From Tridacna crocea (Eukaryota; Mollusca; Bivalvia; Cardiida; Cardiidae): a DNA stretch of 64,000 nt. Positions 1-64,000 of this stretch are shown here, piece after piece. A program made the translations under genes and the position numbers. Within the stretch, counting starts at the first letter, position 1. Each line of letters begins with the position of its first letter. The stretch spans positions 25,738,296 to 25,802,295 of the forward strand of contig OX031068.1 of assembly GCA_943736015.1 (NCBI GenBank), given 5' to 3'. The notes under the pieces were generated by a model, which worked only from the letters and a program-made list of their open reading frames with translations, did not search any database and had not been told where the DNA came from.

Positions 1-109
1 AACAATCATTTTAAATTGTGTTCCTGACCTAATATTAAATCAAGGAAATTACAAAACATATGATTTACAAATCCAAGATGACAAATTTATGTGGCTAAAA
101 TGAGGTGAT

Positions 110-225
110 TTGTTTCTGAAAATTTGGAAAAAGGAAAAAATGCTTGTACCCAGCATTTTCACATTTGCCCAGTGTTTCAAAAAACAGCTTCCCATAGGGT
201 CATTAAAACCACAGACCTGAGAGTT
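110..225 (+). mobile_element. Family 1 MITE, degraded core
   Basis: Keeps tgcttgtacccagcatttt and agtgtttcaaaa. Both ends are lost. It lies just upstream of SMC4 exon a. Confidence 0.5.
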
Positions 226-252
226 ATTTCATTGTCACTGGATATTTTGCAG

Positions 253-361
253 AGTTGTATCTGACTTGGAGAAAAGATTACCAAACTTAGAAAACGGTCT
301 ACAGAAAGCCCAGAAAGATCTGGAAGATGTATCTAAAAGAGAACAGGAAGTCAAAGAAGAG
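253..361 (+). CDS. SMC4: SMC4 exon a (coiled coil before hinge)
   Basis: The acceptor is ttttgcag and the donor is gtaatt. The first base completes a codon begun upstream, then the frame reads VVSDLEKRLPNLENGLQ and continues in a charged heptad-like pattern ending VKEE. It aligns with the human stretch around KLPQTEQELKEKEKEL. No earlier exon is visible in bases 1-252. Confidence 0.85.
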
Positions 362-3300
362 GTAATTGTAATTAAGTTTTGTTATTTGTTACATTGTTAG
401 TAAAATGACACCGTGCTAGGGTGCTCAGCAGATTCTGTAACTATATTTAACCTTCTCCATATCAAACAGGTTTCTGTTTTGGAGTACTGCTGGTTACATG
501 ATCCTAACACAGCAGTGCCCATAAACAACGTAACTCTTTACCAAATGACAAAATTTCAGACTGGTTCAAATTGAAAACTGTTGCAGACAACAATATAACC
601 GTAACTCCAAAACTGAAATTGATAAAGCAAAGTAGAAAATATTGTGAGAAAAGGAGAAAATGCAGGTTACCAGCAGTTTCTCCTTTTCCCACAATGTAAC
701 CAGCATTTTCTCATTTTCCCACAATATTTGCCAAAGGCCTCTCTCATGGTCGTAAAAACCAGTGATTGTTTGGTAAAGGGATAAGCAACAACAACAATAG
801 CTGCAGTGGAACTGAGCATATATGTCTTAAACTGTCAATGAAAACTGCCAACATAAGAGATAAACCATGTTAAAAAATGATATTACAAACTGTTTGTCAA
901 TGGAAAGTTTTCTAGAAAAATTACAATAGAAAATATGACTTATGTTTTCTTATTGAAATGGAACTTTACAATTTTAGCAATAGTAAAGCTGTGTATTTCC
1001 AGTGAGGAAATGCAGCATGTAAGTACAAACCATCCATCATAATACAGTCAAGATAGTAATATAATTATGATCATTCTGCGGGAGATTAATAAAGTGCAGA
1101 AAAAGGTAATTCCTTACTTTAGATGAATGTGTCGTCTTCACTCCAATGAAAGTATTAACTACAGCAGTTACAAAATTAATGTAACTAATTATTCCCAGCA
1201 TATTACTATTAGGCATGTGATTTTTACCATCTCCATTTACTGATTATTAATTTTGAAGAAACTGATTCATTGCAGTTGTCCAATTTTTACATTTATTTAC
1301 ATTCAGAGATCTGACAAAATGGTTCTTCAATATTTACCTGAAATAGAGCAAAGAAATATTACATACTAAACTATACCTGTTTTTGTCATTTCTCATTTTC
1401 TTTCATGTTTATGTACTAACATGCAACTCGTATGATTATTGATATTTCACAAAAATGTCTCTCAAGTAATCTGCTGTAGAATTGCTTCAAATGGTAATTT
1501 TAACCATACAATCCTGACTTTCAGTGTTCCAGAAGATTACTGTCAAAAACATTGTGAGTAGTAATTCTGGTAGCAATACTTTCTTCTTTTCTGAAAAAAA
1601 GTTTCTTCCCTTTCAAACACGTTTCAATATGTGGGAAACATAAAATCTATCATCTGCAAATGCCTTCAATTTGGACCAATTTAACATTTTGCTGTGTTGT
1701 AAAAAGTCAAGCAGTATGAAAAATTTGACCACCCTTCATATTACGATTACTCTCAAATTAACTCTTTACCAAATGACAACATTTTAGACTGGTCCATTTT
1801 AAAAGCGCATGCAGACGACAAAATAAACTTTGCTCAAAAATTGAAATTTGTTTCAAGCAGGGTCACCAGCATTCTTCTTTCCCCACAATGTTCTCAAAAG
1901 GTTTCTATCTCAGGATGGTAAGACTAGGGACTGATTGAGAAAGGTTTAATTACTCTCAAATTAATTATGCTGTGTAGGTCAGAAACTTACGGAAGAAAGT
2001 GGAAGAAGCCAGAAGTTCTATGGAAGCACAGAAAAGCCATGGTAAAACTTTGGAATTCCTGATGAACCTGAAGAAAGCGGGAACACTTCCTGGAATTCTT
2101 GGCCGACTGGTTTGTATTTAAATGTATTACATCATGCAAAAGACCTCCATCATCTTGCTGCATAATGTGTTTGAATGCATTGTGGCAGAAGAAGAACTTG
2201 AATGCAAATTTTGTATTTATTAGGGATGGCAACGAGTATCGATTTTAATACTCAAGTACTCGATCATTCTTCCGATCGAGTACTCGGTTACTCGGACGAT
2301 TTTTACTACATTTTATACTAAAATTTCAGAGCAAGATCGGTATTTTTTTTCCCCAAAGAGTTGGAAACAGTGAAAATCTATTCAACAAAAAACCTTGATC
2401 CATTTGACACCCTTTGTTTACAAGCATTTATCTCACGTTCTACACACATAACGTCATAAGCATGCTTCCGAACCCACCACGATTTCAAAGGGAGTTTCCC
2501 GATTCAAGACCTGAAAATCCAATCACCTGACACACTGTTTAAACCCCAATTCAAAAAAAATCGGATATAAGTGTATAAAGGGTGTGATAAAGCTTGTATT
2601 CCAATATACACATACATATACATCCGAGGTTGCAATGGAGTTGACAAGCGTGTATTTCACGGTCAATCAGGTTCGTTCTTTATAAATAGAAATCAACATT
2701 CAGTAATCTAACCAAGTTTTATCGATCGAAGATCGACGAACCAATCAAATTTGAGAACGAGTCGATCAGGTCCTTGTCAGTGGAATTTACTTCATTCAGC
2801 CCACATAAGCAGGTAAATTATGATTTTACCAAAAAACGCAAAATAACAATCTTCATCGTTGGCCCAGGATATAGACAATAATCAGTTACAAGTTAATCAT
2901 CAACGAAAACAGTGGGAAAAAGCCAAGTTTTGGACTGTTTAGTGCACAAAATGACCGCTGGAATTCCAATCTGTCTAAAAATAGACCAACCTGCATATGA
3001 ACGTAGGATTTATGAAATCAATGGTGTAGCTTTTTAATGTCGGCATTGTTCGACTTGTTAGGGGTAAATGACCTAGAGTTCGCGAGCATGTCTTGTCTGA
3101 TCATAAGTTTTGGGACTGCTTATAAAATAATTATTTTTTATAGACCTTAGTATATGAACACAAAAAAAAAATATATATTTTACTATACAAAAAATTAAAG
3201 CAAATTACGGTAGGTATACATCGGCACGTTGGCGATCACAAGGTACGCACGACCCCTAAATAGTTTCATACTCAAAGTGTGAAGATTAAGGATAATTACT

Positions 3301-6300
3301 TTCTTCTCCCTAATTAAATCATATTAGCCGGCCTCTGATTTACTGAAACTACGAAAACTTTAATGATTAGCGATTAACGTGATCGGCGTAACGTTATAAT
3401 TGACACAGTTGTTGGCTATTGCAAACACGTGTCAAATTGTGAATTGTTTGGCCATCTTTCGGTAACTTTAGCCACGATGTTTTGATTACATTTAATCGGC
3501 TGCAGTGTTTGTTTTGCAAAGAAATTTTTGCTCGGGAAGCAAAATGGTACTTTTTTGAAAAAAATACCGAGTACTCGAATATCAAATTCCGTAATGGATA
3601 CTCGGACGTTCGATCGAGTACTCGGTTAACCGGTTACTCGTTGCCATCTTTAGTATTTATGTAACATCCTGGCACAACGAAGATTTTTTTTTTTTCTTTC
3701 AAAAGAAGTTATGTATTTACAAAATTGTCTCCAGCAGTGTTTTAAAGAAACAAATAAACTAGCGCCTTATTGAAGGTGGCTGTTAAGTTTTACCGCTTAA
3801 TACACAATTTAAAGTTTTAACTCTGCCAAACGACAAAACTTTAGACTGGTCCAAATTGCGACAAAATTAATGTGACTGAAAAATTGAAATAATTTTAGTA
3901 AGGGGTGAAAACATTGTGGAAAAAGAAGAAAATGCTGGTTACCAGCATTTTCTCCTGTTTCCCACAATGTTTTCAAAAGGCTATTATCACAGTGAAAGTT
4001 GGGATTGTGTAGTAAAAGTTAACAACCCTGAGAAAAGAGGCTTTTGGTAACCAGTATTTTCCTTTTCCTGCATTGATTCCAACCTTTTAACCCATTACCA
4101 CACAATCCCTACTTTTGATGCCCCTGAGAAAGAAGCCTTTAGAAAACATTGTGGGAAAAGGAGAAAATGCTGGTAACCAGCATTTTCTCCTTTTCCCACA
4201 ATGTTTTCTACCCTTCACAGAACAAATTTCAAATTTCCAGTCACTTTTATTTTGTCGTCTGCAAAACCTTTTGATTTGGACAAACCCAAAATTTTGTTGT
4301 CTGGTAATGAGTTAAGAACCAGTCAATAAATCAATCAAATAACTACTGTTCTAATGAATAGGGAGATCTTGGTGCTATAGATGAGAAGTACGACGTTGCC
4401 ATATCAACAGCTTGCGGAGCCCTGGATCATATTGTTGTAGATACAATAGACACTGCCCAGAAATGTGTGGAGTACTTGAAGAAAAACAGTGTTGGAATCG
4501 CCACGTTTATTGGCCTTGATAAGATGCAACGATGGAAACAACATGCCTCTCAGACCATTAACACGTAAGTGAACTGCTTAAGTCTTTAGCATACAATCTG
4601 GACTTTTAACGACCCTGAAAAAGAAGCTGGTAACCATCTTTTCTCCTTTTCCCACAATATTTTCTACCCTATCAAAGTCAGAAATCATCATATTAACAAG
4701 TTTTAATTGTAGTCTGCAGATGCTTTGGAAACGGTCCTGTCCAAAAATTTGTTGTTTGGTCCAAAGTTAAAGTCAAGACCAGACAACGAAACTGTAGACC
4801 TGCTCAAGACAAAACAATAGCAGATGGCAAACATGATTGCACAGAAATGGTGGAATTTGTCTTTGAAAGGATACAAAATGTTGTGGGAAGAGGAGATAAT
4901 AGCAGTCACCAGTATTTTTCCTTTTTCCACATTGTTTTGGAAAGCCAGCCCGCCCGGGTGGCTCAGTGGTGAGCGTGTCAGACTCATGACCTGGTGGTTG
5001 TGAGTTCGATACCCGGTTGAGGCGAACTTTCTTTCTGGCGTATTTTCGCCTCTCACCTCTGCTGAAGCATGTGAGAAAAGTAGTCGATGGCTTTGGAAAG
5101 AAAGTAGTGTAAGTACCGGTGTGAGAAAGCCAGGAAACACATGTGTGTCACCGACCGCCATGATATGACCTTAGCTGTTAAAGTGGCGTTAAACCCCAAC
5201 ACAACCAACCAATTTGGAAAGCCAAGCTTTGCATGGTTATTGTAAAATTGAACTTAAGCTTTTCTGTTGCTGTATTAAATGTTGTTGTTTTTACATATTT
5301 TAGGATTCTGTTTACCATCCAGCATTTTGGTAACCAGCGTTTTGTTTTTCCAAGAATGTTTTCTTACCTGTTTTAAGTAGGTTCCATTGTTTTAGCCTTA
5401 TTTGATTTGTTGTGTCCTGGGCCTGTATTCACCAACCATTCTTGAGAATATTCTTAGTCTTATTCTCCAAGGTTTTCTATATTTGTAAGAAACACAACTT
5501 CTGATTAGCCAAACCGAATGGTTCAGCCAATCAGAAGTTGTGTTACTTACAAATGTAGAAAATTCTGGAGAATAAGACAAAGAACGTTCTTAAGAATGGT
5601 TGGTGAATACAGGCCCAGATGCTCTGAATTTTGACAAGTCTTAAATCTTTACCGCACAATCCCAAGTTTTAACAACCTTAAAGGGCAAATCAACAAGTTT
5701 CTGATATGATTAATTTTGAAATCTACATCTATCAAATGGCAACCTGGTAATATTGTAATTTGAAAAAAAAATTAGTAAAAGTACTTTTTTTCAATTTATA
5801 TTTTTGCTTATTAGTTTTTCTTGCATCGCTTACCTCCCTTACTTATTGTAGCGCACCTTGATCTGTGACGTCATAGGAGCGTTTGTTTCAATATGGACCT
5901 TGTTTCAGATAGTGAAATGAGCGATATTTAAGACGAAGGAATACACGTTTCTAGGCCGGTAAGGCCGTACATGTACCACCAAGTTTTTAATGAAACTTAA
6001 TAGTTTCTGATGATGGGGATAAAAGTAAAATTTCGCCCACCAATGGCGAAAATAACGATGTTATGCCGGACTCTTGAACAGCGTGAAGAGTATCACGCCT
6101 ACATGTATTAGGCTACGGGGCGAACGTCGCTTACAGAAATATTATTCGATACATGATAGAATTTAGTGTACGGCATAAGTTTTGTTTCACTTGAAGTATT
6201 TTCAGTAGATTTACGGGTGGAATTAATAATTATAATAATAAAAAAGACGGTTTCAAGACAGTTCCACGACTACACAGTTCCCCGACACACACTTTTAAAG

Positions 6301-9300
6301 ACATTTCTCCTACACTTTAGTTTCATGTCAAATAACCGATTTCTTGACTTTTACGATTGATAATCGTGAGATGTTAGTTCTAACTATTTGTTGATGGATC
6401 CTATATTTGTACCTTGTAATGAATTCTGTAAACATTGACAGGTACAAAATTTGTTCTCTCATGGGTGAAGGGTTACACAATAAATCGCGATTTTCATGAG
6501 AATAAGAATATTTTGAAATGCTGTTAACGAGCGTGAAATTTGAGAAAATAATATGTTCCGAGATCATTAAGACAATCATCAAAATTACTTTATATTCTGG
6601 GTAACCACATTTGTATCAATTGATCCTTTATCCACAATATTTTCTACTTTTAACTCTTTACCATACGACAAAATGTTAAACAGGTCCAAACTGAAATAGC
6701 TTGCAGACGACAAAATAAAGTTATATATTTCAAAAATTGAATTTTTTTTCCAGTAGAGTAAAACACTGTGTTAACAGGAGAATATGTTGGTTACTAGGTT
6801 ACTTTCTACTAGGTAGCTGGTTACTTTCTTGCAATGTTTTTAAAAGTCTTCTGTCCTCGGGGTCGTAAAAATTACGGATTGATTGGTAAAGGGTTAAATA
6901 TAAATCCCACACTTTGGGCACGAGTTCTGCTTAAGTTCACAGGGAGCAGTATCCGAAGAGATTAGTACGAGTTGTATGGACTTGTTTCTCAAGAGATGTA
7001 AAATACATGTTTAACCCTTTCCCAAACAATCCCTGGTTTTTACGGGAAAGGAATAGAAGCCTTTTGGAAACATTGTGGGAAAAGGAGAAAATGCTGGTAA
7101 CCAGCAATTTCTCATTTTCCAACAATGCTTTCTACCCTATCATAAAGAAAAATCATCTTTTAACCAACTGTTAATTTGTCATCGGCAAAATGCTTTGAAT
7201 TTGGTCTGGTCCAAAATTTGCCGTCTAGGAAAGGGTTAAATTGTTACCAAACATCAACTTTATTGACTCAACCGAATTGAAAGCAATTAGAGTCAACAAA
7301 TCAAATTAAACTTGCATGTTTGGACTTGTTTTTGATGGGTAAAAAAATTGTAGAAAAAGGAGAAAATGCTGGTCAGCAACATTTCTCTTTTACCTACAAT
7401 GTTTTTGAAAGTTTTTTCTATCTTTTAAAGGGTCGTAAAAACAAAAGATTTCTCTCAGTAGCCTGTCTAGAAGACATAGTATGGAGAGGAACAGGGAAAT
7501 ATCCACAAATCAGAAGTGTAAAGATACAATTCAAAATTTGTTCAAAATGATTGTAAGTTGTCAAATCATTTTTAAGAGTGAAATGTCGAAGAGAAGAAGT
7601 GTATGGGATAAAAGCTGTAACATGGGTTTACTGTCACAAACAAGCATTACAGAGTAAAGGGGTGAGATATGCAAATGTTATGTAACCATTTCCTGTATTG
7701 TTTCAACTGGCCGGTGATGGATTAACATTTATGACCATGACTAGGGGTAGCCAGATACTGACTTCACCCTTTACCATGCAAACCCTAGGTCTAGTTTCCA
7801 ATACCCAAAGAAAGAGTGTTTGAAAAACAGTGTGGGAAGAAAAAGATGTTTACTGTTTAAGGGCAAATCCTAATATATTTTGACCATACTGTTTTTTGCT
7901 CCAATCAGCTGCAAATGTTTTTGGTTCACAATTCTTTTGTTGTCTGCAAATGCTTTCAATTTGAACCAGTCTAAAATTTTTGTATTTGGTGAATGGTCAC
8001 TTGACCCTTTGTTTTTTACAACCCTGAGATAGAAAGCCTTTTGAAAACATTGTGGAAAAGGAAGAAAAAGCTGAAACACTTGAAAGTTAACATCATTTGA
8101 ACAATCCAGACTTTGGTACTTGCAAAATCTATGTTATGAATTTGGATGAATATGTTATGTTGTTGCCTTTGAAAACATTGTGAGGAAAAGAGAAAATGCT
8201 AAGATTTTCTCCTTTTCCCATAATGTTTTCCATCCTTTCCAAATCAAATTTCATTTCAATTTTTTGATTACCATTTTTTGTCATGTGCAAATTAACCCTT
8301 TACCAAACAATCCCTGGTTTTTACAACCCTGAGATTGAAGACTTTTTAAAACATTGTGGGAAAAGGAGAGAATGCTGGTAACCCACATTTTCTTCTTCCT
8401 ACAATGTTTTCTATCCTGGTGGAAACATATTTCAATTTTTCAGTTAAGTTTACTTTGTTCCCTGCAAGTGCTTTTAATTTGGACCATTTTAAAATTTTGT
8501 CTCTTGGTAAAGGGTTAAATGTTGAAAACATTTAGGAAAAAAAGGGAGAAAACGGCACCAATTTCTACTTTGTCCAGAATGTAGATCTAGGAAAAGGATA
8601 AACTATTACGAAAAACAACTAAAGGAATTACTGACCTTATGTTTATTTTTCTTTTTGGAGATTGCCATTGCGGAATGTCCGTCTTACGGCCTATCTTATT
8701 TCGACTCGAAGTTTCGAACAATGTCGGCACAGCATCAGGTTTTAACCGCAGCCTAATATTCCTATAACCAACTTCTTTTACGAGTTTTGGACTTATTAAG
8801 AACTGACTGTCCTCGAAGTGTTTCAAACACAATTTGGCATGAACTGATGGTACAAAATCCTCCGTTACTGTCTGGCCCCGGTTTAAACGCTGAATCCATA
8901 GTTTCCTCCTTTTTAATTCCTTCGGAAATTTGAACATACTAATTCTATGTGTTCCTGATTCGACGTTGAAGCCATAGGCTGCACAATTTACCATTTTTTC
9001 GGCTGAATTCTATGTTAATACTCAGATATCTGCGTATAATCATCAGCGTTCCTACTTATTTCTACTGACTGTAAACACAGGCTTACGCTCCTATGACGTC
9101 ACACAGGTAGGGAAGATAAGCGAATCAGGGGAAGTAAGCCATGCACCATTTTTGGGGCCGTATATCAGCGTGACAATTCGAGCGTGATTTATGGCATGTT
9201 ACAGGGTGGTATTTATGAAAACTGATGGACACGTGTTTACTAACATCATTTGCAGCTGATTGGAGCAAAAAAACAGTATGGTCAAAAAATCTTAGGATTT

Positions 9301-12300
9301 GCCCTTTAAGAATAAAAAACCTTATGAAAACATTCTAGGAAAAGTAGAAAATGCTGGTAACTAGCATTTTCTCCTTTTCCCAAAATTTTTTCAAATAAAA
9401 ATTTCATGTTATGAGCTGTCATCTGCAAATGCTTTGAGTTTGGACAAGTCTACATTTTTGTCATATGGTAAAGAGTTAAATTGAATCCTGTGATAGACAT
9501 TTCAGTCCAAGTGCATTCCGAAAAAATGTAAAAGATTTTCAGTGACTCAGTGTACCTGGAAACAAATTTGCAGGAAACAATTTACAAGTAATTTTGGCAT
9601 AATACCGGAAAACATCCCTCCACTTTATCGCAAAAACCCATGAAAATCTAAATCGTAAGTCAAAAGAATTATGATGTCACATGGATTCATCCCGTACACA
9701 CCAAATACATTATTGGATTATGGAATAAAGCACAGAATCAGATTAATTTATCTTTTAGTTCGCAAAACAATACCACATGTATGCATAGGGCTGAATAGTG
9801 GAGGGATGTTTGCCAGCATTATCCTATAATTTCTCTTTCTGCCACAATATCTGTAAAATTATTCATCAGCAAAATGTTCAGACTCATTACAAGTGTGTAA
9901 TTATGTTTAAATTCAGACCAGAAAATGTGAAGAGGCTGTTTGATTTGGTTCAAGTCAAAGACCAGTCTGTGAAGCCAGCGTTTTATTTTGCCTTACGGAA
10001 CACCTTGGTGGCCAATGATTTAGACCAAGCCACAAGGATTGCTTATGGTGCCCAGAGATTTAGGGTTGTCACCCTGCAAGGACAGCTAATTGATACATCA
10101 GGTGGGGGAAAATGACTTTAGCCATGCTTTGTAAAAGGGGGATCTTGTGCATTTGCTCTAATGATTTAACACTTAATTAATAATAGGGTGGTAGCTTGCA
10201 AATCATTAGAAAAAATAAAGAAGTTTTCTGTACCGTATTATGCCAAAAAGGGCTGTATAGCCTCTTAACTCATTACCAAACGATAAAATTTTAGGTTTGT
10301 CCAAATTGAAAGCATTTGCATATGACAAAATAAAAGTGACTGCAAATTTAAAATTTGTTTTGTGAAGGGTAGAAAACATTGTGGGAAAAGGAGAAAATGC
10401 TGGTTACCAGCATTTTTTCCTTTTCCCACTATGTTTTCTAAAGGCTTCTTTCTCAGGGTCATCAAAAGTAGGGATTGTGTGGTAATGGGTTAAAGGTTTG
10501 GTCACACTGAGCCATTAGAGGATTAACAGATGAAAAATTATTTCATCCGTTAGTGTCTGTTTGTATCAGTTTTTATGTCTGTTTCTTACCTGGCGAATCC
10601 ACTACTTGTTCGGCAATGTCTGCTCTGTCCGGTTGGAAGTTTTTAGGATGTTAAAGAAATCTACCTGACAAAGTGGACAGAGACATGCAAATGACAGACT
10701 TTGGATGCATCTGACTATTGGCATGTCACGAGACCTCTGTGTCCATACAGTTTATAAAATTGCAAAGAAAAGAAAGATCTGCTTGTATTTAGGTGTTTAA
10801 CCCTTTCCCAAACAAGCCCTGGTTTTATGTGTCTGCAGTAAAAGTCTTTTGAAAACACTGTGGTAAAAGGAGAAATTGCTCGTAATGAGCAATTTCTCCT
10901 TTTCATACAGTGTTTTCTATCCTTTTTGAGAACTTTCTGCCATTTTCTCCAAATCTAAAATTGTCGTCTGCAAACTCTTTCGGTTTGGAAGGGTCCAAAA
11001 TTTATCATTTGGGAAAGGGTTAACTAGAAATTTTGAGTTGTAGAACTAAATCAAGAAGTAGGCCCTTTTCAAGAAGATACAATGGAATATGTAGAAATTA
11101 CTTCTGTTTCAGGTACAATGTCTGGTGGAGGGAGATCAGTATGTAAAGGACGAATGGGATCCAAAATTTTGTCTGATGTGGATGCCAAGGACCTCTCCAA
11201 TAATGAATCCAAGTTGAAAAAGGTTGGTTTTTCTGATCTGCCATTGCACAAATGAAACATTTTTACATTCCTGCAGTTGAACCCCAGTTGGACTATACTC
11301 CATATGCAAAAAGTATCGACCGAGGTCGGCCTGCGATGTCTTTGCAGGCTGACCTGGATCAAAACATTTTGCTTTCTTTTCCTGAAAGTGTTTTTCTCTT
11401 GTCTTGGTGTGTGTGTGTGCATGATTTTGTTTTTTTCATTATTGTATGCCCTAAGGGTCGTATTATATTATGGCTCCAGTTGTTCATCAGTCTTAGTCGT
11501 TAGCAATTTCTTATGTGGGCAATTCCTACTACAGTTTTCATTGAAATAAGTTCAAACTTACCACAATGAATCTCTATAATGTGTAGTTTTAAACTGTGGA
11601 TATCTGCAGGCGTTCTAGATTTTAACCTTTTTCACTTTGGCCGCTTTGAGAAGCTCTTGTTATACCTTATGTAGGCCTATAAACTGCCCACGCATTAATG
11701 AATTAATCCTTTAAAGAATGATCTTTTATTTTTTTCTTCTTGCTAAGATGGGTGGCATTGAAAAGGTGTGGGAAAAGAGGAAGGGAGGGCTTTCTCCTTT
11801 TCCTGCAGTTTTAACTAATCTTTCAAGGACAGATCTAATTCACATTCATCTTGGCCTCATCCAAAGCTTTCATAAGCCTTTATCAAACAACCGCAAGTTT
11901 TAATGGCCCTGAGAGAGAGAGCTTTAGAAAACGTGGTAACCAACATTTTCTCCTTTTCTCACAAAGTTTTTTCAATTTATCAATAACAAAACTCATCAAA
12001 TGAGTCTTGTTTAATTTCTCCATCACAAATGCTTTTGATATGCAGGAGTTTAAAACCTTTTGTTGTAAAGGGTTAAAGGACCTGCCTTGTCCTATTGTGA
12101 AGAGAGAAAGAGATCACGGATCTTATACTTTTACAGAGCCCCAGATAAGAGGGAATGATGGTATTCCAAATCCATTATTCATCTTCCAAACTTTATTTTG
12201 TGATTACTCATTAGAATCGTCTCATTGAGACGATTCTAATGATTACCCACAACATGGGGTCAAGAATAAGATTTTTTTTTTTTTCAATTTTGAAATCAAA

Positions 12301-13324
12301 ATCACTCCCTCTATCTGGAGCTCTGCTTTTCATTTTCATTTCAGCTCACAACAGAGGCTCAACAATGCACAGCTAACAAAGAGAGACTGGAGGATGTTAT
12401 CAAACAACAGAGTAAAGACTTACAACATGTAAAACATAGCATTCAGAAATCTGAACTCGACATTAAGGTGAGATTTAGTGTGATTAACCTTTTACCACAA
12501 AATCCGGACTTTTTACACCCCTGTGAAAGAAGCCTTTTGAAAACATTATGGGAAAACAGGAAAATGCTGGTAACCAGCATTTTCTCCTTTTTCCACAATG
12601 TTTTGTTCCCTTCCTAAATAAAATTTCAATTCTTAATTGACATTCATTTTGTCGCCTGCAAATGAGTTGCAATTTGGATCTGTCTAAAATTCTGAGTTTA
12701 CTCTTTACCTAATGACAAAAGTTAAAACTGGTCCAAATGGAAAGCCTTTACAGATGACAAGTTAACCGTTTCCCAAACAAGCCTTTGTTTTTACGTGTCT
12801 GGAGTATAAGTCTTTTGAAAACACTGTTGAAAAAGGAGAAATTGCTCGTAATGAGCAATTTCTCCTTTTCCCACAGTGTTTTCTACCCATTTGGGTAATT
12901 TTCTGCCATTGTTATGAAACTTAAAATTGTCGCCTGCAAACTCTTTCAGTTTGGAAGAGTCTAAAATTTGTCGTCTGAGAAAGGGCTAAAGGTGGCTCAG
13001 ATGATGAAATTTGGTCCTTAACAGGGTAGGAAATATTGTCAGAGATGGAGAAAATCCTGGTCACCAGCATTTTCTCCTCTTCCAACAAAGATTTGGAAAG
13101 CCTTCTCCCTCAGGGTTGTTAAAAGTCTTGGATTCTGTTGGAAAAGCTTAAAGTTTAGTTTAAACATATTTTATTTCAACAAGAAGAACTGGGGTTGGAC
13201 CACAATTTCTTTCAACTTGGAATCGGTCCTTCCCCTACAATACATTCAATACAAATTCTGCAATGGCATAAAAAACCACACACACATGCTCATGCGTCGC
13301 ACACACATATACAAAGAGAGAGAA

Positions 13325-13357
<33 letters not shown>

Positions 13358-16300
13358 ATAGGAAACAAGATGGTGATCGCTGTAGAATGTTGATGCTCTA
13401 ATAAGCAGTAAAAAGTAAAACTGCTACAAATAAAAATTACACCAAACGCTTGGTATCTCTAATGTATGAGTGAACTGCCTCAAAAAGTAAACAGTTTTGT
13501 TTGTAACTCAAGTTGGCATTTCCAAACAGTGATTTGTGAACGCTCAGAGGATGAAAAGCTCTAGTTGCCCTGAAAAGCTTAAAGTTGCTTTGTATCGACC
13601 ATTTTACCTCTTAATCTGGATGAAGAAGGCTTTTGAGAAAATCTTTATTAAAGGTGCAAATGCTGGTAAGCAGCATTTTCTCCTTCTCCGAGAATGTTTT
13701 CTACCTTACTATAGACAAGATTCATGTATTGAGTTTGATTTAATTTGTTATCCGCAAATAATTGCAATTTGAACAGGATGAAAATTTTGTTGTCTGGTAA
13801 AAAGGTGATTACAGTATCATGTGGCACATTGTCACAGCCAATCAAATAGCTTATAGAATTACACTTCAAACATTGATTGGAAAAGTTGGTAAATATTATC
13901 CCTGTACCAAACAGTCTTGTGCTTTAAGAACCCTGAAGACAAAGGGTTTAAAAAACATTGTGTTAAAAGCAGAAAATGCTGGTATCCAGCATTTACTCCT
14001 TTTACCACAATGTTATATATCCTTCTTGAACTTTTCTTGTAATTTGTGTGGCATTTTTATCTTTCGTCTACAAATGATTTTTCAATAAGGGATAAGCTTA
14101 AAAGCTTTTTGTTTTTCCACAGGAAAGTTAATGTGAGGATTGTCAAAATGTAGTAGGCCTATCAGTTATGTTCACTCTAAGAGGGTTTGTTATGGCTATA
14201 TATAACACTGAAATCAATGTTATTATGGTAAAAGATTCTTTTCTCTTTGACTTGTAGCAATTTAAACAACAGATAGAGCATATGAAAGTGCAGATTAATG
14301 AACAGGAAGAAAAAGTGAAAGCTGCAGCACCAGAAGAAAAACAACTGAAAGAATTGGAAAAAAAGATTGGGGAGTACAAAAAAGGTCATTTATAGAAACA
14401 TTCTTTACTTTCTTAACTTTTTACCAAACGACAAAATTTTGGACAGATCCAAATTGACAGCATTTTCAGACGCCAAAATAAATGTGAATTAAAAATTGAA
14501 ATTTGATTTGGGGAGGGTAGATAACATTGTGGGAAAAGGAGAAAATGCTGGTTACTGGCATTTTCTCCTTTTCCCACAATGTATTTTAAAGGCTTCTTTG
14601 TCAGGGTTGTCAAAAGTAGGGATTGTGTTGTAATGGGTGAACTCTTTACCATATGTTACTGGAAGTTTTAGAGTTTCATACCTTGAGAGCTCTTGCAGAA
14701 GTCAAATGAATGGTGGAATCTGGATTAGAATTGGTAGAAAACAATGTGTGGAAAATGCTTGTTACTAGCATTTCCTTCTTGTTTCAGATTGTTTTTAGAA
14801 GCTTTCTTCCTCAGGGTAGAAAAACTTGGGCAGGAAGGTCAGTTATTTAGACTTGTACTTGCTTGGTAATTTGTTAAGTACTGATCATTTATAGTATTAA
14901 TCGCAGTTAGTGTACTCACTAATTCACACAATTTGTTTTGCAGATTATCAGAAGGTGTACGATATTTCCTCCAAGTTGGAACAAGAAATTCAGAAGTATG
15001 TTTTTCATTTGTTTTGCAACTGTTTGCATCAAGATGAATAAGGCCAGTCATAAATGAAATGTTACAGTTGATATTTTCAGAAATTGGGAATATCTTCCTC
15101 AGACACACTACATGTATTTGTGAACAAGTATAGAAAGAAATCATATGATGTCATTAAGAGTTACATATAATTGTGTACTGCAGGGTTTTGTCTTGTTTGT
15201 TTGTAAGACTGGTAAAATGATACTGTGTGAACAGAAATGAGAAAAGTATATTAACATTTTAATTCTTTTGATGTACTGGTTGAAGAATGAATAGAATAAT
15301 ATTGTAGTGTCTAGAATATCATGGTTATCTAATCACACAAAGAGAATTATCCGTATCTGCAGACTGTCTCATGATTTAGCCAACCTTGCTAGATAATATG
15401 AATGTTTTAGCCTCTAACACCATAGGTAAAAGTTTACAGGATTATTTCTGATTTTGGGATTTTTCGACCATCAAAAAGCCAATTCTTTCTTCATTTTTTC
15501 TATTTAAATTTCTAAACTTGTACACTTGCAGGATTATTGAAAATTTCATTTTCACCTATGTAACATTTCCAATTTGTATCATGAACTTAAAGGTGGCCCT
15601 TCAGATTCTGGGACGAAAATTTTACAAAAGTACAAAAAAATCATCCTTATACTCCCAAAGCCTTATAATTTTCTTTCATATAACCCCAATAGTCGAAAAC
15701 CATCCTTCAACAAGAGAAATTAGAGATTCACTACAGCGCAGGTCGACACCGACGGGAAACGCATTGTAATTTTACATGAGAAACTCACTCATTTATATAC
15801 CAGAAACAAGAATATGAAGCTTCAAACATAGCGTCCGAAGAAGACGTTACGGAAAATAATAACATGTTTGTTATGTTACGGAATTTTAGTGTCATTAGTT
15901 CAGTGCCAGTCACTTAACATTCCAACAATACTTTTTCGATTTTTGGCAGGAAATATTAAAGTAGCTTAAGAGGCTACGTAGCCTTTTAAGTGAATACCAT
16001 CAAAAGAATTTTTTTTTTTTTTTTTTTTAATTTTATGATTCTTAATTATTGATGATTTGTATTGTTTTTTCATATAAATTTCAGTGATGTGTATATTTTT
16101 TAATTTGGCGTGATGTGAAGAATCTAAATACCCACCTTTGACATATGAGACTTAAGTTTTGTCATTAGGCATTTCATGTGAACCATTGAAATTGTAAGTC
16201 ATCGGCTTTTCATGTGAATTCCTGTGTTTATGGGTTGTAGGCCTTTCATATTGACATTTATTTATTTGTCATAGCCTTTTAATTTAAACCTTTTTGATTT

Positions 16301-19300
16301 AGATGTCTTAGGCTTTTTATTGTAATCTTTAGAGCTATGTCACTTTTCTGTATAAAGATACGTCTATTTTAAGACTAGAACATGCAGTCCGATCATGTTT
16401 TAGCACATGTTACAAAGGTTTTAGTGTTGTCAGTTTTCGTTGAATTGGGGCACTCAGAAGGGAAATTCTACTTCATCAGCAAACTCTTTTTTTTTTTCAA
16501 ATCAAAAAACAGGTAAAATTTGCCTAACAGGAGTTGGAATGGTAAAACTTTGCAGTATAATAAATTTGATGTACGGGCAGGGGGCTTTGGCGAGGTGGCG
16601 ACATTATTCACCACAGCAGTGAACATGTTTCGAAGTCCTCTGCCACCTGACCATACAACTAATACTGTATTTTGTATGGTAATTGCAGGTTACATGACCA
16701 GATTATGGAGATAGGAGGCTCTAAAATGATGGCTGCACAGTCGAGAGTAGACTCCATTCAGTCCCACATAGATCAGGTCACAGGCCAGATCAACAAGGCA
16801 TCAGTGGCTGTCAAAACTGCAGAAAGGTACCAAAGTATGAAGTGATAATGAAAAACTACAGTGGTGGAAGCCTAAAAAGGACCTCGGCCTTTCTCTATGG
16901 CATGTCGTAGAAGGCGACTAAAATTAGAGACAAACGGCTTCTTTCCTCGTAATTCGTAGGGTTGCAGCAGGCTGAGTAGTTCTTATTCCAAATCCTATAT
17001 TTTTTTCACGATGTAAATAGGGCTTGGAATGAGAATCAATTGGCCTGTGGGACCCCATGTGGTTTAATCGGGGGGTATAAGAATAAACCACTGCAGTCCT
17101 GCGATCGTCACATCTGCCATTTCATCTGGCGGAACAAAAGTGACAGCATGCATGTTGTAAAAGGCGACAAAAGGGGCATCATTTTGTGTTTCGTCCATTC
17201 TTCATTTATCATGCTTGTCTTATGTTGTTGCACATGTATGTTATTTTCACCTCGCATTATTGTTTACTAAGTAAGTGCGCCCAATATGACCTAAATGTCG
17301 ACAGGCTTTAAAATGCTATTCATTATTCATTCTAAAGTAGTACGGGTTGTTGCTTTTCTTTCTTGATTAAGAACTACCTGTTGTAGGGTAGAAGACATTG
17401 TGGAAAAAGGGGAAAATACTGGATTGAATAACCAGACAATTATTGATCTTTCAGTTTTAAAATTAGTATGCAGCAAAACTGTCAATGTTTTGTATTTGAT
17501 AGTGAACGTTACAAGTGGAGCAAATAAAGCATGTTGATGGTTCTTTGTACTTTCATAGAAACCTGAAGAAAGCTGAAGACAAACTGAAAAGTCTACAGGA
17601 TGAATTGGAAGAAAACAAAGAGAATGTAACAAAGATGGAGCAAAGTTTGACAGAGCTTGAAGAAGAAGCCACAAAGGTGTTGGAAGCCTATCAGGAGTCA
17701 CAGGTATATTTTTGATGCACTTGTACCTTTATGTTTAGTTTTAACTCATTACCAAATGACAAACTTTTAGGTTTATCCAAATCAAAAGCATTTGCAGGCA
17801 ACATAATAAACGTGACTGAGAATTTGAAATTTGTTTAATGAAGGGTAGAAAACATTGTGGGAAAAGGAGAAAATGCTGGTTACCAGCATTTTCTCTTTTT
17901 TGTACAATGTTTTCTAAAGGTTTCTTTCTTAGGGTCGTGAAAAGTAGGGATTGTGTGGTAATGGGTTAAGTAGTTCAGATGCCTCAAATTATTTAGCCAC
18001 ATAATGTATCGCTTCAGCTGTGGAGAATTTTGAGGTAGAATTTTGCTTCCACCTGTCTATTAGTCAGTGTTTTAAGTATTTAAGTACTGTATTTCTCCTA
18101 ATAAAAGTTCCTGGGATCTATGCGAAACATTGGTAGGAAGCCTCTAACGTCTGTCAAGTTGTGTATTTCTTTGAGTTTTAGTGATTGTTGATAGGAAATA
18201 TTAATCAAATTAAAGGAGATGTTCACCAAATACTTAAAATATTGTCATTAAATATTGTCAACTGATGTGCATTAGGTTATCACGATTTAAGGGTTGATGC
18301 ATGACACCATTCAAAATATCACATTATCACAGATCCATAATAGCCTCTCTTTTGAATAACTGACTTAATCTGGAGGTAGACTGGTCCTTGGAAATACAGA
18401 AAACCTACCATTAGCAGTGTTTCAGCCAGGATGCGCCCTTGCGGGATTCCTGCAAATAAATTAGGATTCCCGCACATTTCCAAACATGGCACACCAGATC
18501 TGGCGCTTAAAAATCATATTAGGCCCCCAAAAATCGATTTGTCCGTATACGACCGCGCCAAGGTGCAAAAGTGTACGGGATGAAACTGTATAGCGTACGA
18601 AAATTAATGGAACGAAATCATGACTAGCTTAGTGTATTTAACCCTGTAGTACTACATAAACTATAGAATGCGCAAAACCAGTCATAATTTTTTGGTACTT
18701 GTTCCTCATCTCTTACATCAAACATTTGTAAATTGAGAAAAAGCTACAAAGAGCGGGTAATCTCTCTTTAGTAACGTTTTCATGACGAACCACGAAACAA
18801 ACGGCTGAAAAATTAAAAGAAGAATAACCAACTTTTTCACACGCCAAAATGAAAGTGAAGAGGCAGGGCCATCAAATTCTGGAAAAATAGCAAAGGTAAC
18901 ACCCTCACAAACTTTAGGTGGTCGAAGCCTGACTAATCTAGCTCATTTAGTAAGGCAGTAGACAGAACAGACTTTATGGATTCACATCTATGTTACAATA
19001 CTTGGTATAATGTATCAGAGATATGTTTAAAACTCCCCTTTACCAAAAGCTGGGCTCCTCTACATTTTATAGGAAACAATGAAAGCAGCTGACACTGCCC
19101 TTAATGAGGTCAATAAAGATCTTGCCAAGTTGGAAGAGGAGGAAAACAACATGCAGAAGGAATCTATGGATATACAGACAGAACTAAATAAATACAAGTC
19201 TATCATGAAAGAGAATCAAGACAAAGTGAAACACTGGAAAGATGAGGTAATGTTAAAGCAAAGTTTTAGGAACCCTAAGCGTTTTACTGTACAATCCAAA

Positions 19301-22300
19301 TTTTAATGACTTCAAGGAAGAAGCCTTTGTGAAAACATAATGGGAAAAGCATTTTCTTCTTTTCCCACAATGTTTTCTATTCTTAATTTGTTGTCTGTAA
19401 ATGCTTGAAACATGGGCCGGTCTAAAATTGTGTTACACAATTAAGGATGTAGAGGAAGTTATTGAAAACTGTGGTGAGAAAAGAGGAAATATGCTGGAAA
19501 GCAGCCTTTTCTCCTCTTCAAACCATGTTCTTCAATTTTTCAAAGACAAATTTCATCCATTCAGGTGCTTTTGGTTTTGTAGTTTGGAAATGTGCTCAGC
19601 ATGGATAAGTGTAAATTGGTGACCCAGTGTTCACTGTATTGGTTGTATATTTTGAAGATCTTGATATGATACCGTACACAAGAGCTGTTTATGGTAGCCA
19701 TGTTTGTGAAAGTGTTAATTCTTAACCCTTTCCCAAACGACAAATTCTGGACTCTTCCAAACCAATTTAGATTTGGAGAAAATACCAGAAAGTTCTCAAA
19801 AATGGTTGAAAACACTGTGGGAAAAGGAGAAATTGCGTGTTACGAGCAATTTCTCCTTTTCCCACAGTGTTTTCAAAAGACTTTTACTGCAGACACGTAA
19901 ACACCAGGGCTTGTTTGGGAAAGGTTTAAGTAAAAAGAGGATCTTGCATGAGTATATATGTAATTATATTATCATTTTTATCGAAAGAGTTGACTGAAAT
20001 TGTATGGCACATCTGAGGTGAACATCATGTTCATTTCTGTATATCTAGAGTTGTAACTTCATAATACGGTTTACTCATAAAGTAAAACAGATATGGCCTC
20101 AAATGCATACCAAACAGTGAATAAACAAAGATTTGTTGTTTTATCTTAATATGATCTCAAGACTGTTTAGGGGTCATTTGGACTTTGGACCTGTTCAGAT
20201 GAGGGTCCAAATTCAAAGAAAGGGGGGGGGGTTAATATTTTGTATCTTATAATGCCTATAAACTTCACTTGTCAGTTTCATTTTGTAAAATACTTCTGAA
20301 ATTCCCATTACAATTCTTTTTATTCAATTTTATAGTTATCCCATTTACAACTAACAAAGATAGATGGAGAGGAGGCTGAGGAATTGCCTACATGTACCGA
20401 AGAAGAACTGGCTGAGTTAAGCAAAGATGAGATTCAGTATAAAATTACAGTCCTTGAGGAAGAACTTTCTCAAATGAAACCCAACATGGCAGCCATTGCA
20501 GAATATAGAAAGAAGGTTCGATAATGAATTGTGGAAATTTTTTTTTTAAATTTTTGCTCTGCCTTAGCAAGGATATTTTTAAGAAAAGCTGAGATAATGT
20601 CATACCCCTGGAATAAGTCCTCTTCTGCCACAGCATGGCTCTACTTTACCAGACTAACACAGGAGTTATCTCCCCTTGAATTTTTTTCCTAATCCATTGA
20701 CAAAGCTAATATTTTCTGCATATTCCTTAGCCTTTGTCAGTTTGATTTCTTGTTGAAAGCAAGACATGGTCTACATATGACATGGTCTACATATTGATTG
20801 TTTACAAAACTCAATCCTTAAGCTGATAAGTGCAACTCCATGACCTATTTAGGACAGTAGAGATCAAGATTAGACTGCACAAACCATGCAGTCTGACCTT
20901 AACCGAATTAGCAGGTTAAGGGTTAATTGGTATTATGAAAGGATTTGTGAAGGAAGTGTTTTTCAGTGTGTCATGTTTTTCAGTGTGTCATGAAGGTCAT
21001 GTTTTTCAGGAAGAACAATATTTACAAAGGGTAGCTGAACTAGACGAGATAACATCCTTCAGGGACAAACAGAGACATTATTTTGAAGATCTACGCAAAC
21101 AACGTTTAAATGAATTCATGGCAGGATTTAGTGTCATTACGCTGAAGCTGAAAGAGATGTATCAGATGATTACCTTGGGTGGTGATGCCGAACTGGAGCT
21201 TGTTGATTCGTTGGATCCTTTTTCTGAGGGAATAGTGTTTAGGTGAGCTGGTAGCTTGAGACTTTACCTGTTTGTCTTTTCAGTTTTGGGTACAAATCGC
21301 AACAGCTAAGTGAATGAAACAACAAAAACAGCTATCCTATTTTACAAAATTTGGCAAGCATTTAATGAAAGACAAAATTAGTACCAAAAAAAAAAAGTTG
21401 CTACATATCTTTATATTCTGTATATACCCTAACAAGGGGCAAGCAGAAGTATTATCTAAACAAAAGACAAATTTTAAGCTTGTGGAAATTGGCAACACTT
21501 GTCGACAAAATAAGCCTGATTTTGATACTGAAATTCATATTCAGGAGGGTAAAAAATATTGTGGGAAAAGGAGAAAATACTGGTTACCAGCATTTTTTCC
21601 TTTTGGCACAATGTTTTCAAAAGCTGCCTTCTTCAGGGTAGCTAAAAGCGGGGTTAAAAGGTAATTTTTTTAAATGAAGCTCATGGGTGCTGTGAATGAT
21701 ATTTTCCAGGTAGTGCAATTGACAAATGTACTAGAAAATAACTGCAAGAGTTTAATCTTGATCCTACGCTACAATCATAAGTCCGAAATGATATGAAAAA
21801 TGGCTAGAATTATGTCAAAACCTAACCCTGAAGATTTGAGTAAAATTTCAGGTTTGTTTTTATTCTTGTTCTTAGTCTCCAGATCATAGGAGCCTTCCTT
21901 TATTCATACTTCTGTAAATTATGCGAGAATGACACGTTCCTAGAATACCAAGTAAACAAAGTCTTGCTTTTAGACACGATTCAAGCATCCGAAGAACTTT
22001 CTGTATTCTAGAAATCAGATTTAATTCTCTCTGTGAACGACATAGATCAAGATCAGACTGCATGTTATGTATCTAAACTGCCCACTTTTCTCCTGGATTT
22101 TCAGGGAGGGAAAAAAAACTTTTAGATTGTAATATCTGTTTCTTAATTGCTTACTAAGCATGTCCATTTCATTGTTTTTAGCTGTACTAGGGCTAAACTT
22201 TATTAACTCTTTAACAAACAACTTAATTTTGGACTGGTCCAAACCGAAAGCATTAGCAGAGTTAAATTGACTCAAAAATTGAAATTTATTTTTGGAAGAG

Positions 22301-24640
22301 TAGAAAACATTGTGGGAAAAGGAGAAAATGCTGATTAGCAGCATTTTTTCCTTTTTCCTACAATGGTTTCAAAAGTCTTCTTTCACAGAGTCACGTAAAC
22401 CACATATTGTTTGGTAAAGTTTGGTAAAGAGTTAAAAAAAATATTAATTTCAAAATGAATGAAATTTTCAGTGTAAGACCACCCAAGAAGTCTTGGAAGA
22501 ACATTTCAAATCTATCTGGTGGAGAAAAGACGCTTAGCTCATTGGCCCTTGTATTTGCCCTACATCATTATAAACCTACTCCTTTGTATGTGATGGACGA
22601 AATCGATGCTGCCTTGGACTTCAGAAATGTTTCCATTGTTGGTCACTATATCAAGGTAGGTCACTGCAAAAAAGGGACTTATCTTTTTAACATTTACTCC
22701 ATAGATACTCATTTCTACGCATTGCTTGTAGGAACCTTTGGAAAACATTGTGGCAAAAGGTGAAATTGCTCTTAATGAGCAATTTCACCTTTTGTCACAA
22801 TGTTTTCTATGCTATCAAATGGTGTCACATAAACATAAGAAATGGTTTCATCCTTGCTGTTATTAAGGGTCAATAGACATACTATAGAAATTCCTTATGG
22901 GGTAAAGGGTTAAATATGACAGAAAATAAAATTAGGCCCTGAAATGTTTAAAGAATTTGCAAAGGTACCAAACAATCTCATGTTTTAACCCTTTCCCAAA
23001 CAATCACTGGTTTTTACGGGTCTGGAATAGTAGCCTTTTGAAAACATTGTGGGAAAAGGAGAAAATGCTGGTAACCAGCATTTTCTCCTTTTCCCGCAAT
23101 GTTTTCTACCCTATCACAGACAGAAATCATCTTTTCAGCAAGAGCTGAATTGTCGTCTGCAAATGCTTTCAATTTGGTCTAGTCCAAAAGTTTGTTGTTT
23201 GGGAAAGGTTAACTATCATAGGGATAAAACCTTTTGAAACATTGTAGTAATAGCAGAAAATGCTCGTGACTAGCATTTTCTCCTTTTTTCCAGTATGTCT
23301 CCTCGCCTTTTTGTGACAAAATAGTGTTAGCCAGATCTAATTTGATGGTTTCAATGGAAGAGTTTATAGTTTGTCATTTGGCAAAGAGTTAATCTGCATT
23401 ACTGTCTGCAAACTTTTCTCACTCAACATGACTTTACTGCCATGCTGCCAGCCACAGCCACCATTTCTTTTATTGCGTTTTTGCTTCTTTTGAAAACATT
23501 GTGATCAGTGGAATAGCTGTTTGTAATAAGATCTTTCTTTCTTTGCTACATCTGCAATCATACAGTTACCTTTGATTCATTCTAAATTACGCTTCATACC
23601 ATTGTTAAATCTTTACTAAATGACAAAACTTTAGGCTTACCTAGAGTGAATGCACTTGCAGGTGAAAAATAGATTCTAGGATTTGTGTTTTAAAATGGTA
23701 GGTAACATTGTGGGAAAAGGAGAAAATGCTGGTTACCAGCATTTTGTCCTTTTCCTACAGTGTTTTCAAAAGCTTTTTCTAAAAGTTTTTTGAATGTAAT
23801 ATCAGCAATGTGCGGTAAAGGTTTAACAAGGATATTTTCAAAGTTGACAGCTCCAGATTTGTATATTGGAAAACTTCTCCTTCTTTAACTCTTTACCACA
23901 CAATCCCGACTTTTAACACCCCCTGGAAAAAAGCCTTTTGAAAACATTGTGGGAAAAAGAGAAAATGCTGTTAACCAGCATTTCTCCTTTTTCCACAATG
24001 TTTTCTCTCCTGTCAAAGAAAAATTGCACCATTTGAGCCACAATAAAATTGTCATCTGCAAATGCTTTCAATATGGACAAGGCTAAAATTTTGTCATCTG
24101 GTAAAGAGTTAAGAGAATTTTCTGCCTTTTATGCGTAACTCCTTACCAGACAACAAAATATTACACTGATCCAAATTCAAAGCATTTGCAGACAAGTAGA
24201 TAAAAGCTGCTCAAAAATTGATACATGTATTTGTTTTGAAAGAGTAGAGCACATTGTTGGCAAAGGGGAAAATGCTGCTTTCCAGCATTTTGTCCTTTTC
24301 CCACAAAATGTCTAAAATGTCTACTCAAAGCAGAATGTGTAGAACAAAGATCAGGCTACATAATAATTACCTGCTATCTGATCTTGATCTATAAAGACCC
24401 TAAAGGCAAATATTTGTACTTATGAAAGGCACTCTCAGATATTAATAGAATGTTTTTGTATTTTTCCAGGAAAGAACCAAGAATGCCCAGTTTATCATCA
24501 TCTCACTGCGGAACAACATGTTCGAGTTAGCCAACAGACTTGTTGGAATCTACAAGACAGACAACTGTACAAAATCTGTGGCCATTAATCCATCAAAACT
24601 TACAATACCTCTTGCAGAGGTGAACCCAAACACTGCTTAA
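253..24640 (+). CDS. SMC4: SMC4, condensin ATPase subunit (3' 15 exons; 5' part outside window)
   Basis: SMC4 pairs with SMC2 through its hinge and with non-SMC subunits to form condensin, which compacts mitotic chromosomes in the nucleus. Fifteen exons with GT/AG borders (252-362, 1977-2110, 4361-4565 and so on) join into 2266 nt: one nucleotide of a split codon, 754 codons and a stop, with every junction keeping frame. Order of parts: coiled coil before the hinge, hinge (about residues 50-205 of this portion, including GDLGAIDEKYDVAIS and SGTMSGGG), long returning coiled coil, then the C-terminal ATPase half with EFMAGF, TLGGDAELELVDSLDPFSEG, LSGGEKTLSS and MDEIDAALDF. The match to vertebrate SMC4 is clear over the whole length, and SMC2 fits worse at the hinge and C-terminus. 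Human SMC4 has about 1288 residues, so the N-terminal ~530 residues with Walker A lie left of the window. The C-terminus after SVAINP is divergent. Confidence 0.96.
531..784 (-). mobile_element. Family 1 MITE with duplicated hairpin arm
   Basis: Starts aactctttaccaaatgaca and ends ggtaaagggataa. The core arm ctccttttcccacaatgt is followed by a second, slightly different copy, so one arm is doubled. Confidence 0.85.
1746..1964. repeat. 16-bp direct repeat flanking the MITE before exon b
   Basis: ATTACTCTCAAATTAA occurs at 1746-1761 and again at 1949-1964, bracketing the MITE. It is longer than the TTAA duplication expected for this family, and the second copy ends 13 bp before exon b. Confidence 0.85.
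1758..1949 (-). mobile_element. Family 1 MITE with internal deletion
   Basis: TTAACTCTTTACC to AAGGTTTAA, but most of the left hairpin arm is missing (gggtcaccagcattcttctt). It is flanked by a 16-bp direct repeat, reported separately. Confidence 0.85.
1978..2109 (+). CDS. SMC4: SMC4 exon b (entry to hinge)
   Basis: Frame VRNLRKKVEEARSSMEAQKS then HGKTLEFLMNLKKAG and TLPGILGRL, matching the human hinge entry GRIPGIYGRL. The acceptor is gctgtgtag and the donor gtttgt is unusual at +3 to +6. A family 1 MITE ends about 30 bp upstream, and a 16-bp duplicated flank lies between it and the exon. Confidence 0.95.
2221..3652. mobile_element. Non-autonomous hAT element, 1432 bp
   Basis: An 8-bp target duplication GTATTTAT lies at 2213-2220 and 3653-3660. 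The inverted termini read TAGGGATGGCAACGAGTA on the left and, on the opposite strand, TAAAGATGGCAACGAGTAA on the right. Subterminal GAGTACTCGGTTACTCGGA motifs also repeat in inverted order. An 8-bp duplication plus TAGRGATGGCAA-like ends is typical of the hAT superfamily. No frame longer than about 63 codons exists inside and no transposase is recognisable, so it is non-autonomous or a deletion derivative. Confidence 0.88.
3817..4022 (-). mobile_element. Family 1 MITE
   Basis: TTAACTCTGCCAAACGACAA start and GTAAAAGTTAA end. The core is only approximately palindromic (cattgtggaaaaagaag against tcctgtttcccac). Confidence 0.85.
4023..4089 (+). mobile_element. Family 1 MITE fragment
   Basis: Keeps ccctgagaaaagaggctttt, ggtaaccagtatttt and a decayed right arm. 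It is squeezed between two fuller copies. Confidence 0.6.
4087..4315 (+). mobile_element. Family 1 MITE, near-consensus copy (subfamily A)
   Basis: A good reference copy: TTAACCCATTACCACACAA at the left, then a perfect hairpin whose arms meet at GCTGGT-A-ACCAGC, then cttttattttgtcgtctgc and GGTAATGAGTTAA. The 33-bp arms run from gaaaacattgtgggaaaa to ttttcccacaatgttttc. Confidence 0.95.
4362..4564 (+). CDS. SMC4: SMC4 exon c (hinge core)
   Basis: Reads GDLGAIDEKYDVAIST, then ALDHIVVDTIDTAQKCVEYL and GIATFIGLDKMQRWK. This is the most conserved SMC4 hinge segment. It starts in phase 0 and ends after two bases of a Thr codon completed by exon d. The donor is gtaagt. Confidence 0.97.
4578..4770 (+). 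mobile_element. Family 1 MITE lacking left arm
   Basis: TTAAGTCTTTAGCATACAA to CCAAAGTTAA. The segment gaaaacattgtgggaaaagg is deleted, leaving gctggtaaccatcttttctcc. Confidence 0.8.
4767..5257 (-). mobile_element. Old family 1 MITE split by a SINE
   Basis: Keeps ccagacaacgaaactgtaga, aaatgttgtgggaagaggag and tcctttttccacattgtttt, then is interrupted by the SINE at 4948-5212 and resumes as aagctttgcatgg. Confidence 0.65.
4948..5212 (+). mobile_element. tRNA-derived SINE with 12-bp target duplication
   Basis: The tRNA-like head carries box A TGGCTCAGTGGT and box B GAGTTCGATACCC. The tail ends in TGGCGTTAAACCCCAACAC and AACCAACC. The duplication TTTGGAAAGCCA is at 4936-4947 and 5213-5224. It does not fold as a functional tRNA with an intact acceptor, so it is a Pol III retroelement rather than a tRNA gene. 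Confidence 0.9.
5417..5618. mobile_element. Family 5 palindromic MITE
   Basis: Long inverted arms: ctgggcctgtattcaccaac at the left and ggtgaatacaggcccag at the right. The centre carries tcagccaatcagaag, an intact CCAAT box; the mirror copy is changed to attagcc. Confidence 0.9.
5893..5997 (+). pseudogene. Short broken reading frame inside the Kolobok-like element
   Basis: After the left subterminal repeat an ATG begins MDLVSDSEMSDI then a stop. The same frame continues as DEGIHVSRPVRPYMYHQVFN before another stop. The acidic start and the RPYMY pattern recall small proteins found beside THAP-type transposases in invertebrates, but that resemblance is from memory and weak. Confidence 0.3.
6650..6897 (-). 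mobile_element. Family 1 MITE
   Basis: TTAACTCTTTACCATACGACA to GGTAAAGGGTTAA. The core is decayed and a tactaggta duplication sits in the hairpin. An extra arm fragment (6605-6649, cacaatattttctac) lies before it. Confidence 0.85.
7011..7239 (+). mobile_element. Family 1 MITE, subfamily D
   Basis: TTAACCCTTTCCCAAACAA and ccctggtttttacggg at the left, ccaaaatttgccgtcta and AAAGGGTTAA at the right. The core is nearly perfect, with caatttctcattttccaaca in the right arm. Confidence 0.93.
7335..7450 (+). mobile_element. Family 1 MITE, core fragment
   Basis: Keeps attgtagaaaaaggagaaaa, tgctggtcagcaacatt and ctacaatgtttttgaaag. No TTAA ends. Confidence 0.7.
7764..7998 (+). mobile_element. Family 1 MITE holding a Kolobok-end fragment
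   Basis: Outer parts are caccctttaccatgcaaacc and ttgtctgcaaatgctttc. The right hairpin arm is replaced by the fragment at 7857-7912. Confidence 0.75.
7857..7912. repeat. Orphan Kolobok-like terminus
   Basis: Begins TTAAGGGCAAATCCTAA and continues gaccatactgttttttgctc, almost matching the complement of the right end of the big element (9245-9305). There is no partner end close by, so it is a solo end or a short deletion derivative. Confidence 0.75.
8001..8090 (+). mobile_element. Family 1 MITE, left half only
   Basis: Keeps ttttttacaaccctgagat and ttttgaaaacattgtggaaa; it stops inside the hairpin and a TTAA follows. Confidence 0.7.
8100..8290 (+). mobile_element. Family 1 MITE, eroded
   Basis: Keeps tttgaaaacattgtgaggaa, a shortened loop (atgctaagattttctcc) and cccataatgttttcc. 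Confidence 0.7.
8292..8518 (+). mobile_element. Family 1 MITE
   Basis: TTAACCCTTTACCAAACAA to GGTAAAGGGTTAA. The right arm is changed to ttttcttcttcctacaatg. Confidence 0.92.
8636..8994 (-). CDS. THAP-domain exon of the Kolobok-like element (decayed)
   Basis: The frame starts MVNCAAYGFNVESG at 8994. A THAP zinc finger binds DNA through a C2CH site. Visible hallmarks are Cys4, the YG turn, FKFPKE, a Trp in KLWIQRL, LCLKHFEDSQF carrying the last Cys and His, and the closing AVPTLF. The usual second Cys (C-x2-4-C) is missing: Phe stands where CAAYGC would be expected, so zinc binding is doubtful. A possible donor (ataag/gtcagt) lies at 8635; without splicing the frame runs to 8587. It probably encoded the DNA-binding part of the transposase. 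It is antisense to SMC4. Confidence 0.75.
9917..10101 (+). CDS. SMC4: SMC4 exon d (hinge core)
   Basis: Reads TPENVKRLFDLVQVKD, AFYFALRNTLVANDLDQATR and FRVVTLQGQLIDTSG, closely matching human SMC4. The preceding intron is 5.35 kb and holds the Kolobok-like element, the SINE and many MITEs. Confidence 0.97.
10265..10493 (-). mobile_element. Family 1 MITE
   Basis: TTAACTCATTACCAAACGA to GGTAATGGGTTAA. The hairpin has one mismatch pair near the tip (cattttttccttttcccact). Confidence 0.95.
10797..11023 (+). mobile_element. Family 1 MITE, subfamily B
   Basis: TTAACCCTTTCCCAAACAA, aagccctggttttat, tip GCTCGTAATGAGC, and GGGAAAGGGTTAA. The G/T pair beside the tip would be a G-U pair in RNA. Confidence 0.93.
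11113..11222 (+). CDS. SMC4: SMC4 exon e (hinge exit)
   Basis: Reads GTMSGGGRSVCKGRMGSK and then a lysine-rich start of the returning coil. The glycine run is the SMC hinge hallmark. Acceptor tgtttcag, donor gttggt. Confidence 0.96.
11285..11390. repeat. Family 3 palindrome, degraded
   Basis: Keeps aaaaagtatcgaccgaggtc, ggcctgcgatgtctttgca and gctgacctggatc in mirrored order. Confidence 0.6.
11735..12076 (+). mobile_element. Two eroded family 1 MITEs in tandem
   Basis: The first (11735-11820) keeps only gtgtgggaaaagaggaag and tttctccttttcctgca. The second (about 11873-12076) runs from gcctttatcaaacaaccgca to gtaaagggTTAA and lacks the left arm. Confidence 0.65.
12134..12325. mobile_element. 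Family 4 palindromic MITE
   Basis: Ends cagagccccagataagaggg and cctctatctggagctctg. The centre is a perfect palindrome: attagaatcgtctca, ttgagacgattctaat. The right end is 19 bp from SMC4 exon f. Confidence 0.92.
12345..12467 (+). CDS. SMC4: SMC4 exon f (coiled coil)
   Basis: Reads LTTEAQQCTANKERLEDVIK and on to HSIQKSELDIK, a coiled-coil pattern. A family 4 MITE ends 19 bp before the exon and a family 1 MITE starts 16 bp after it, so both splice signals are squeezed between transposons. Confidence 0.93.
12484..12700 (+). mobile_element. Family 1 MITE right after exon f
   Basis: TTAACCTTTTACCACAAAA to tctaaaattctgagttta. The left arm has cattatgggaaaacagga against a consensus right arm. 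Confidence 0.88.
12701..12761 (-). mobile_element. Family 1 MITE end fragment
   Basis: Only ctctttacctaatgacaaaa to tttacagatgacaa survives. Confidence 0.6.
12762..12989 (+). mobile_element. Family 1 MITE, subfamily B
   Basis: TTAACCGTTTCCCAAACAAG to AGAAAGGGCTAA. Perfect tip gaaattgctcgtaatgagca. Left outer arm ctgttgaaaaagg, right tttcccacag. Confidence 0.92.
13000..13151 (-). mobile_element. Family 1 MITE, truncated left end
   Basis: Keeps gggtaggaaatattgtcaga, tcctggtcaccagcatt and the right end through gaaaagcTTAA. Confidence 0.75.
13313..13354. repeat. (AG)n microsatellite
   Basis: Nearly pure AG, preceded by a short CA/ACAC tract. Confidence 0.97.
13600..13806 (+). mobile_element. 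Family 1 MITE, eroded
   Basis: Keeps aaatgctggtaagcagcatt, ctaccttactatagacaag and ttgtctggtaaaaagg; the left end is unclear. Confidence 0.7.
13890..14095 (+). mobile_element. Family 1 MITE, eroded
   Basis: ccctgtaccaaacagtcttg to caataagggataa. Core tgctggtatccagca with outer arm attgtgttaaaagc and right arm ttttaccacaat. Confidence 0.75.
14258..14384 (+). CDS. SMC4: SMC4 exon g (coiled coil)
   Basis: Reads QFKQQIEHMKVQINEQEEK, AAAPEEKQLKELEKKIG. The human counterpart is near NVLATAPDKKKQKLLEE. The donor gtcatt is non-consensus at +3. A MITE begins 28 bp downstream. Confidence 0.93.
14413..14641 (-). mobile_element. Family 1 MITE 28 bp after exon g
   Basis: TTAACTTTTTACCAAACGA to gtaatgggtgaa. 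The hairpin is perfect apart from the tip ggttactggc. Confidence 0.94.
14642..14835 (-). mobile_element. Family 1 MITE, eroded
   Basis: ctctttaccatatgttact, then gtagaaaacaatgtgtgga, gcttgttactagcattt and ttcttcctcagggt. Confidence 0.6.
14944..14995 (+). CDS. SMC4: SMC4 micro-exon h (52 nt)
   Basis: Reads DYQKVYDISSKLEQEIQK across its junctions, matching human EYDAVAEKAGKVEAEV in position. It has acceptor tttgcag and donor gtatgt. It is short, but it is needed to keep frame between exons g and i. Confidence 0.9.
14996..16688 (+). other. SMC4 intron h-i, mostly unique sequence
   Basis: Contains a T run (16009-16028) and the small palindrome ggctacgtagcc near 15970, but no MITE I can recognise. 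It is the longest MITE-free stretch in the gene. Confidence 0.6.
16689..16826 (+). CDS. SMC4: SMC4 exon i (coiled coil)
   Basis: Reads KLHDQIMEIGGSKMMAAQSR, VDSIQSHIDQVTGQINKAS and VAVKTAER. The human equivalent is RLHNTIVEINNHKLKAQQDK and VAIKTADR. Acceptor attgcag, donor gtacca. Confidence 0.95.
16860..17190. repeat. Possible old repeat with a doubled motif
   Basis: gcatgtcgtagaaggcgact (16901) and gcatgttgtaaaaggcgaca (17153) are two diverged copies of one motif about 250 bp apart. No ends could be defined. Confidence 0.4.
17385..17440 (-). mobile_element. Family 1 MITE scrap
   Basis: gggtagaagacattgtggaa and ggggaaaatactgg only. Confidence 0.6.
17559..17703 (+). CDS. SMC4: SMC4 exon j (coiled coil)
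   Basis: Reads NLKKAEDKLKSLQDELEEN and ends EATKVLEAYQESQ. The start matches human NLQKAQDSV. Acceptor ttcatag, donor gtatat; a MITE starts 37 bp later. Confidence 0.95.
17741..17969 (-). mobile_element. Family 1 MITE after exon j
   Basis: TTAACTCATTACCAAATGACA to GGTAATGGGTTAA. The right arm has tctcttttttgtacaatg. Confidence 0.95.
17970..19072 (+). other. SMC4 intron j-k remainder
   Basis: No repeat with clear ends and no exon-like frame. A GC-richer block (18430-18620, around gcgcccttgcgggattcctg) differs in base use from its surroundings and may be an old insertion. Confidence 0.5.
19073..19246 (+). CDS. SMC4: SMC4 exon k (coiled coil)
   Basis: Reads ETMKAADTALNEVNKDLAKL and ends ENQDKVKHWKDE, comparable to human HNSKIKYWHKE. 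Acceptor ttttatag, donor gtaatg. Confidence 0.95.
19273..19444 (+). mobile_element. Family 1 MITE, tip deleted
   Basis: gcgttttactgtacaatcc to acaaTTAA; the arms are joined as aatgggaaaagcattttctt, losing the tip. Confidence 0.8.
19445..19622 (+). mobile_element. Family 1 MITE, eroded
   Basis: ttgaaaactgtggtgagaaa, atgctggaaagcagcc and cctcttcaaaccatgtt; abuts the previous copy. Confidence 0.65.
19722..19929 (-). mobile_element. Family 1 MITE, subfamily B
   Basis: TTAACCCTTTCCCAAACGACA to GGGAAAGGTTTAA. The tip gcgtgttacgagc is asymmetric on one side. Confidence 0.92.
20336..20515 (+). CDS. SMC4: SMC4 exon l (end of coiled coil)
   Basis: Reads LSHLQLTKIDGEEAEELPTC, EEELAELSKDEIQYKI and MKPNMAAIAEYRKK, the last matching human EMKPNLGAIAEYKKK. 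Sixty codons in phase 0. Confidence 0.96.
20847..20905. repeat. Family 2 palindrome
   Basis: gtagagatcaagattagact, gcac, then tgcagtctgaccttaacc. The right arm has decayed. Confidence 0.75.
21010..21242 (+). CDS. SMC4: SMC4 exon m (start of C-terminal ATPase half)
   Basis: Reads EEQYLQRVAELDEITSFRDK, LRKQRLNEFMAGFSVITLKL and TLGGDAELELVDSLDPFSEG, nearly invariant in SMC4. Acceptor gtttttcag, donor gtgagc. Confidence 0.97.
21466..21660 (-). mobile_element. Family 1 MITE, left end lost
   Basis: Keeps gggtaaaaaatattgtggga, the tip actggttaccagcatt and ccttttggcacaatgtttt. Confidence 0.8.
22034..22080. repeat. Family 2 palindrome, left half
   Basis: gacatagatcaagatcagac then tgcatgttatg; the mirrored arm is absent. 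Confidence 0.7.
22203..22435 (-). mobile_element. Family 1 MITE before exon n
   Basis: TTAACTCTTTAACAAACAACT to GGTAAAGAGTTAA; the right end carries a local duplication (ggtaaagtttggtaaagag). Confidence 0.92.
22472..22655 (+). CDS. SMC4: SMC4 exon n (ABC signature and Walker B)
   Basis: Reads VRPPKKSWKNISNLSGGEK, ALVFALHHYKPTPLYVMDE and IDAALDFRNVSIV. LSGGEK is the signature motif that contacts ATP on the partner head; VMDEID is Walker B with the catalytic Glu. MITEs lie 36 bp upstream and 31 bp downstream. Confidence 0.98.
22687..22913 (-). mobile_element. Family 1 MITE, subfamily C, after exon n
   Basis: Arms differ from the other subfamilies: gtggcaaaaggtgaaattgc and caatttcaccttttgtcac. 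The flanks carry atagatactcatttctacgc and ctgttattaagggtcaat. Confidence 0.93.
22985..23212 (+). mobile_element. Family 1 MITE, subfamily D
   Basis: TTAACCCTTTCCCAAACAA to GGGAAAGGTTAA; near-perfect hairpin with one mismatch (cccgcaatg). Confidence 0.95.
23225..23392 (+). mobile_element. Family 1 MITE, left end missing
   Basis: taaaaccttttgaaacattg, tip gctcgtgactagc, and ggcaaagagTTAA. Confidence 0.78.
23605..23826 (-). mobile_element. Family 1 MITE
   Basis: TTAAATCTTTACTAAATGACA to GGTAAAGGTTTAA; tip ggttaccagc intact. Confidence 0.9.
23885..24112 (+). mobile_element. Family 1 MITE
   Basis: TTAACTCTTTACCACACAATC to GGTAAAGAGTTAA; tip changed to gctgttaaccagc. Confidence 0.94.
24135..24310 (-). 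mobile_element. Family 1 MITE, right end truncated
   Basis: taactccttaccagacaaca, cattgttggcaaaggggaaa, tip gctgctttccagc. Confidence 0.78.
24340..24402. repeat. Family 2 palindrome, eroded
   Basis: aacaaagatcaggctacata and tatctgatcttgatctataa in mirrored order. Confidence 0.65.
24470..24640 (+). CDS. SMC4: SMC4 last exon o and stop
   Basis: Reads ERTKNAQFIIISLRNNMFEL, ANRLVGIYKTDNCTKSVAIN, then PSKLTIPLAEVNPNTA and TAA. Up to SVAINP it follows human SMC4; the last 16 residues do not. A GTGAAC inside the exon could be a weak donor, but the open stop makes this the simplest end. I see no convincing polyadenylation signal before the repeats begin. Confidence 0.95.
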   Translation, partial: ERTKNAQFIIISLRNNMFELANRLVGIYKTDNCTKSVAINPSKLTIPLAEVNPNTA

Positions 24641-24674
24641 CATAGAAACTTTCTTAATTTGGGAAAAATATCTC

Positions 24675-24760
24675 TTAATCGGATGGTGTAGATCCAAGAT
24701 CAGACTGTGCATCATGTGCAGTCTGATCTTGATCTACACCAGCCAAAAAAGCCATTGAGT
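24675..24760. repeat. Family 2 palindrome beside the SMC4 stop
   Basis: ggtgtagatccaagatcaga, ctgtgca and tgtgcagtctgatcttgatc. It may lie in the SMC4 3' UTR, where it would form an RNA hairpin. Confidence 0.9.
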
Positions 24761-24831
24761 TTAACATTGCAGCCCAAGTTAATCTATACTAGCAGCAACG
24801 ACATTTTAAGTGGTGAAAGGTGCTTTACAGG

Positions 24832-25062
24832 TTAATCCTACATCCCATAAGGCATTTCTATGGTGTCTCTGATTGACCCTAAATAACAGCAAGAATGAAG
24901 CCGGTTTTTTTTATGTGTATAGGACACCTTTTGATAGCATGGAAAACATTGTGACAAAAGGTGAAATTGGTCGTCATGAGCAATTTCAGCTTTTGCCACA
25001 ATGTTTTCCACAGGCTCCTACAAGCAATGAGTAGAAATGAGTATCTATGGAATAAAGGGTTC
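24832..25062 (+). mobile_element. Family 1 MITE, subfamily C
   Basis: ttaatcctacatcccataag to aataaagggtt; core gtgacaaaaggtgaaattgg, tip gtcgtcatgagc. Confidence 0.9.
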
Positions 25063-25106
25063 AGAACGAATGAATTAATGTTGCTGATATATTTTTAGTG
25101 ATAGTG

Positions 25107-25334
25107 TTAACTGGTTACCATACACCAAACTTTAAGCCCTGTCCAAATTGACAGCATTTGGAGACGACAGTTTCAGAGTGGCACAAATGGTGCAATTTTG
25201 CTTTGATAGGGTAGAAAACTTTGTGGGAAAAGGAGAAAATGCTGGTTAACAGCATTTTCTCCCTTTCCCACAATGTTTTCAAAAGACTTCCTCCTCAGGG
25301 GCGTTAAAAGTCATTATGGTGTGGTAAAGGGTAA
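25107..25334 (-). mobile_element. Family 1 MITE
   Basis: TTAACTGGTTACCATACACCA to gtggtaaagggtaa; hairpin tip gctggttaacagc. Confidence 0.92.
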
Positions 25335-25887
25335 AAAGGCCCACATGCTGTTGCTTTCTGACAAGGGAGATAACTCAATGCAATTGTGTAGGAACTTTGT
25401 CAATTTGGGAAAAAAGTCTGTAAACTAGATGTATCTATTTGAGATTTCAATCGATCAATAATTTTGTAATAAAAACAAGCTTTATTGTGCATTATGTTCT
25501 TTTATAGATTGATGCTTTGGTAGTCAACTTCCATATAGAATCAGACCAGACTGTATTTCCTATTGTATCGTATATCACATAAGTACAGTATTTAGAGGAT
25601 CTTGTGTAGACTAGGCATTGGTTATGTAATTAAAAATTCTGGACTGATCCTCGCTTACATAGGCCATAATGTGGTTGCATAAATCCCTTCCTTCTGCAAT
25701 ACTTAGTTAAGTTGAACATGACTATTATTTAGGGCTTGCCTATGAATAATGATGGTATCTATATGGAAGTCAAAACTGTCATTAGAGAGACTGTACACAA
25801 GTCAAAACACTCAATACAAAGAGAGAGAGATATACTGTAAACATGCCCAAACTCTCACTAGAGAGAGAGTTGTGGCAAAGGTTTTTA

Positions 25888-26440
25888 GCTCTATTGGCTG
25901 AAAGCCAGCAGAGCTCATGTCATGGTGTGGTTTCCGTCGTCCGTCCATCTGTCTCTGTCCATCCGTCTGTCTGTCCGTTAGTCTTTTTCTTGTTTATGCA
26001 ATAAAGTTCTCATGTGTGGTCAGATTTCCATGAAACTTGCAGTTTGTTTATCTCATCAAGAGCTTTAACCCAATTGATTTCGAAAAAAAATCCAACAAAA
26101 GGTATGGGGAAACTAGCCATTTCAAGTTGAAAATATTTCTTGTTTACAGGATAAAGTCTGCATTTGTTATCAGATTTTTGTGAAACTTGCACAGTTTGTT
26201 TATCTTATCAATAGCTTTCATTCCTATTGATTTTTGAAAAGTCCAACAAACAGTATGGGAAAAGCAGCCATTTCAAGTTGAAAATTCTTCTTTCTTGTTC
26301 TTGCAATGAAGTCCGTATTTCTTGTTTTAATCTTTGTTTTGTTTTTTTTTCTTTTTTCATCATGAATTCATAATGTATGCTAGCATAAAAGCAAAATCTC
26401 TGCCAGAAGAGCGATTTCAGGCCCTTCAGGGCCTCTAGTT
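25888..26440. repeat. Interspersed repeat with internal tandem duplication
   Basis: Starts agctctattggctgaaagcc, then a ccgtccatctgtctctgtcc stretch, two tandem units of about 145 bp (25986-26290) sharing gtttgtttatct and agccatttcaagttgaaaat, and ends gatttcaggcccttcagggc. It looks like a dispersed molluscan repeat of unknown class. Confidence 0.6.
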
Positions 26441-26547
26441 TCTTTCAACTTGGGTGTACACCTTGGGCACATGTCAAGCAACCTACGACAACCCACCCAT
26501 CCCTTAACCAAGCCCATTAGGTGAGAGAGAGGGTAAGCAGGAAATTC

Positions 26548-26722
26548 CTAACTCTTTCCAAACAATGCTGCAGTTTGAAGACCTTAGATAATAGGGTAGT
26601 TAAACATTTTGGGAAAAGAAAGAAAAAGAAAAGCTGGTAACCAGCATTTTCTCCTTGTCCTACATCGTTTCCTACCATTTCAACGCCAAATTTCACCATG
26701 TAAGACAAATTTAATTTGGTAA
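26548..26722 (+). mobile_element. Family 1 MITE, eroded
   Basis: cctaactctttccaaacaat, agctggtaaccagcatttt, tgtcctacatcgtttcc. Confidence 0.78.
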
Positions 26723-26869
26723 AAAAAAACACGAGTAAACAGAGTAGGGAAAAAAGGCACAGGAAACATGAAGGGAAGCTGGCATAGGAGTGAAATTGGC
26801 TAGGCAGGACACTGAAGAACTTCAACCCTTGTAAGCCTGAGACTTTGCGAAACTTGGGAAAGATGTGAG

Positions 26870-27131
26870 CCGTGCTCTGTGAAAAGTGGGGGGGGGTAAC
26901 CTTTTACTACACAATAACAACTTTTATAGACCCCGAGGAAAAGGCCTGTTGAAAACTTTGTGGGAAAAGGAGAAAATGCTGGTAACCAGCATTTTCTCCT
27001 TTTCCCACAAAGTTTTCTACTTTATCAGAGGAAAATTGCATCATTTGAGCAACTACGAAATTATCGTCAGCAAAATTTTATGTTTTCGAGTTGGATTAAG
27101 TCTGAAATTCTGCTGTGAGGTAAAGAGCTAA
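26870..27131 (+). mobile_element. Family 1 MITE inside a family 3 fragment
   Basis: ccgtgctctgtgaaaag (26871-26887) is the outer end of family 3. A G run follows, then the MITE from taaccttttactacac to gtaaagagctaa at 27131. The hairpin has mirrored changes aactttgtggg and cccacaaagtt. Confidence 0.85.
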
Positions 27132-27239
27132 TGCAACTCCATGATCCATTGCTCTATACAAGGCATTACATGATTATGGATTCGTAAAACCTCTATTGTC
27201 TAACAATCACCTGAAACCAAAGGTAGAATGGACCTTATG

Positions 27240-27355
27240 CATACAGAAAATTTACTGAAAGCAAAAATGTTTTGACACAGGTCAACCTGCGCAGACTATG
27301 CAGGCAGACCTGAGGCTGTACTTTTTGCTGATGCCCTTTTTGCAAGGCAAGGCTC
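27240..27355. repeat. Family 3 palindrome
   Basis: ttttgacacaggtcaacctg, cgcagactatgcagg, agacctgaggctgtacttt. Confidence 0.75.
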
Positions 27356-27519
27356 AACTGTACAGGATTAAGACTGAGATGTGGGCCGTGATAGACGTGA
27401 AATACTTCTGAAAGCAATGCGCAATCCCGTTTCACCAAACACTGTAGACTTGAAATTAACCTATCATGACAAACTAAAAGCGCCTATGTATATCTATGTT
27501 TGGTTTACTTATATGTACC

Positions 27520-27705
27520 TTTTCAATCCTTTCACCCGAACTCTTAAACGGCTCTGGGAAGGAAACCTTTTGAAAACTTTGTGGCAAAAGGAGAAAATGC
27601 TGGTAAGCAGTATTTTCTTCTTTTCCCACAATGTTTTCTACCCTTCTCAAAAACAAGTCTTAAGTTTTAGAATCACATTTATGTTGTCGTCTGTAAATTT
27701 CTGTG
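27520..27705 (+). mobile_element. Family 1 MITE, right end lost
   Basis: ccttttgaaaactttgtggc, tip gctggtaagcag, and atgttgtcgtctgtaaat. Confidence 0.82.
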
Positions 27706-27969
27706 CAGTCTTATCTTGATCTTTGTCGTCCGCAAAGGTCCTCGTTTTCGCCCGCTGTCGATTAAAGGGTCAAATTTAATCAAACCTTTTATACTGGGAT
27801 TATCTTTCCAACAATACTGTATTTAATACTTATCCGATAACATAAGTATTTAAGTCATTTTACCATTTACCTCTTGGACACAAATCTTCAAACATCTTGT
27901 AAAGTTCCGATTATTCTTTTTTTGAGGGAGGGGGTACTTTGTAGATCTATGTCGTTTATTAACCCCCAA

Positions 27970-28163
27970 GGCCTGTATTCAACAACCATTCTCAAGAACG
28001 TTCTTAGTCTTATTCTGCAAGATTTTCTTAATTTGAAAGTAACGTTACTTCTGATTGGCTAAATCAATTGGTTTGGCTAATCAGAAGTAGTATTACTTTC
28101 AGACTTGGAAAATTCTGAAGAATGAGACCAAGAACGGTAATACGGTTGGTGAATACGGACCCC
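27970..28163. mobile_element. Family 5 palindromic MITE
   Basis: ggcctgtattcaacaaccat to ggttggtgaatacggacccc. Central ctgattggctaaatca and tggctaatcagaag: one CCAAT box intact on the minus strand, the mirror changed. Confidence 0.9.
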
Positions 28164-28389
28164 AGCCGTTTTCAGTCATATTCCAGATGTGTCGTAATAG
28201 AACAGAACAGAACAATAATGTTTATTCAGGACCTGAATATACATGTAAGATATATCGTCAGTTACCCAAGAGGGATGTAGAAATATACTACATGTATTTC
28301 GTTTCGATCAAGGCAAGCAGAGGGCTTCAGACAAAAACTAGTGAAAAAAAGATAGGTAAATCTGTATCGCGATGGCCACTGCATTTGTC

Positions 28390-28490
28390 CATCATTAAAA
28401 AAGAGTTCTTTTACCAGTGGTTCGTACAATATTCATCCCAAGCCACTGGCTGCTTTCCTTTATAAACATCGTCGAAAAAATTATCAGCGG
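28390..28490 (-). mobile_element. Partial SINE, tRNA head missing
   Basis: ccactggctgctttccttta and ttatcagcggtggaagaggg match the body of the SINEs at 40750 and 50445. Confidence 0.65.
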
Positions 28491-28675
28491 TGGAAGAGGG
28501 ACGAATATTGTGCAATGGCTGTCGTCAGGCTTTGGAAATATTCGAAATTGCTACCCCCAGGTGTCAAGCCCTGTACTGTAGCTTATCGACTATTAGAGCT
28601 ACCTAGTTCTTCGACGATTATCAAAGTAGATCAAGAATTAAAACATTCAAGCATGCGATCATGATTATTATGGTG

Positions 28676-28729
28676 GAGGGAGAAAAATGAAAACGCATTT
28701 TCTCCTTTTTCCAAAATGTTTCTACTCAT
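28676..28729 (+). mobile_element. Family 1 MITE scrap
   Basis: aaaacgcattttctcctttt and ccaaaatgtttctac. Confidence 0.6.
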
Positions 28730-28957
28730 TTAACCCTTCCCCAAACAAGCCCTGGTCTTTAGGTGTCTGCAGTAAAAGTCTATTGAAAACACTGTGGGAA
28801 AAGAAGAAATTGCTCGTAACGAGCAATTTCTTCTTTTCCCACAGTTTTTTCTACCCTGTCTAAGAATTTTCTGCCATTTTCTCCCAATGTAAAATTGTTG
28901 TCTGCAAACACTTTTGGTTAGGAAAAGTCGAAAATTTGTCGTTTAGGAAAGGGTTAA
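28730..28957 (+). mobile_element. Family 1 MITE, subfamily B, with private compensated change
   Basis: TTAACCCTTCCCCAAACAA to GGAAAGGGTTAA. Left arm reads aaaagaagaaattgc and right arm gcaatttcttctttt where other copies have ggag and ctcc. Confidence 0.95.
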
Positions 28958-28979
28958 GAACACTATGTTAGCTTTAATA

Positions 28980-29262
28980 TGGGTTGCAACACGGGAAAAG
29001 GGGCATTCGAACATTTGCGTAAAGTTTGGTCTCGGATCAGCCTGCCAGTTGGCGCAGCCTAATCCGAGACTGCACTTTACGACAACATTAGATATTGTGA
29101 TACAGTAGACTTGTGCAAACCAGAAAATCGTGACTTAATTTTACGGAAAGTGCCGATTCGGATTAGCCTGCGCGGACTGCACATGCTGATACGAAGTCGA
29201 CGCTTTACGGAAATGTCCGAATGTCTCTTTCAGCGTGTTGAAGGCCATACAATTTTGTTATG
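28980..29262. mobile_element. Family 6 MITE
   Basis: Inverted ends gcaacacgggaaaaggggca and, on the other strand, cttcaacacgctgaaagaga, each followed by CATTCG and ACATTT. Inside are cggatcagcctgccag and ggattagcctgcgcgg, related to the family 3 core. Confidence 0.8.
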
Positions 29263-29330
29263 AGAAATAAAAAAATCGGAAATAACGACCAACCACTCCT
29301 TTCGCCACAATGTTTTCACAATGATAAACC

Positions 29331-29525
29331 TTAAACCCTTGCCAAACAACAAACTTTTAAACTTGCCTAAATTGAAAGCTTTTACAGGCGGCAATATATT
29401 TGTGGATTATTGATATTCACGTTTGAAAGGGTGAAAGAAAAAAATGGCAGGAAGAAGAGAAAATGTTGGTTACCAGCATAAAAAATTGTCTCCTTTTTCC
29501 CATAATGTTTTCATAAGGCCTTAGC
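29331..29525 (-). mobile_element. Family 1 MITE with insertion near hairpin tip
   Basis: TTAAACCCTTGCCAAACAA; tip ttggttaccagcataaaaaa then ttgtctcctttttcccat. Confidence 0.82.
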
Positions 29526-29624
29526 TATATTCATTATCCGTATATTCCGTCTCCTGCAATTTTTTTCGGGGGGAGGGCAGGGGAGGGGCGGGGTTTCACT
29601 GATAAACTGCAGAAAAATCTGATT

Positions 29625-29853
29625 TTAACTCTTTACCACACGAGAAAGTTTTAGACTGGTCCAAATTCAATACATTGGCAGACAACAAAATAAAGGTGAC
29701 TGAAAAATTGAAATTTGTTCTGGGAAGGGTAGAAAACACTGTGGGAAAAGTAGAAAATGCTGGTTACCAGCATTTTCTCCTTTTCCCACAGTGTTTTCAA
29801 AAGGCTTCTTTCTCAGGGGCGTCAAAAGTAGGGATTGGGTGGTAAAGAGTTAA
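29625..29853 (-). mobile_element. Family 1 MITE, near-consensus
   Basis: TTAACTCTTTACCACACGAGA to GGTAAAGAGTTAA. Mirrored aacactgtggg and cccacagtgtt arms. Confidence 0.96.
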
Positions 29854-29990
29854 ACAAGAGTTGACATGCAATGCACCTAAATCATTTACCACACTTGTCC
29901 CCTCCTCGTCCCCTTTTTTTTTCGACCACGAGAAAAAAGTGTTTATCAAAACTTTGGTGAAAAACGAGAAAAAATACTGTTTACAAGCGT

Positions 29991-30213
29991 TTAACTCATT
30001 ACCAAACGACAAAATTTTAGGAAAGTCCAAATCAAAAGCATTTGCAAACGACAAATTAAAAGTGACTGAAAATTTGAAATGTTTTGTGAATGTTAGAAAA
30101 CATTGTGGGAAAAGGAGAAAATGCTGGTTACTAGCATTTTCTCCTTTTCCCACAATGTTTTCTAAAGGCTTTTCATGGTCCAGAAAAGTAGGGATTGTGT
30201 GGTAATGGGTTAA
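29991..30213 (-). mobile_element. Family 1 MITE
   Basis: TTAACTCATTACCAAACGACA to GGTAATGGGTTAA; tip gctggttactagc. Confidence 0.95.
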
Positions 30214-30271
30214 CTCCTTTTCTCACAACGTTTTCTAATTTTTTTTATAGGCAAATCCCATCACTGAAGCC

Positions 30272-30490
30272 TTAACTCTTTACCACGTATTTCCCGACTT
30301 TTAAAACCCCTGTGAAAGAAGCCATTGTGAGAAAAGGAGACATGTTGGTAACCAGCATTTTCTCCTTTTTCCACACTGTTTTCTTTTCTGCCTAAAACAA
30401 AATTCAACTCTTTAGTCACATTTATTTCGTCCTCTGCAAATGCTTTGAATTTGCACCAGTCTAAAATTTTATCGTTTGGTAAAGAATTAA
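30272..30490 (+). mobile_element. Family 1 MITE, left arm shortened
   Basis: TTAACTCTTTACCACGTATT to GGTAAAGAATTAA; gccattgtgagaaaaggaga replaces the usual left arm. Confidence 0.9.
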
Positions 30491-30585
30491 CCTGAAAAAT
30501 AAGGGAAATAAAACTTTCAAGCTGATAGTAAAACCCATAATTGCGCTATTTCAGAGTATTTTTTACGTTTGAGAAAATTGTATTC

Positions 30586-30685
30586 TTATCAGACAGTGTA
30601 GATCCCAGATCAGACTGCACGTTATGTGCAGTCTGATCTTGATCTACACTGTCTGCAAAAGGTTCTGGAGTCGCGGTTAGCAGCC
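30586..30685. repeat. Family 2 palindrome
   Basis: agacagtgtagatcccagat, cagactgcacgttatgtgca, gatcttgatctacactgtct, then gagtcgcggttagcagcc. Confidence 0.93.
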
Positions 30686-30699
30686 TATGGTTTAGAGCA

Positions 30700-30773
30700 T
30701 GTTTAATTTGTCGTCTGCAAATGCTATCAGTTTGGAATTCAGTCTAAATCGTTGCCGTCTGTTTAAGAGTTAA
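30700..30773 (+). mobile_element. Family 1 MITE, right end only
   Basis: taatttgtcgtctgcaaatg to ctgtttaagagTTAA, fused directly after a family 2 copy. Confidence 0.8.
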
Positions 30774-31282
30774 GTTTGTCTGGTCCGTATGTAAATAAAA
30801 CGTCGATAATGCTTTTGACGAAGTATTTGATAGGAAATATCTTGACTGATAAACTTATCAATCAAGTGTTTAACGTTTTACCAAACGACAAACCGTTCGA
30901 CTTGCAGGGCTTTTTTTGTGAGTATTTTTCCCTCTGGCAAAATGTTTCAAAATCATGCTACTGCAAGACAACAGAAAGCTGACTGTAGACAGTGATTTGT
31001 TTCCCGTCAACCCCCTCCTATCCCCTCCCTCGACCAAAAAAAAAAGGTTGATTTTTTCATGGTAAAGAGAAAATATTTTTGGAATCGAAATTGATTGGTT
31101 GTAAAAAGAAATTGCCCATACTTCAAATGTTTTCAGAAAAATTAAAGATCTATTTTTAGACATAAAAACTCATATCTACTGTAATAGGCTCAAACCTAAA
31201 GCATACTCCACATCCCGTTGTTTCCCGTGTTCACGGGGAGTATGTGTGCGGCCATAGAAACCCCGTCCAATCTCAATCAATT

Positions 31283-31356
31283 TAACCCTTTATCACACAT
31301 TTTCGAGTTTTAATATCCGAAAAGAACGACCCTCAGAAACTAACCAGCATTTCTCC
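31283..31356 (+). mobile_element. Family 1 MITE, left half with internal deletion
   Basis: ttaaccctttatcacacatt, gaccctcagaaactaaccag, catttctcc. Confidence 0.75.
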
Positions 31357-31582
31357 TTAAAACTCGTTACCAGACGGCAACATTTTAGCCTTGTCCAATT
31401 TGAAAGCATTTGCAGACGACAATTTCGGCGTGACACAACTGGTGCAATTTTTCTTTGATAGGTTAGAACACATTGTGGGAAAATAGAAAATACTGGTCAG
31501 CATTTTGTGTACTTTTCCCATAATCTTTTCAAAAGGCTTCATTCCCAGTTTCGATAAATGGCGGTATTGTATTGTAAAGGTC
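31357..31582 (-). mobile_element. Family 1 MITE
   Basis: TTAAAACTCGTTACCAGACGG to attgtaaaggtcc; core tactggtcagcattttg. Confidence 0.85.
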
Positions 31583-31621
31583 CAAGCTATTGCTATTTCA
31601 ATGTTATGTTTTCGGAAACAA

Positions 31622-31735
31622 TATCTCCCTATCGGATATTGTAGATCAAAGATCAGACTGCACCTTCTGTGCAGTCTGATCTGGATCTATACTGTCCGCA
31701 AAAGGTCAGTGAGTCGCGCTTAGCAGCCTAAGGTT
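31622..31735. repeat. Family 2 palindrome
   Basis: tcggatattgtagatcaaag, atcagactgcaccttctgtg, cagtctgatctggatctata, then cgcgcttagcagcctaagg. Confidence 0.92.
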
Positions 31736-31978
31736 TAAACACTAATTTCACAGAGCATGGCTAACTTCTGTCGTACCAGACATATTTCGTACCCTTCGTT
31801 GCGTAGTATGATATAAAATACGTTAAGCTATAACGGGCCTTTTTACCTCTCTACATTCTACATGTTGACATAAAATCTGAAAACATCTTGGGCAGTATAA
31901 AGGAGTTTTACTGGCAGTAGCTCCTTTTCTTAATTTGTCGATGTAACAACAATAAAAAAATATTTGCATAAATGATAT

Positions 31979-31981
<3 letters not shown>

Positions 31982-32016
<35 letters not shown>
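31982..32016. repeat. (CT)n microsatellite
   Basis: Uninterrupted CT tract of about 35 bp. Confidence 0.97.
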
Positions 32017-32020
<4 letters not shown>

Positions 32021-32244
32021 CTACTGCTTCCTTTCCAGCATATTCGGTAAAAAGTCCTGTGTCTGATTAAGGGGTATACAAAAGGTTGTTGCAGTACAGG
32101 CGTATCTTGTTAATATTGAATTTCTGTGGCATGCAAGGTATTGAATGGCACAAAAGATTTCTGATGGGAAAGAAAGGGAATATTAAAACTTCAATTGATT
32201 GATTATGTCATCGACGTAATATTGATTCATGGATATAGAACTAT

Positions 32245-32474
32245 TTAACCCTTTACCCCATAAGGCCATTTCTGCGGTATCTCTAATTGACCCTAAATAA
32301 CAGCAAGAATGAAGCTGTTTCTTATGTGTATATAACACCTTTTGATAGTGTAGAAAACATTGTTGCAAAATGTGAAATTGCTCATCACGAGCAATTTTAC
32401 CTTTTGCCACAATGTTTTCTAAAGGCTCTTACAAGCAATGCGTAGAAATGAATATCTATGGAGTAAAGGGTTAA
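32245..32474 (+). mobile_element. Family 1 MITE, subfamily C, complete
   Basis: TTAACCCTTTACCCCATAAGG to GAGTAAAGGGTTAA. Includes ctaaataacagcaagaatga and core attgctcatcacgagcaatt. Confidence 0.95.
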
Positions 32475-32743
32475 ATTCTCCTTTTCAATAATCTATTGAA
32501 TGCACTCCTTATTTCTATTTTTTTCAAAACTTAAAGGAACACTACCGGACATAAGTTAACAGTTCAGGGGATCAAAATGCAGACCAATTTAACATTCAAA
32601 GGTGTGGAATTAACTATAAGTCTTATAATGTGCTACTGTGGAATCTGTCAACGTTACAAGGCTGCCGGAAGAAAAAGATATCGTAAAAGTTTAACAAAAA
32701 TACTATATAGTATGTCAACTTTCACTCTAGTTTTATAATATAT

Positions 32744-32837
32744 TTTATTTCATCTCGTGAACACCATCGGTATATTTTCGCTCGTGGTTGCTCCACTCGT
32801 GAAGATATTACCGATGGTGTCAACTCGATGAAATAAA
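32744..32837. repeat. Unclassified inverted repeat
   Basis: tttatttcatctcgtgaaca, ccatcggta against taccgatggtgtcaactcga, tgaaataaa. The loop holds gctcgtggttgctccactcg. Confidence 0.8.
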
Positions 32838-32977
32838 TTTCGATCTTTCACCGAAAAAAAAAAACCATATATCCTCTATATCATGTCGGCAGCAGTTACT
32901 GGAACTTTGTCAGACCGTCCCTACACACATTATTAGACTCATGAAAATATCCATACTTTTAAATGGTTTACATAAAT

Positions 32978-33112
32978 AAATTCTTTACCAAACGACAGAT
33001 TTTTAGGCTTGCCCAAATGGAGAGCATTTGCAGATGACAAAATAAAAGTGACTGAAAATTTGAAATTTGTTTTGTGAAGGGTAGAAAACATTGTGGAAAA
33101 AGGAGAAACACT
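32978..33112 (-). mobile_element. Family 1 MITE cut inside the hairpin
   Basis: ttctttaccaaacgacagat to gtggaaaaaggagaaaca, then abrupt change into the inverted repeat that follows. Confidence 0.82.
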
Positions 33113-33116
33113 CTAA

Positions 33117-33294
33117 TTGGATTCGTGTAATATCGCCGTTCATCGCCAAAATTGTATAGATTCAGCTAAGACTCGGGAAATGCATAATATCGATGAAGGG
33201 AAGCAGCGGTTATTGGTCGATCGATTACGGATTACCCGAGTTTTAGCCGAATCCGTTCGTTTTTCGGCGATGAAAGTCGATGTTACACGAATCC
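33117..33294. mobile_element. Unclassified palindromic MITE
   Basis: Arms of about 75 bp: ggattcgtgtaatatcgccg, tcatcgcc, cagctaagactcggg; mirrored by cccgagttttagccgaatcc, ggcgatgaaagtcgatgtta, cacgaatcc. Single copy in the window. Confidence 0.75.
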
Positions 33295-33535
33295 CATCAG
33301 GGTTCTCTATCCTTAAATTGGTCTTCAATTCGACTCCCGAATTATTTACATTTTGCAGCTAGTTGACCTGTTTTTAAAAGTGGCCTTTATTGAATCATAA
33401 ACAATTTCAAATTGCCTTGACAACGCTTTCATAGAGATCACAACTATTTGCTTTGATATGAAATGGGAGATATGGACCTTTTTAGTTAGTCTGGATTACC
33501 TGCACCTACCACTACGTACTCTTGAAGTAAGGAGG

Positions 33536-33600
33536 GTTACCAGACTACTTTCTAGTAGGCGTGGTACCAGACTACTTTCTAGTAGGCGTAGAAGCCAGAG
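33536..33600. repeat. Two-copy tandem repeat
   Basis: accagactactttctagtag, gcgt occurs twice in a row (33540 and 33567). Confidence 0.85.
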
Positions 33601-33636
33601 ACAAGCTCCCACCGAAAGGGAATGGGCGTAGTCCGC

Positions 33637-33863
33637 TTAACTCTACCAAACGGCAAAATTTTAGACTGGTCCAAATTGAAAGCACTTGCAGACGACAAAA
33701 TAAACGGAGTTAAAAATTTGAAATTTGTTTCCAGCAGGGTAAAAAACATTGTGGGAAAAGGAGAAAATACTGATTACAAGCATTGTCCCATTTTCCCACC
33801 GTTGAATGTTTTCAAAAGGCTTCTGTCTTTGTAAAAACCAGGAATGGTTTGGTAAAAGGTTAG
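33637..33863 (-). mobile_element. Family 1 MITE
   Basis: TTAACTCTACCAAACGGCA to ggtaaaaggtta; core tactgattacaagcattg is imperfect. Confidence 0.88.
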
Positions 33864-34094
33864 TAGAAGGGGTTTTAGCAAACGTGACAAAAGAAATGCA
33901 CACAAAAAATGTTTACAACAAATATAAGTTATTGATTACATTACGTTCGGGTTGTGGGCTTTAGAAATATTTCAAAAGCAAATATTAATCAAGTTTTTAG
34001 TTTTCGAAACATACCAGAAAGATCTAGTATTTCTGTGCGATACTGTTTTTTTTTTTGATAAAAATTTTCAACGATATATACAAAACAAGGACAT

Positions 34095-34140
34095 TTGTAG
34101 ACGGCACAGGTCGAGATTAGACTGCACAAAACGTTTGAAT
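34095..34140. repeat. Family 2 palindrome, left half
   Basis: cacaggtcgagattagactg, cacaaaacg only. Confidence 0.6.
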
Positions 34141-34146
34141 TATTGC

Positions 34147-34356
34147 CTTAACACTTTACCAAACAATCCCTGGTTTTTACCACCGTGAGATAGAAGTCTC
34201 TTGAAAACATTGTGGGAAAAGGAGAAAATGCTTGTAACCAGCATTTTCTCCTTTTTCCGCAATGTTTTCTACCCTGTTGGAAACAATTCTCCATTTTTGA
34301 GGTAAGTTTATTTTGTCGTCTGCAGGTACTAGAATTTTGTCGTTTGGTAGAGTTAA
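34147..34356 (+). mobile_element. Family 1 MITE
   Basis: TTAACACTTTACCAAACAA to TTTGGTAGAGTTAA; tip gcttgtaaccagc. Confidence 0.93.
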
Positions 34357-34403
34357 CTTGATGAACATAACTGTCTGTTTCAATATTGTCTAGGGGTTAT
34401 TTC

Positions 34404-34667
34404 TTAACAAAACGACAAAGTTCTAGACTTGTCAAAACTGGAAAAAATGCGTAAAACTGAATAAATGGAACGCAAAAAGACTGAAATTAAATAGAAAACA
34501 TTTGGGAAAAGAAGAAAATTCCGGTAACCAATAATTTTTCCTTTTTTCACGAATATTATCTAACATTTTAAAGGCAAATTCCATCATTGAATCTTTATGA
34601 ATATAAATCTGCAAATGCTTTCGACATAGACAAATCTATATTTGGCCCGTGTGATATTTAGAGTTTA
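34404..34667. mobile_element. Family 1 MITE, eroded
   Basis: ttaacaaaacgacaaagttc, ggaaaagaagaaaattccgg, taaccaataatttttcc. Confidence 0.7.
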
Positions 34668-34883
34668 AAAAAAAAACACTGTCTTTTTCATTTGAACAGA
34701 ATCGTCCATTCTTTTCTTTAGTTTCGCATTTGCAAATGAAGTTCAAGTGTTTGTAAGCGTTAATTGAGTTGTTTGTCAGGCTTTCGTAAACATTTCCATT
34801 ACTTATAAATTTACTTGTGGAGTGAAATCTTTCGATCACTGAATTGCTGAATAATTTATGCTCTTTGTTCCTAAGTACGTTAG

Positions 34884-34895
34884 AATAGAGAGAGA

Positions 34896-34947
<52 letters not shown>

Positions 34948-34998
34948 GACCGATCGAGCGCCCGACCGACCCACTCACTGACCGACCAACCGACAGGC

Positions 34999-35029
<31 letters not shown>

Positions 35030-35040
35030 TAGACAGACGC
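34884..35040. repeat. (AG)n followed by (GACA)n
   Basis: AG tract at 34884-34948, a short unique stretch, then CAGA/GACA units at 34996-35036. The repeat opens long frames on both strands; these are not genes. Confidence 0.96.
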
Positions 35041-35214
35041 ACGCATAAACACACGATTTCTTTTAAAGTTTGTCTTTTAATCTCTTGACATAAACCCCCC
35101 CTCCCCTATACTTTGTAATCATCTGCTATACGTCATTACCTCTTACAACAAACCTTCAAGTACAATATAGACGACTTTGATAATGTTGTATAGTGGTCTG
35201 TTGACAATCATATG

Positions 35215-35335
35215 AACCGTGCTCTGTGAAAAGGGAGCTTAATGCGTTTACGAAAAGTTTCGGCCCAGGTCAGCCTGCGCGGACTGCGCAAGCTGACCTG
35301 GGCCGAAACTTTTCGCTTTCATGACGCGTTTGCTA
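35215..35335. repeat. Family 3 palindrome, intact; empty site for family 1
   Basis: gtgctctgtgaaaagggagc, TTAA, tgcgtttacgaaaag, cggcccaggtcagcctgcgc, ggactgcgca, agctgacctgggccgaaact. The TTAA here is the spot occupied by a MITE in the copy at 62190. Confidence 0.9.
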
Positions 35336-35357
35336 GAATATAAGACTCAAGCTAACG

Positions 35358-35435
35358 TTGTGGATACTGTAGATCAAAGATCAAATGCACGTTTTACGTG
35401 CAGTCTGATCTTTGATTTACAATGTCCACAAAACA
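35358..35435. repeat. Family 2 palindrome
   Basis: actgtagatcaaagatcaaa, tgcacgttttacgtgca, gtctgatctttgatttacaa. Confidence 0.9.
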
Positions 35436-35623
35436 ACAAATGAGTGTGAAAGGTATAGTGTATGGGTCAATTAACATATATGTACATGAAAGGTGACAAG
35501 TTCACTCGACTCAGATACGTATTTATTTTAGGCAGTAACGGAAACAGGGCCAAACGTTCACGGAGTATAAATTATTGATATTTCATTGGCGTGTTGAGAC
35601 CAGCTTTTTTTTGCGCCTTGTCG

Positions 35624-35680
35624 AGGACAGTGTAGATCCACGACCAGACCGCACAAAACATGCAGTCTGATTTTTCATTC
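35624..35680. repeat. Family 2 palindrome, right arm cut
   Basis: gacagtgtagatccacgacc, agaccgcacaaaacatgcag, tctga. Confidence 0.75.
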
Positions 35681-35784
35681 ATCTTTGTTGCTCTATAATA
35701 CTATTCGTGAGCCGTTTTGACTATGAATAAGGCCTGAAAAGCAGTAGTTGAGGTTTTTCTTTCTGGAAACAATGTTCTTGTAAG

Positions 35785-35984
35785 CTTTTATTAAATAATC
35801 CAGGGTTTCAACACAACTGAGGAAGAAGATTTTGGAAAATATTTAAGGAAAAACAGAAAAATGGCTTTTCCCACAATGCTGCTACCATTTCAAAGAGAAG
35901 TCCAAATGACAGTACTCATACATTTGTCGTCTGCAAACATTTTCAACAGACCAGAAAAACATCTTTGTCTGGAAAAGGAATTAA
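35785..35984 (+). mobile_element. Family 1 MITE, eroded
   Basis: ttattaaataatccagggt, aaaatggcttttcccacaat, tttgtcgtctgcaaac, ggaattaa. Confidence 0.7.
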
Positions 35985-36040
35985 TATATTATGAGGGCAA
36001 TTCAGCATAAAAGAAACCTGCAAAGCAAAGAAAACATTCT

Positions 36041-36062
36041 ATGAGAGAGAGAGAGAGAGAGA
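36041..36062. repeat. Short (AG)n tract
   Basis: About 22 bp of AG. Confidence 0.95.
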
Positions 36063-36159
36063 GGTCTTTTCTATAAAAGTATAAAAGAGACCTAAGAACG
36101 AAACATTATTCCTTACTTCCGGTGTGATATACTATACATATGTAGAAAATACTTGAGCC

Positions 36160-36300
36160 CATTCACTGAACGATCCTGTGTTTTAATGACCCAGAGAAAG
36201 GAGGCTTTTGAAAAAAAAAAATGCATACAGAGAAAATACCTGGAACCATCGTTCTATCTTCTCCCAACAATGTTTCACCCTTTCAAAGACCAATGATTTA
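36160..36300 (+). mobile_element. Family 1 MITE, strongly decayed
   Basis: actgaacgatcctgtgtttt, agaaaggaggcttttgaaaa, cccaacaatgtttcaccc. Confidence 0.55.
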
Positions 36301-36579
36301 AGCCCAGAAATTGTACTAACTGAGTGATTGAAAATCTTCTTGTATTTCATTTCCCTTTCAACCCATTCAACCCATTTCCTGTTTGATACTGAAGCCGTTT
36401 TATGTAACAAGAACTTTTATTTATTTAAAATGCACCACCTCTCAAATTACTTCATAGCCTCACTTCCCGTGTGAACTATCCTTATCCTAGATGTACCTAT
36501 AATTTTGTGTAAAAGAATGACAGAGTAGATTCATATCACGCACCACTTAACAGCATAGACGAACAATTTAGCCAGGACT

Positions 36580-37020
36580 TTTTGGCTACGGACGTTTTGG
36601 GCACGGATGTTCTGGCCAGGACTCTTTGGGTACGGACGTGCAGGGACTCTGCACATGTGGGCACGGACGTTTTGGCCAGGACTCTGTGCGTAAGTTTCTG
36701 CTGGGACTCTTTGGGCACGGACGTTTTGGCCAAGACTCTTTGTGTACAGATGTTTTGGATACGGACGTTTTAGCCAGGACGCTTCGGACACGGACTTTTG
36801 GGGTACAGACGTTTTGGGCAGGACTCTTTGTGTACAGATGTTTTGGGCACGGACGTTTCTGCCAGGACGCTTCAGGCACGGACCTTTGGGGTACAGACGT
36901 TTTGGGCAGGACTCTTTGAGTACGGACGTTTTATCTAGGACCTTTTTGGCACGGACGTTTTGGGTAAGCACGTTTTGGCCGCGGACGTTCTGACCATGGA
37001 CGTTCTGGAAACGGGCGTTT
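36580..37020. repeat. Minisatellite of ~15-bp units (TTTTGGGCACGGACG)
   Basis: Diverged units ggacgttttgggcac and variants alternate with aggactctttgggta, forming higher-order units of about 45-60 bp. One strand is G/T-rich. Several frames stay open on both strands because the unit is a multiple of three and lacks stops. No start context, splice pattern or family match supports a gene. Confidence 0.85.
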
Positions 37021-37209
37021 GGCCCCTGCGAACTACGTTGACCTGGTTCTATAACTTTTTGCAAATACATGTACATTAAGTTTCCTTTCAAAGCGCTCGA
37101 ATATATTTTCTTGTCGGAGAAGGAAATCAGATGCCTTCATAATGGCTTCTAAAAAGGGGACACTCCGGTAATATGCTCTACGCCCAAGCCCTTTGGCCTT
37201 GTAGAGTTT

Positions 37210-37274
37210 GAAGGAAGGAAGGAAGGAAGGAAGGAAGGAAGGAAGGAAGGAAGGAAGGAAGGAAGGAAGGAAGG
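37210..37274. repeat. (GGAA)n microsatellite
   Basis: About 16 units without interruption. Confidence 0.98.
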
Positions 37275-37496
37275 TTGATTCGCTGGTTTGTGATTCACCT
37301 TTTTTAAAGTGAACCTTTAGCGATCTTAAATATTTTCTGCCACACGTTCTTTGTAAAAAGACTAAATTGACCTGGTACTTTATCATAGAACACACGAACA
37401 TTTGTAAATCATACCTGCAATGTCAGTGATTGAATAAATTCACTGCATAAGCAGATTACGTTCTCTCTAATCTTCTTCGACAATGTCACCTTTACC

Positions 37497-37732
37497 TTAA
37501 CTCTTTACCAAATGACAAAATATTAGACTCAGTGTCCAAATTGAAAGCACTTGCAGACGACAAAATGATCATTTCATAGTTATTACTTATTATTAGATTT
37601 GAGAAGGGTAGAAAACGTTTTTGGAAAAAGGGGAAAATGCTGATTAACAGAATTTTCTCCTTTTCCCAAAGTGTTTTCAAATGCTGTCTTCATCAGACTT
37701 GTTTAAAGTCTGAATGTGTGGTTAAGGGTTAA
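37497..37732 (-). mobile_element. Family 1 MITE
   Basis: TTAACTCTTTACCAAATGACA to gtggttaagggTTAA; core gctgattaacagaatt. Confidence 0.9.
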
Positions 37733-37911
37733 AAACTGCTCCATATCTATTGAAGGAGACATGGAGCATTTTCCGTTAAAATACAAAGTTTCCGGTTGTC
37801 CTTTCAAAGATTTTACCAAGCTTCTTTACCGTAATTATATCCACAGTTTTTTTTTTTAAAAAATCTAAAAATAATAATCAAAATTAGTACTTGAATGCAG
37901 TTACACATATC

Positions 37912-38139
37912 TTAACCTTTTCCCAAACAACATATTTTGGACTCTTCCAAACTGAAAGAGTTTGTAGAGGACAATTTTAGATTTCGAGAAAATGGCAGAT
38001 AGTTCTCAAAAAGGGTAGAAAACACTGTGGGAAAAGGAGAAATTGCTCGTCACGAGCAATTTCTCCTTTTCCCACAGTGTTTTCAAAAGACTTTTACTGT
38101 AGACACGTAAAAACCAGGGCTTGTTTGGGAAAGGGTTAA
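37912..38139 (-). mobile_element. Family 1 MITE, subfamily B, perfect hairpin
   Basis: TTAACCTTTTCCCAAACAA to GGGAAAGGGTTAA. Arms from gaaaacactgtgggaaaagg to the tip GCTCGT-C-ACGAGC pair completely. Confidence 0.97.
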
Positions 38140-38249
38140 TGCAAAGGTTTTTGTTTTAACGAGAAAAGATTTACCCCTGACCTGCTATAGCAAGTGAGTC
38201 AGTCCCATTGTAAAAACCTCAAATTTTGCTTTTTTCAAAGTTATCTTTT

Positions 38250-38355
38250 AGGAAAAGATATCTCCTTATCAGACAGTGTAGATCCAAGATCAGACTGCAC
38301 GTTCTGTGCAGTCTGATCTTGATCTACATGGTTCACAAAAGTTCCTTGAGACATG
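38250..38355. repeat. Family 2 palindrome
   Basis: agacagtgtagatccaagat, cagactgcacgttctgtgca, gtctgatcttgatctacatg. Confidence 0.93.
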
Positions 38356-38529
38356 TGTACAATAACCCAATTCGCCGATACGCCTTTTTAAAAAAAAAAA
38401 ATTGATTCGATGAAAAATGCCCGACTGGGAGCAATCTTAAGTTAAAATTTTTCGACGGGGGATATCATTTTAACGAAATTGCTTGGTTTTTTTTAAGTTT
38501 TTTTTTTCTATCAAATTGTCTGGTTTTCA

Positions 38530-38670
38530 AAACTGTTTTCAATACTATTTCATGTTTATCATGGCGGCAAGCACACCTTTTCATGCTTTCTTGTTTTTTT
38601 TTATTTAACCGGTAAACTGTACTTCGAAAATTATTCTTTCAATGCTACTGGCTGCTTTCCATATTTCAAC
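38530..38670 (-). mobile_element. Partial SINE, eroded
   Basis: aaaactgttttcaatacta, attattctttcaatgctact, ggctgctttcc match the tail and body of the copy at 40750. Confidence 0.6.
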
Positions 38671-38671
38671 A

Positions 38672-38835
38672 ACCGTGATGAGAATTAAAAAGTAAAGCTC
38701 TTGAACACATTGTGGAGTGAGAGAAAATGCCTGTAGCCAGCAACTTCTCCTTTTACCACAGTGTTTTCTTTTCCTTTCAAGTACAAATCCAGTCACTAGA
38801 GCCACATATCAAATTAGTCGCTTGCAAAAATCATG
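38672..38835 (+). mobile_element. Family 1 MITE, ends lost
   Basis: cttgaacacattgtggagtg, tgcctgtagccagcaactt, ccacagtgttttctttt. Confidence 0.72.
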
Positions 38836-38884
38836 TAAAAAAATAGGACCAACTAGTGAGGATATTGTGCGGGACTTTGCAGAT

Positions 38885-38945
38885 ATCTTTGATAAGGATC
38901 ATACTGCACAGAATATGCAGCCCGATCTTGGATCTACGTCTCCCA
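38885..38945. repeat. Family 2 palindrome, eroded
   Basis: gataaggatcatactgcaca, gaatatgcagcccgatcttg, gatctac. Confidence 0.7.
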
Positions 38946-38976
38946 CTCCTTCGTTCTGAAAAATGACCAAAATACT

Positions 38977-39208
38977 TTTATCCCATTACCCCACAATCCC
39001 TACTTTTGACCACCCTGACAAAGAAGTCTTTAGAAAACATTGTGGGAGATGGAAAAAATGCTGGTAACCAGCATTTTCTCCTTTTCCCACAATGTTTTCT
39101 ACCCTTCACAAAACAAATTTCAAAATTTCAGTCACTTTTATTTTGTCGTCTGCAACAAATGCATTCGATTTGGAGAAACCTAAAATTTTGTCGTTTGGTA
39201 AAGATTTA
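38977..39208 (+). mobile_element. Family 1 MITE
   Basis: tttatcccattaccccacaa to cgtttggtaaagattta; left arm gtgggagatggaaaaaatgc. Confidence 0.92.
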
Positions 39209-39252
39209 TTTCTGTTGTTGAATTCCGTTTTCAGCCTTTAAACCAAATGAAA

Positions 39253-39480
39253 TTAAGTCTTACTAAACGACAAAATTTATACCTGTCCAAACTCAAAGCA
39301 TATGCAGACCAAAAAATAAACTTTGACTCAAACATAGAAATTTGTTTGCAGAAGGATAGAAAACATTGTGGGGGAAGGAGAAAATGCTGGTTTTTCAACA
39401 TTTTCTTCTTTTCCCACAATGTTTTTGAAAATCCTTGTTTCTCATGATCGTTGAAAGTCGGGATTGTGTGGTCAATGAAT
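39253..39480 (-). mobile_element. Family 1 MITE
   Basis: TTAAGTCTTACTAAACGACA to gtgtggtcaatgaat; core tgctggtttttcaacatt. Confidence 0.85.
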
Positions 39481-40028
39481 AAATTAATTTGGCGCCAAAA
39501 ATTCATTTGTTTCAAGACAGAGTTCGGCATGTCTTTTGTTTTTTTTCAACGAATCTAATGGAAACCTTCAAATACACAATTTGTCAATTCGCTCAATCAT
39601 GCCTTGAGCTGTTTAATCCAGATATGCCACTATAACAAAAGTATTTATTACGGTATTATTCTTTTTCAATCGGCTTAAACAAGATTTTCCTATTGTCAAG
39701 GGATTGTAAACGAAAACAAAAGTCACATATATTTATAGCGCCCCCATCTGTTTGTGGATACACAAAAAGTAGTTCTAGTTGGCAACCGGATACGTCATCC
39801 GTATATTATAGCGCAAAGGAAATGGAAGAAATGAAAAATTAATTGGAATATATTGCTTAAAATACAATTATTTTATGTTTTTTTCATTGTTTTATTTGAT
39901 TATAATATATGTGAGAAATTTCATAGTATTTTAACAGAAATTACTTGCGTAACAAAGACTAAAACTACAGACCTAGCTCTTACCTGGCGAATGTATACAA
40001 TATGCTGTGGTAATTCGTCCCGATTTTG

Positions 40029-40035
40029 TATAAAA
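40029..40035 (+). promoter_or_regulatory. TATA box of beta-tubulin gene A
   Basis: TATAAAA 100 bp before the ATG, placing the start site near 40060. The leader is short and ends acatcagccaaaATG, a good initiation context. Confidence 0.7.
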
Positions 40036-40128
40036 CCACGTGTAAGGGTTGGGTATATCGTGGTAGAGCAAAAACGTCAAAGTGACAGAACTATTTATTC
40101 ACAGTATTAACAAACAACATCAGCCAAA

Positions 40129-48675
<8,547 letters not shown>

Positions 48676-48807
48676 GAAGCTTTCCCAGCATTCCCTTGTC
48701 ACCAGGATAACAATGACATCACAGTTTTAATCGACCAATGAGATTTGCCCACTGGCTACAGGCTGAAAAAGACTTTCAAATCCATAAGAATCGAACATTT
48801 CAGTATT

Positions 48808-48813
48808 AATAAA
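48808..48813 (+). terminator. Polyadenylation signal, beta-tubulin A
   Basis: AATAAA 133 bp after the stop; the first such hexamer downstream. Confidence 0.65.
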
Positions 48814-49048
48814 ATTATCTAATCAGTCCAATAATTAACTTACGTTACAATTAGATCTCATGTATGTTTTGTTTTGTAGAACATCTGTTTGTTGATTGGA
48901 TAAAAATGTTAACATCTTGGAGAAAGTCTTAGGAATAAGAATGAGAAAATAAAAAATTGCGATAGATTTTTTGTACCATTTTCTTTTAGCTTGGCTGTTT
49001 TCGAAGAAAACCTCGAGGTTTTGTCATAATGTAAAAAACTTGAACATT

Positions 49049-49278
49049 TTAAAACTTTTGCGAACGACAAAAAAGTAGACTGGTCAAAATTGAAAGGATT
49101 TGCAGACGACAAATGAAATGTAACTGGATGGATGATTTTTTGGGGGGTTCGGGTAGAAAACATTGTGGGAAAAGAAGAAAATGCTGGTTACCAGCATTTT
49201 CTCCTTTCTCCACAATTTTTTTCAAAAACCTTCTTTTACTTGGTCGTTAAAAATCAGGATTGTATGGTTATGGGTTAA
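49049..49278 (-). mobile_element. Family 1 MITE
   Basis: ttttaaaacttttgcgaacg to tatggttatgggTTAA; core near-perfect. Confidence 0.88.
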
Positions 49279-49501
49279 CCCATTACCACACAATCCCTAG
49301 TTTTGATACCCCTGAGAAAGAAGCCTTTTGAAAACACTATGGGAAAAGGAGAAAATGCTGGTAACCAGCATTTTCTCCTTTTCTCACAGTGTTTTAAACC
49401 CTTCCCAGAACAAATTTCTGTTTTAGTCACCTTTATTTTGTCGTCTGCAAATGCTTTGAATTTGGACCAGTCTAAAATTTTCTCGTGTGGTAAAGAGTTA
49501 A
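49275..49501 (+). mobile_element. Family 1 MITE sharing TTAA with its neighbour
   Basis: TTAACCCATTACCACACAATC to GGTAAAGAGTTAA, opposite orientation to the previous copy and joined through a single TTAA. Confidence 0.95.
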
Positions 49502-49691
49502 TAATATCTCTGTCATCGCTGAAGATATGCACTTCAAACTCGAACTAGTTTTTAACTGTCAAAAGGGGAACCAATACGACAAGGGTAGGTATCAAAATGT
49601 TTTATCAAAAAAGTTATGCCCCTTTTCCGGCTGAGAATGTCATTGAAACCGACCGCAGCCGAGCATTTGCATCCGCATGCGGTGCTCCTGT

Positions 49692-49935
49692 TTAAGCCCT
49701 TTATAAACGCCCCTTTGTTTTAACGATCCTGAAGAAGAAGGACTTTTGAAAAAAAATGTGGGAAAAGGTGAAAGTGCTGATAATTAGCATTTTCCCCCTT
49801 TTTCTATCATTTACATGTACATGTATTTAGAAAAAAATTCTTTTGAGCGGAATTTCAATTTGAGTGCAGATAATAATTATGTAACCATTTGTTTTAACTT
49901 GTTTGAAACCTTGCAATTTGGTACAGTCTACTCAT
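49692..49935 (+). mobile_element. Family 1 MITE, eroded
   Basis: ttaagccctttataaacgcc, gtgggaaaaggtgaaagtgc, tgataattagcattttcccc; right half barely recognisable. Confidence 0.65.
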
Positions 49936-49962
49936 TGCCAATCCACAGTATTTTGAACTTCA

Positions 49963-50163
49963 TTAAACCTTGAACATTTATGCATGTCAAACTACATGTA
50001 TATGCAGCACAAATGGTAAAAAATATCTATGATTGGATATAAAAAAAAATCGTGGGTAAAGGAGAAAACGCTGATAACCAGCTCGTTTTCTCCTTTTCAG
50101 ACAATGTTCCCAAAAGCCTTCCTCCACATCGTCAAAACTTTGGAAAGCGTGATAAGGGGTTAA
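49963..50163 (-). mobile_element. Family 1 MITE, eroded
   Basis: attaaaccttgaacatttat, gtaaaggagaaaacgctgat, cgttttctccttttcagaca, gataaggggTTAA. Confidence 0.72.
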
Positions 50164-50176
50164 GTATGAACACCTC

Positions 50177-50403
50177 TTAACGTTTCCCAAAAAATCCCTG
50201 ATTTTTACGGGTCTGGAAAATTAGCTTTTTGAAAACATTGTGGGAAAAGGAGAAAATGCTGGTAACACCAGCATTTTCTCCTTTTCCCACAATGTTTTCT
50301 ACCCTATCATAGAAATCATCTTTTCAGCAAGACTTGAACTGACATCTGCAAATGCTTTCAATTTGGTCTAGTCTAAAAGTTTGTTTTTTTTGGAAAGGGT
50401 TAA
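50177..50403 (+). mobile_element. Family 1 MITE, subfamily D, three-base loop
   Basis: TTAACGTTTCCCAAAAAATC to GGAAAGGGTTAA. Tip GCTGGT-AAC-ACCAGC has a larger loop than other copies. Confidence 0.95.
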
Positions 50404-50444
50404 ACACACTGAATTGTCCAAACATTTCAAAATCCTGTTGAACT

Positions 50445-50742
50445 GATTGGCTGATAGATTGATTGTATGGTATTTAACGCCGTTTTCAACAATATTTCAA
50501 GTATATCGCGGCGACCAATGCACTATCCAAGCCTTCTTGGAGTTCTTGCTAACAGCTCTCCGCACGATATTCTTTCGAATCCACTGGCTTCTTTTTCATA
50601 TTACCATCGCTGAAACAATTATTAGCAGTGGGAGAGGAATGAATCCTGCCGAAATGACTCCCATCAGTCCTTGGAAAGAAATTGACCAAGTCGGGGATCG
50701 AACCCTCGACCTGTCCGCCACCGACTGAGCTGTCGGGGCTCA
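50445..50742 (-). mobile_element. tRNA-derived SINE (minus strand), best preserved of its family
   Basis: Head on the minus strand: agccccgacagctcagtcgg (box A), gagggttcgatccccgac (box B). Body gaagccagtggattcgaaag. Tail tgttgaaaacggcgttaaat, accatacaatcaatc. Confidence 0.92.
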
Positions 50743-50931
50743 GCAAAATTGGGTTGATCGTTACTATTCAATGTGCCTTGCACCATGTTTTGGTGGTTTT
50801 TGCTATCTATTGTCTTTAAGCAGACCACTTTTGGAAAACAGTAGTTGTCTGCATGTTGTGCAGTGGTTTGTACTTGCAACCTGGCCATGTGGACAGTCGA
50901 ACCTAGAACTTAAAGCTCAAGGTTCCTCTAA

Positions 50932-51142
50932 CTCTTTAACACGCCGACTCTAAGTGGAAAGAGACATATGAAACATTGTGGGAAAAGGAAAAAAATGCTG
51001 GTAACCAGCGAGTTGTGTAGTTGTTTACCCCATAGTTTTCACCCCTTAGTTAAAATAGACCTATAAAACAACATTTTCTCCTTTTCCCACAATGTTTTCT
51101 GAAGGTTCCGTCCTCTTGGTCGTAAAAAACAGGGATTGTTTA
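50932..51142 (-). mobile_element. Chimeric family 1 MITE
   Basis: One left arm (cattgtgggaaaaggaaaaa, tgctggtaaccagc), then foreign gagttgtgtagttgtttacc, then a right arm with tttctccttttcccacaatg and a B/D-type end. Confidence 0.78.
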
Positions 51143-51367
51143 ACCCTTTCCCAAACAATCCCTGGTTTTTACGGGTCAGGAATAGAAGCCTTTTGAAAAC
51201 ATTGTGAGAAAAGGAGAAAATGCCGGTAACCAGCATTTTCTCCTTTTCCCACAATGTTTTCTACCCTTTCATATAGAAAAATTATCTTTTTAGCAACTGT
51301 TAATTTGTCATCTGCCAAATGCTTTCAATTTGGTCCGGTCCAAAATTTGCCGTTTGGGAAAGGGTTA
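51139..51367 (+). mobile_element. Family 1 MITE, subfamily D
   Basis: TTAACCCTTTCCCAAACAATC to GGGAAAGGGTTAA; tip gccggtaaccagc. Confidence 0.95.
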
Positions 51368-51554
51368 ATAAAGTGTCAAAGTGTTGAGTTATATCAAGAA
51401 TCATTCATATAGTGGGTAGGGTAAGATTGGGGAGACCTCTCTATCTTGTTTTGCCACACCAAGATAGGGTTCCGCTCTTCATAAGAAGGGATGCTAACCA
51501 TGTAGTATGTTAACAATTCTTACGATGGATTACTTCCCTTTATTCATGATATAT

Positions 51555-51762
51555 ATTTTTCGTCGACCAAGAGGAAGGAGGCTATTGAAAACAACATGGG
51601 AAACGAAGACATCGCTGATTCCCAGCATATTCTTCTTTTTACACAATGTTTTCTACCATAATTACAGACAAATTTCATGTTTTGAGTAACGCAATAAAAT
51701 TGTGTTGTCTGCATATGCTTTTAAAGTTTGACAGGTCTAAAAGCTTATCGTTTGATAGCCTA
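51555..51762 (+). mobile_element. Family 1 MITE, eroded
   Basis: gaaggaggctattgaaaaca, cgctgattcccagcat, gtgttgtctgcatatgcttt, atcgtttgata. Confidence 0.72.
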
Positions 51763-52061
51763 TACTTGGGGAAATACTAACTTGGGCTCATTCAGACTTT
51801 ACTTGACAACAGGAAAATAACGTGACGAATCAGAAAAATCGTTGGAAAGGTTTACTCTTTTATATATATATATTTTTTTTTGAACAGAACAGAATTTTAT
51901 TGCTGTAAGTAATACAATACTTTTAGCAAACATAAATGAAAATATAAAGCCATGAGAGATTAACAGTGAGAAACTATTTTATACTTAAAATGGTGATGTA
52001 TTATATTATATTTAAATCAACCCCCTTAAAAAGAAAAAAAGCTTTTGAGACATGTTTTCAT

Positions 52062-52130
52062 TGCCGGTAGTGTAGGATCAGGATTCGACTGCACGTTCAG
52101 TACAGTCCAACCCTGATTCTACCAGCCAGA
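52062..52130. repeat. Family 2 palindrome, divergent
   Basis: ggtagtgtaggatcaggatt, cgactgcacgttcagtacag, tccaaccctgattctacc. The arm changes are largely mirrored. Confidence 0.8.
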
Positions 52131-52237
52131 AACTATATAATTCAATGATATCTGGTGAAGTGATACAGGGTCAAGATCAGAATACAACCTTTCTGCATTC
52201 TGATCTCGACTCTTATCTGAACATAGACTGTAATCAT

Positions 52238-52551
<314 letters not shown>

Positions 52552-52669
52552 GCCAGACGATTTCATGGTTACCCCTACATCAAGATATGAGTTTGAACCT
52601 CTCATTGCCACCGGTGAAAACAAACATTCGAGGGCGTAATTAATCGAGACCAATTACAATCAGACTGGA

Positions 52670-52880
52670 AATACAACCAAATGAAACTCGGACAGAAGAA
52701 GAAGAAGAAGAGGAAGAAGAAGAGAAGGAGGAAGAACAAGACTTTGCAATCAAATGAAAATTGGATGGAAGAAGAGGAAGATTTAGCAATGAAATGAAAA
52801 TTGGACAGAAAAAGAAGACTTTGCAATCAAATGAAAATTGCACGGACAGAAGAAGAAGAAGAAGAGCAACAACAACAACA
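52670..52880. repeat. GAA-rich minisatellite
   Basis: About four diverged units of gactttgcaatcaaatgaaa, attggacagaagaag, ending in GAA and CAA triplets. Confidence 0.85.
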
Positions 52881-52924
52881 ACAACGACGAATTACTGGTT
52901 CTTGAGAAATTTATCAACCTGTAG

Positions 52925-53030
52925 GCTGCTAGGCCCGACTCACTGACCTTTTGCGGAAAGTGTAGATCAAGATCAGACTGCACAGAACGTGCAGTCTGAT
53001 CCTGGATCTATACTGTCCGATTAGGGGAAA
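52925..53030. repeat. Family 2 palindrome
   Basis: aagtgtagatcaagatcaga, ctgcacagaacgtgcag, tctgatcctggatctatact. Confidence 0.93.
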
Positions 53031-53579
53031 TAGCACGATTTGACGTTTTACAATTACCTTGGAAGTTTGGTTTCACTAATTTAGCAGCATAAGGGGTTTT
53101 TCCTTGAATTCAAGTAATCTACTTGGCTGAATAGCGGAATCATCGATTTTATGTTTGGTTTCTGTTATGTTTGATGCAGAGCTATTTTCAATGGTGAATA
53201 CACTTGATGGGCAAATAAGTATATTTCTTTATCTGTGAAACAGACTGGTCATGCCCCTGTCTGGCTATACCCCATAGAAGTTCTATCGTTGCTTACTGGC
53301 GAAAGTTTCTGATATGCATGTCGTTGGCCCAGGTTCGATATTCAGCTGAGGCGCAGGGCTTTCGTTGAACTTTCATTGGGAGACTCTAGAGTTCTGCTCT
53401 CGTATTGATGAAACCCGGGACACGCGTACATAAATAACAGAAAGCTGACACTGTGATGTGACTAAAATGATGTCGAAAGCGTTGGGAAACATCATTTTGC
53501 GATAAATGAACAGAGGGATGGATGATTGTTTGATAGACCGACGGACGGACTGACGAATGGATGGATGGCTAGGTAACTC

Positions 53580-53808
53580 TTAACCCATTGCCACACAATC
53601 CCTACTTTTGACACCCCTGAGAAAAAAGCCTTTTGAAAACACTGTTGGAAAAGGAGAAAATGCTGGTAACCAGCATTTTCTCCTTTTCCCACAGTGTTTT
53701 TTACCCTTCCCAGAACAAATTTCAGTTTTTCAGTCACCTTTATTTTGTCGTCTGCAAATGCTTTCAATTTGAACCAGTCTAAAATTTTGTCGTCTGGTAA
53801 AGAGTTAA
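53580..53808 (+). mobile_element. Family 1 MITE, near-consensus
   Basis: TTAACCCATTGCCACACAATC to GGTAAAGAGTTAA; mirrored aacactg and cagtgtt arms. Confidence 0.96.
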
Positions 53809-53831
53809 TGGATGACAGAAGTGAACACTCG

Positions 53832-53985
53832 TTTAAAGTGAAAGCATTTGCATAGGACAAAGTAAAATATTACAAAGATTTTGGGATTTGTGTTAAAAAA
53901 GGCAGAAAATATTATAGAAATATGATGAGATGGTGCCTCACGGCTTTTTCTCCCTTTTCCAACCATGACTTCATAAGCCTGCTAC
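53832..53985 (-). mobile_element. Family 1 MITE, eroded
   Basis: gtgaaagcatttgcatagga, agaaaatattatagaaatat, tctcccttttccaacc. Confidence 0.6.
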
Positions 53986-53989
53986 CCGA

Positions 53990-54305
53990 GATAGATTGAT
54001 TGAGTATACAGAGTTTAACACCGTTTTCAAAATTATTTCAATAACATCGCGGTGGCCTGTGCACCTATTCACGCTTTCCCGGAGTTTCTTTAGACCAGTA
54101 CTCTGCAAAATATTCTTTCCAAGTCACTGGTTGCTTTCCCACATAACTGTTGACGAAACAATGGTCAGCGAGGAGAAAGGAATGAATCCTGTCACAATGA
54201 CTATCATCAATCCTCGGAAAAAATTTGGCCGAGCCAGGGATCGAACAAGCTACCCCCTGCTCTTGAGTCTCATGTTTGCTACCATGCGCCACGAGTGCTC
54301 GGCTA
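53990..54305 (-). mobile_element. tRNA-derived SINE (minus strand)
   Basis: Minus strand: head gccgagcactcgtggcgcat with box B region ttgttcgatccctgg, body gaaagcaaccagtgacttgg, tail tgaaaacggtgttaaactc. Confidence 0.87.
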
Positions 54306-54494
54306 TAATGGGTTAAGGTGCGGGACTTATAACTAAGGGATGCACCGTTAATCCTCACTTGCGACACCAGTAAAGTGGGTATGCCTATAGGCAAGGTACT
54401 GCAAAGCATCTGACCAAATCATGCAAAATTAGGGAAAGGAATAAATGAGTTAACTGTTGCCATGATAATAGTGAACAACTGTTCACATCGATGT

Positions 54495-54722
54495 TCACCT
54501 TTTACCACACAATATTGAGTTTTAAAGACCCTGAGAAAGTAAGCTTTTAAAAACATTGTGGGAAAAGAAGAAAATGCTGGTAACCAGCATTTTCTCCTTT
54601 TCGCACATTTTTTTTAAAATCCTTTCAAAAATAAAATTTGATGTTTCATTCCAATTCATTTTGTCGTCTGCAAGTGCGTTCAATTTTGGATTGAGTCTAT
54701 AAACTGTTGTGTGGAAAGTTAA
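54495..54722 (+). mobile_element. Family 1 MITE
   Basis: caccttttaccacacaatat to gtgtggaaagTTAA; tip gctggtaaccagc. Confidence 0.92.
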
Positions 54723-54766
54723 ATATCAAGACAATGCTGTAAACCTCCTTATCTGACTCTTGAAGC

Positions 54767-54980
54767 TATGTTACTTTCAAAGTTTGAAAATTTTTGAGAA
54801 TAAGACAAAGAACGTTCTTTGTCTTATTCTCAAAAATTTTCAAACTTTGAAAGTAACATAATGCCTGATTGGCTAAACCATTTGGTTTAGCCAATCAGGA
54901 GTTGTGTTACTTTCAAACTCAGAAAATCTTGACGAATAAGAATGAGAGCATTCTTGAGAATAGTTGTTGAAAACGGACCT
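54767..54980. mobile_element. Family 5 MITE with fold-back end
   Basis: The right side is a normal family 5 arm through gttgttgaaaacggacctt, with central tgattggctaaacc and ggtttagccaatcaggag (two CCAAT boxes). The left end is replaced by a 94-bp perfect palindrome (54767-54860). Confidence 0.92.
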
Positions 54981-55022
54981 TTGGTGAAAAGACAAACCCT
55001 AATATTTTTCAGACTAGTGCGT

Positions 55023-55244
55023 TTAACCCAAACAATCCCTGGTTTTTACGGGTCAGGAACAGAAGCCTTTTGAAAACATTGTGGGAAAAGGAGAAAATGC
55101 TGGTAACCAGCATTTTCTCCTTTTCCCACAATGTTTTCTTCTCAGTCATATAGAAAAATCATCTTTTTAGCAACTGTTAATTTGTCAACTGCAAAATGCT
55201 TTCAATTTGGTCTGGTCCAAAATTTGCCGTTTGAGAAAGGGTAA
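55023..55244 (+). mobile_element. Family 1 MITE, subfamily D, perfect hairpin
   Basis: TTAACCCAAACAATCCCTGG (a few end bases lost) to gagaaagggtaa; complete arm pairing. Confidence 0.95.
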
Positions 55245-55358
55245 AGGAAGATAATTTCCCCTTTGAAAACATTATAGGAGGTTTGTTTGTATGAAATAAT
55301 TAATATGGCAAACAACCAATAAAGAAGTTGTTAATTCTCCTTTCCACTTTGTCAACAG

Positions 55359-55494
55359 CTACATTGTGCTACTGAAAGATAACTGCAAAGTCTACAAGAC
55401 AAAATGTCCCAAGCTGATTATGACAAGAGCACTGCACACGGGTGCCAACGCTCGACTGTATTTGCTGGATTTTAACTATTTCAGAGCCTTATAA
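55359..55494 (+). CDS. Unidentified exon-like frame (possible terminal exon)
   Basis: A good acceptor (ctttccactttgtcaacag) is followed by 44 open codons: YIVLLKDNCKVYKTKCPKL, then IMTRALHTGANARLYLLDF, NYFRAL and TAA. It is free of MITE sequence and its amino-acid use looks protein-like. I do not recognise the family. Upstream exons should lie at 48.8-55.3 kb on the + strand, but I see none, so it may be the last exon of a gene with distant exons, a relict, or chance. Confidence 0.35.
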
Positions 55495-55569
55495 TTAAAC
55501 TTGAAAACCTCTTTCTATACAATCCATTGAAACTTACAAAGGTTTTGATTGTTTAGGATTGACCAAACA

Positions 55570-55672
55570 AGCGGACGGTATTGATCAAAGATCAGACTGC
55601 ACGTTATGTGCAGTCTGATCTTGATCTATACCGTCCGCAAAAGTCAGTGTTTTCGCCTATGGCGCCGAAAGG
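55570..55672. repeat. Family 2 palindrome
   Basis: gcggacggtattgatcaaag, atcagactgcacgttatgtg, gatcttgatctataccgtcc: a mirrored ACGGTAT/ATACCGT change. A MITE follows at once. Confidence 0.93.
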
Positions 55673-55673
55673 A

Positions 55674-55898
55674 TTAACCAATTACCTCACAAACCCTTCT
55701 TTTTTCCTGAGAAAGGAGCCTTTAGAAAACATTGTGGGAAAAGGAGAAAATGCTGGTAACCAGCATTTTCTCCTTTTCACACAATGTTTTCTACCAGTCA
55801 CAAAACAAATTTCAAATTTTCAGCCACTTTTATTTTGTCGTCTGCAAATGCTTTGGATTTGGACAAACCTAAAATATTGTCGTGTGGTAATGAGCTAG
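55674..55898 (+). mobile_element. Family 1 MITE
   Basis: TTAACCAATTACCTCACAA to gtgtggtaatgagcta; near-perfect hairpin. Confidence 0.94.
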
Positions 55899-56187
55899 GT
55901 GAAAATTCTAGGTCTAAAAAGGGGTATAATTGTGTCCAAAATGCTTTGACGGTTATCTGACCTTGTTGTATTGGATCTACTTTTTGACAGTGAGTAAATG
56001 TTCCGAGTGTGAGATGGATATCTTCAGTTATCACAGAGATATCATAAAATATCATTTGTTGTGAAAATTCCAAGTCGAAAAAAGGGGCATAAATTTGTCA
56101 AAAGTACCTTGATGGTTGTCTGCCCTTGTTGTATAGGTCACCATTTTGATAGTCAACAACTTGACCACGTTTTAAGTATATTGTTCA

Positions 56188-56416
56188 GTCAACTCTTTAC
56201 CAAACGATAAAATTTTAGACTGGTCCAAATTGAAAGCACTTGCAGACGACAAAATAAACGTAACTCAAATATTGAACTTTGTTTCCAGTAGGATAGAAAA
56301 CATTGTGGGAAAAGGAGAAGATGCTGGATACCAGCCTTTTCTCCATTTCCCACAATTTTTTTTAAAAGGTCTAGCTCAGGGTCGTAAATACCAGCGACTG
56401 TTTAGTAAAGGGTTAA
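56188..56416 (-). mobile_element. Family 1 MITE
   Basis: gtcaactctttaccaaacga to tagtaaagggTTAA; tip gctggataccagc. Confidence 0.92.
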
Positions 56417-56555
56417 AACAGAGATATTATAACATGTCAAAAGTTGTTCCATGCAGACGCAGTTGACGACAGGGCGGCGACAATACATCGACGTTTTTCT
56501 CCCAAAACAGCCAATGTTATAATAATAGAATTAAAATCGAACTATTTTTCTTTTG

Positions 56556-56561
56556 TTTATT
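56556..56561 (-). terminator. Possible polyadenylation signal, beta-tubulin B
   Basis: AATAAA on the minus strand, 229 bp beyond the stop. It is the only clear hexamer I noticed in the 3' flank. Confidence 0.4.
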
Positions 56562-56789
56562 TATCACAGATCTCTTGACATAATACCATCATTTTAGAAA
56601 AAAGTCCAAAATGGAAATTTATATGCCATAGCTGCCGGCAGATTTTAAATATCAATGTTCAAAATTAGAATTGTTGTAAGATGGGATAACAACTAAAGAG
56701 AATTTTCTTTTTCTTCGTGGATTTCGTATAAAGTTAGATACAGGTAAATTGTGTAGTTAAATTTTGTGTCCATTTTCCTCTTGGATGAT

Positions 56790-58577
<1,788 letters not shown>

Positions 58578-59131
58578 CTGAAAGTAGAAATAGTTCGGTG
58601 TTACCTTGAGTTACCTAGTACTAGGAGGTTGCTATCTTACTAATTCTGAGAAATCGCCATAACCAAATTTGCGAGCTATGTGCAGCTAAGTTAATCAGAG
58701 AAATATCTTTAAAAAAATATCTAATTTTATATGAAAAAAAAAAGCACTAGTAGTTCTAAATTTGATACTAGTATCTCATTACAGCCAATAACTTACAATC
58801 CTAACTTTTAAGATGGGTTATGTCTCCTTCATAGTTTTCATTTGTTACATGATAGATCACGTGACTAAACATTACTGTAACTATGGACGCAGTGTCGATT
58901 TCAATAAGGTATGCATTGAAGTGCTTACAAAAGTAAAATGCTGGGAGGTTTTGAATACTGACGTTAATTAAATATCGGGTCGTATTTTTTTGCAAATACC
59001 ATGGCCCGCGAGCTTTTATACAGAGCTTCATTGTTCGGCGCAAATCTATTGTGGTTTAGATGAAAAAAGAGAGGTAATTTACATGGTATTTTAGTTTCTA
59101 ACCGTAATGATATTGGTGTTTTATTGGCGTA
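58578..59131 (-). other. Start of beta-tubulin B intron 1
   Basis: Shares only about 11 bp (tctactttcag) with the equivalent place in gene A, then diverges fully. Confidence 0.8.
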
Positions 59132-59276
59132 TTAGTCTTCTGAAAACATTGTGGGAAAAGGAGAAAATGCTGGAATTTTCTCCTTTTCCCACAATGTTTT
59201 CTACCCTGTCAAAGATAGAAATCATCATTTGAGGTACGTATGGTTGAGTGGTTCAAACTTTTGTCGTTTCGTAAAG
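59132..59276 (+). mobile_element. Family 1 MITE, hairpin tip deleted
   Basis: Arms meet as gaaaatgctggaattttctc: one side of the tip is gone. Right end reaches gtcgtttcgtaaagg; left end lost. Confidence 0.85.
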
Positions 59277-60714
59277 GCTGCTTGTGATAAAATCCATTTG
59301 GTTTATCAATCTGGAGGTAGTGCCATCACTATTTTACGTTCTACTGTCTTCAAAAATACCTTTTATAGCATTCATCTTGAATTTGTTATAGTTAAGGTAG
59401 GGTTTAGATTAATGCAAAATAGCACATTATTCGTTTTAACCATATATGGAAATCTTGTCAGTTTTAATTTCACATTCCAGATTTGATACGCGTTCCCCTG
59501 CATTGCGGATTAATTTTAAAATCAATAAATTTTTGGTCATTTATCATCAGGTAAGGTCAGAGTTAAATTGTATGAAAAAAAAACACGATCAGATTATCGC
59601 TTGATTTATTAAACGATTTGGATTTGGCCATTGCCGTAGTTTGATGTTCAAGCGGAAGTAATGGACCTTCAACCTTTAAAATATAAATCCGCCATGAAAA
59701 GTAACATGGACTAAATTTAGGAGAAAATCTGCTCTCAATCAATTTTCTGTCTCCGCACAGTGTTTTGTATGTTGAAACCTTAAACAGATAATGTTATTCA
59801 TTCGTTAAAGCCGCATTTTTTAAACATAAAATTTCATGTTCTTTGGTAAAGCAGACAACTCGAAATTGTCTATAAGAGCATTTGACCTTGGCCTACCTAG
59901 AAGACATAATTACAAGGAATGACCTTAGATTAAGTTGAAAAAGGATGATAGAAATGTAACAGATCCAGAAATAAAATGTTATATCTAAACAAACGAGCAA
60001 GTCCGTGGGAGAAACGGCCATCTTTGAAGATTACTTCAAGTACTTTACTTTGATGTCTATTTAAATAAGTAATTTACGTACGCTTTCTATGCTATCTCTG
60101 TGAGAAAAATCAAAGAGAGCAGAAGAAAGTCAATCTAAACAGCCATATATCTAGTTCTAAATTATGCAATACTTCAGAGATTGTTTACATATTTATTAGC
60201 GCACCTCGGTGGTTGTTACGCAAAGTTTATTAAGTTGGCCTTTATCTCTTCCCTTTCTCTGACAATCGATCTTCGATCTTATCCCCTTTACATATGAAAT
60301 TCTAAGGTTTACTGAGATAAACATACGCAGAAAAATTGCCGAAGAAATTGAAAAAAATAAATTAGATATAAAGGAGAAGTCGGAAAATTTAAATAAAACT
60401 TGAGAGATAACTGAATATCAGCAAGTTTGAATTTCGTCACAACAATGTAACCTTCACAAAGACATCAGATATTTCGACAGTTATCTGATACAAAAGCAAA
60501 GTTTAATAAAAACGCTTTTCTTTCACATCAAAAGTGTTTGATCCTTTGATCTGAACGTTTCAAAATTGCACAATTATTCTATAACTCGAGGTTGCACTAA
60601 AAGTTACCTATTGAACGCTACATGACAACATAATGGGGGTCTTGTTAATGTATGCTCTAACGGCATAACGAGGTTTTTCACTCTTTCTTCGTAAATGGTG
60701 AATTACATAGCCTT
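59277..60714 (-). other. Intron 1 of beta-tubulin B, no recognised features
   Basis: AT-rich, no MITE with clear ends. A weak core-like trace lies at 59715-59770 (ctgctctcaatcaattttct). No exon-like frame. Confidence 0.6.
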
Positions 60715-60790
60715 TTTGTGGATGGTGTACATCAAGATCAGACTGCATAGAACGTGCATAATTCTGATCTTGGATATATGGTCCGCTACA
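60715..60790. repeat. Family 2 palindrome
   Basis: ggatggtgtacatcaagatc, agactgcatagaacgtgca, ttctgatcttggatatatgg. Confidence 0.88.
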
Positions 60791-61045
60791 CCGAGTTTTT
60801 CTAAACAAAAGCAACTTTGACACTGCTATTATTTATGTCATTATTTCTATTCTGGACACGTCTTTACAGATTATTCAGTGCTCTAAGAGTAAATATTGAA
60901 CATTCAATCGACTAGACGAGGCCTTGTCGTGACAAGAACTAATCTTTGGTACAACCGTGCATAATTGGCTTGATCATTACATTCCTTTACCCTGTGCGTG
61001 AATGGGATACCTTACCTAGGGCTTACATTTTTAGAAAGTTATCAG

Positions 61046-61237
61046 AGCTTCATAGAGAGGGAGTGATTTTTTTATTTCAAACTCAAAACTATAACTTATT
61101 CTCCATCAAACCCTATGTTGTGGGCACTCATTAGAATCGTCTCATTGAGACGATTCTAATGAGTACCCACAACATAGGGTTTTGAAGAGAAATAACGGAA
61201 TTAGTATACCATCACTCCCTCTTATCTGGAGCTCTGG
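61046..61237. mobile_element. Family 4 palindromic MITE
   Basis: cagagcttcatagagaggga to cctcttatctggagctctg; central palindrome aaccctatgttgtgggcact, attagaatcgtctca and mirror. Confidence 0.93.
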
Positions 61238-61761
61238 GTCACTTACGGTATCATCAATATTGTTATTTTCACTCATGTTGTTGTTGTATGTGGTGGTGGC
61301 GTTGTTGTCGTCGCCACATTCATCTTTTTAATTTCTGTCTTATCGATAGTATCGACCTTATTTCATTATTTCTATCATTTAGACCTGGGATTTTGTCATG
61401 ATGACCTCTTATTGTTTTTTTACAGACTCATGGACAGAAGAAATGCTCGGTGGACACGCTATTCACCAACCAACATAGCTTTCGACAGTACAGTGTGAAA
61501 AGGAGAAAGCGCTTGTTTGGTCTTGAATATTTGGATCACTCTGATATTTTCATGTTTTTTTTAAAATATCAAAAATAAAAATAAAAAGAAAAAATCCTAG
61601 AATGAAAACATTTGATATTATATTTCATGTGTCTTTATTTCCCCAGTGAATATTTTCCTCCTGCCGAAAGTCTGGAACTACTTTTTTATTTCGGTGCAAC
61701 AATGACTAGTTTTGAAAGTGGCATTCGATGACAAAATAATTAGTGGAAATATAATATATAA

Positions 61762-61919
61762 TTTATTTCATCAGCTTGTGCTTAGTACGGGAAAATATTT
61801 GTCTCAAAAGGGAAAGGTCCGCGAAAATAACTCCTGCCTTACGGCACTCGTTATTATCGCATACGTTTCCCTTTTTCGGCAAATATTTCCCCATATTAAC
61901 CACAAGCTGATGAAATAAA
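61762..61919. mobile_element. Unclassified palindromic MITE
   Basis: tttatttcatcagcttgtgc, gggaaaatatttg at the left; caaatatttcccc, cacaagctgatgaaataaa at the right. The inner arms tctcaaaagggaaaggtccg and tttccctttttcggc are imperfect. Single copy here. Confidence 0.82.
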
Positions 61920-61963
61920 CTATATTTCTTCAACTGTAAGACTATGTTAATTTCTGTTGAAAG

Positions 61964-61980
61964 GGGGGGGGGGGGGGGGC
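61964..61980. repeat. Poly-G run
   Basis: About 16 consecutive G, a likely sequencing weak spot. Confidence 0.9.
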
Positions 61981-62189
61981 TAAGCATTATCTAGTTTGAA
62001 AAAGGAATTATCATAATCGCCTTTATTTAGTGCTGGGTGTATTGGAAAATATCTGAAGACCAATTTTCTGAGTATTTATCTTGCGGATTTACACGCCCTT
62101 GGTAACAAAGTTATAAACACAAAAAATAAACAAAGCTGACAGTGAACGTTGCTAGGTACGTTATGACAGTTATGAAGAGTAAATAAGTT

Positions 62190-62475
62190 AGCCGCGCTCT
62201 ATGAAAACGGGATTTAACCCATTACCACACAATCCCTACTTTTGACGCCCCTGAGAAAGAAGCCTTTGGAAAACATTGTGGGAAAAGGAGAAAATGCTGG
62301 TAACCAGCATTTTCTCCTTTTCCCACAATGTTTTCTACCCTTTACAAAACAAATTTCAAATTTTCAGCCGCTTTTATTTTGACGTCTGCAAATGCTTCGA
62401 TTTGGACAAACCTAATATTTTGTCCTTTGGTAAAGGGTTAATGCATCTGCGAAAAGTTTCGACCCAGGTCAGTCA
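62190..62475. repeat. Family 3 copy split by a family 1 MITE
   Basis: gccgcgctctatgaaaacgg, gat then TTAA to the left; TTAA, tgcatctgcgaaaagtttcg, acccaggtcagtcag to the right. The right arm of family 3 is truncated at 62475. Confidence 0.88.
62214..62441 (+). mobile_element. Family 1 MITE with proven borders
   Basis: TTAA at 62214-62217 and 62438-62441; body of 220 bp from CCCATTACCACACAATC to TTTGGTAAAGGG. Perfect hairpin. The empty family 3 site at 35215 confirms the borders. Confidence 0.98.
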
Positions 62476-62481
62476 GTAAAT

Positions 62482-62624
62482 TCTGCAGCATTTTCTCTTT
62501 TTCCCACAATGTTTTCTACCCTTTCCAACACAAATTTCAATTTTTGAGTTGCATTAATTTTGTTGTCTGCAAATGCTTCCTATTCTGGCTAATCTTAAAT
62601 AATGTCGTTTGGTAAAGAGTTTAA
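62482..62624 (+). mobile_element. Family 1 MITE, right half
   Basis: gcagcattttctctttttcc, cacaatgttttctaccc to GGTAAAGAGTTTAA. Confidence 0.85.
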
Positions 62625-62838
62625 CAGAAGTTCACCAAGTTCTGGATTCGAGCAAGCTATCGCTTGTCAAATTCTGTATACAAGCGACTGCACTACCGAA
62701 GTTAAGCGAGGAGGGTAACAGGGACGAAAGCATCAAGTTACCGTACTGCAGTGACTACAGGCGACACCAACATTTATTCACGTTTTCTGTCGCCATATAA
62801 ACCGAACCCCCAAATAGTTATTTTTATACCCAAATGGA

Positions 62839-63074
62839 TTTATGTCCTTTACCATTTGCAAACCCGTGTATTTGACACACCTGAATAGGAAGCCTCTAAA
62901 AACATTGAGGGAAAAGGCGAAAATGCTGGTAACCAGCATTTTCTCCTTTTCCCTCATTGTTTTCAATCCTACCAAAGACAAATTACAATAATTAAGCCAC
63001 ATACATATTTGTCGTCTGCAAATGGGGATATTTATGGACCGCTGACTAATTTTTTCACGTCTGGTAAAGAGATA
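62839..63074 (+). mobile_element. Family 1 MITE with private compensated change
   Basis: tgtcctttaccatttgcaaa to gtctggtaaagaga. Left arm attgaggg and right arm ccctcat replace gtggg and cccac. Confidence 0.9.
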
Positions 63075-64000
63075 GTGAATGTATCAGGTAAGTCGATAGT
63101 TTTGCAGACGAAAATTTTTGTTTTAAGTTTTACATTGTCGACACTTATGCAGATATTGTTGTAAAATGAGAGATGTCCCATAATCTCATAAGAGGCAATT
63201 CCTTCTTTTGCCATGACGTTATCACATGTGTATTTGTGGATAAAGTCTTCATTTATGCTGTTACAAGGATCTTTCTAGTGTCGCTAGCAGATTTGTTTTG
63301 GAAAGTAAAATGTTTTCCAAAAGTGGTGATCGTATACACACGATGCCCGCGAAAACGGAACTTAAAATCAATGAAACACGGAACTACTTTTTTATTGGCT
63401 ATACACAGACGCGTCTGCTTGTTAAAATATCGTTTCCAAGGGCAACAGGAATAAAACCGTGCAAACCAAATCGACTTTTCTTGTTACTGAGAAATCAATC
63501 GATCCCACAGCTATATTTCTGTACCTTTAGCCAAACAGTTACAAGATTGCAGTTTTCCTTTGACAATTCTGGTATTCATCGAGTATCTTCGTCGACGGCT
63601 TACTTTTACTAAAGAGAAAGCCACATTTTAAATAGTATCGCAAAATTGCTCGTAACGAAAAATCTCACGGAACGAATATAGTTCGATTTTTTTAAATAAA
63701 AATTTAGAGTATAATGTGGAAAAGGGAACACGTGTTTGAAATATGTCGACATAGAAATAGTCACACACTCTGGTAGCCGATTGTGGCTTTTTTGAGACAT
63801 GTCACAATTTGTATTTATTTATTTATTTATTTATTTGTAGGTTTATGTAAGAAATATTGCTCGCCTTTTAAAGGATCTTATAATCTGTGCACTACTGTGC
63901 TAAAGTGTCTTATCTGTATCCAAATTTGATTACCTATTCGTATTTTACAAGGAATTTTCGAAGTCGTCCGTGGCAGTTTGTTGAAAGAGGTAATGAGGTA
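63075..64000 (-). other. Rest of window, intron 1 of beta-tubulin B
   Basis: Contains an (ATTT)n tract at 63811-63837 and otherwise no feature with definable ends. Confidence 0.6.

Follow-up and report, generated by a model that had tools for sequence, protein, structure and literature searches.

Results

The window, the whole 64,000-nucleotide stretch of DNA analysed here, is animal nuclear DNA from a 1.05-Gb assembly and is crowded with copies of a 221-bp MITE flanked by TTAA (Table 1). The interior of the element holds a central hairpin with 33-bp arms, whose pairs we number 0-32, and no reading frame of note. The wider sample comprised 211 hairpins, 68 from the window and 143 from 240 kb elsewhere in the genome, after removal of 14 tandem-array copies and of hairpins with more than six gap columns; locus L038 was scanned and left out of the sample. 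About 17% of the sampled sequence is this family. Of the 211 rows, 110 carry TTAA at the left end, where 56 lack letters, and 99 at the right, where 67 lack them; 70 of the 112 rows readable at both ends have it at both. The left terminus is CCCTTT in 49 and CCCATT in 26 of the 211 rows (51 without letters). On the right, ...GAG (61 rows) and ...GGG (26 rows) predominate, and the repeat on this side therefore often begins CTC. The TTAA target-site duplication and the terminal inverted repeat starting CCC, both features of a piggyBac-derived MITE, are thus present, and from its target sites and ends we infer a family of piggyBac type. PF13843 had 118 matches among those listed. Five of these regions were read for terminal repeats: two carry them (CCCTTTATATAC and CCCTTGTCATGC), with little beyond CCCTT in common with the MITE, and none were found in the other three. 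None of the five loci read as candidate autonomous partners bears the MITE's own ends, and a 22-base pattern from the hairpin matched nothing exactly in collections of viral and prokaryotic contigs.

Table 1. Hairpins and elements of the MITE family discussed in the text
Feature	Position	Strand	Remarks
Subfamily D hairpin; pairs 13, 20, 25 and 30 mirrored, pair 12 one-sided G.T	22741..22807	+	
Related copy, pair 6 changed in right arm only	25214..25280	-	73% flank identity to copy at 26896
Perfect palindrome, mirrored pair 6 (CTTTG/CAAAG), non-consensus	26951..27017	+	Absent from preliminary description
Subfamily C copy hairpin, mirrored pair 19 (AAGAAG/CTTCTT)	28785..28851	+	Example 1 of preliminary description
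Subfamily A2 hairpin with pair 7 C.G (CACTG/CAGTG) and one additional change	29732..29798	-	
Hairpin with the subfamily C consensus arms; pairs 7, 25 and 30 mirrored relative to A	38018..38084	-	
Hairpin with mirrored pair 28 (ATGGTG/CACCAT)	41653..41721	-	Example 2; flanks outside resolved clades
Subfamily B copy with the hairpin sequence of A1	55072..55138	+	
Whole A1 element (profile match)	62210..62459	+	TTAA at both ends; few flanking bases included
Consensus hairpin of subfamily A1, with arms of 33 bp and a centre of 1 nt	62269..62335	+	
Hairpin with mirrored pair 10 (GAGGG/CCCTC) and unmirrored changes	62899..62964	+	Example 3

In the lineages that founded subfamilies, the palindrome has changed far less than its flanks, and mostly by changes matched on both arms. 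The consensuses of A1 and B differ at 0 of 66 arm sites and at 40 of 158 flank sites (about 25%). The comparison of arm and flank rates for which the preliminary description had called gave, across five subfamily consensuses, 8 changes at 66 arm sites versus 83 at 156 flank sites; private changes number 124 in arms and 407 in flanks (Fisher p 0.0013 against the consensus changes; 24.2 arm changes expected). That description had also reported subfamily-wide differences as mirrored, which holds for 1 of 1 differing pairs in A2, 3 of 3 in C and 4 of 5 in D. It fails at D pair 12, within its gtggc/gccac motif, where ten copies read GC in 2, GT in 6 and AT in 2, so that 6 of 10 are one-sided. The three mirrored pairs of subfamily C could be a single event. 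Pair 31 of subfamily E is likewise one-sided, in two of four copies (one has no letters there), and as such one-sided states are common to related copies, the symmetry need not be perfect. The flanks of the D hairpin in Table 1 look very unlike A flanks.

Private changes, by comparison, usually affect one arm only, and they strike both arms at the same rate (left 60 of 2206 sites, right 64 of 2205). The three copies singled out in the preliminary description do carry their mirrored changes, each as a single pair beside unmatched changes: G.C to A.T at pair 19 plus one unmirrored change (28785-28851); C.G to G.C at pair 28 plus an unmirrored arm change and an insertion (41653-41721); and T.A to A.T at pair 10 plus two unmirrored changes (62899-62964). 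The right arm of the last copy is CCCTCATT, where complete mirroring of ATTGAGGG would give CCCTCAAT. The statement that these changes are absent elsewhere was too strong. Mirrored pair 19 occurs in 1 of 8 sampled C copies, the one named, and single-arm versions of it are found in several window copies; the mirrored change at pair 10 recurs at locus L017, in a copy with flanks that seem different on visual inspection. One-sided relatives of mirrored copies also exist. Copies L020_477 and 49271, with 92% flank identity, both carry G9>A on the left arm, matched by the partner change in L020_477 but not in 49271. The hairpin at 25214..25280 is a possible one-sided intermediate toward the mirrored pair 6 of the perfect palindrome.

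Counts from the window fit chance, and we rejected window statistics alone as support for the private mirrored cases. Arm permutation gave 18 mirrored pairs in 68 hairpins versus 14.8 expected (p 0.20); the 39 copies with at most five changes held 4, versus an analytic expectation of 1.2 or, by permutation, 1.9 (p 0.085); a second permutation run expected 2.3 (p 0.17). End branches of the window tree carry 217 changes, of which 194 are one-sided, 12 mirrored and 11 changed on both arms without pairing. On internal branches of this 56-copy tree, 5 of 42 changes were mirrored, versus the 12 of 217 at the ends (p 0.16); the count takes every internal branch, with weak branches and a segmental duplicate retained.

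The wider sample shows that the arms are not independent in low-divergence hairpins and between subfamilies; the independence that the preliminary description named as its refutation was not found among the 211 hairpins. In the 118 copies with at most five changes, 12 mirrored pairs were seen versus 3.0-3.8 expected (one method expects 3.75, with odds ratio 3.67 and z 4.4; a within-copy control expects 3.24, with P 1.5e-4), and transversions alone gave 6 versus 1.05. The independent 143 hairpins by themselves (72 with divergence d ≤ 5) gave 9 versus 3.88 (p 0.004), two of the nine coming from one copy and one of those two being a subfamily state. The 46 copies with 6-10 changes held 13-14 versus 7.6-9.5 expected, significant by one method of three (p 0.017; the others z 1.25 and P 0.059), and the 47 copies with 11-20 changes showed no excess (27 versus 31-33). 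Pooling all 211 in an arm permutation gave 55 mirrored versus 46 (p 0.07). Of 16 perfect palindromes without gaps, three have a sequence other than a consensus. When partners were slid, 48 pairs were changed on both sides at the true offset versus about 16-28 at other offsets, a result that we discard as evidence because fast sites are common to both arms.

In resident copies, G>A counts on left and right arms were 28 and 26 in the window and 45 and 45 outside it (d ≤ 8), with no bias of the kind expected from RNA pairing. A few other classes were uneven. At all divergences the window has C>T 3 times on the left and 12 on the right (p 0.035), opposite to the direction expected from pairing. 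A pooled set including 42 hairpins from non-random loci showed, at all divergences and as left/right, T>A 78/27, A>T 60/109, A>G 166/109, G>T 138/96 and C>T 18/36; we suspect undetected repeated units among the 42, and after these asymmetries appeared only the window and preset-position sets were used.

Discussion

On balance we lean towards a hairpin that constraint keeps symmetric in the spreading lineages, with changes after insertion falling mostly on one side. Matched pairs in spreading lineages and mostly one-arm changes in settled copies suggest that a symmetric hairpin matters for spreading. Mobilisation may require the palindrome in cis, for instance as a protein-binding site of two-fold symmetry or as a cruciform or hairpin in the DNA, and source elements would for that reason keep it symmetric. 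Matched changes would arise through one-sided intermediates. Selection may then favour a second mutation that completes the pair, or one arm may serve as template for the other while DNA is synthesised (template switching). Both the internal versus end branch comparison and the pooled permutation over 211 hairpins count against this explanation. If it is true, the internal palindrome, beyond the ends, is a functional part of a MITE family that covers about 17% of the sampled sequence.

The preliminary description had instead proposed active homogenisation between arms. In one version of this, replication template switching or hairpin repair would copy arm onto arm in near-perfect resident hairpins until they decay. 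This process has been published for inverted repeats (PMC8794818, PMC8604942); the mirrored excess is strongest in low-divergence hairpins, and the pairs L020_477/49271 and 26896/25338 resemble a one-sided state followed by a mirrored one. Among copies in resolved clades, d ≤ 3 gave 2 mirrored pairs versus 0.36 (P 0.05), which favours it; however, d ≤ 5 gave 2 versus 0.9 (60 copies) and d ≤ 10 gave 2 versus 1.6-1.7 (66 copies). The d ≤ 5 count is compatible with no effect, on too few copies to exclude one, and its fold excess is not clearly distinct from the one outside resolved clades. These comparisons use a clade split chosen after seeing the tree and a larger tree without 58 of the 211 hairpins, which have short flanks and were scored as outside; p-values throughout are uncorrected for the number of looks. 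Twelve mirrored among 301 arm changes (118 copies) look too few to account for the conservation of the arms between subfamilies. Inversion of the centre is not in excess: oriented, the centre base of the 72 lettered copies is A in 61, G in 5, T in 4 and C in 2. With a one-base spacer this test is weak, and switching within a strand need not invert the centre. As resident changes are mostly one-sided, decayed hairpins show no excess and the resolved clades are compatible with no effect, constraint or templating in spreading lineages fits better, and we regard continuing homogenisation of resident copies as unlikely.

It is less likely again that chance and shared site rates suffice, fast sites (G>A, G>T) common to both arms yielding double changes that look mirrored; that the three examples of the preliminary description are just the few so expected is equally doubtful. 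The window counts and the decayed copies fit this account, as does the permutation over all 211. However, tests that preserve site and base rates still give the low-divergence excess in the wider sample, strongest for transversions, and subfamily states are mostly mirrored.

We give slightly less credence to arm-templated copying that belongs to the mobilisation cycle, each round of spread renewing the palindrome from one arm. If so, the hairpin would be a self-correcting module and mirrored changes would mark rounds of transposition.

Selection for an RNA hairpin (a small-RNA precursor or structured transcript) is the least probable reading: the stem is long and near-perfect, and the consensus hairpin folds as single-stranded DNA with z -14.5, but the window has no Rfam match at the gathering threshold, subfamilies conserve the sequence itself beyond pairing, and the strand-symmetric changes of resident copies, with no excess of those leaving G.U pairs, disfavour it. 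Selection for pairing, the other suggestion of the preliminary description, may still act, with no trace at the RNA level in resident copies.

Among known elements, the piggyBac elements of small animal genomes share with the MITE the TTAA target and the 5' TIR motifs CCCTT and CCCAT, but measure 1.23-9.51 kb (PMC10813416), whereas the MITE has 221 bp and a central palindrome. Kolobok elements, present in molluscs among others, also use TTAA but end in 5'-RR and YY-3' (PMC9587614); the MITE ends 5'-CCC, and membership of Kolobok was rejected. For the hairpin itself, PMC8794818 proposes that template-switch mutation makes and maintains hairpins. Compensatory changes and perfect stems would there stem from one arm being copied onto its partner, as may be the case here; the paper describes this for RNA genes (rRNA and microRNA among those discussed), and the word "transposable" is absent from its main text. 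In yeast, the arms of inverted repeats are homogenised by template switching (PMC8604942). Short inverted-repeat arms become identical there; our low-divergence copies have an excess of matched arm changes, which selection would produce as well. The yeast work concerns coding genes, and spacers are inverted too, whereas the MITE hairpin has a one-base spacer and lacks an inversion excess. If our favoured explanation is true, the many MITE copies could measure the speed at which arm-to-arm copying and selection maintain hairpin symmetry, as these two papers ask for RNA genes and for genes of yeast.

Results

The MITE family and its setting

The window is animal nuclear DNA with two beta-tubulin genes; nine of its 12 listed open reading frames were scanned against Pfam, four giving tubulin matches and five no match. 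The two genes apparently arose by a duplication that took in an adjoining MITE copy (47548/57905). Between its TTAA sites the MITE spans 221 columns: an approximately 52-bp left part starting CCC, a 67-nt palindrome of 33-bp arms and one centre base, and an approximately 100-bp right part. A profile made from 21 copies found 89 non-overlapping copies in the window (27.7% of the sequence), 68 with a near-complete hairpin. Elsewhere in the assembly (1.05 Gb, 31 contigs), 240 kb from preset places held 225 copies, or 16.8% of sequence with tandem arrays included; extrapolation at 225 per 240 kb, from 24 stretches, gives a genome total near a million. The sample is one genome, its stretches lie at preset rather than random places, and the p-values below are nominal, from several looks at the same data. 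Three stretches contain tandem arrays with the hairpin in every unit (L010, units of about 1670 bp; L023, 2084; L034, 3271); array hairpins read GCAGG/CCTGC, mirrored, in L010 and GCAGG/CCAGC, one-sided, in the related L023.

Genes, hairpins and palindromes located in the window
Feature	Position	Strand	Remark
Beta-tubulin gene	46894-48702	+	opposite orientation to second gene
Beta-tubulin gene	56766-58568	-	opposite orientation to first gene
MITE hairpin	26951-27017		copy 26896; perfect palindrome with non-consensus pair
MITE hairpin	28785-28851		one mirrored pair, plus unmatched changes
MITE hairpin	41653-41721		one mirrored pair, plus unmatched changes
MITE hairpin	62899-62964		one mirrored pair, plus unmatched changes
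Long near-perfect palindrome, other family	5417-5618
Long near-perfect palindrome, other family	40644-40738
Long near-perfect palindrome, other family	43718-43810		one common sequence with 61099
Long near-perfect palindrome, other family	54767-54860
Long near-perfect palindrome, other family	61099-61191		one common sequence with 43718

Arms are conserved between subfamilies

Comparison of the consensuses of subfamilies A1, A2, B, C and F gives 8 changes across 66 arm sites and 83 across 156 flank sites; private changes number 124 for the arms and 407 for the flanks (24.2 consensus arm changes expected, Fisher p 0.0013). Per site, private changes run at 2.7% and 2.9% for the two arms, against 4.0% for the flanks. 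A1 and B have identical arms and flanks that differ at 40 of 158 sites. Differences between subfamilies are largely mirrored, that is, both partners of an arm pair are changed and pairing is kept: the single pair distinguishing A2 from A, all three distinguishing C, and four of the five distinguishing D. Pair 12 of D is a stepwise case with all three states present (of 10 copies, 6 have G.T, 2 have G.C and 2 have A.T).

Mirrored pairs exceed chance in little-diverged copies

The preliminary description had pointed to three hairpins with private mirrored changes absent elsewhere. All three exist with one mirrored pair each, accompanied in every case by unmatched changes, and the hairpin of copy 26896 is a fourth case; some of the changes described as absent elsewhere occur in a single arm of other copies. 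We compared each hairpin with its own subfamily consensus and shuffled right arms between copies of similar divergence. Both sides were changed in 43 window pairs, 18 of them mirrored (14.8 expected, p 0.20); the 39 copies with ≤5 changes gave 4 against 1.9 (p 0.085), 2.3 in a repeat run (p 0.17), or 1.2 analytically. As these counts lie near expectation, the private examples taken alone are within chance.

The wider sample comprises 211 hairpins, 143 of them added from preset stretches after 14 copies in three tandem arrays had been taken out. In a test stratified by pair and base change, the 118 copies with ≤5 changes held 12 mirrored pairs against 3.75 expected (odds ratio 3.67, z 4.4), transversions contributing 6 against 1.05; 46 copies with 6-10 changes gave 13 against 9.5 (z 1.25), and 47 with 11-20 changes 27 against 31.3 (z -0.9). 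For these three classes a within-copy control, with expectation from non-partner sites of the same copy, gave 12 against 3.24 (P 1.5e-4), 14 against 8.7 (P 0.059) and 27 against 32.9. When simulated from pooled site rates, expectation was 3.0 for the 12 mirrored pairs of the low class and 7.6 for the 14 of the middle class (p 0.017). Plain arm permutation, which in part of the shuffles returns a copy its own arm, yielded 13 against 5.6 at ≤5 changes (p 0.0005, with subfamily C1 still included in its parent group) and 55 against 46 over all 211 hairpins (p 0.07). The 143 added hairpins alone, at ≤5 changes, had 9 against 3.88 (p 0.004); two of these nine come from one copy, one of the two being a subfamily state. 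Of 16 gap-free perfect palindromes, three match no subfamily consensus.

Mirrored changes before or after insertion

Five clades defined by their flanks (A1, A2, B, C, F), a split picked only once the tree had been seen, hold copies whose own changes are mostly post-insertion. Mirrored pairs there numbered 2 against 0.36 expected at ≤3 changes (P 0.05), 2 against 0.9 at ≤5 (60 copies) and 2 against 1.6-1.7 at ≤10 (66 copies); outside them there were 10 against 2.2-2.4 in 58 low-divergence copies and 24 against 9.7-10.4 in 98 copies with ≤10. Flank end-branches had a median of 0.257 for mirrored copies (n=11) and 0.155 for unmirrored copies with 2-5 changes (n=56; p 0.049). Mirrored copies thus lie mostly outside the clades and on longer end-branches, which suggests that the changes belong to the lineage's past and predate insertion, but the resolved set is small and its fold excess is not clearly unlike that outside. 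When every branch of a 56-copy window tree was counted, mirrored changes made up 5 of 42 inside and 12 of 217 at ends, a difference short of significance (p 0.16), with 25 of 53 inner branches drawn open and part of the one-sided changes coming from the segmental duplicate beside the tubulin genes.

Particular copies carry states that may be intermediates. L020_477, from elsewhere in the genome, and window copy 49271 (A2, flanks 92% identical) have a common left-arm change, and its partner change is in L020_477, not in 49271. Pair 6 is changed in the right arm only in 25338 and L025_6125 and in both arms in 26896; as their flanks are 71-77% identical, this change may have recurred.

Discussion

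Our best reading is that the lineages which spread kept the palindrome as a component of the element, conserved and for the most part symmetric, and that resident copies afterwards gain changes largely confined to one arm. Both the kept sequence and its symmetry would be accounted for if the palindrome were a symmetric protein-binding site or formed a DNA hairpin that serves mobilisation. Older fish work reportedly dealt with hairpin-based amplification of MITEs. The partner change might be made through selection or through arm-templated copying, and either way one-sided intermediates are predicted. Selection for pairing in a transcript is expected to favour G.U-leaving changes; as both arms share one duplex sequence, neutral decay should affect them equally. 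G>A on the left and its mirror on the right were found without bias in copies with ≤8 changes (28/26 in the window, 45/45 outside). Orientation is also kept at the centre base, where inversions are not in excess (A 61, G 5, T 4, C 2).

Titles and abstract openings in one open literature collection yielded no description of mirrored-arm changes or arm homogenisation in MITEs. Template switching between inverted-repeat arms is known in RNA genes and yeast genes (PMC8794818, PMC8604942), and a bivalve transposon survey reports unclassified MITEs as abundant (PMC10294476). The genome is rich in piggyBac transposase genes (118 matches), and the MITE's ends served as element ends in none of five piggyBac regions read. 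Four 624-aa piggyBac reading frames (G000 C10:28376412, C18:30428954, C3:66851558 and C4:69349889), three of which score identically, hint at recent spread; the first has TTAA sites on both sides and CCCTTTATATAC repeats. Taken together, the TTAA and 5'-CCC of the MITE do not fit Kolobok (PMC9587614), and both agree with piggyBac-type elements (PMC10813416).
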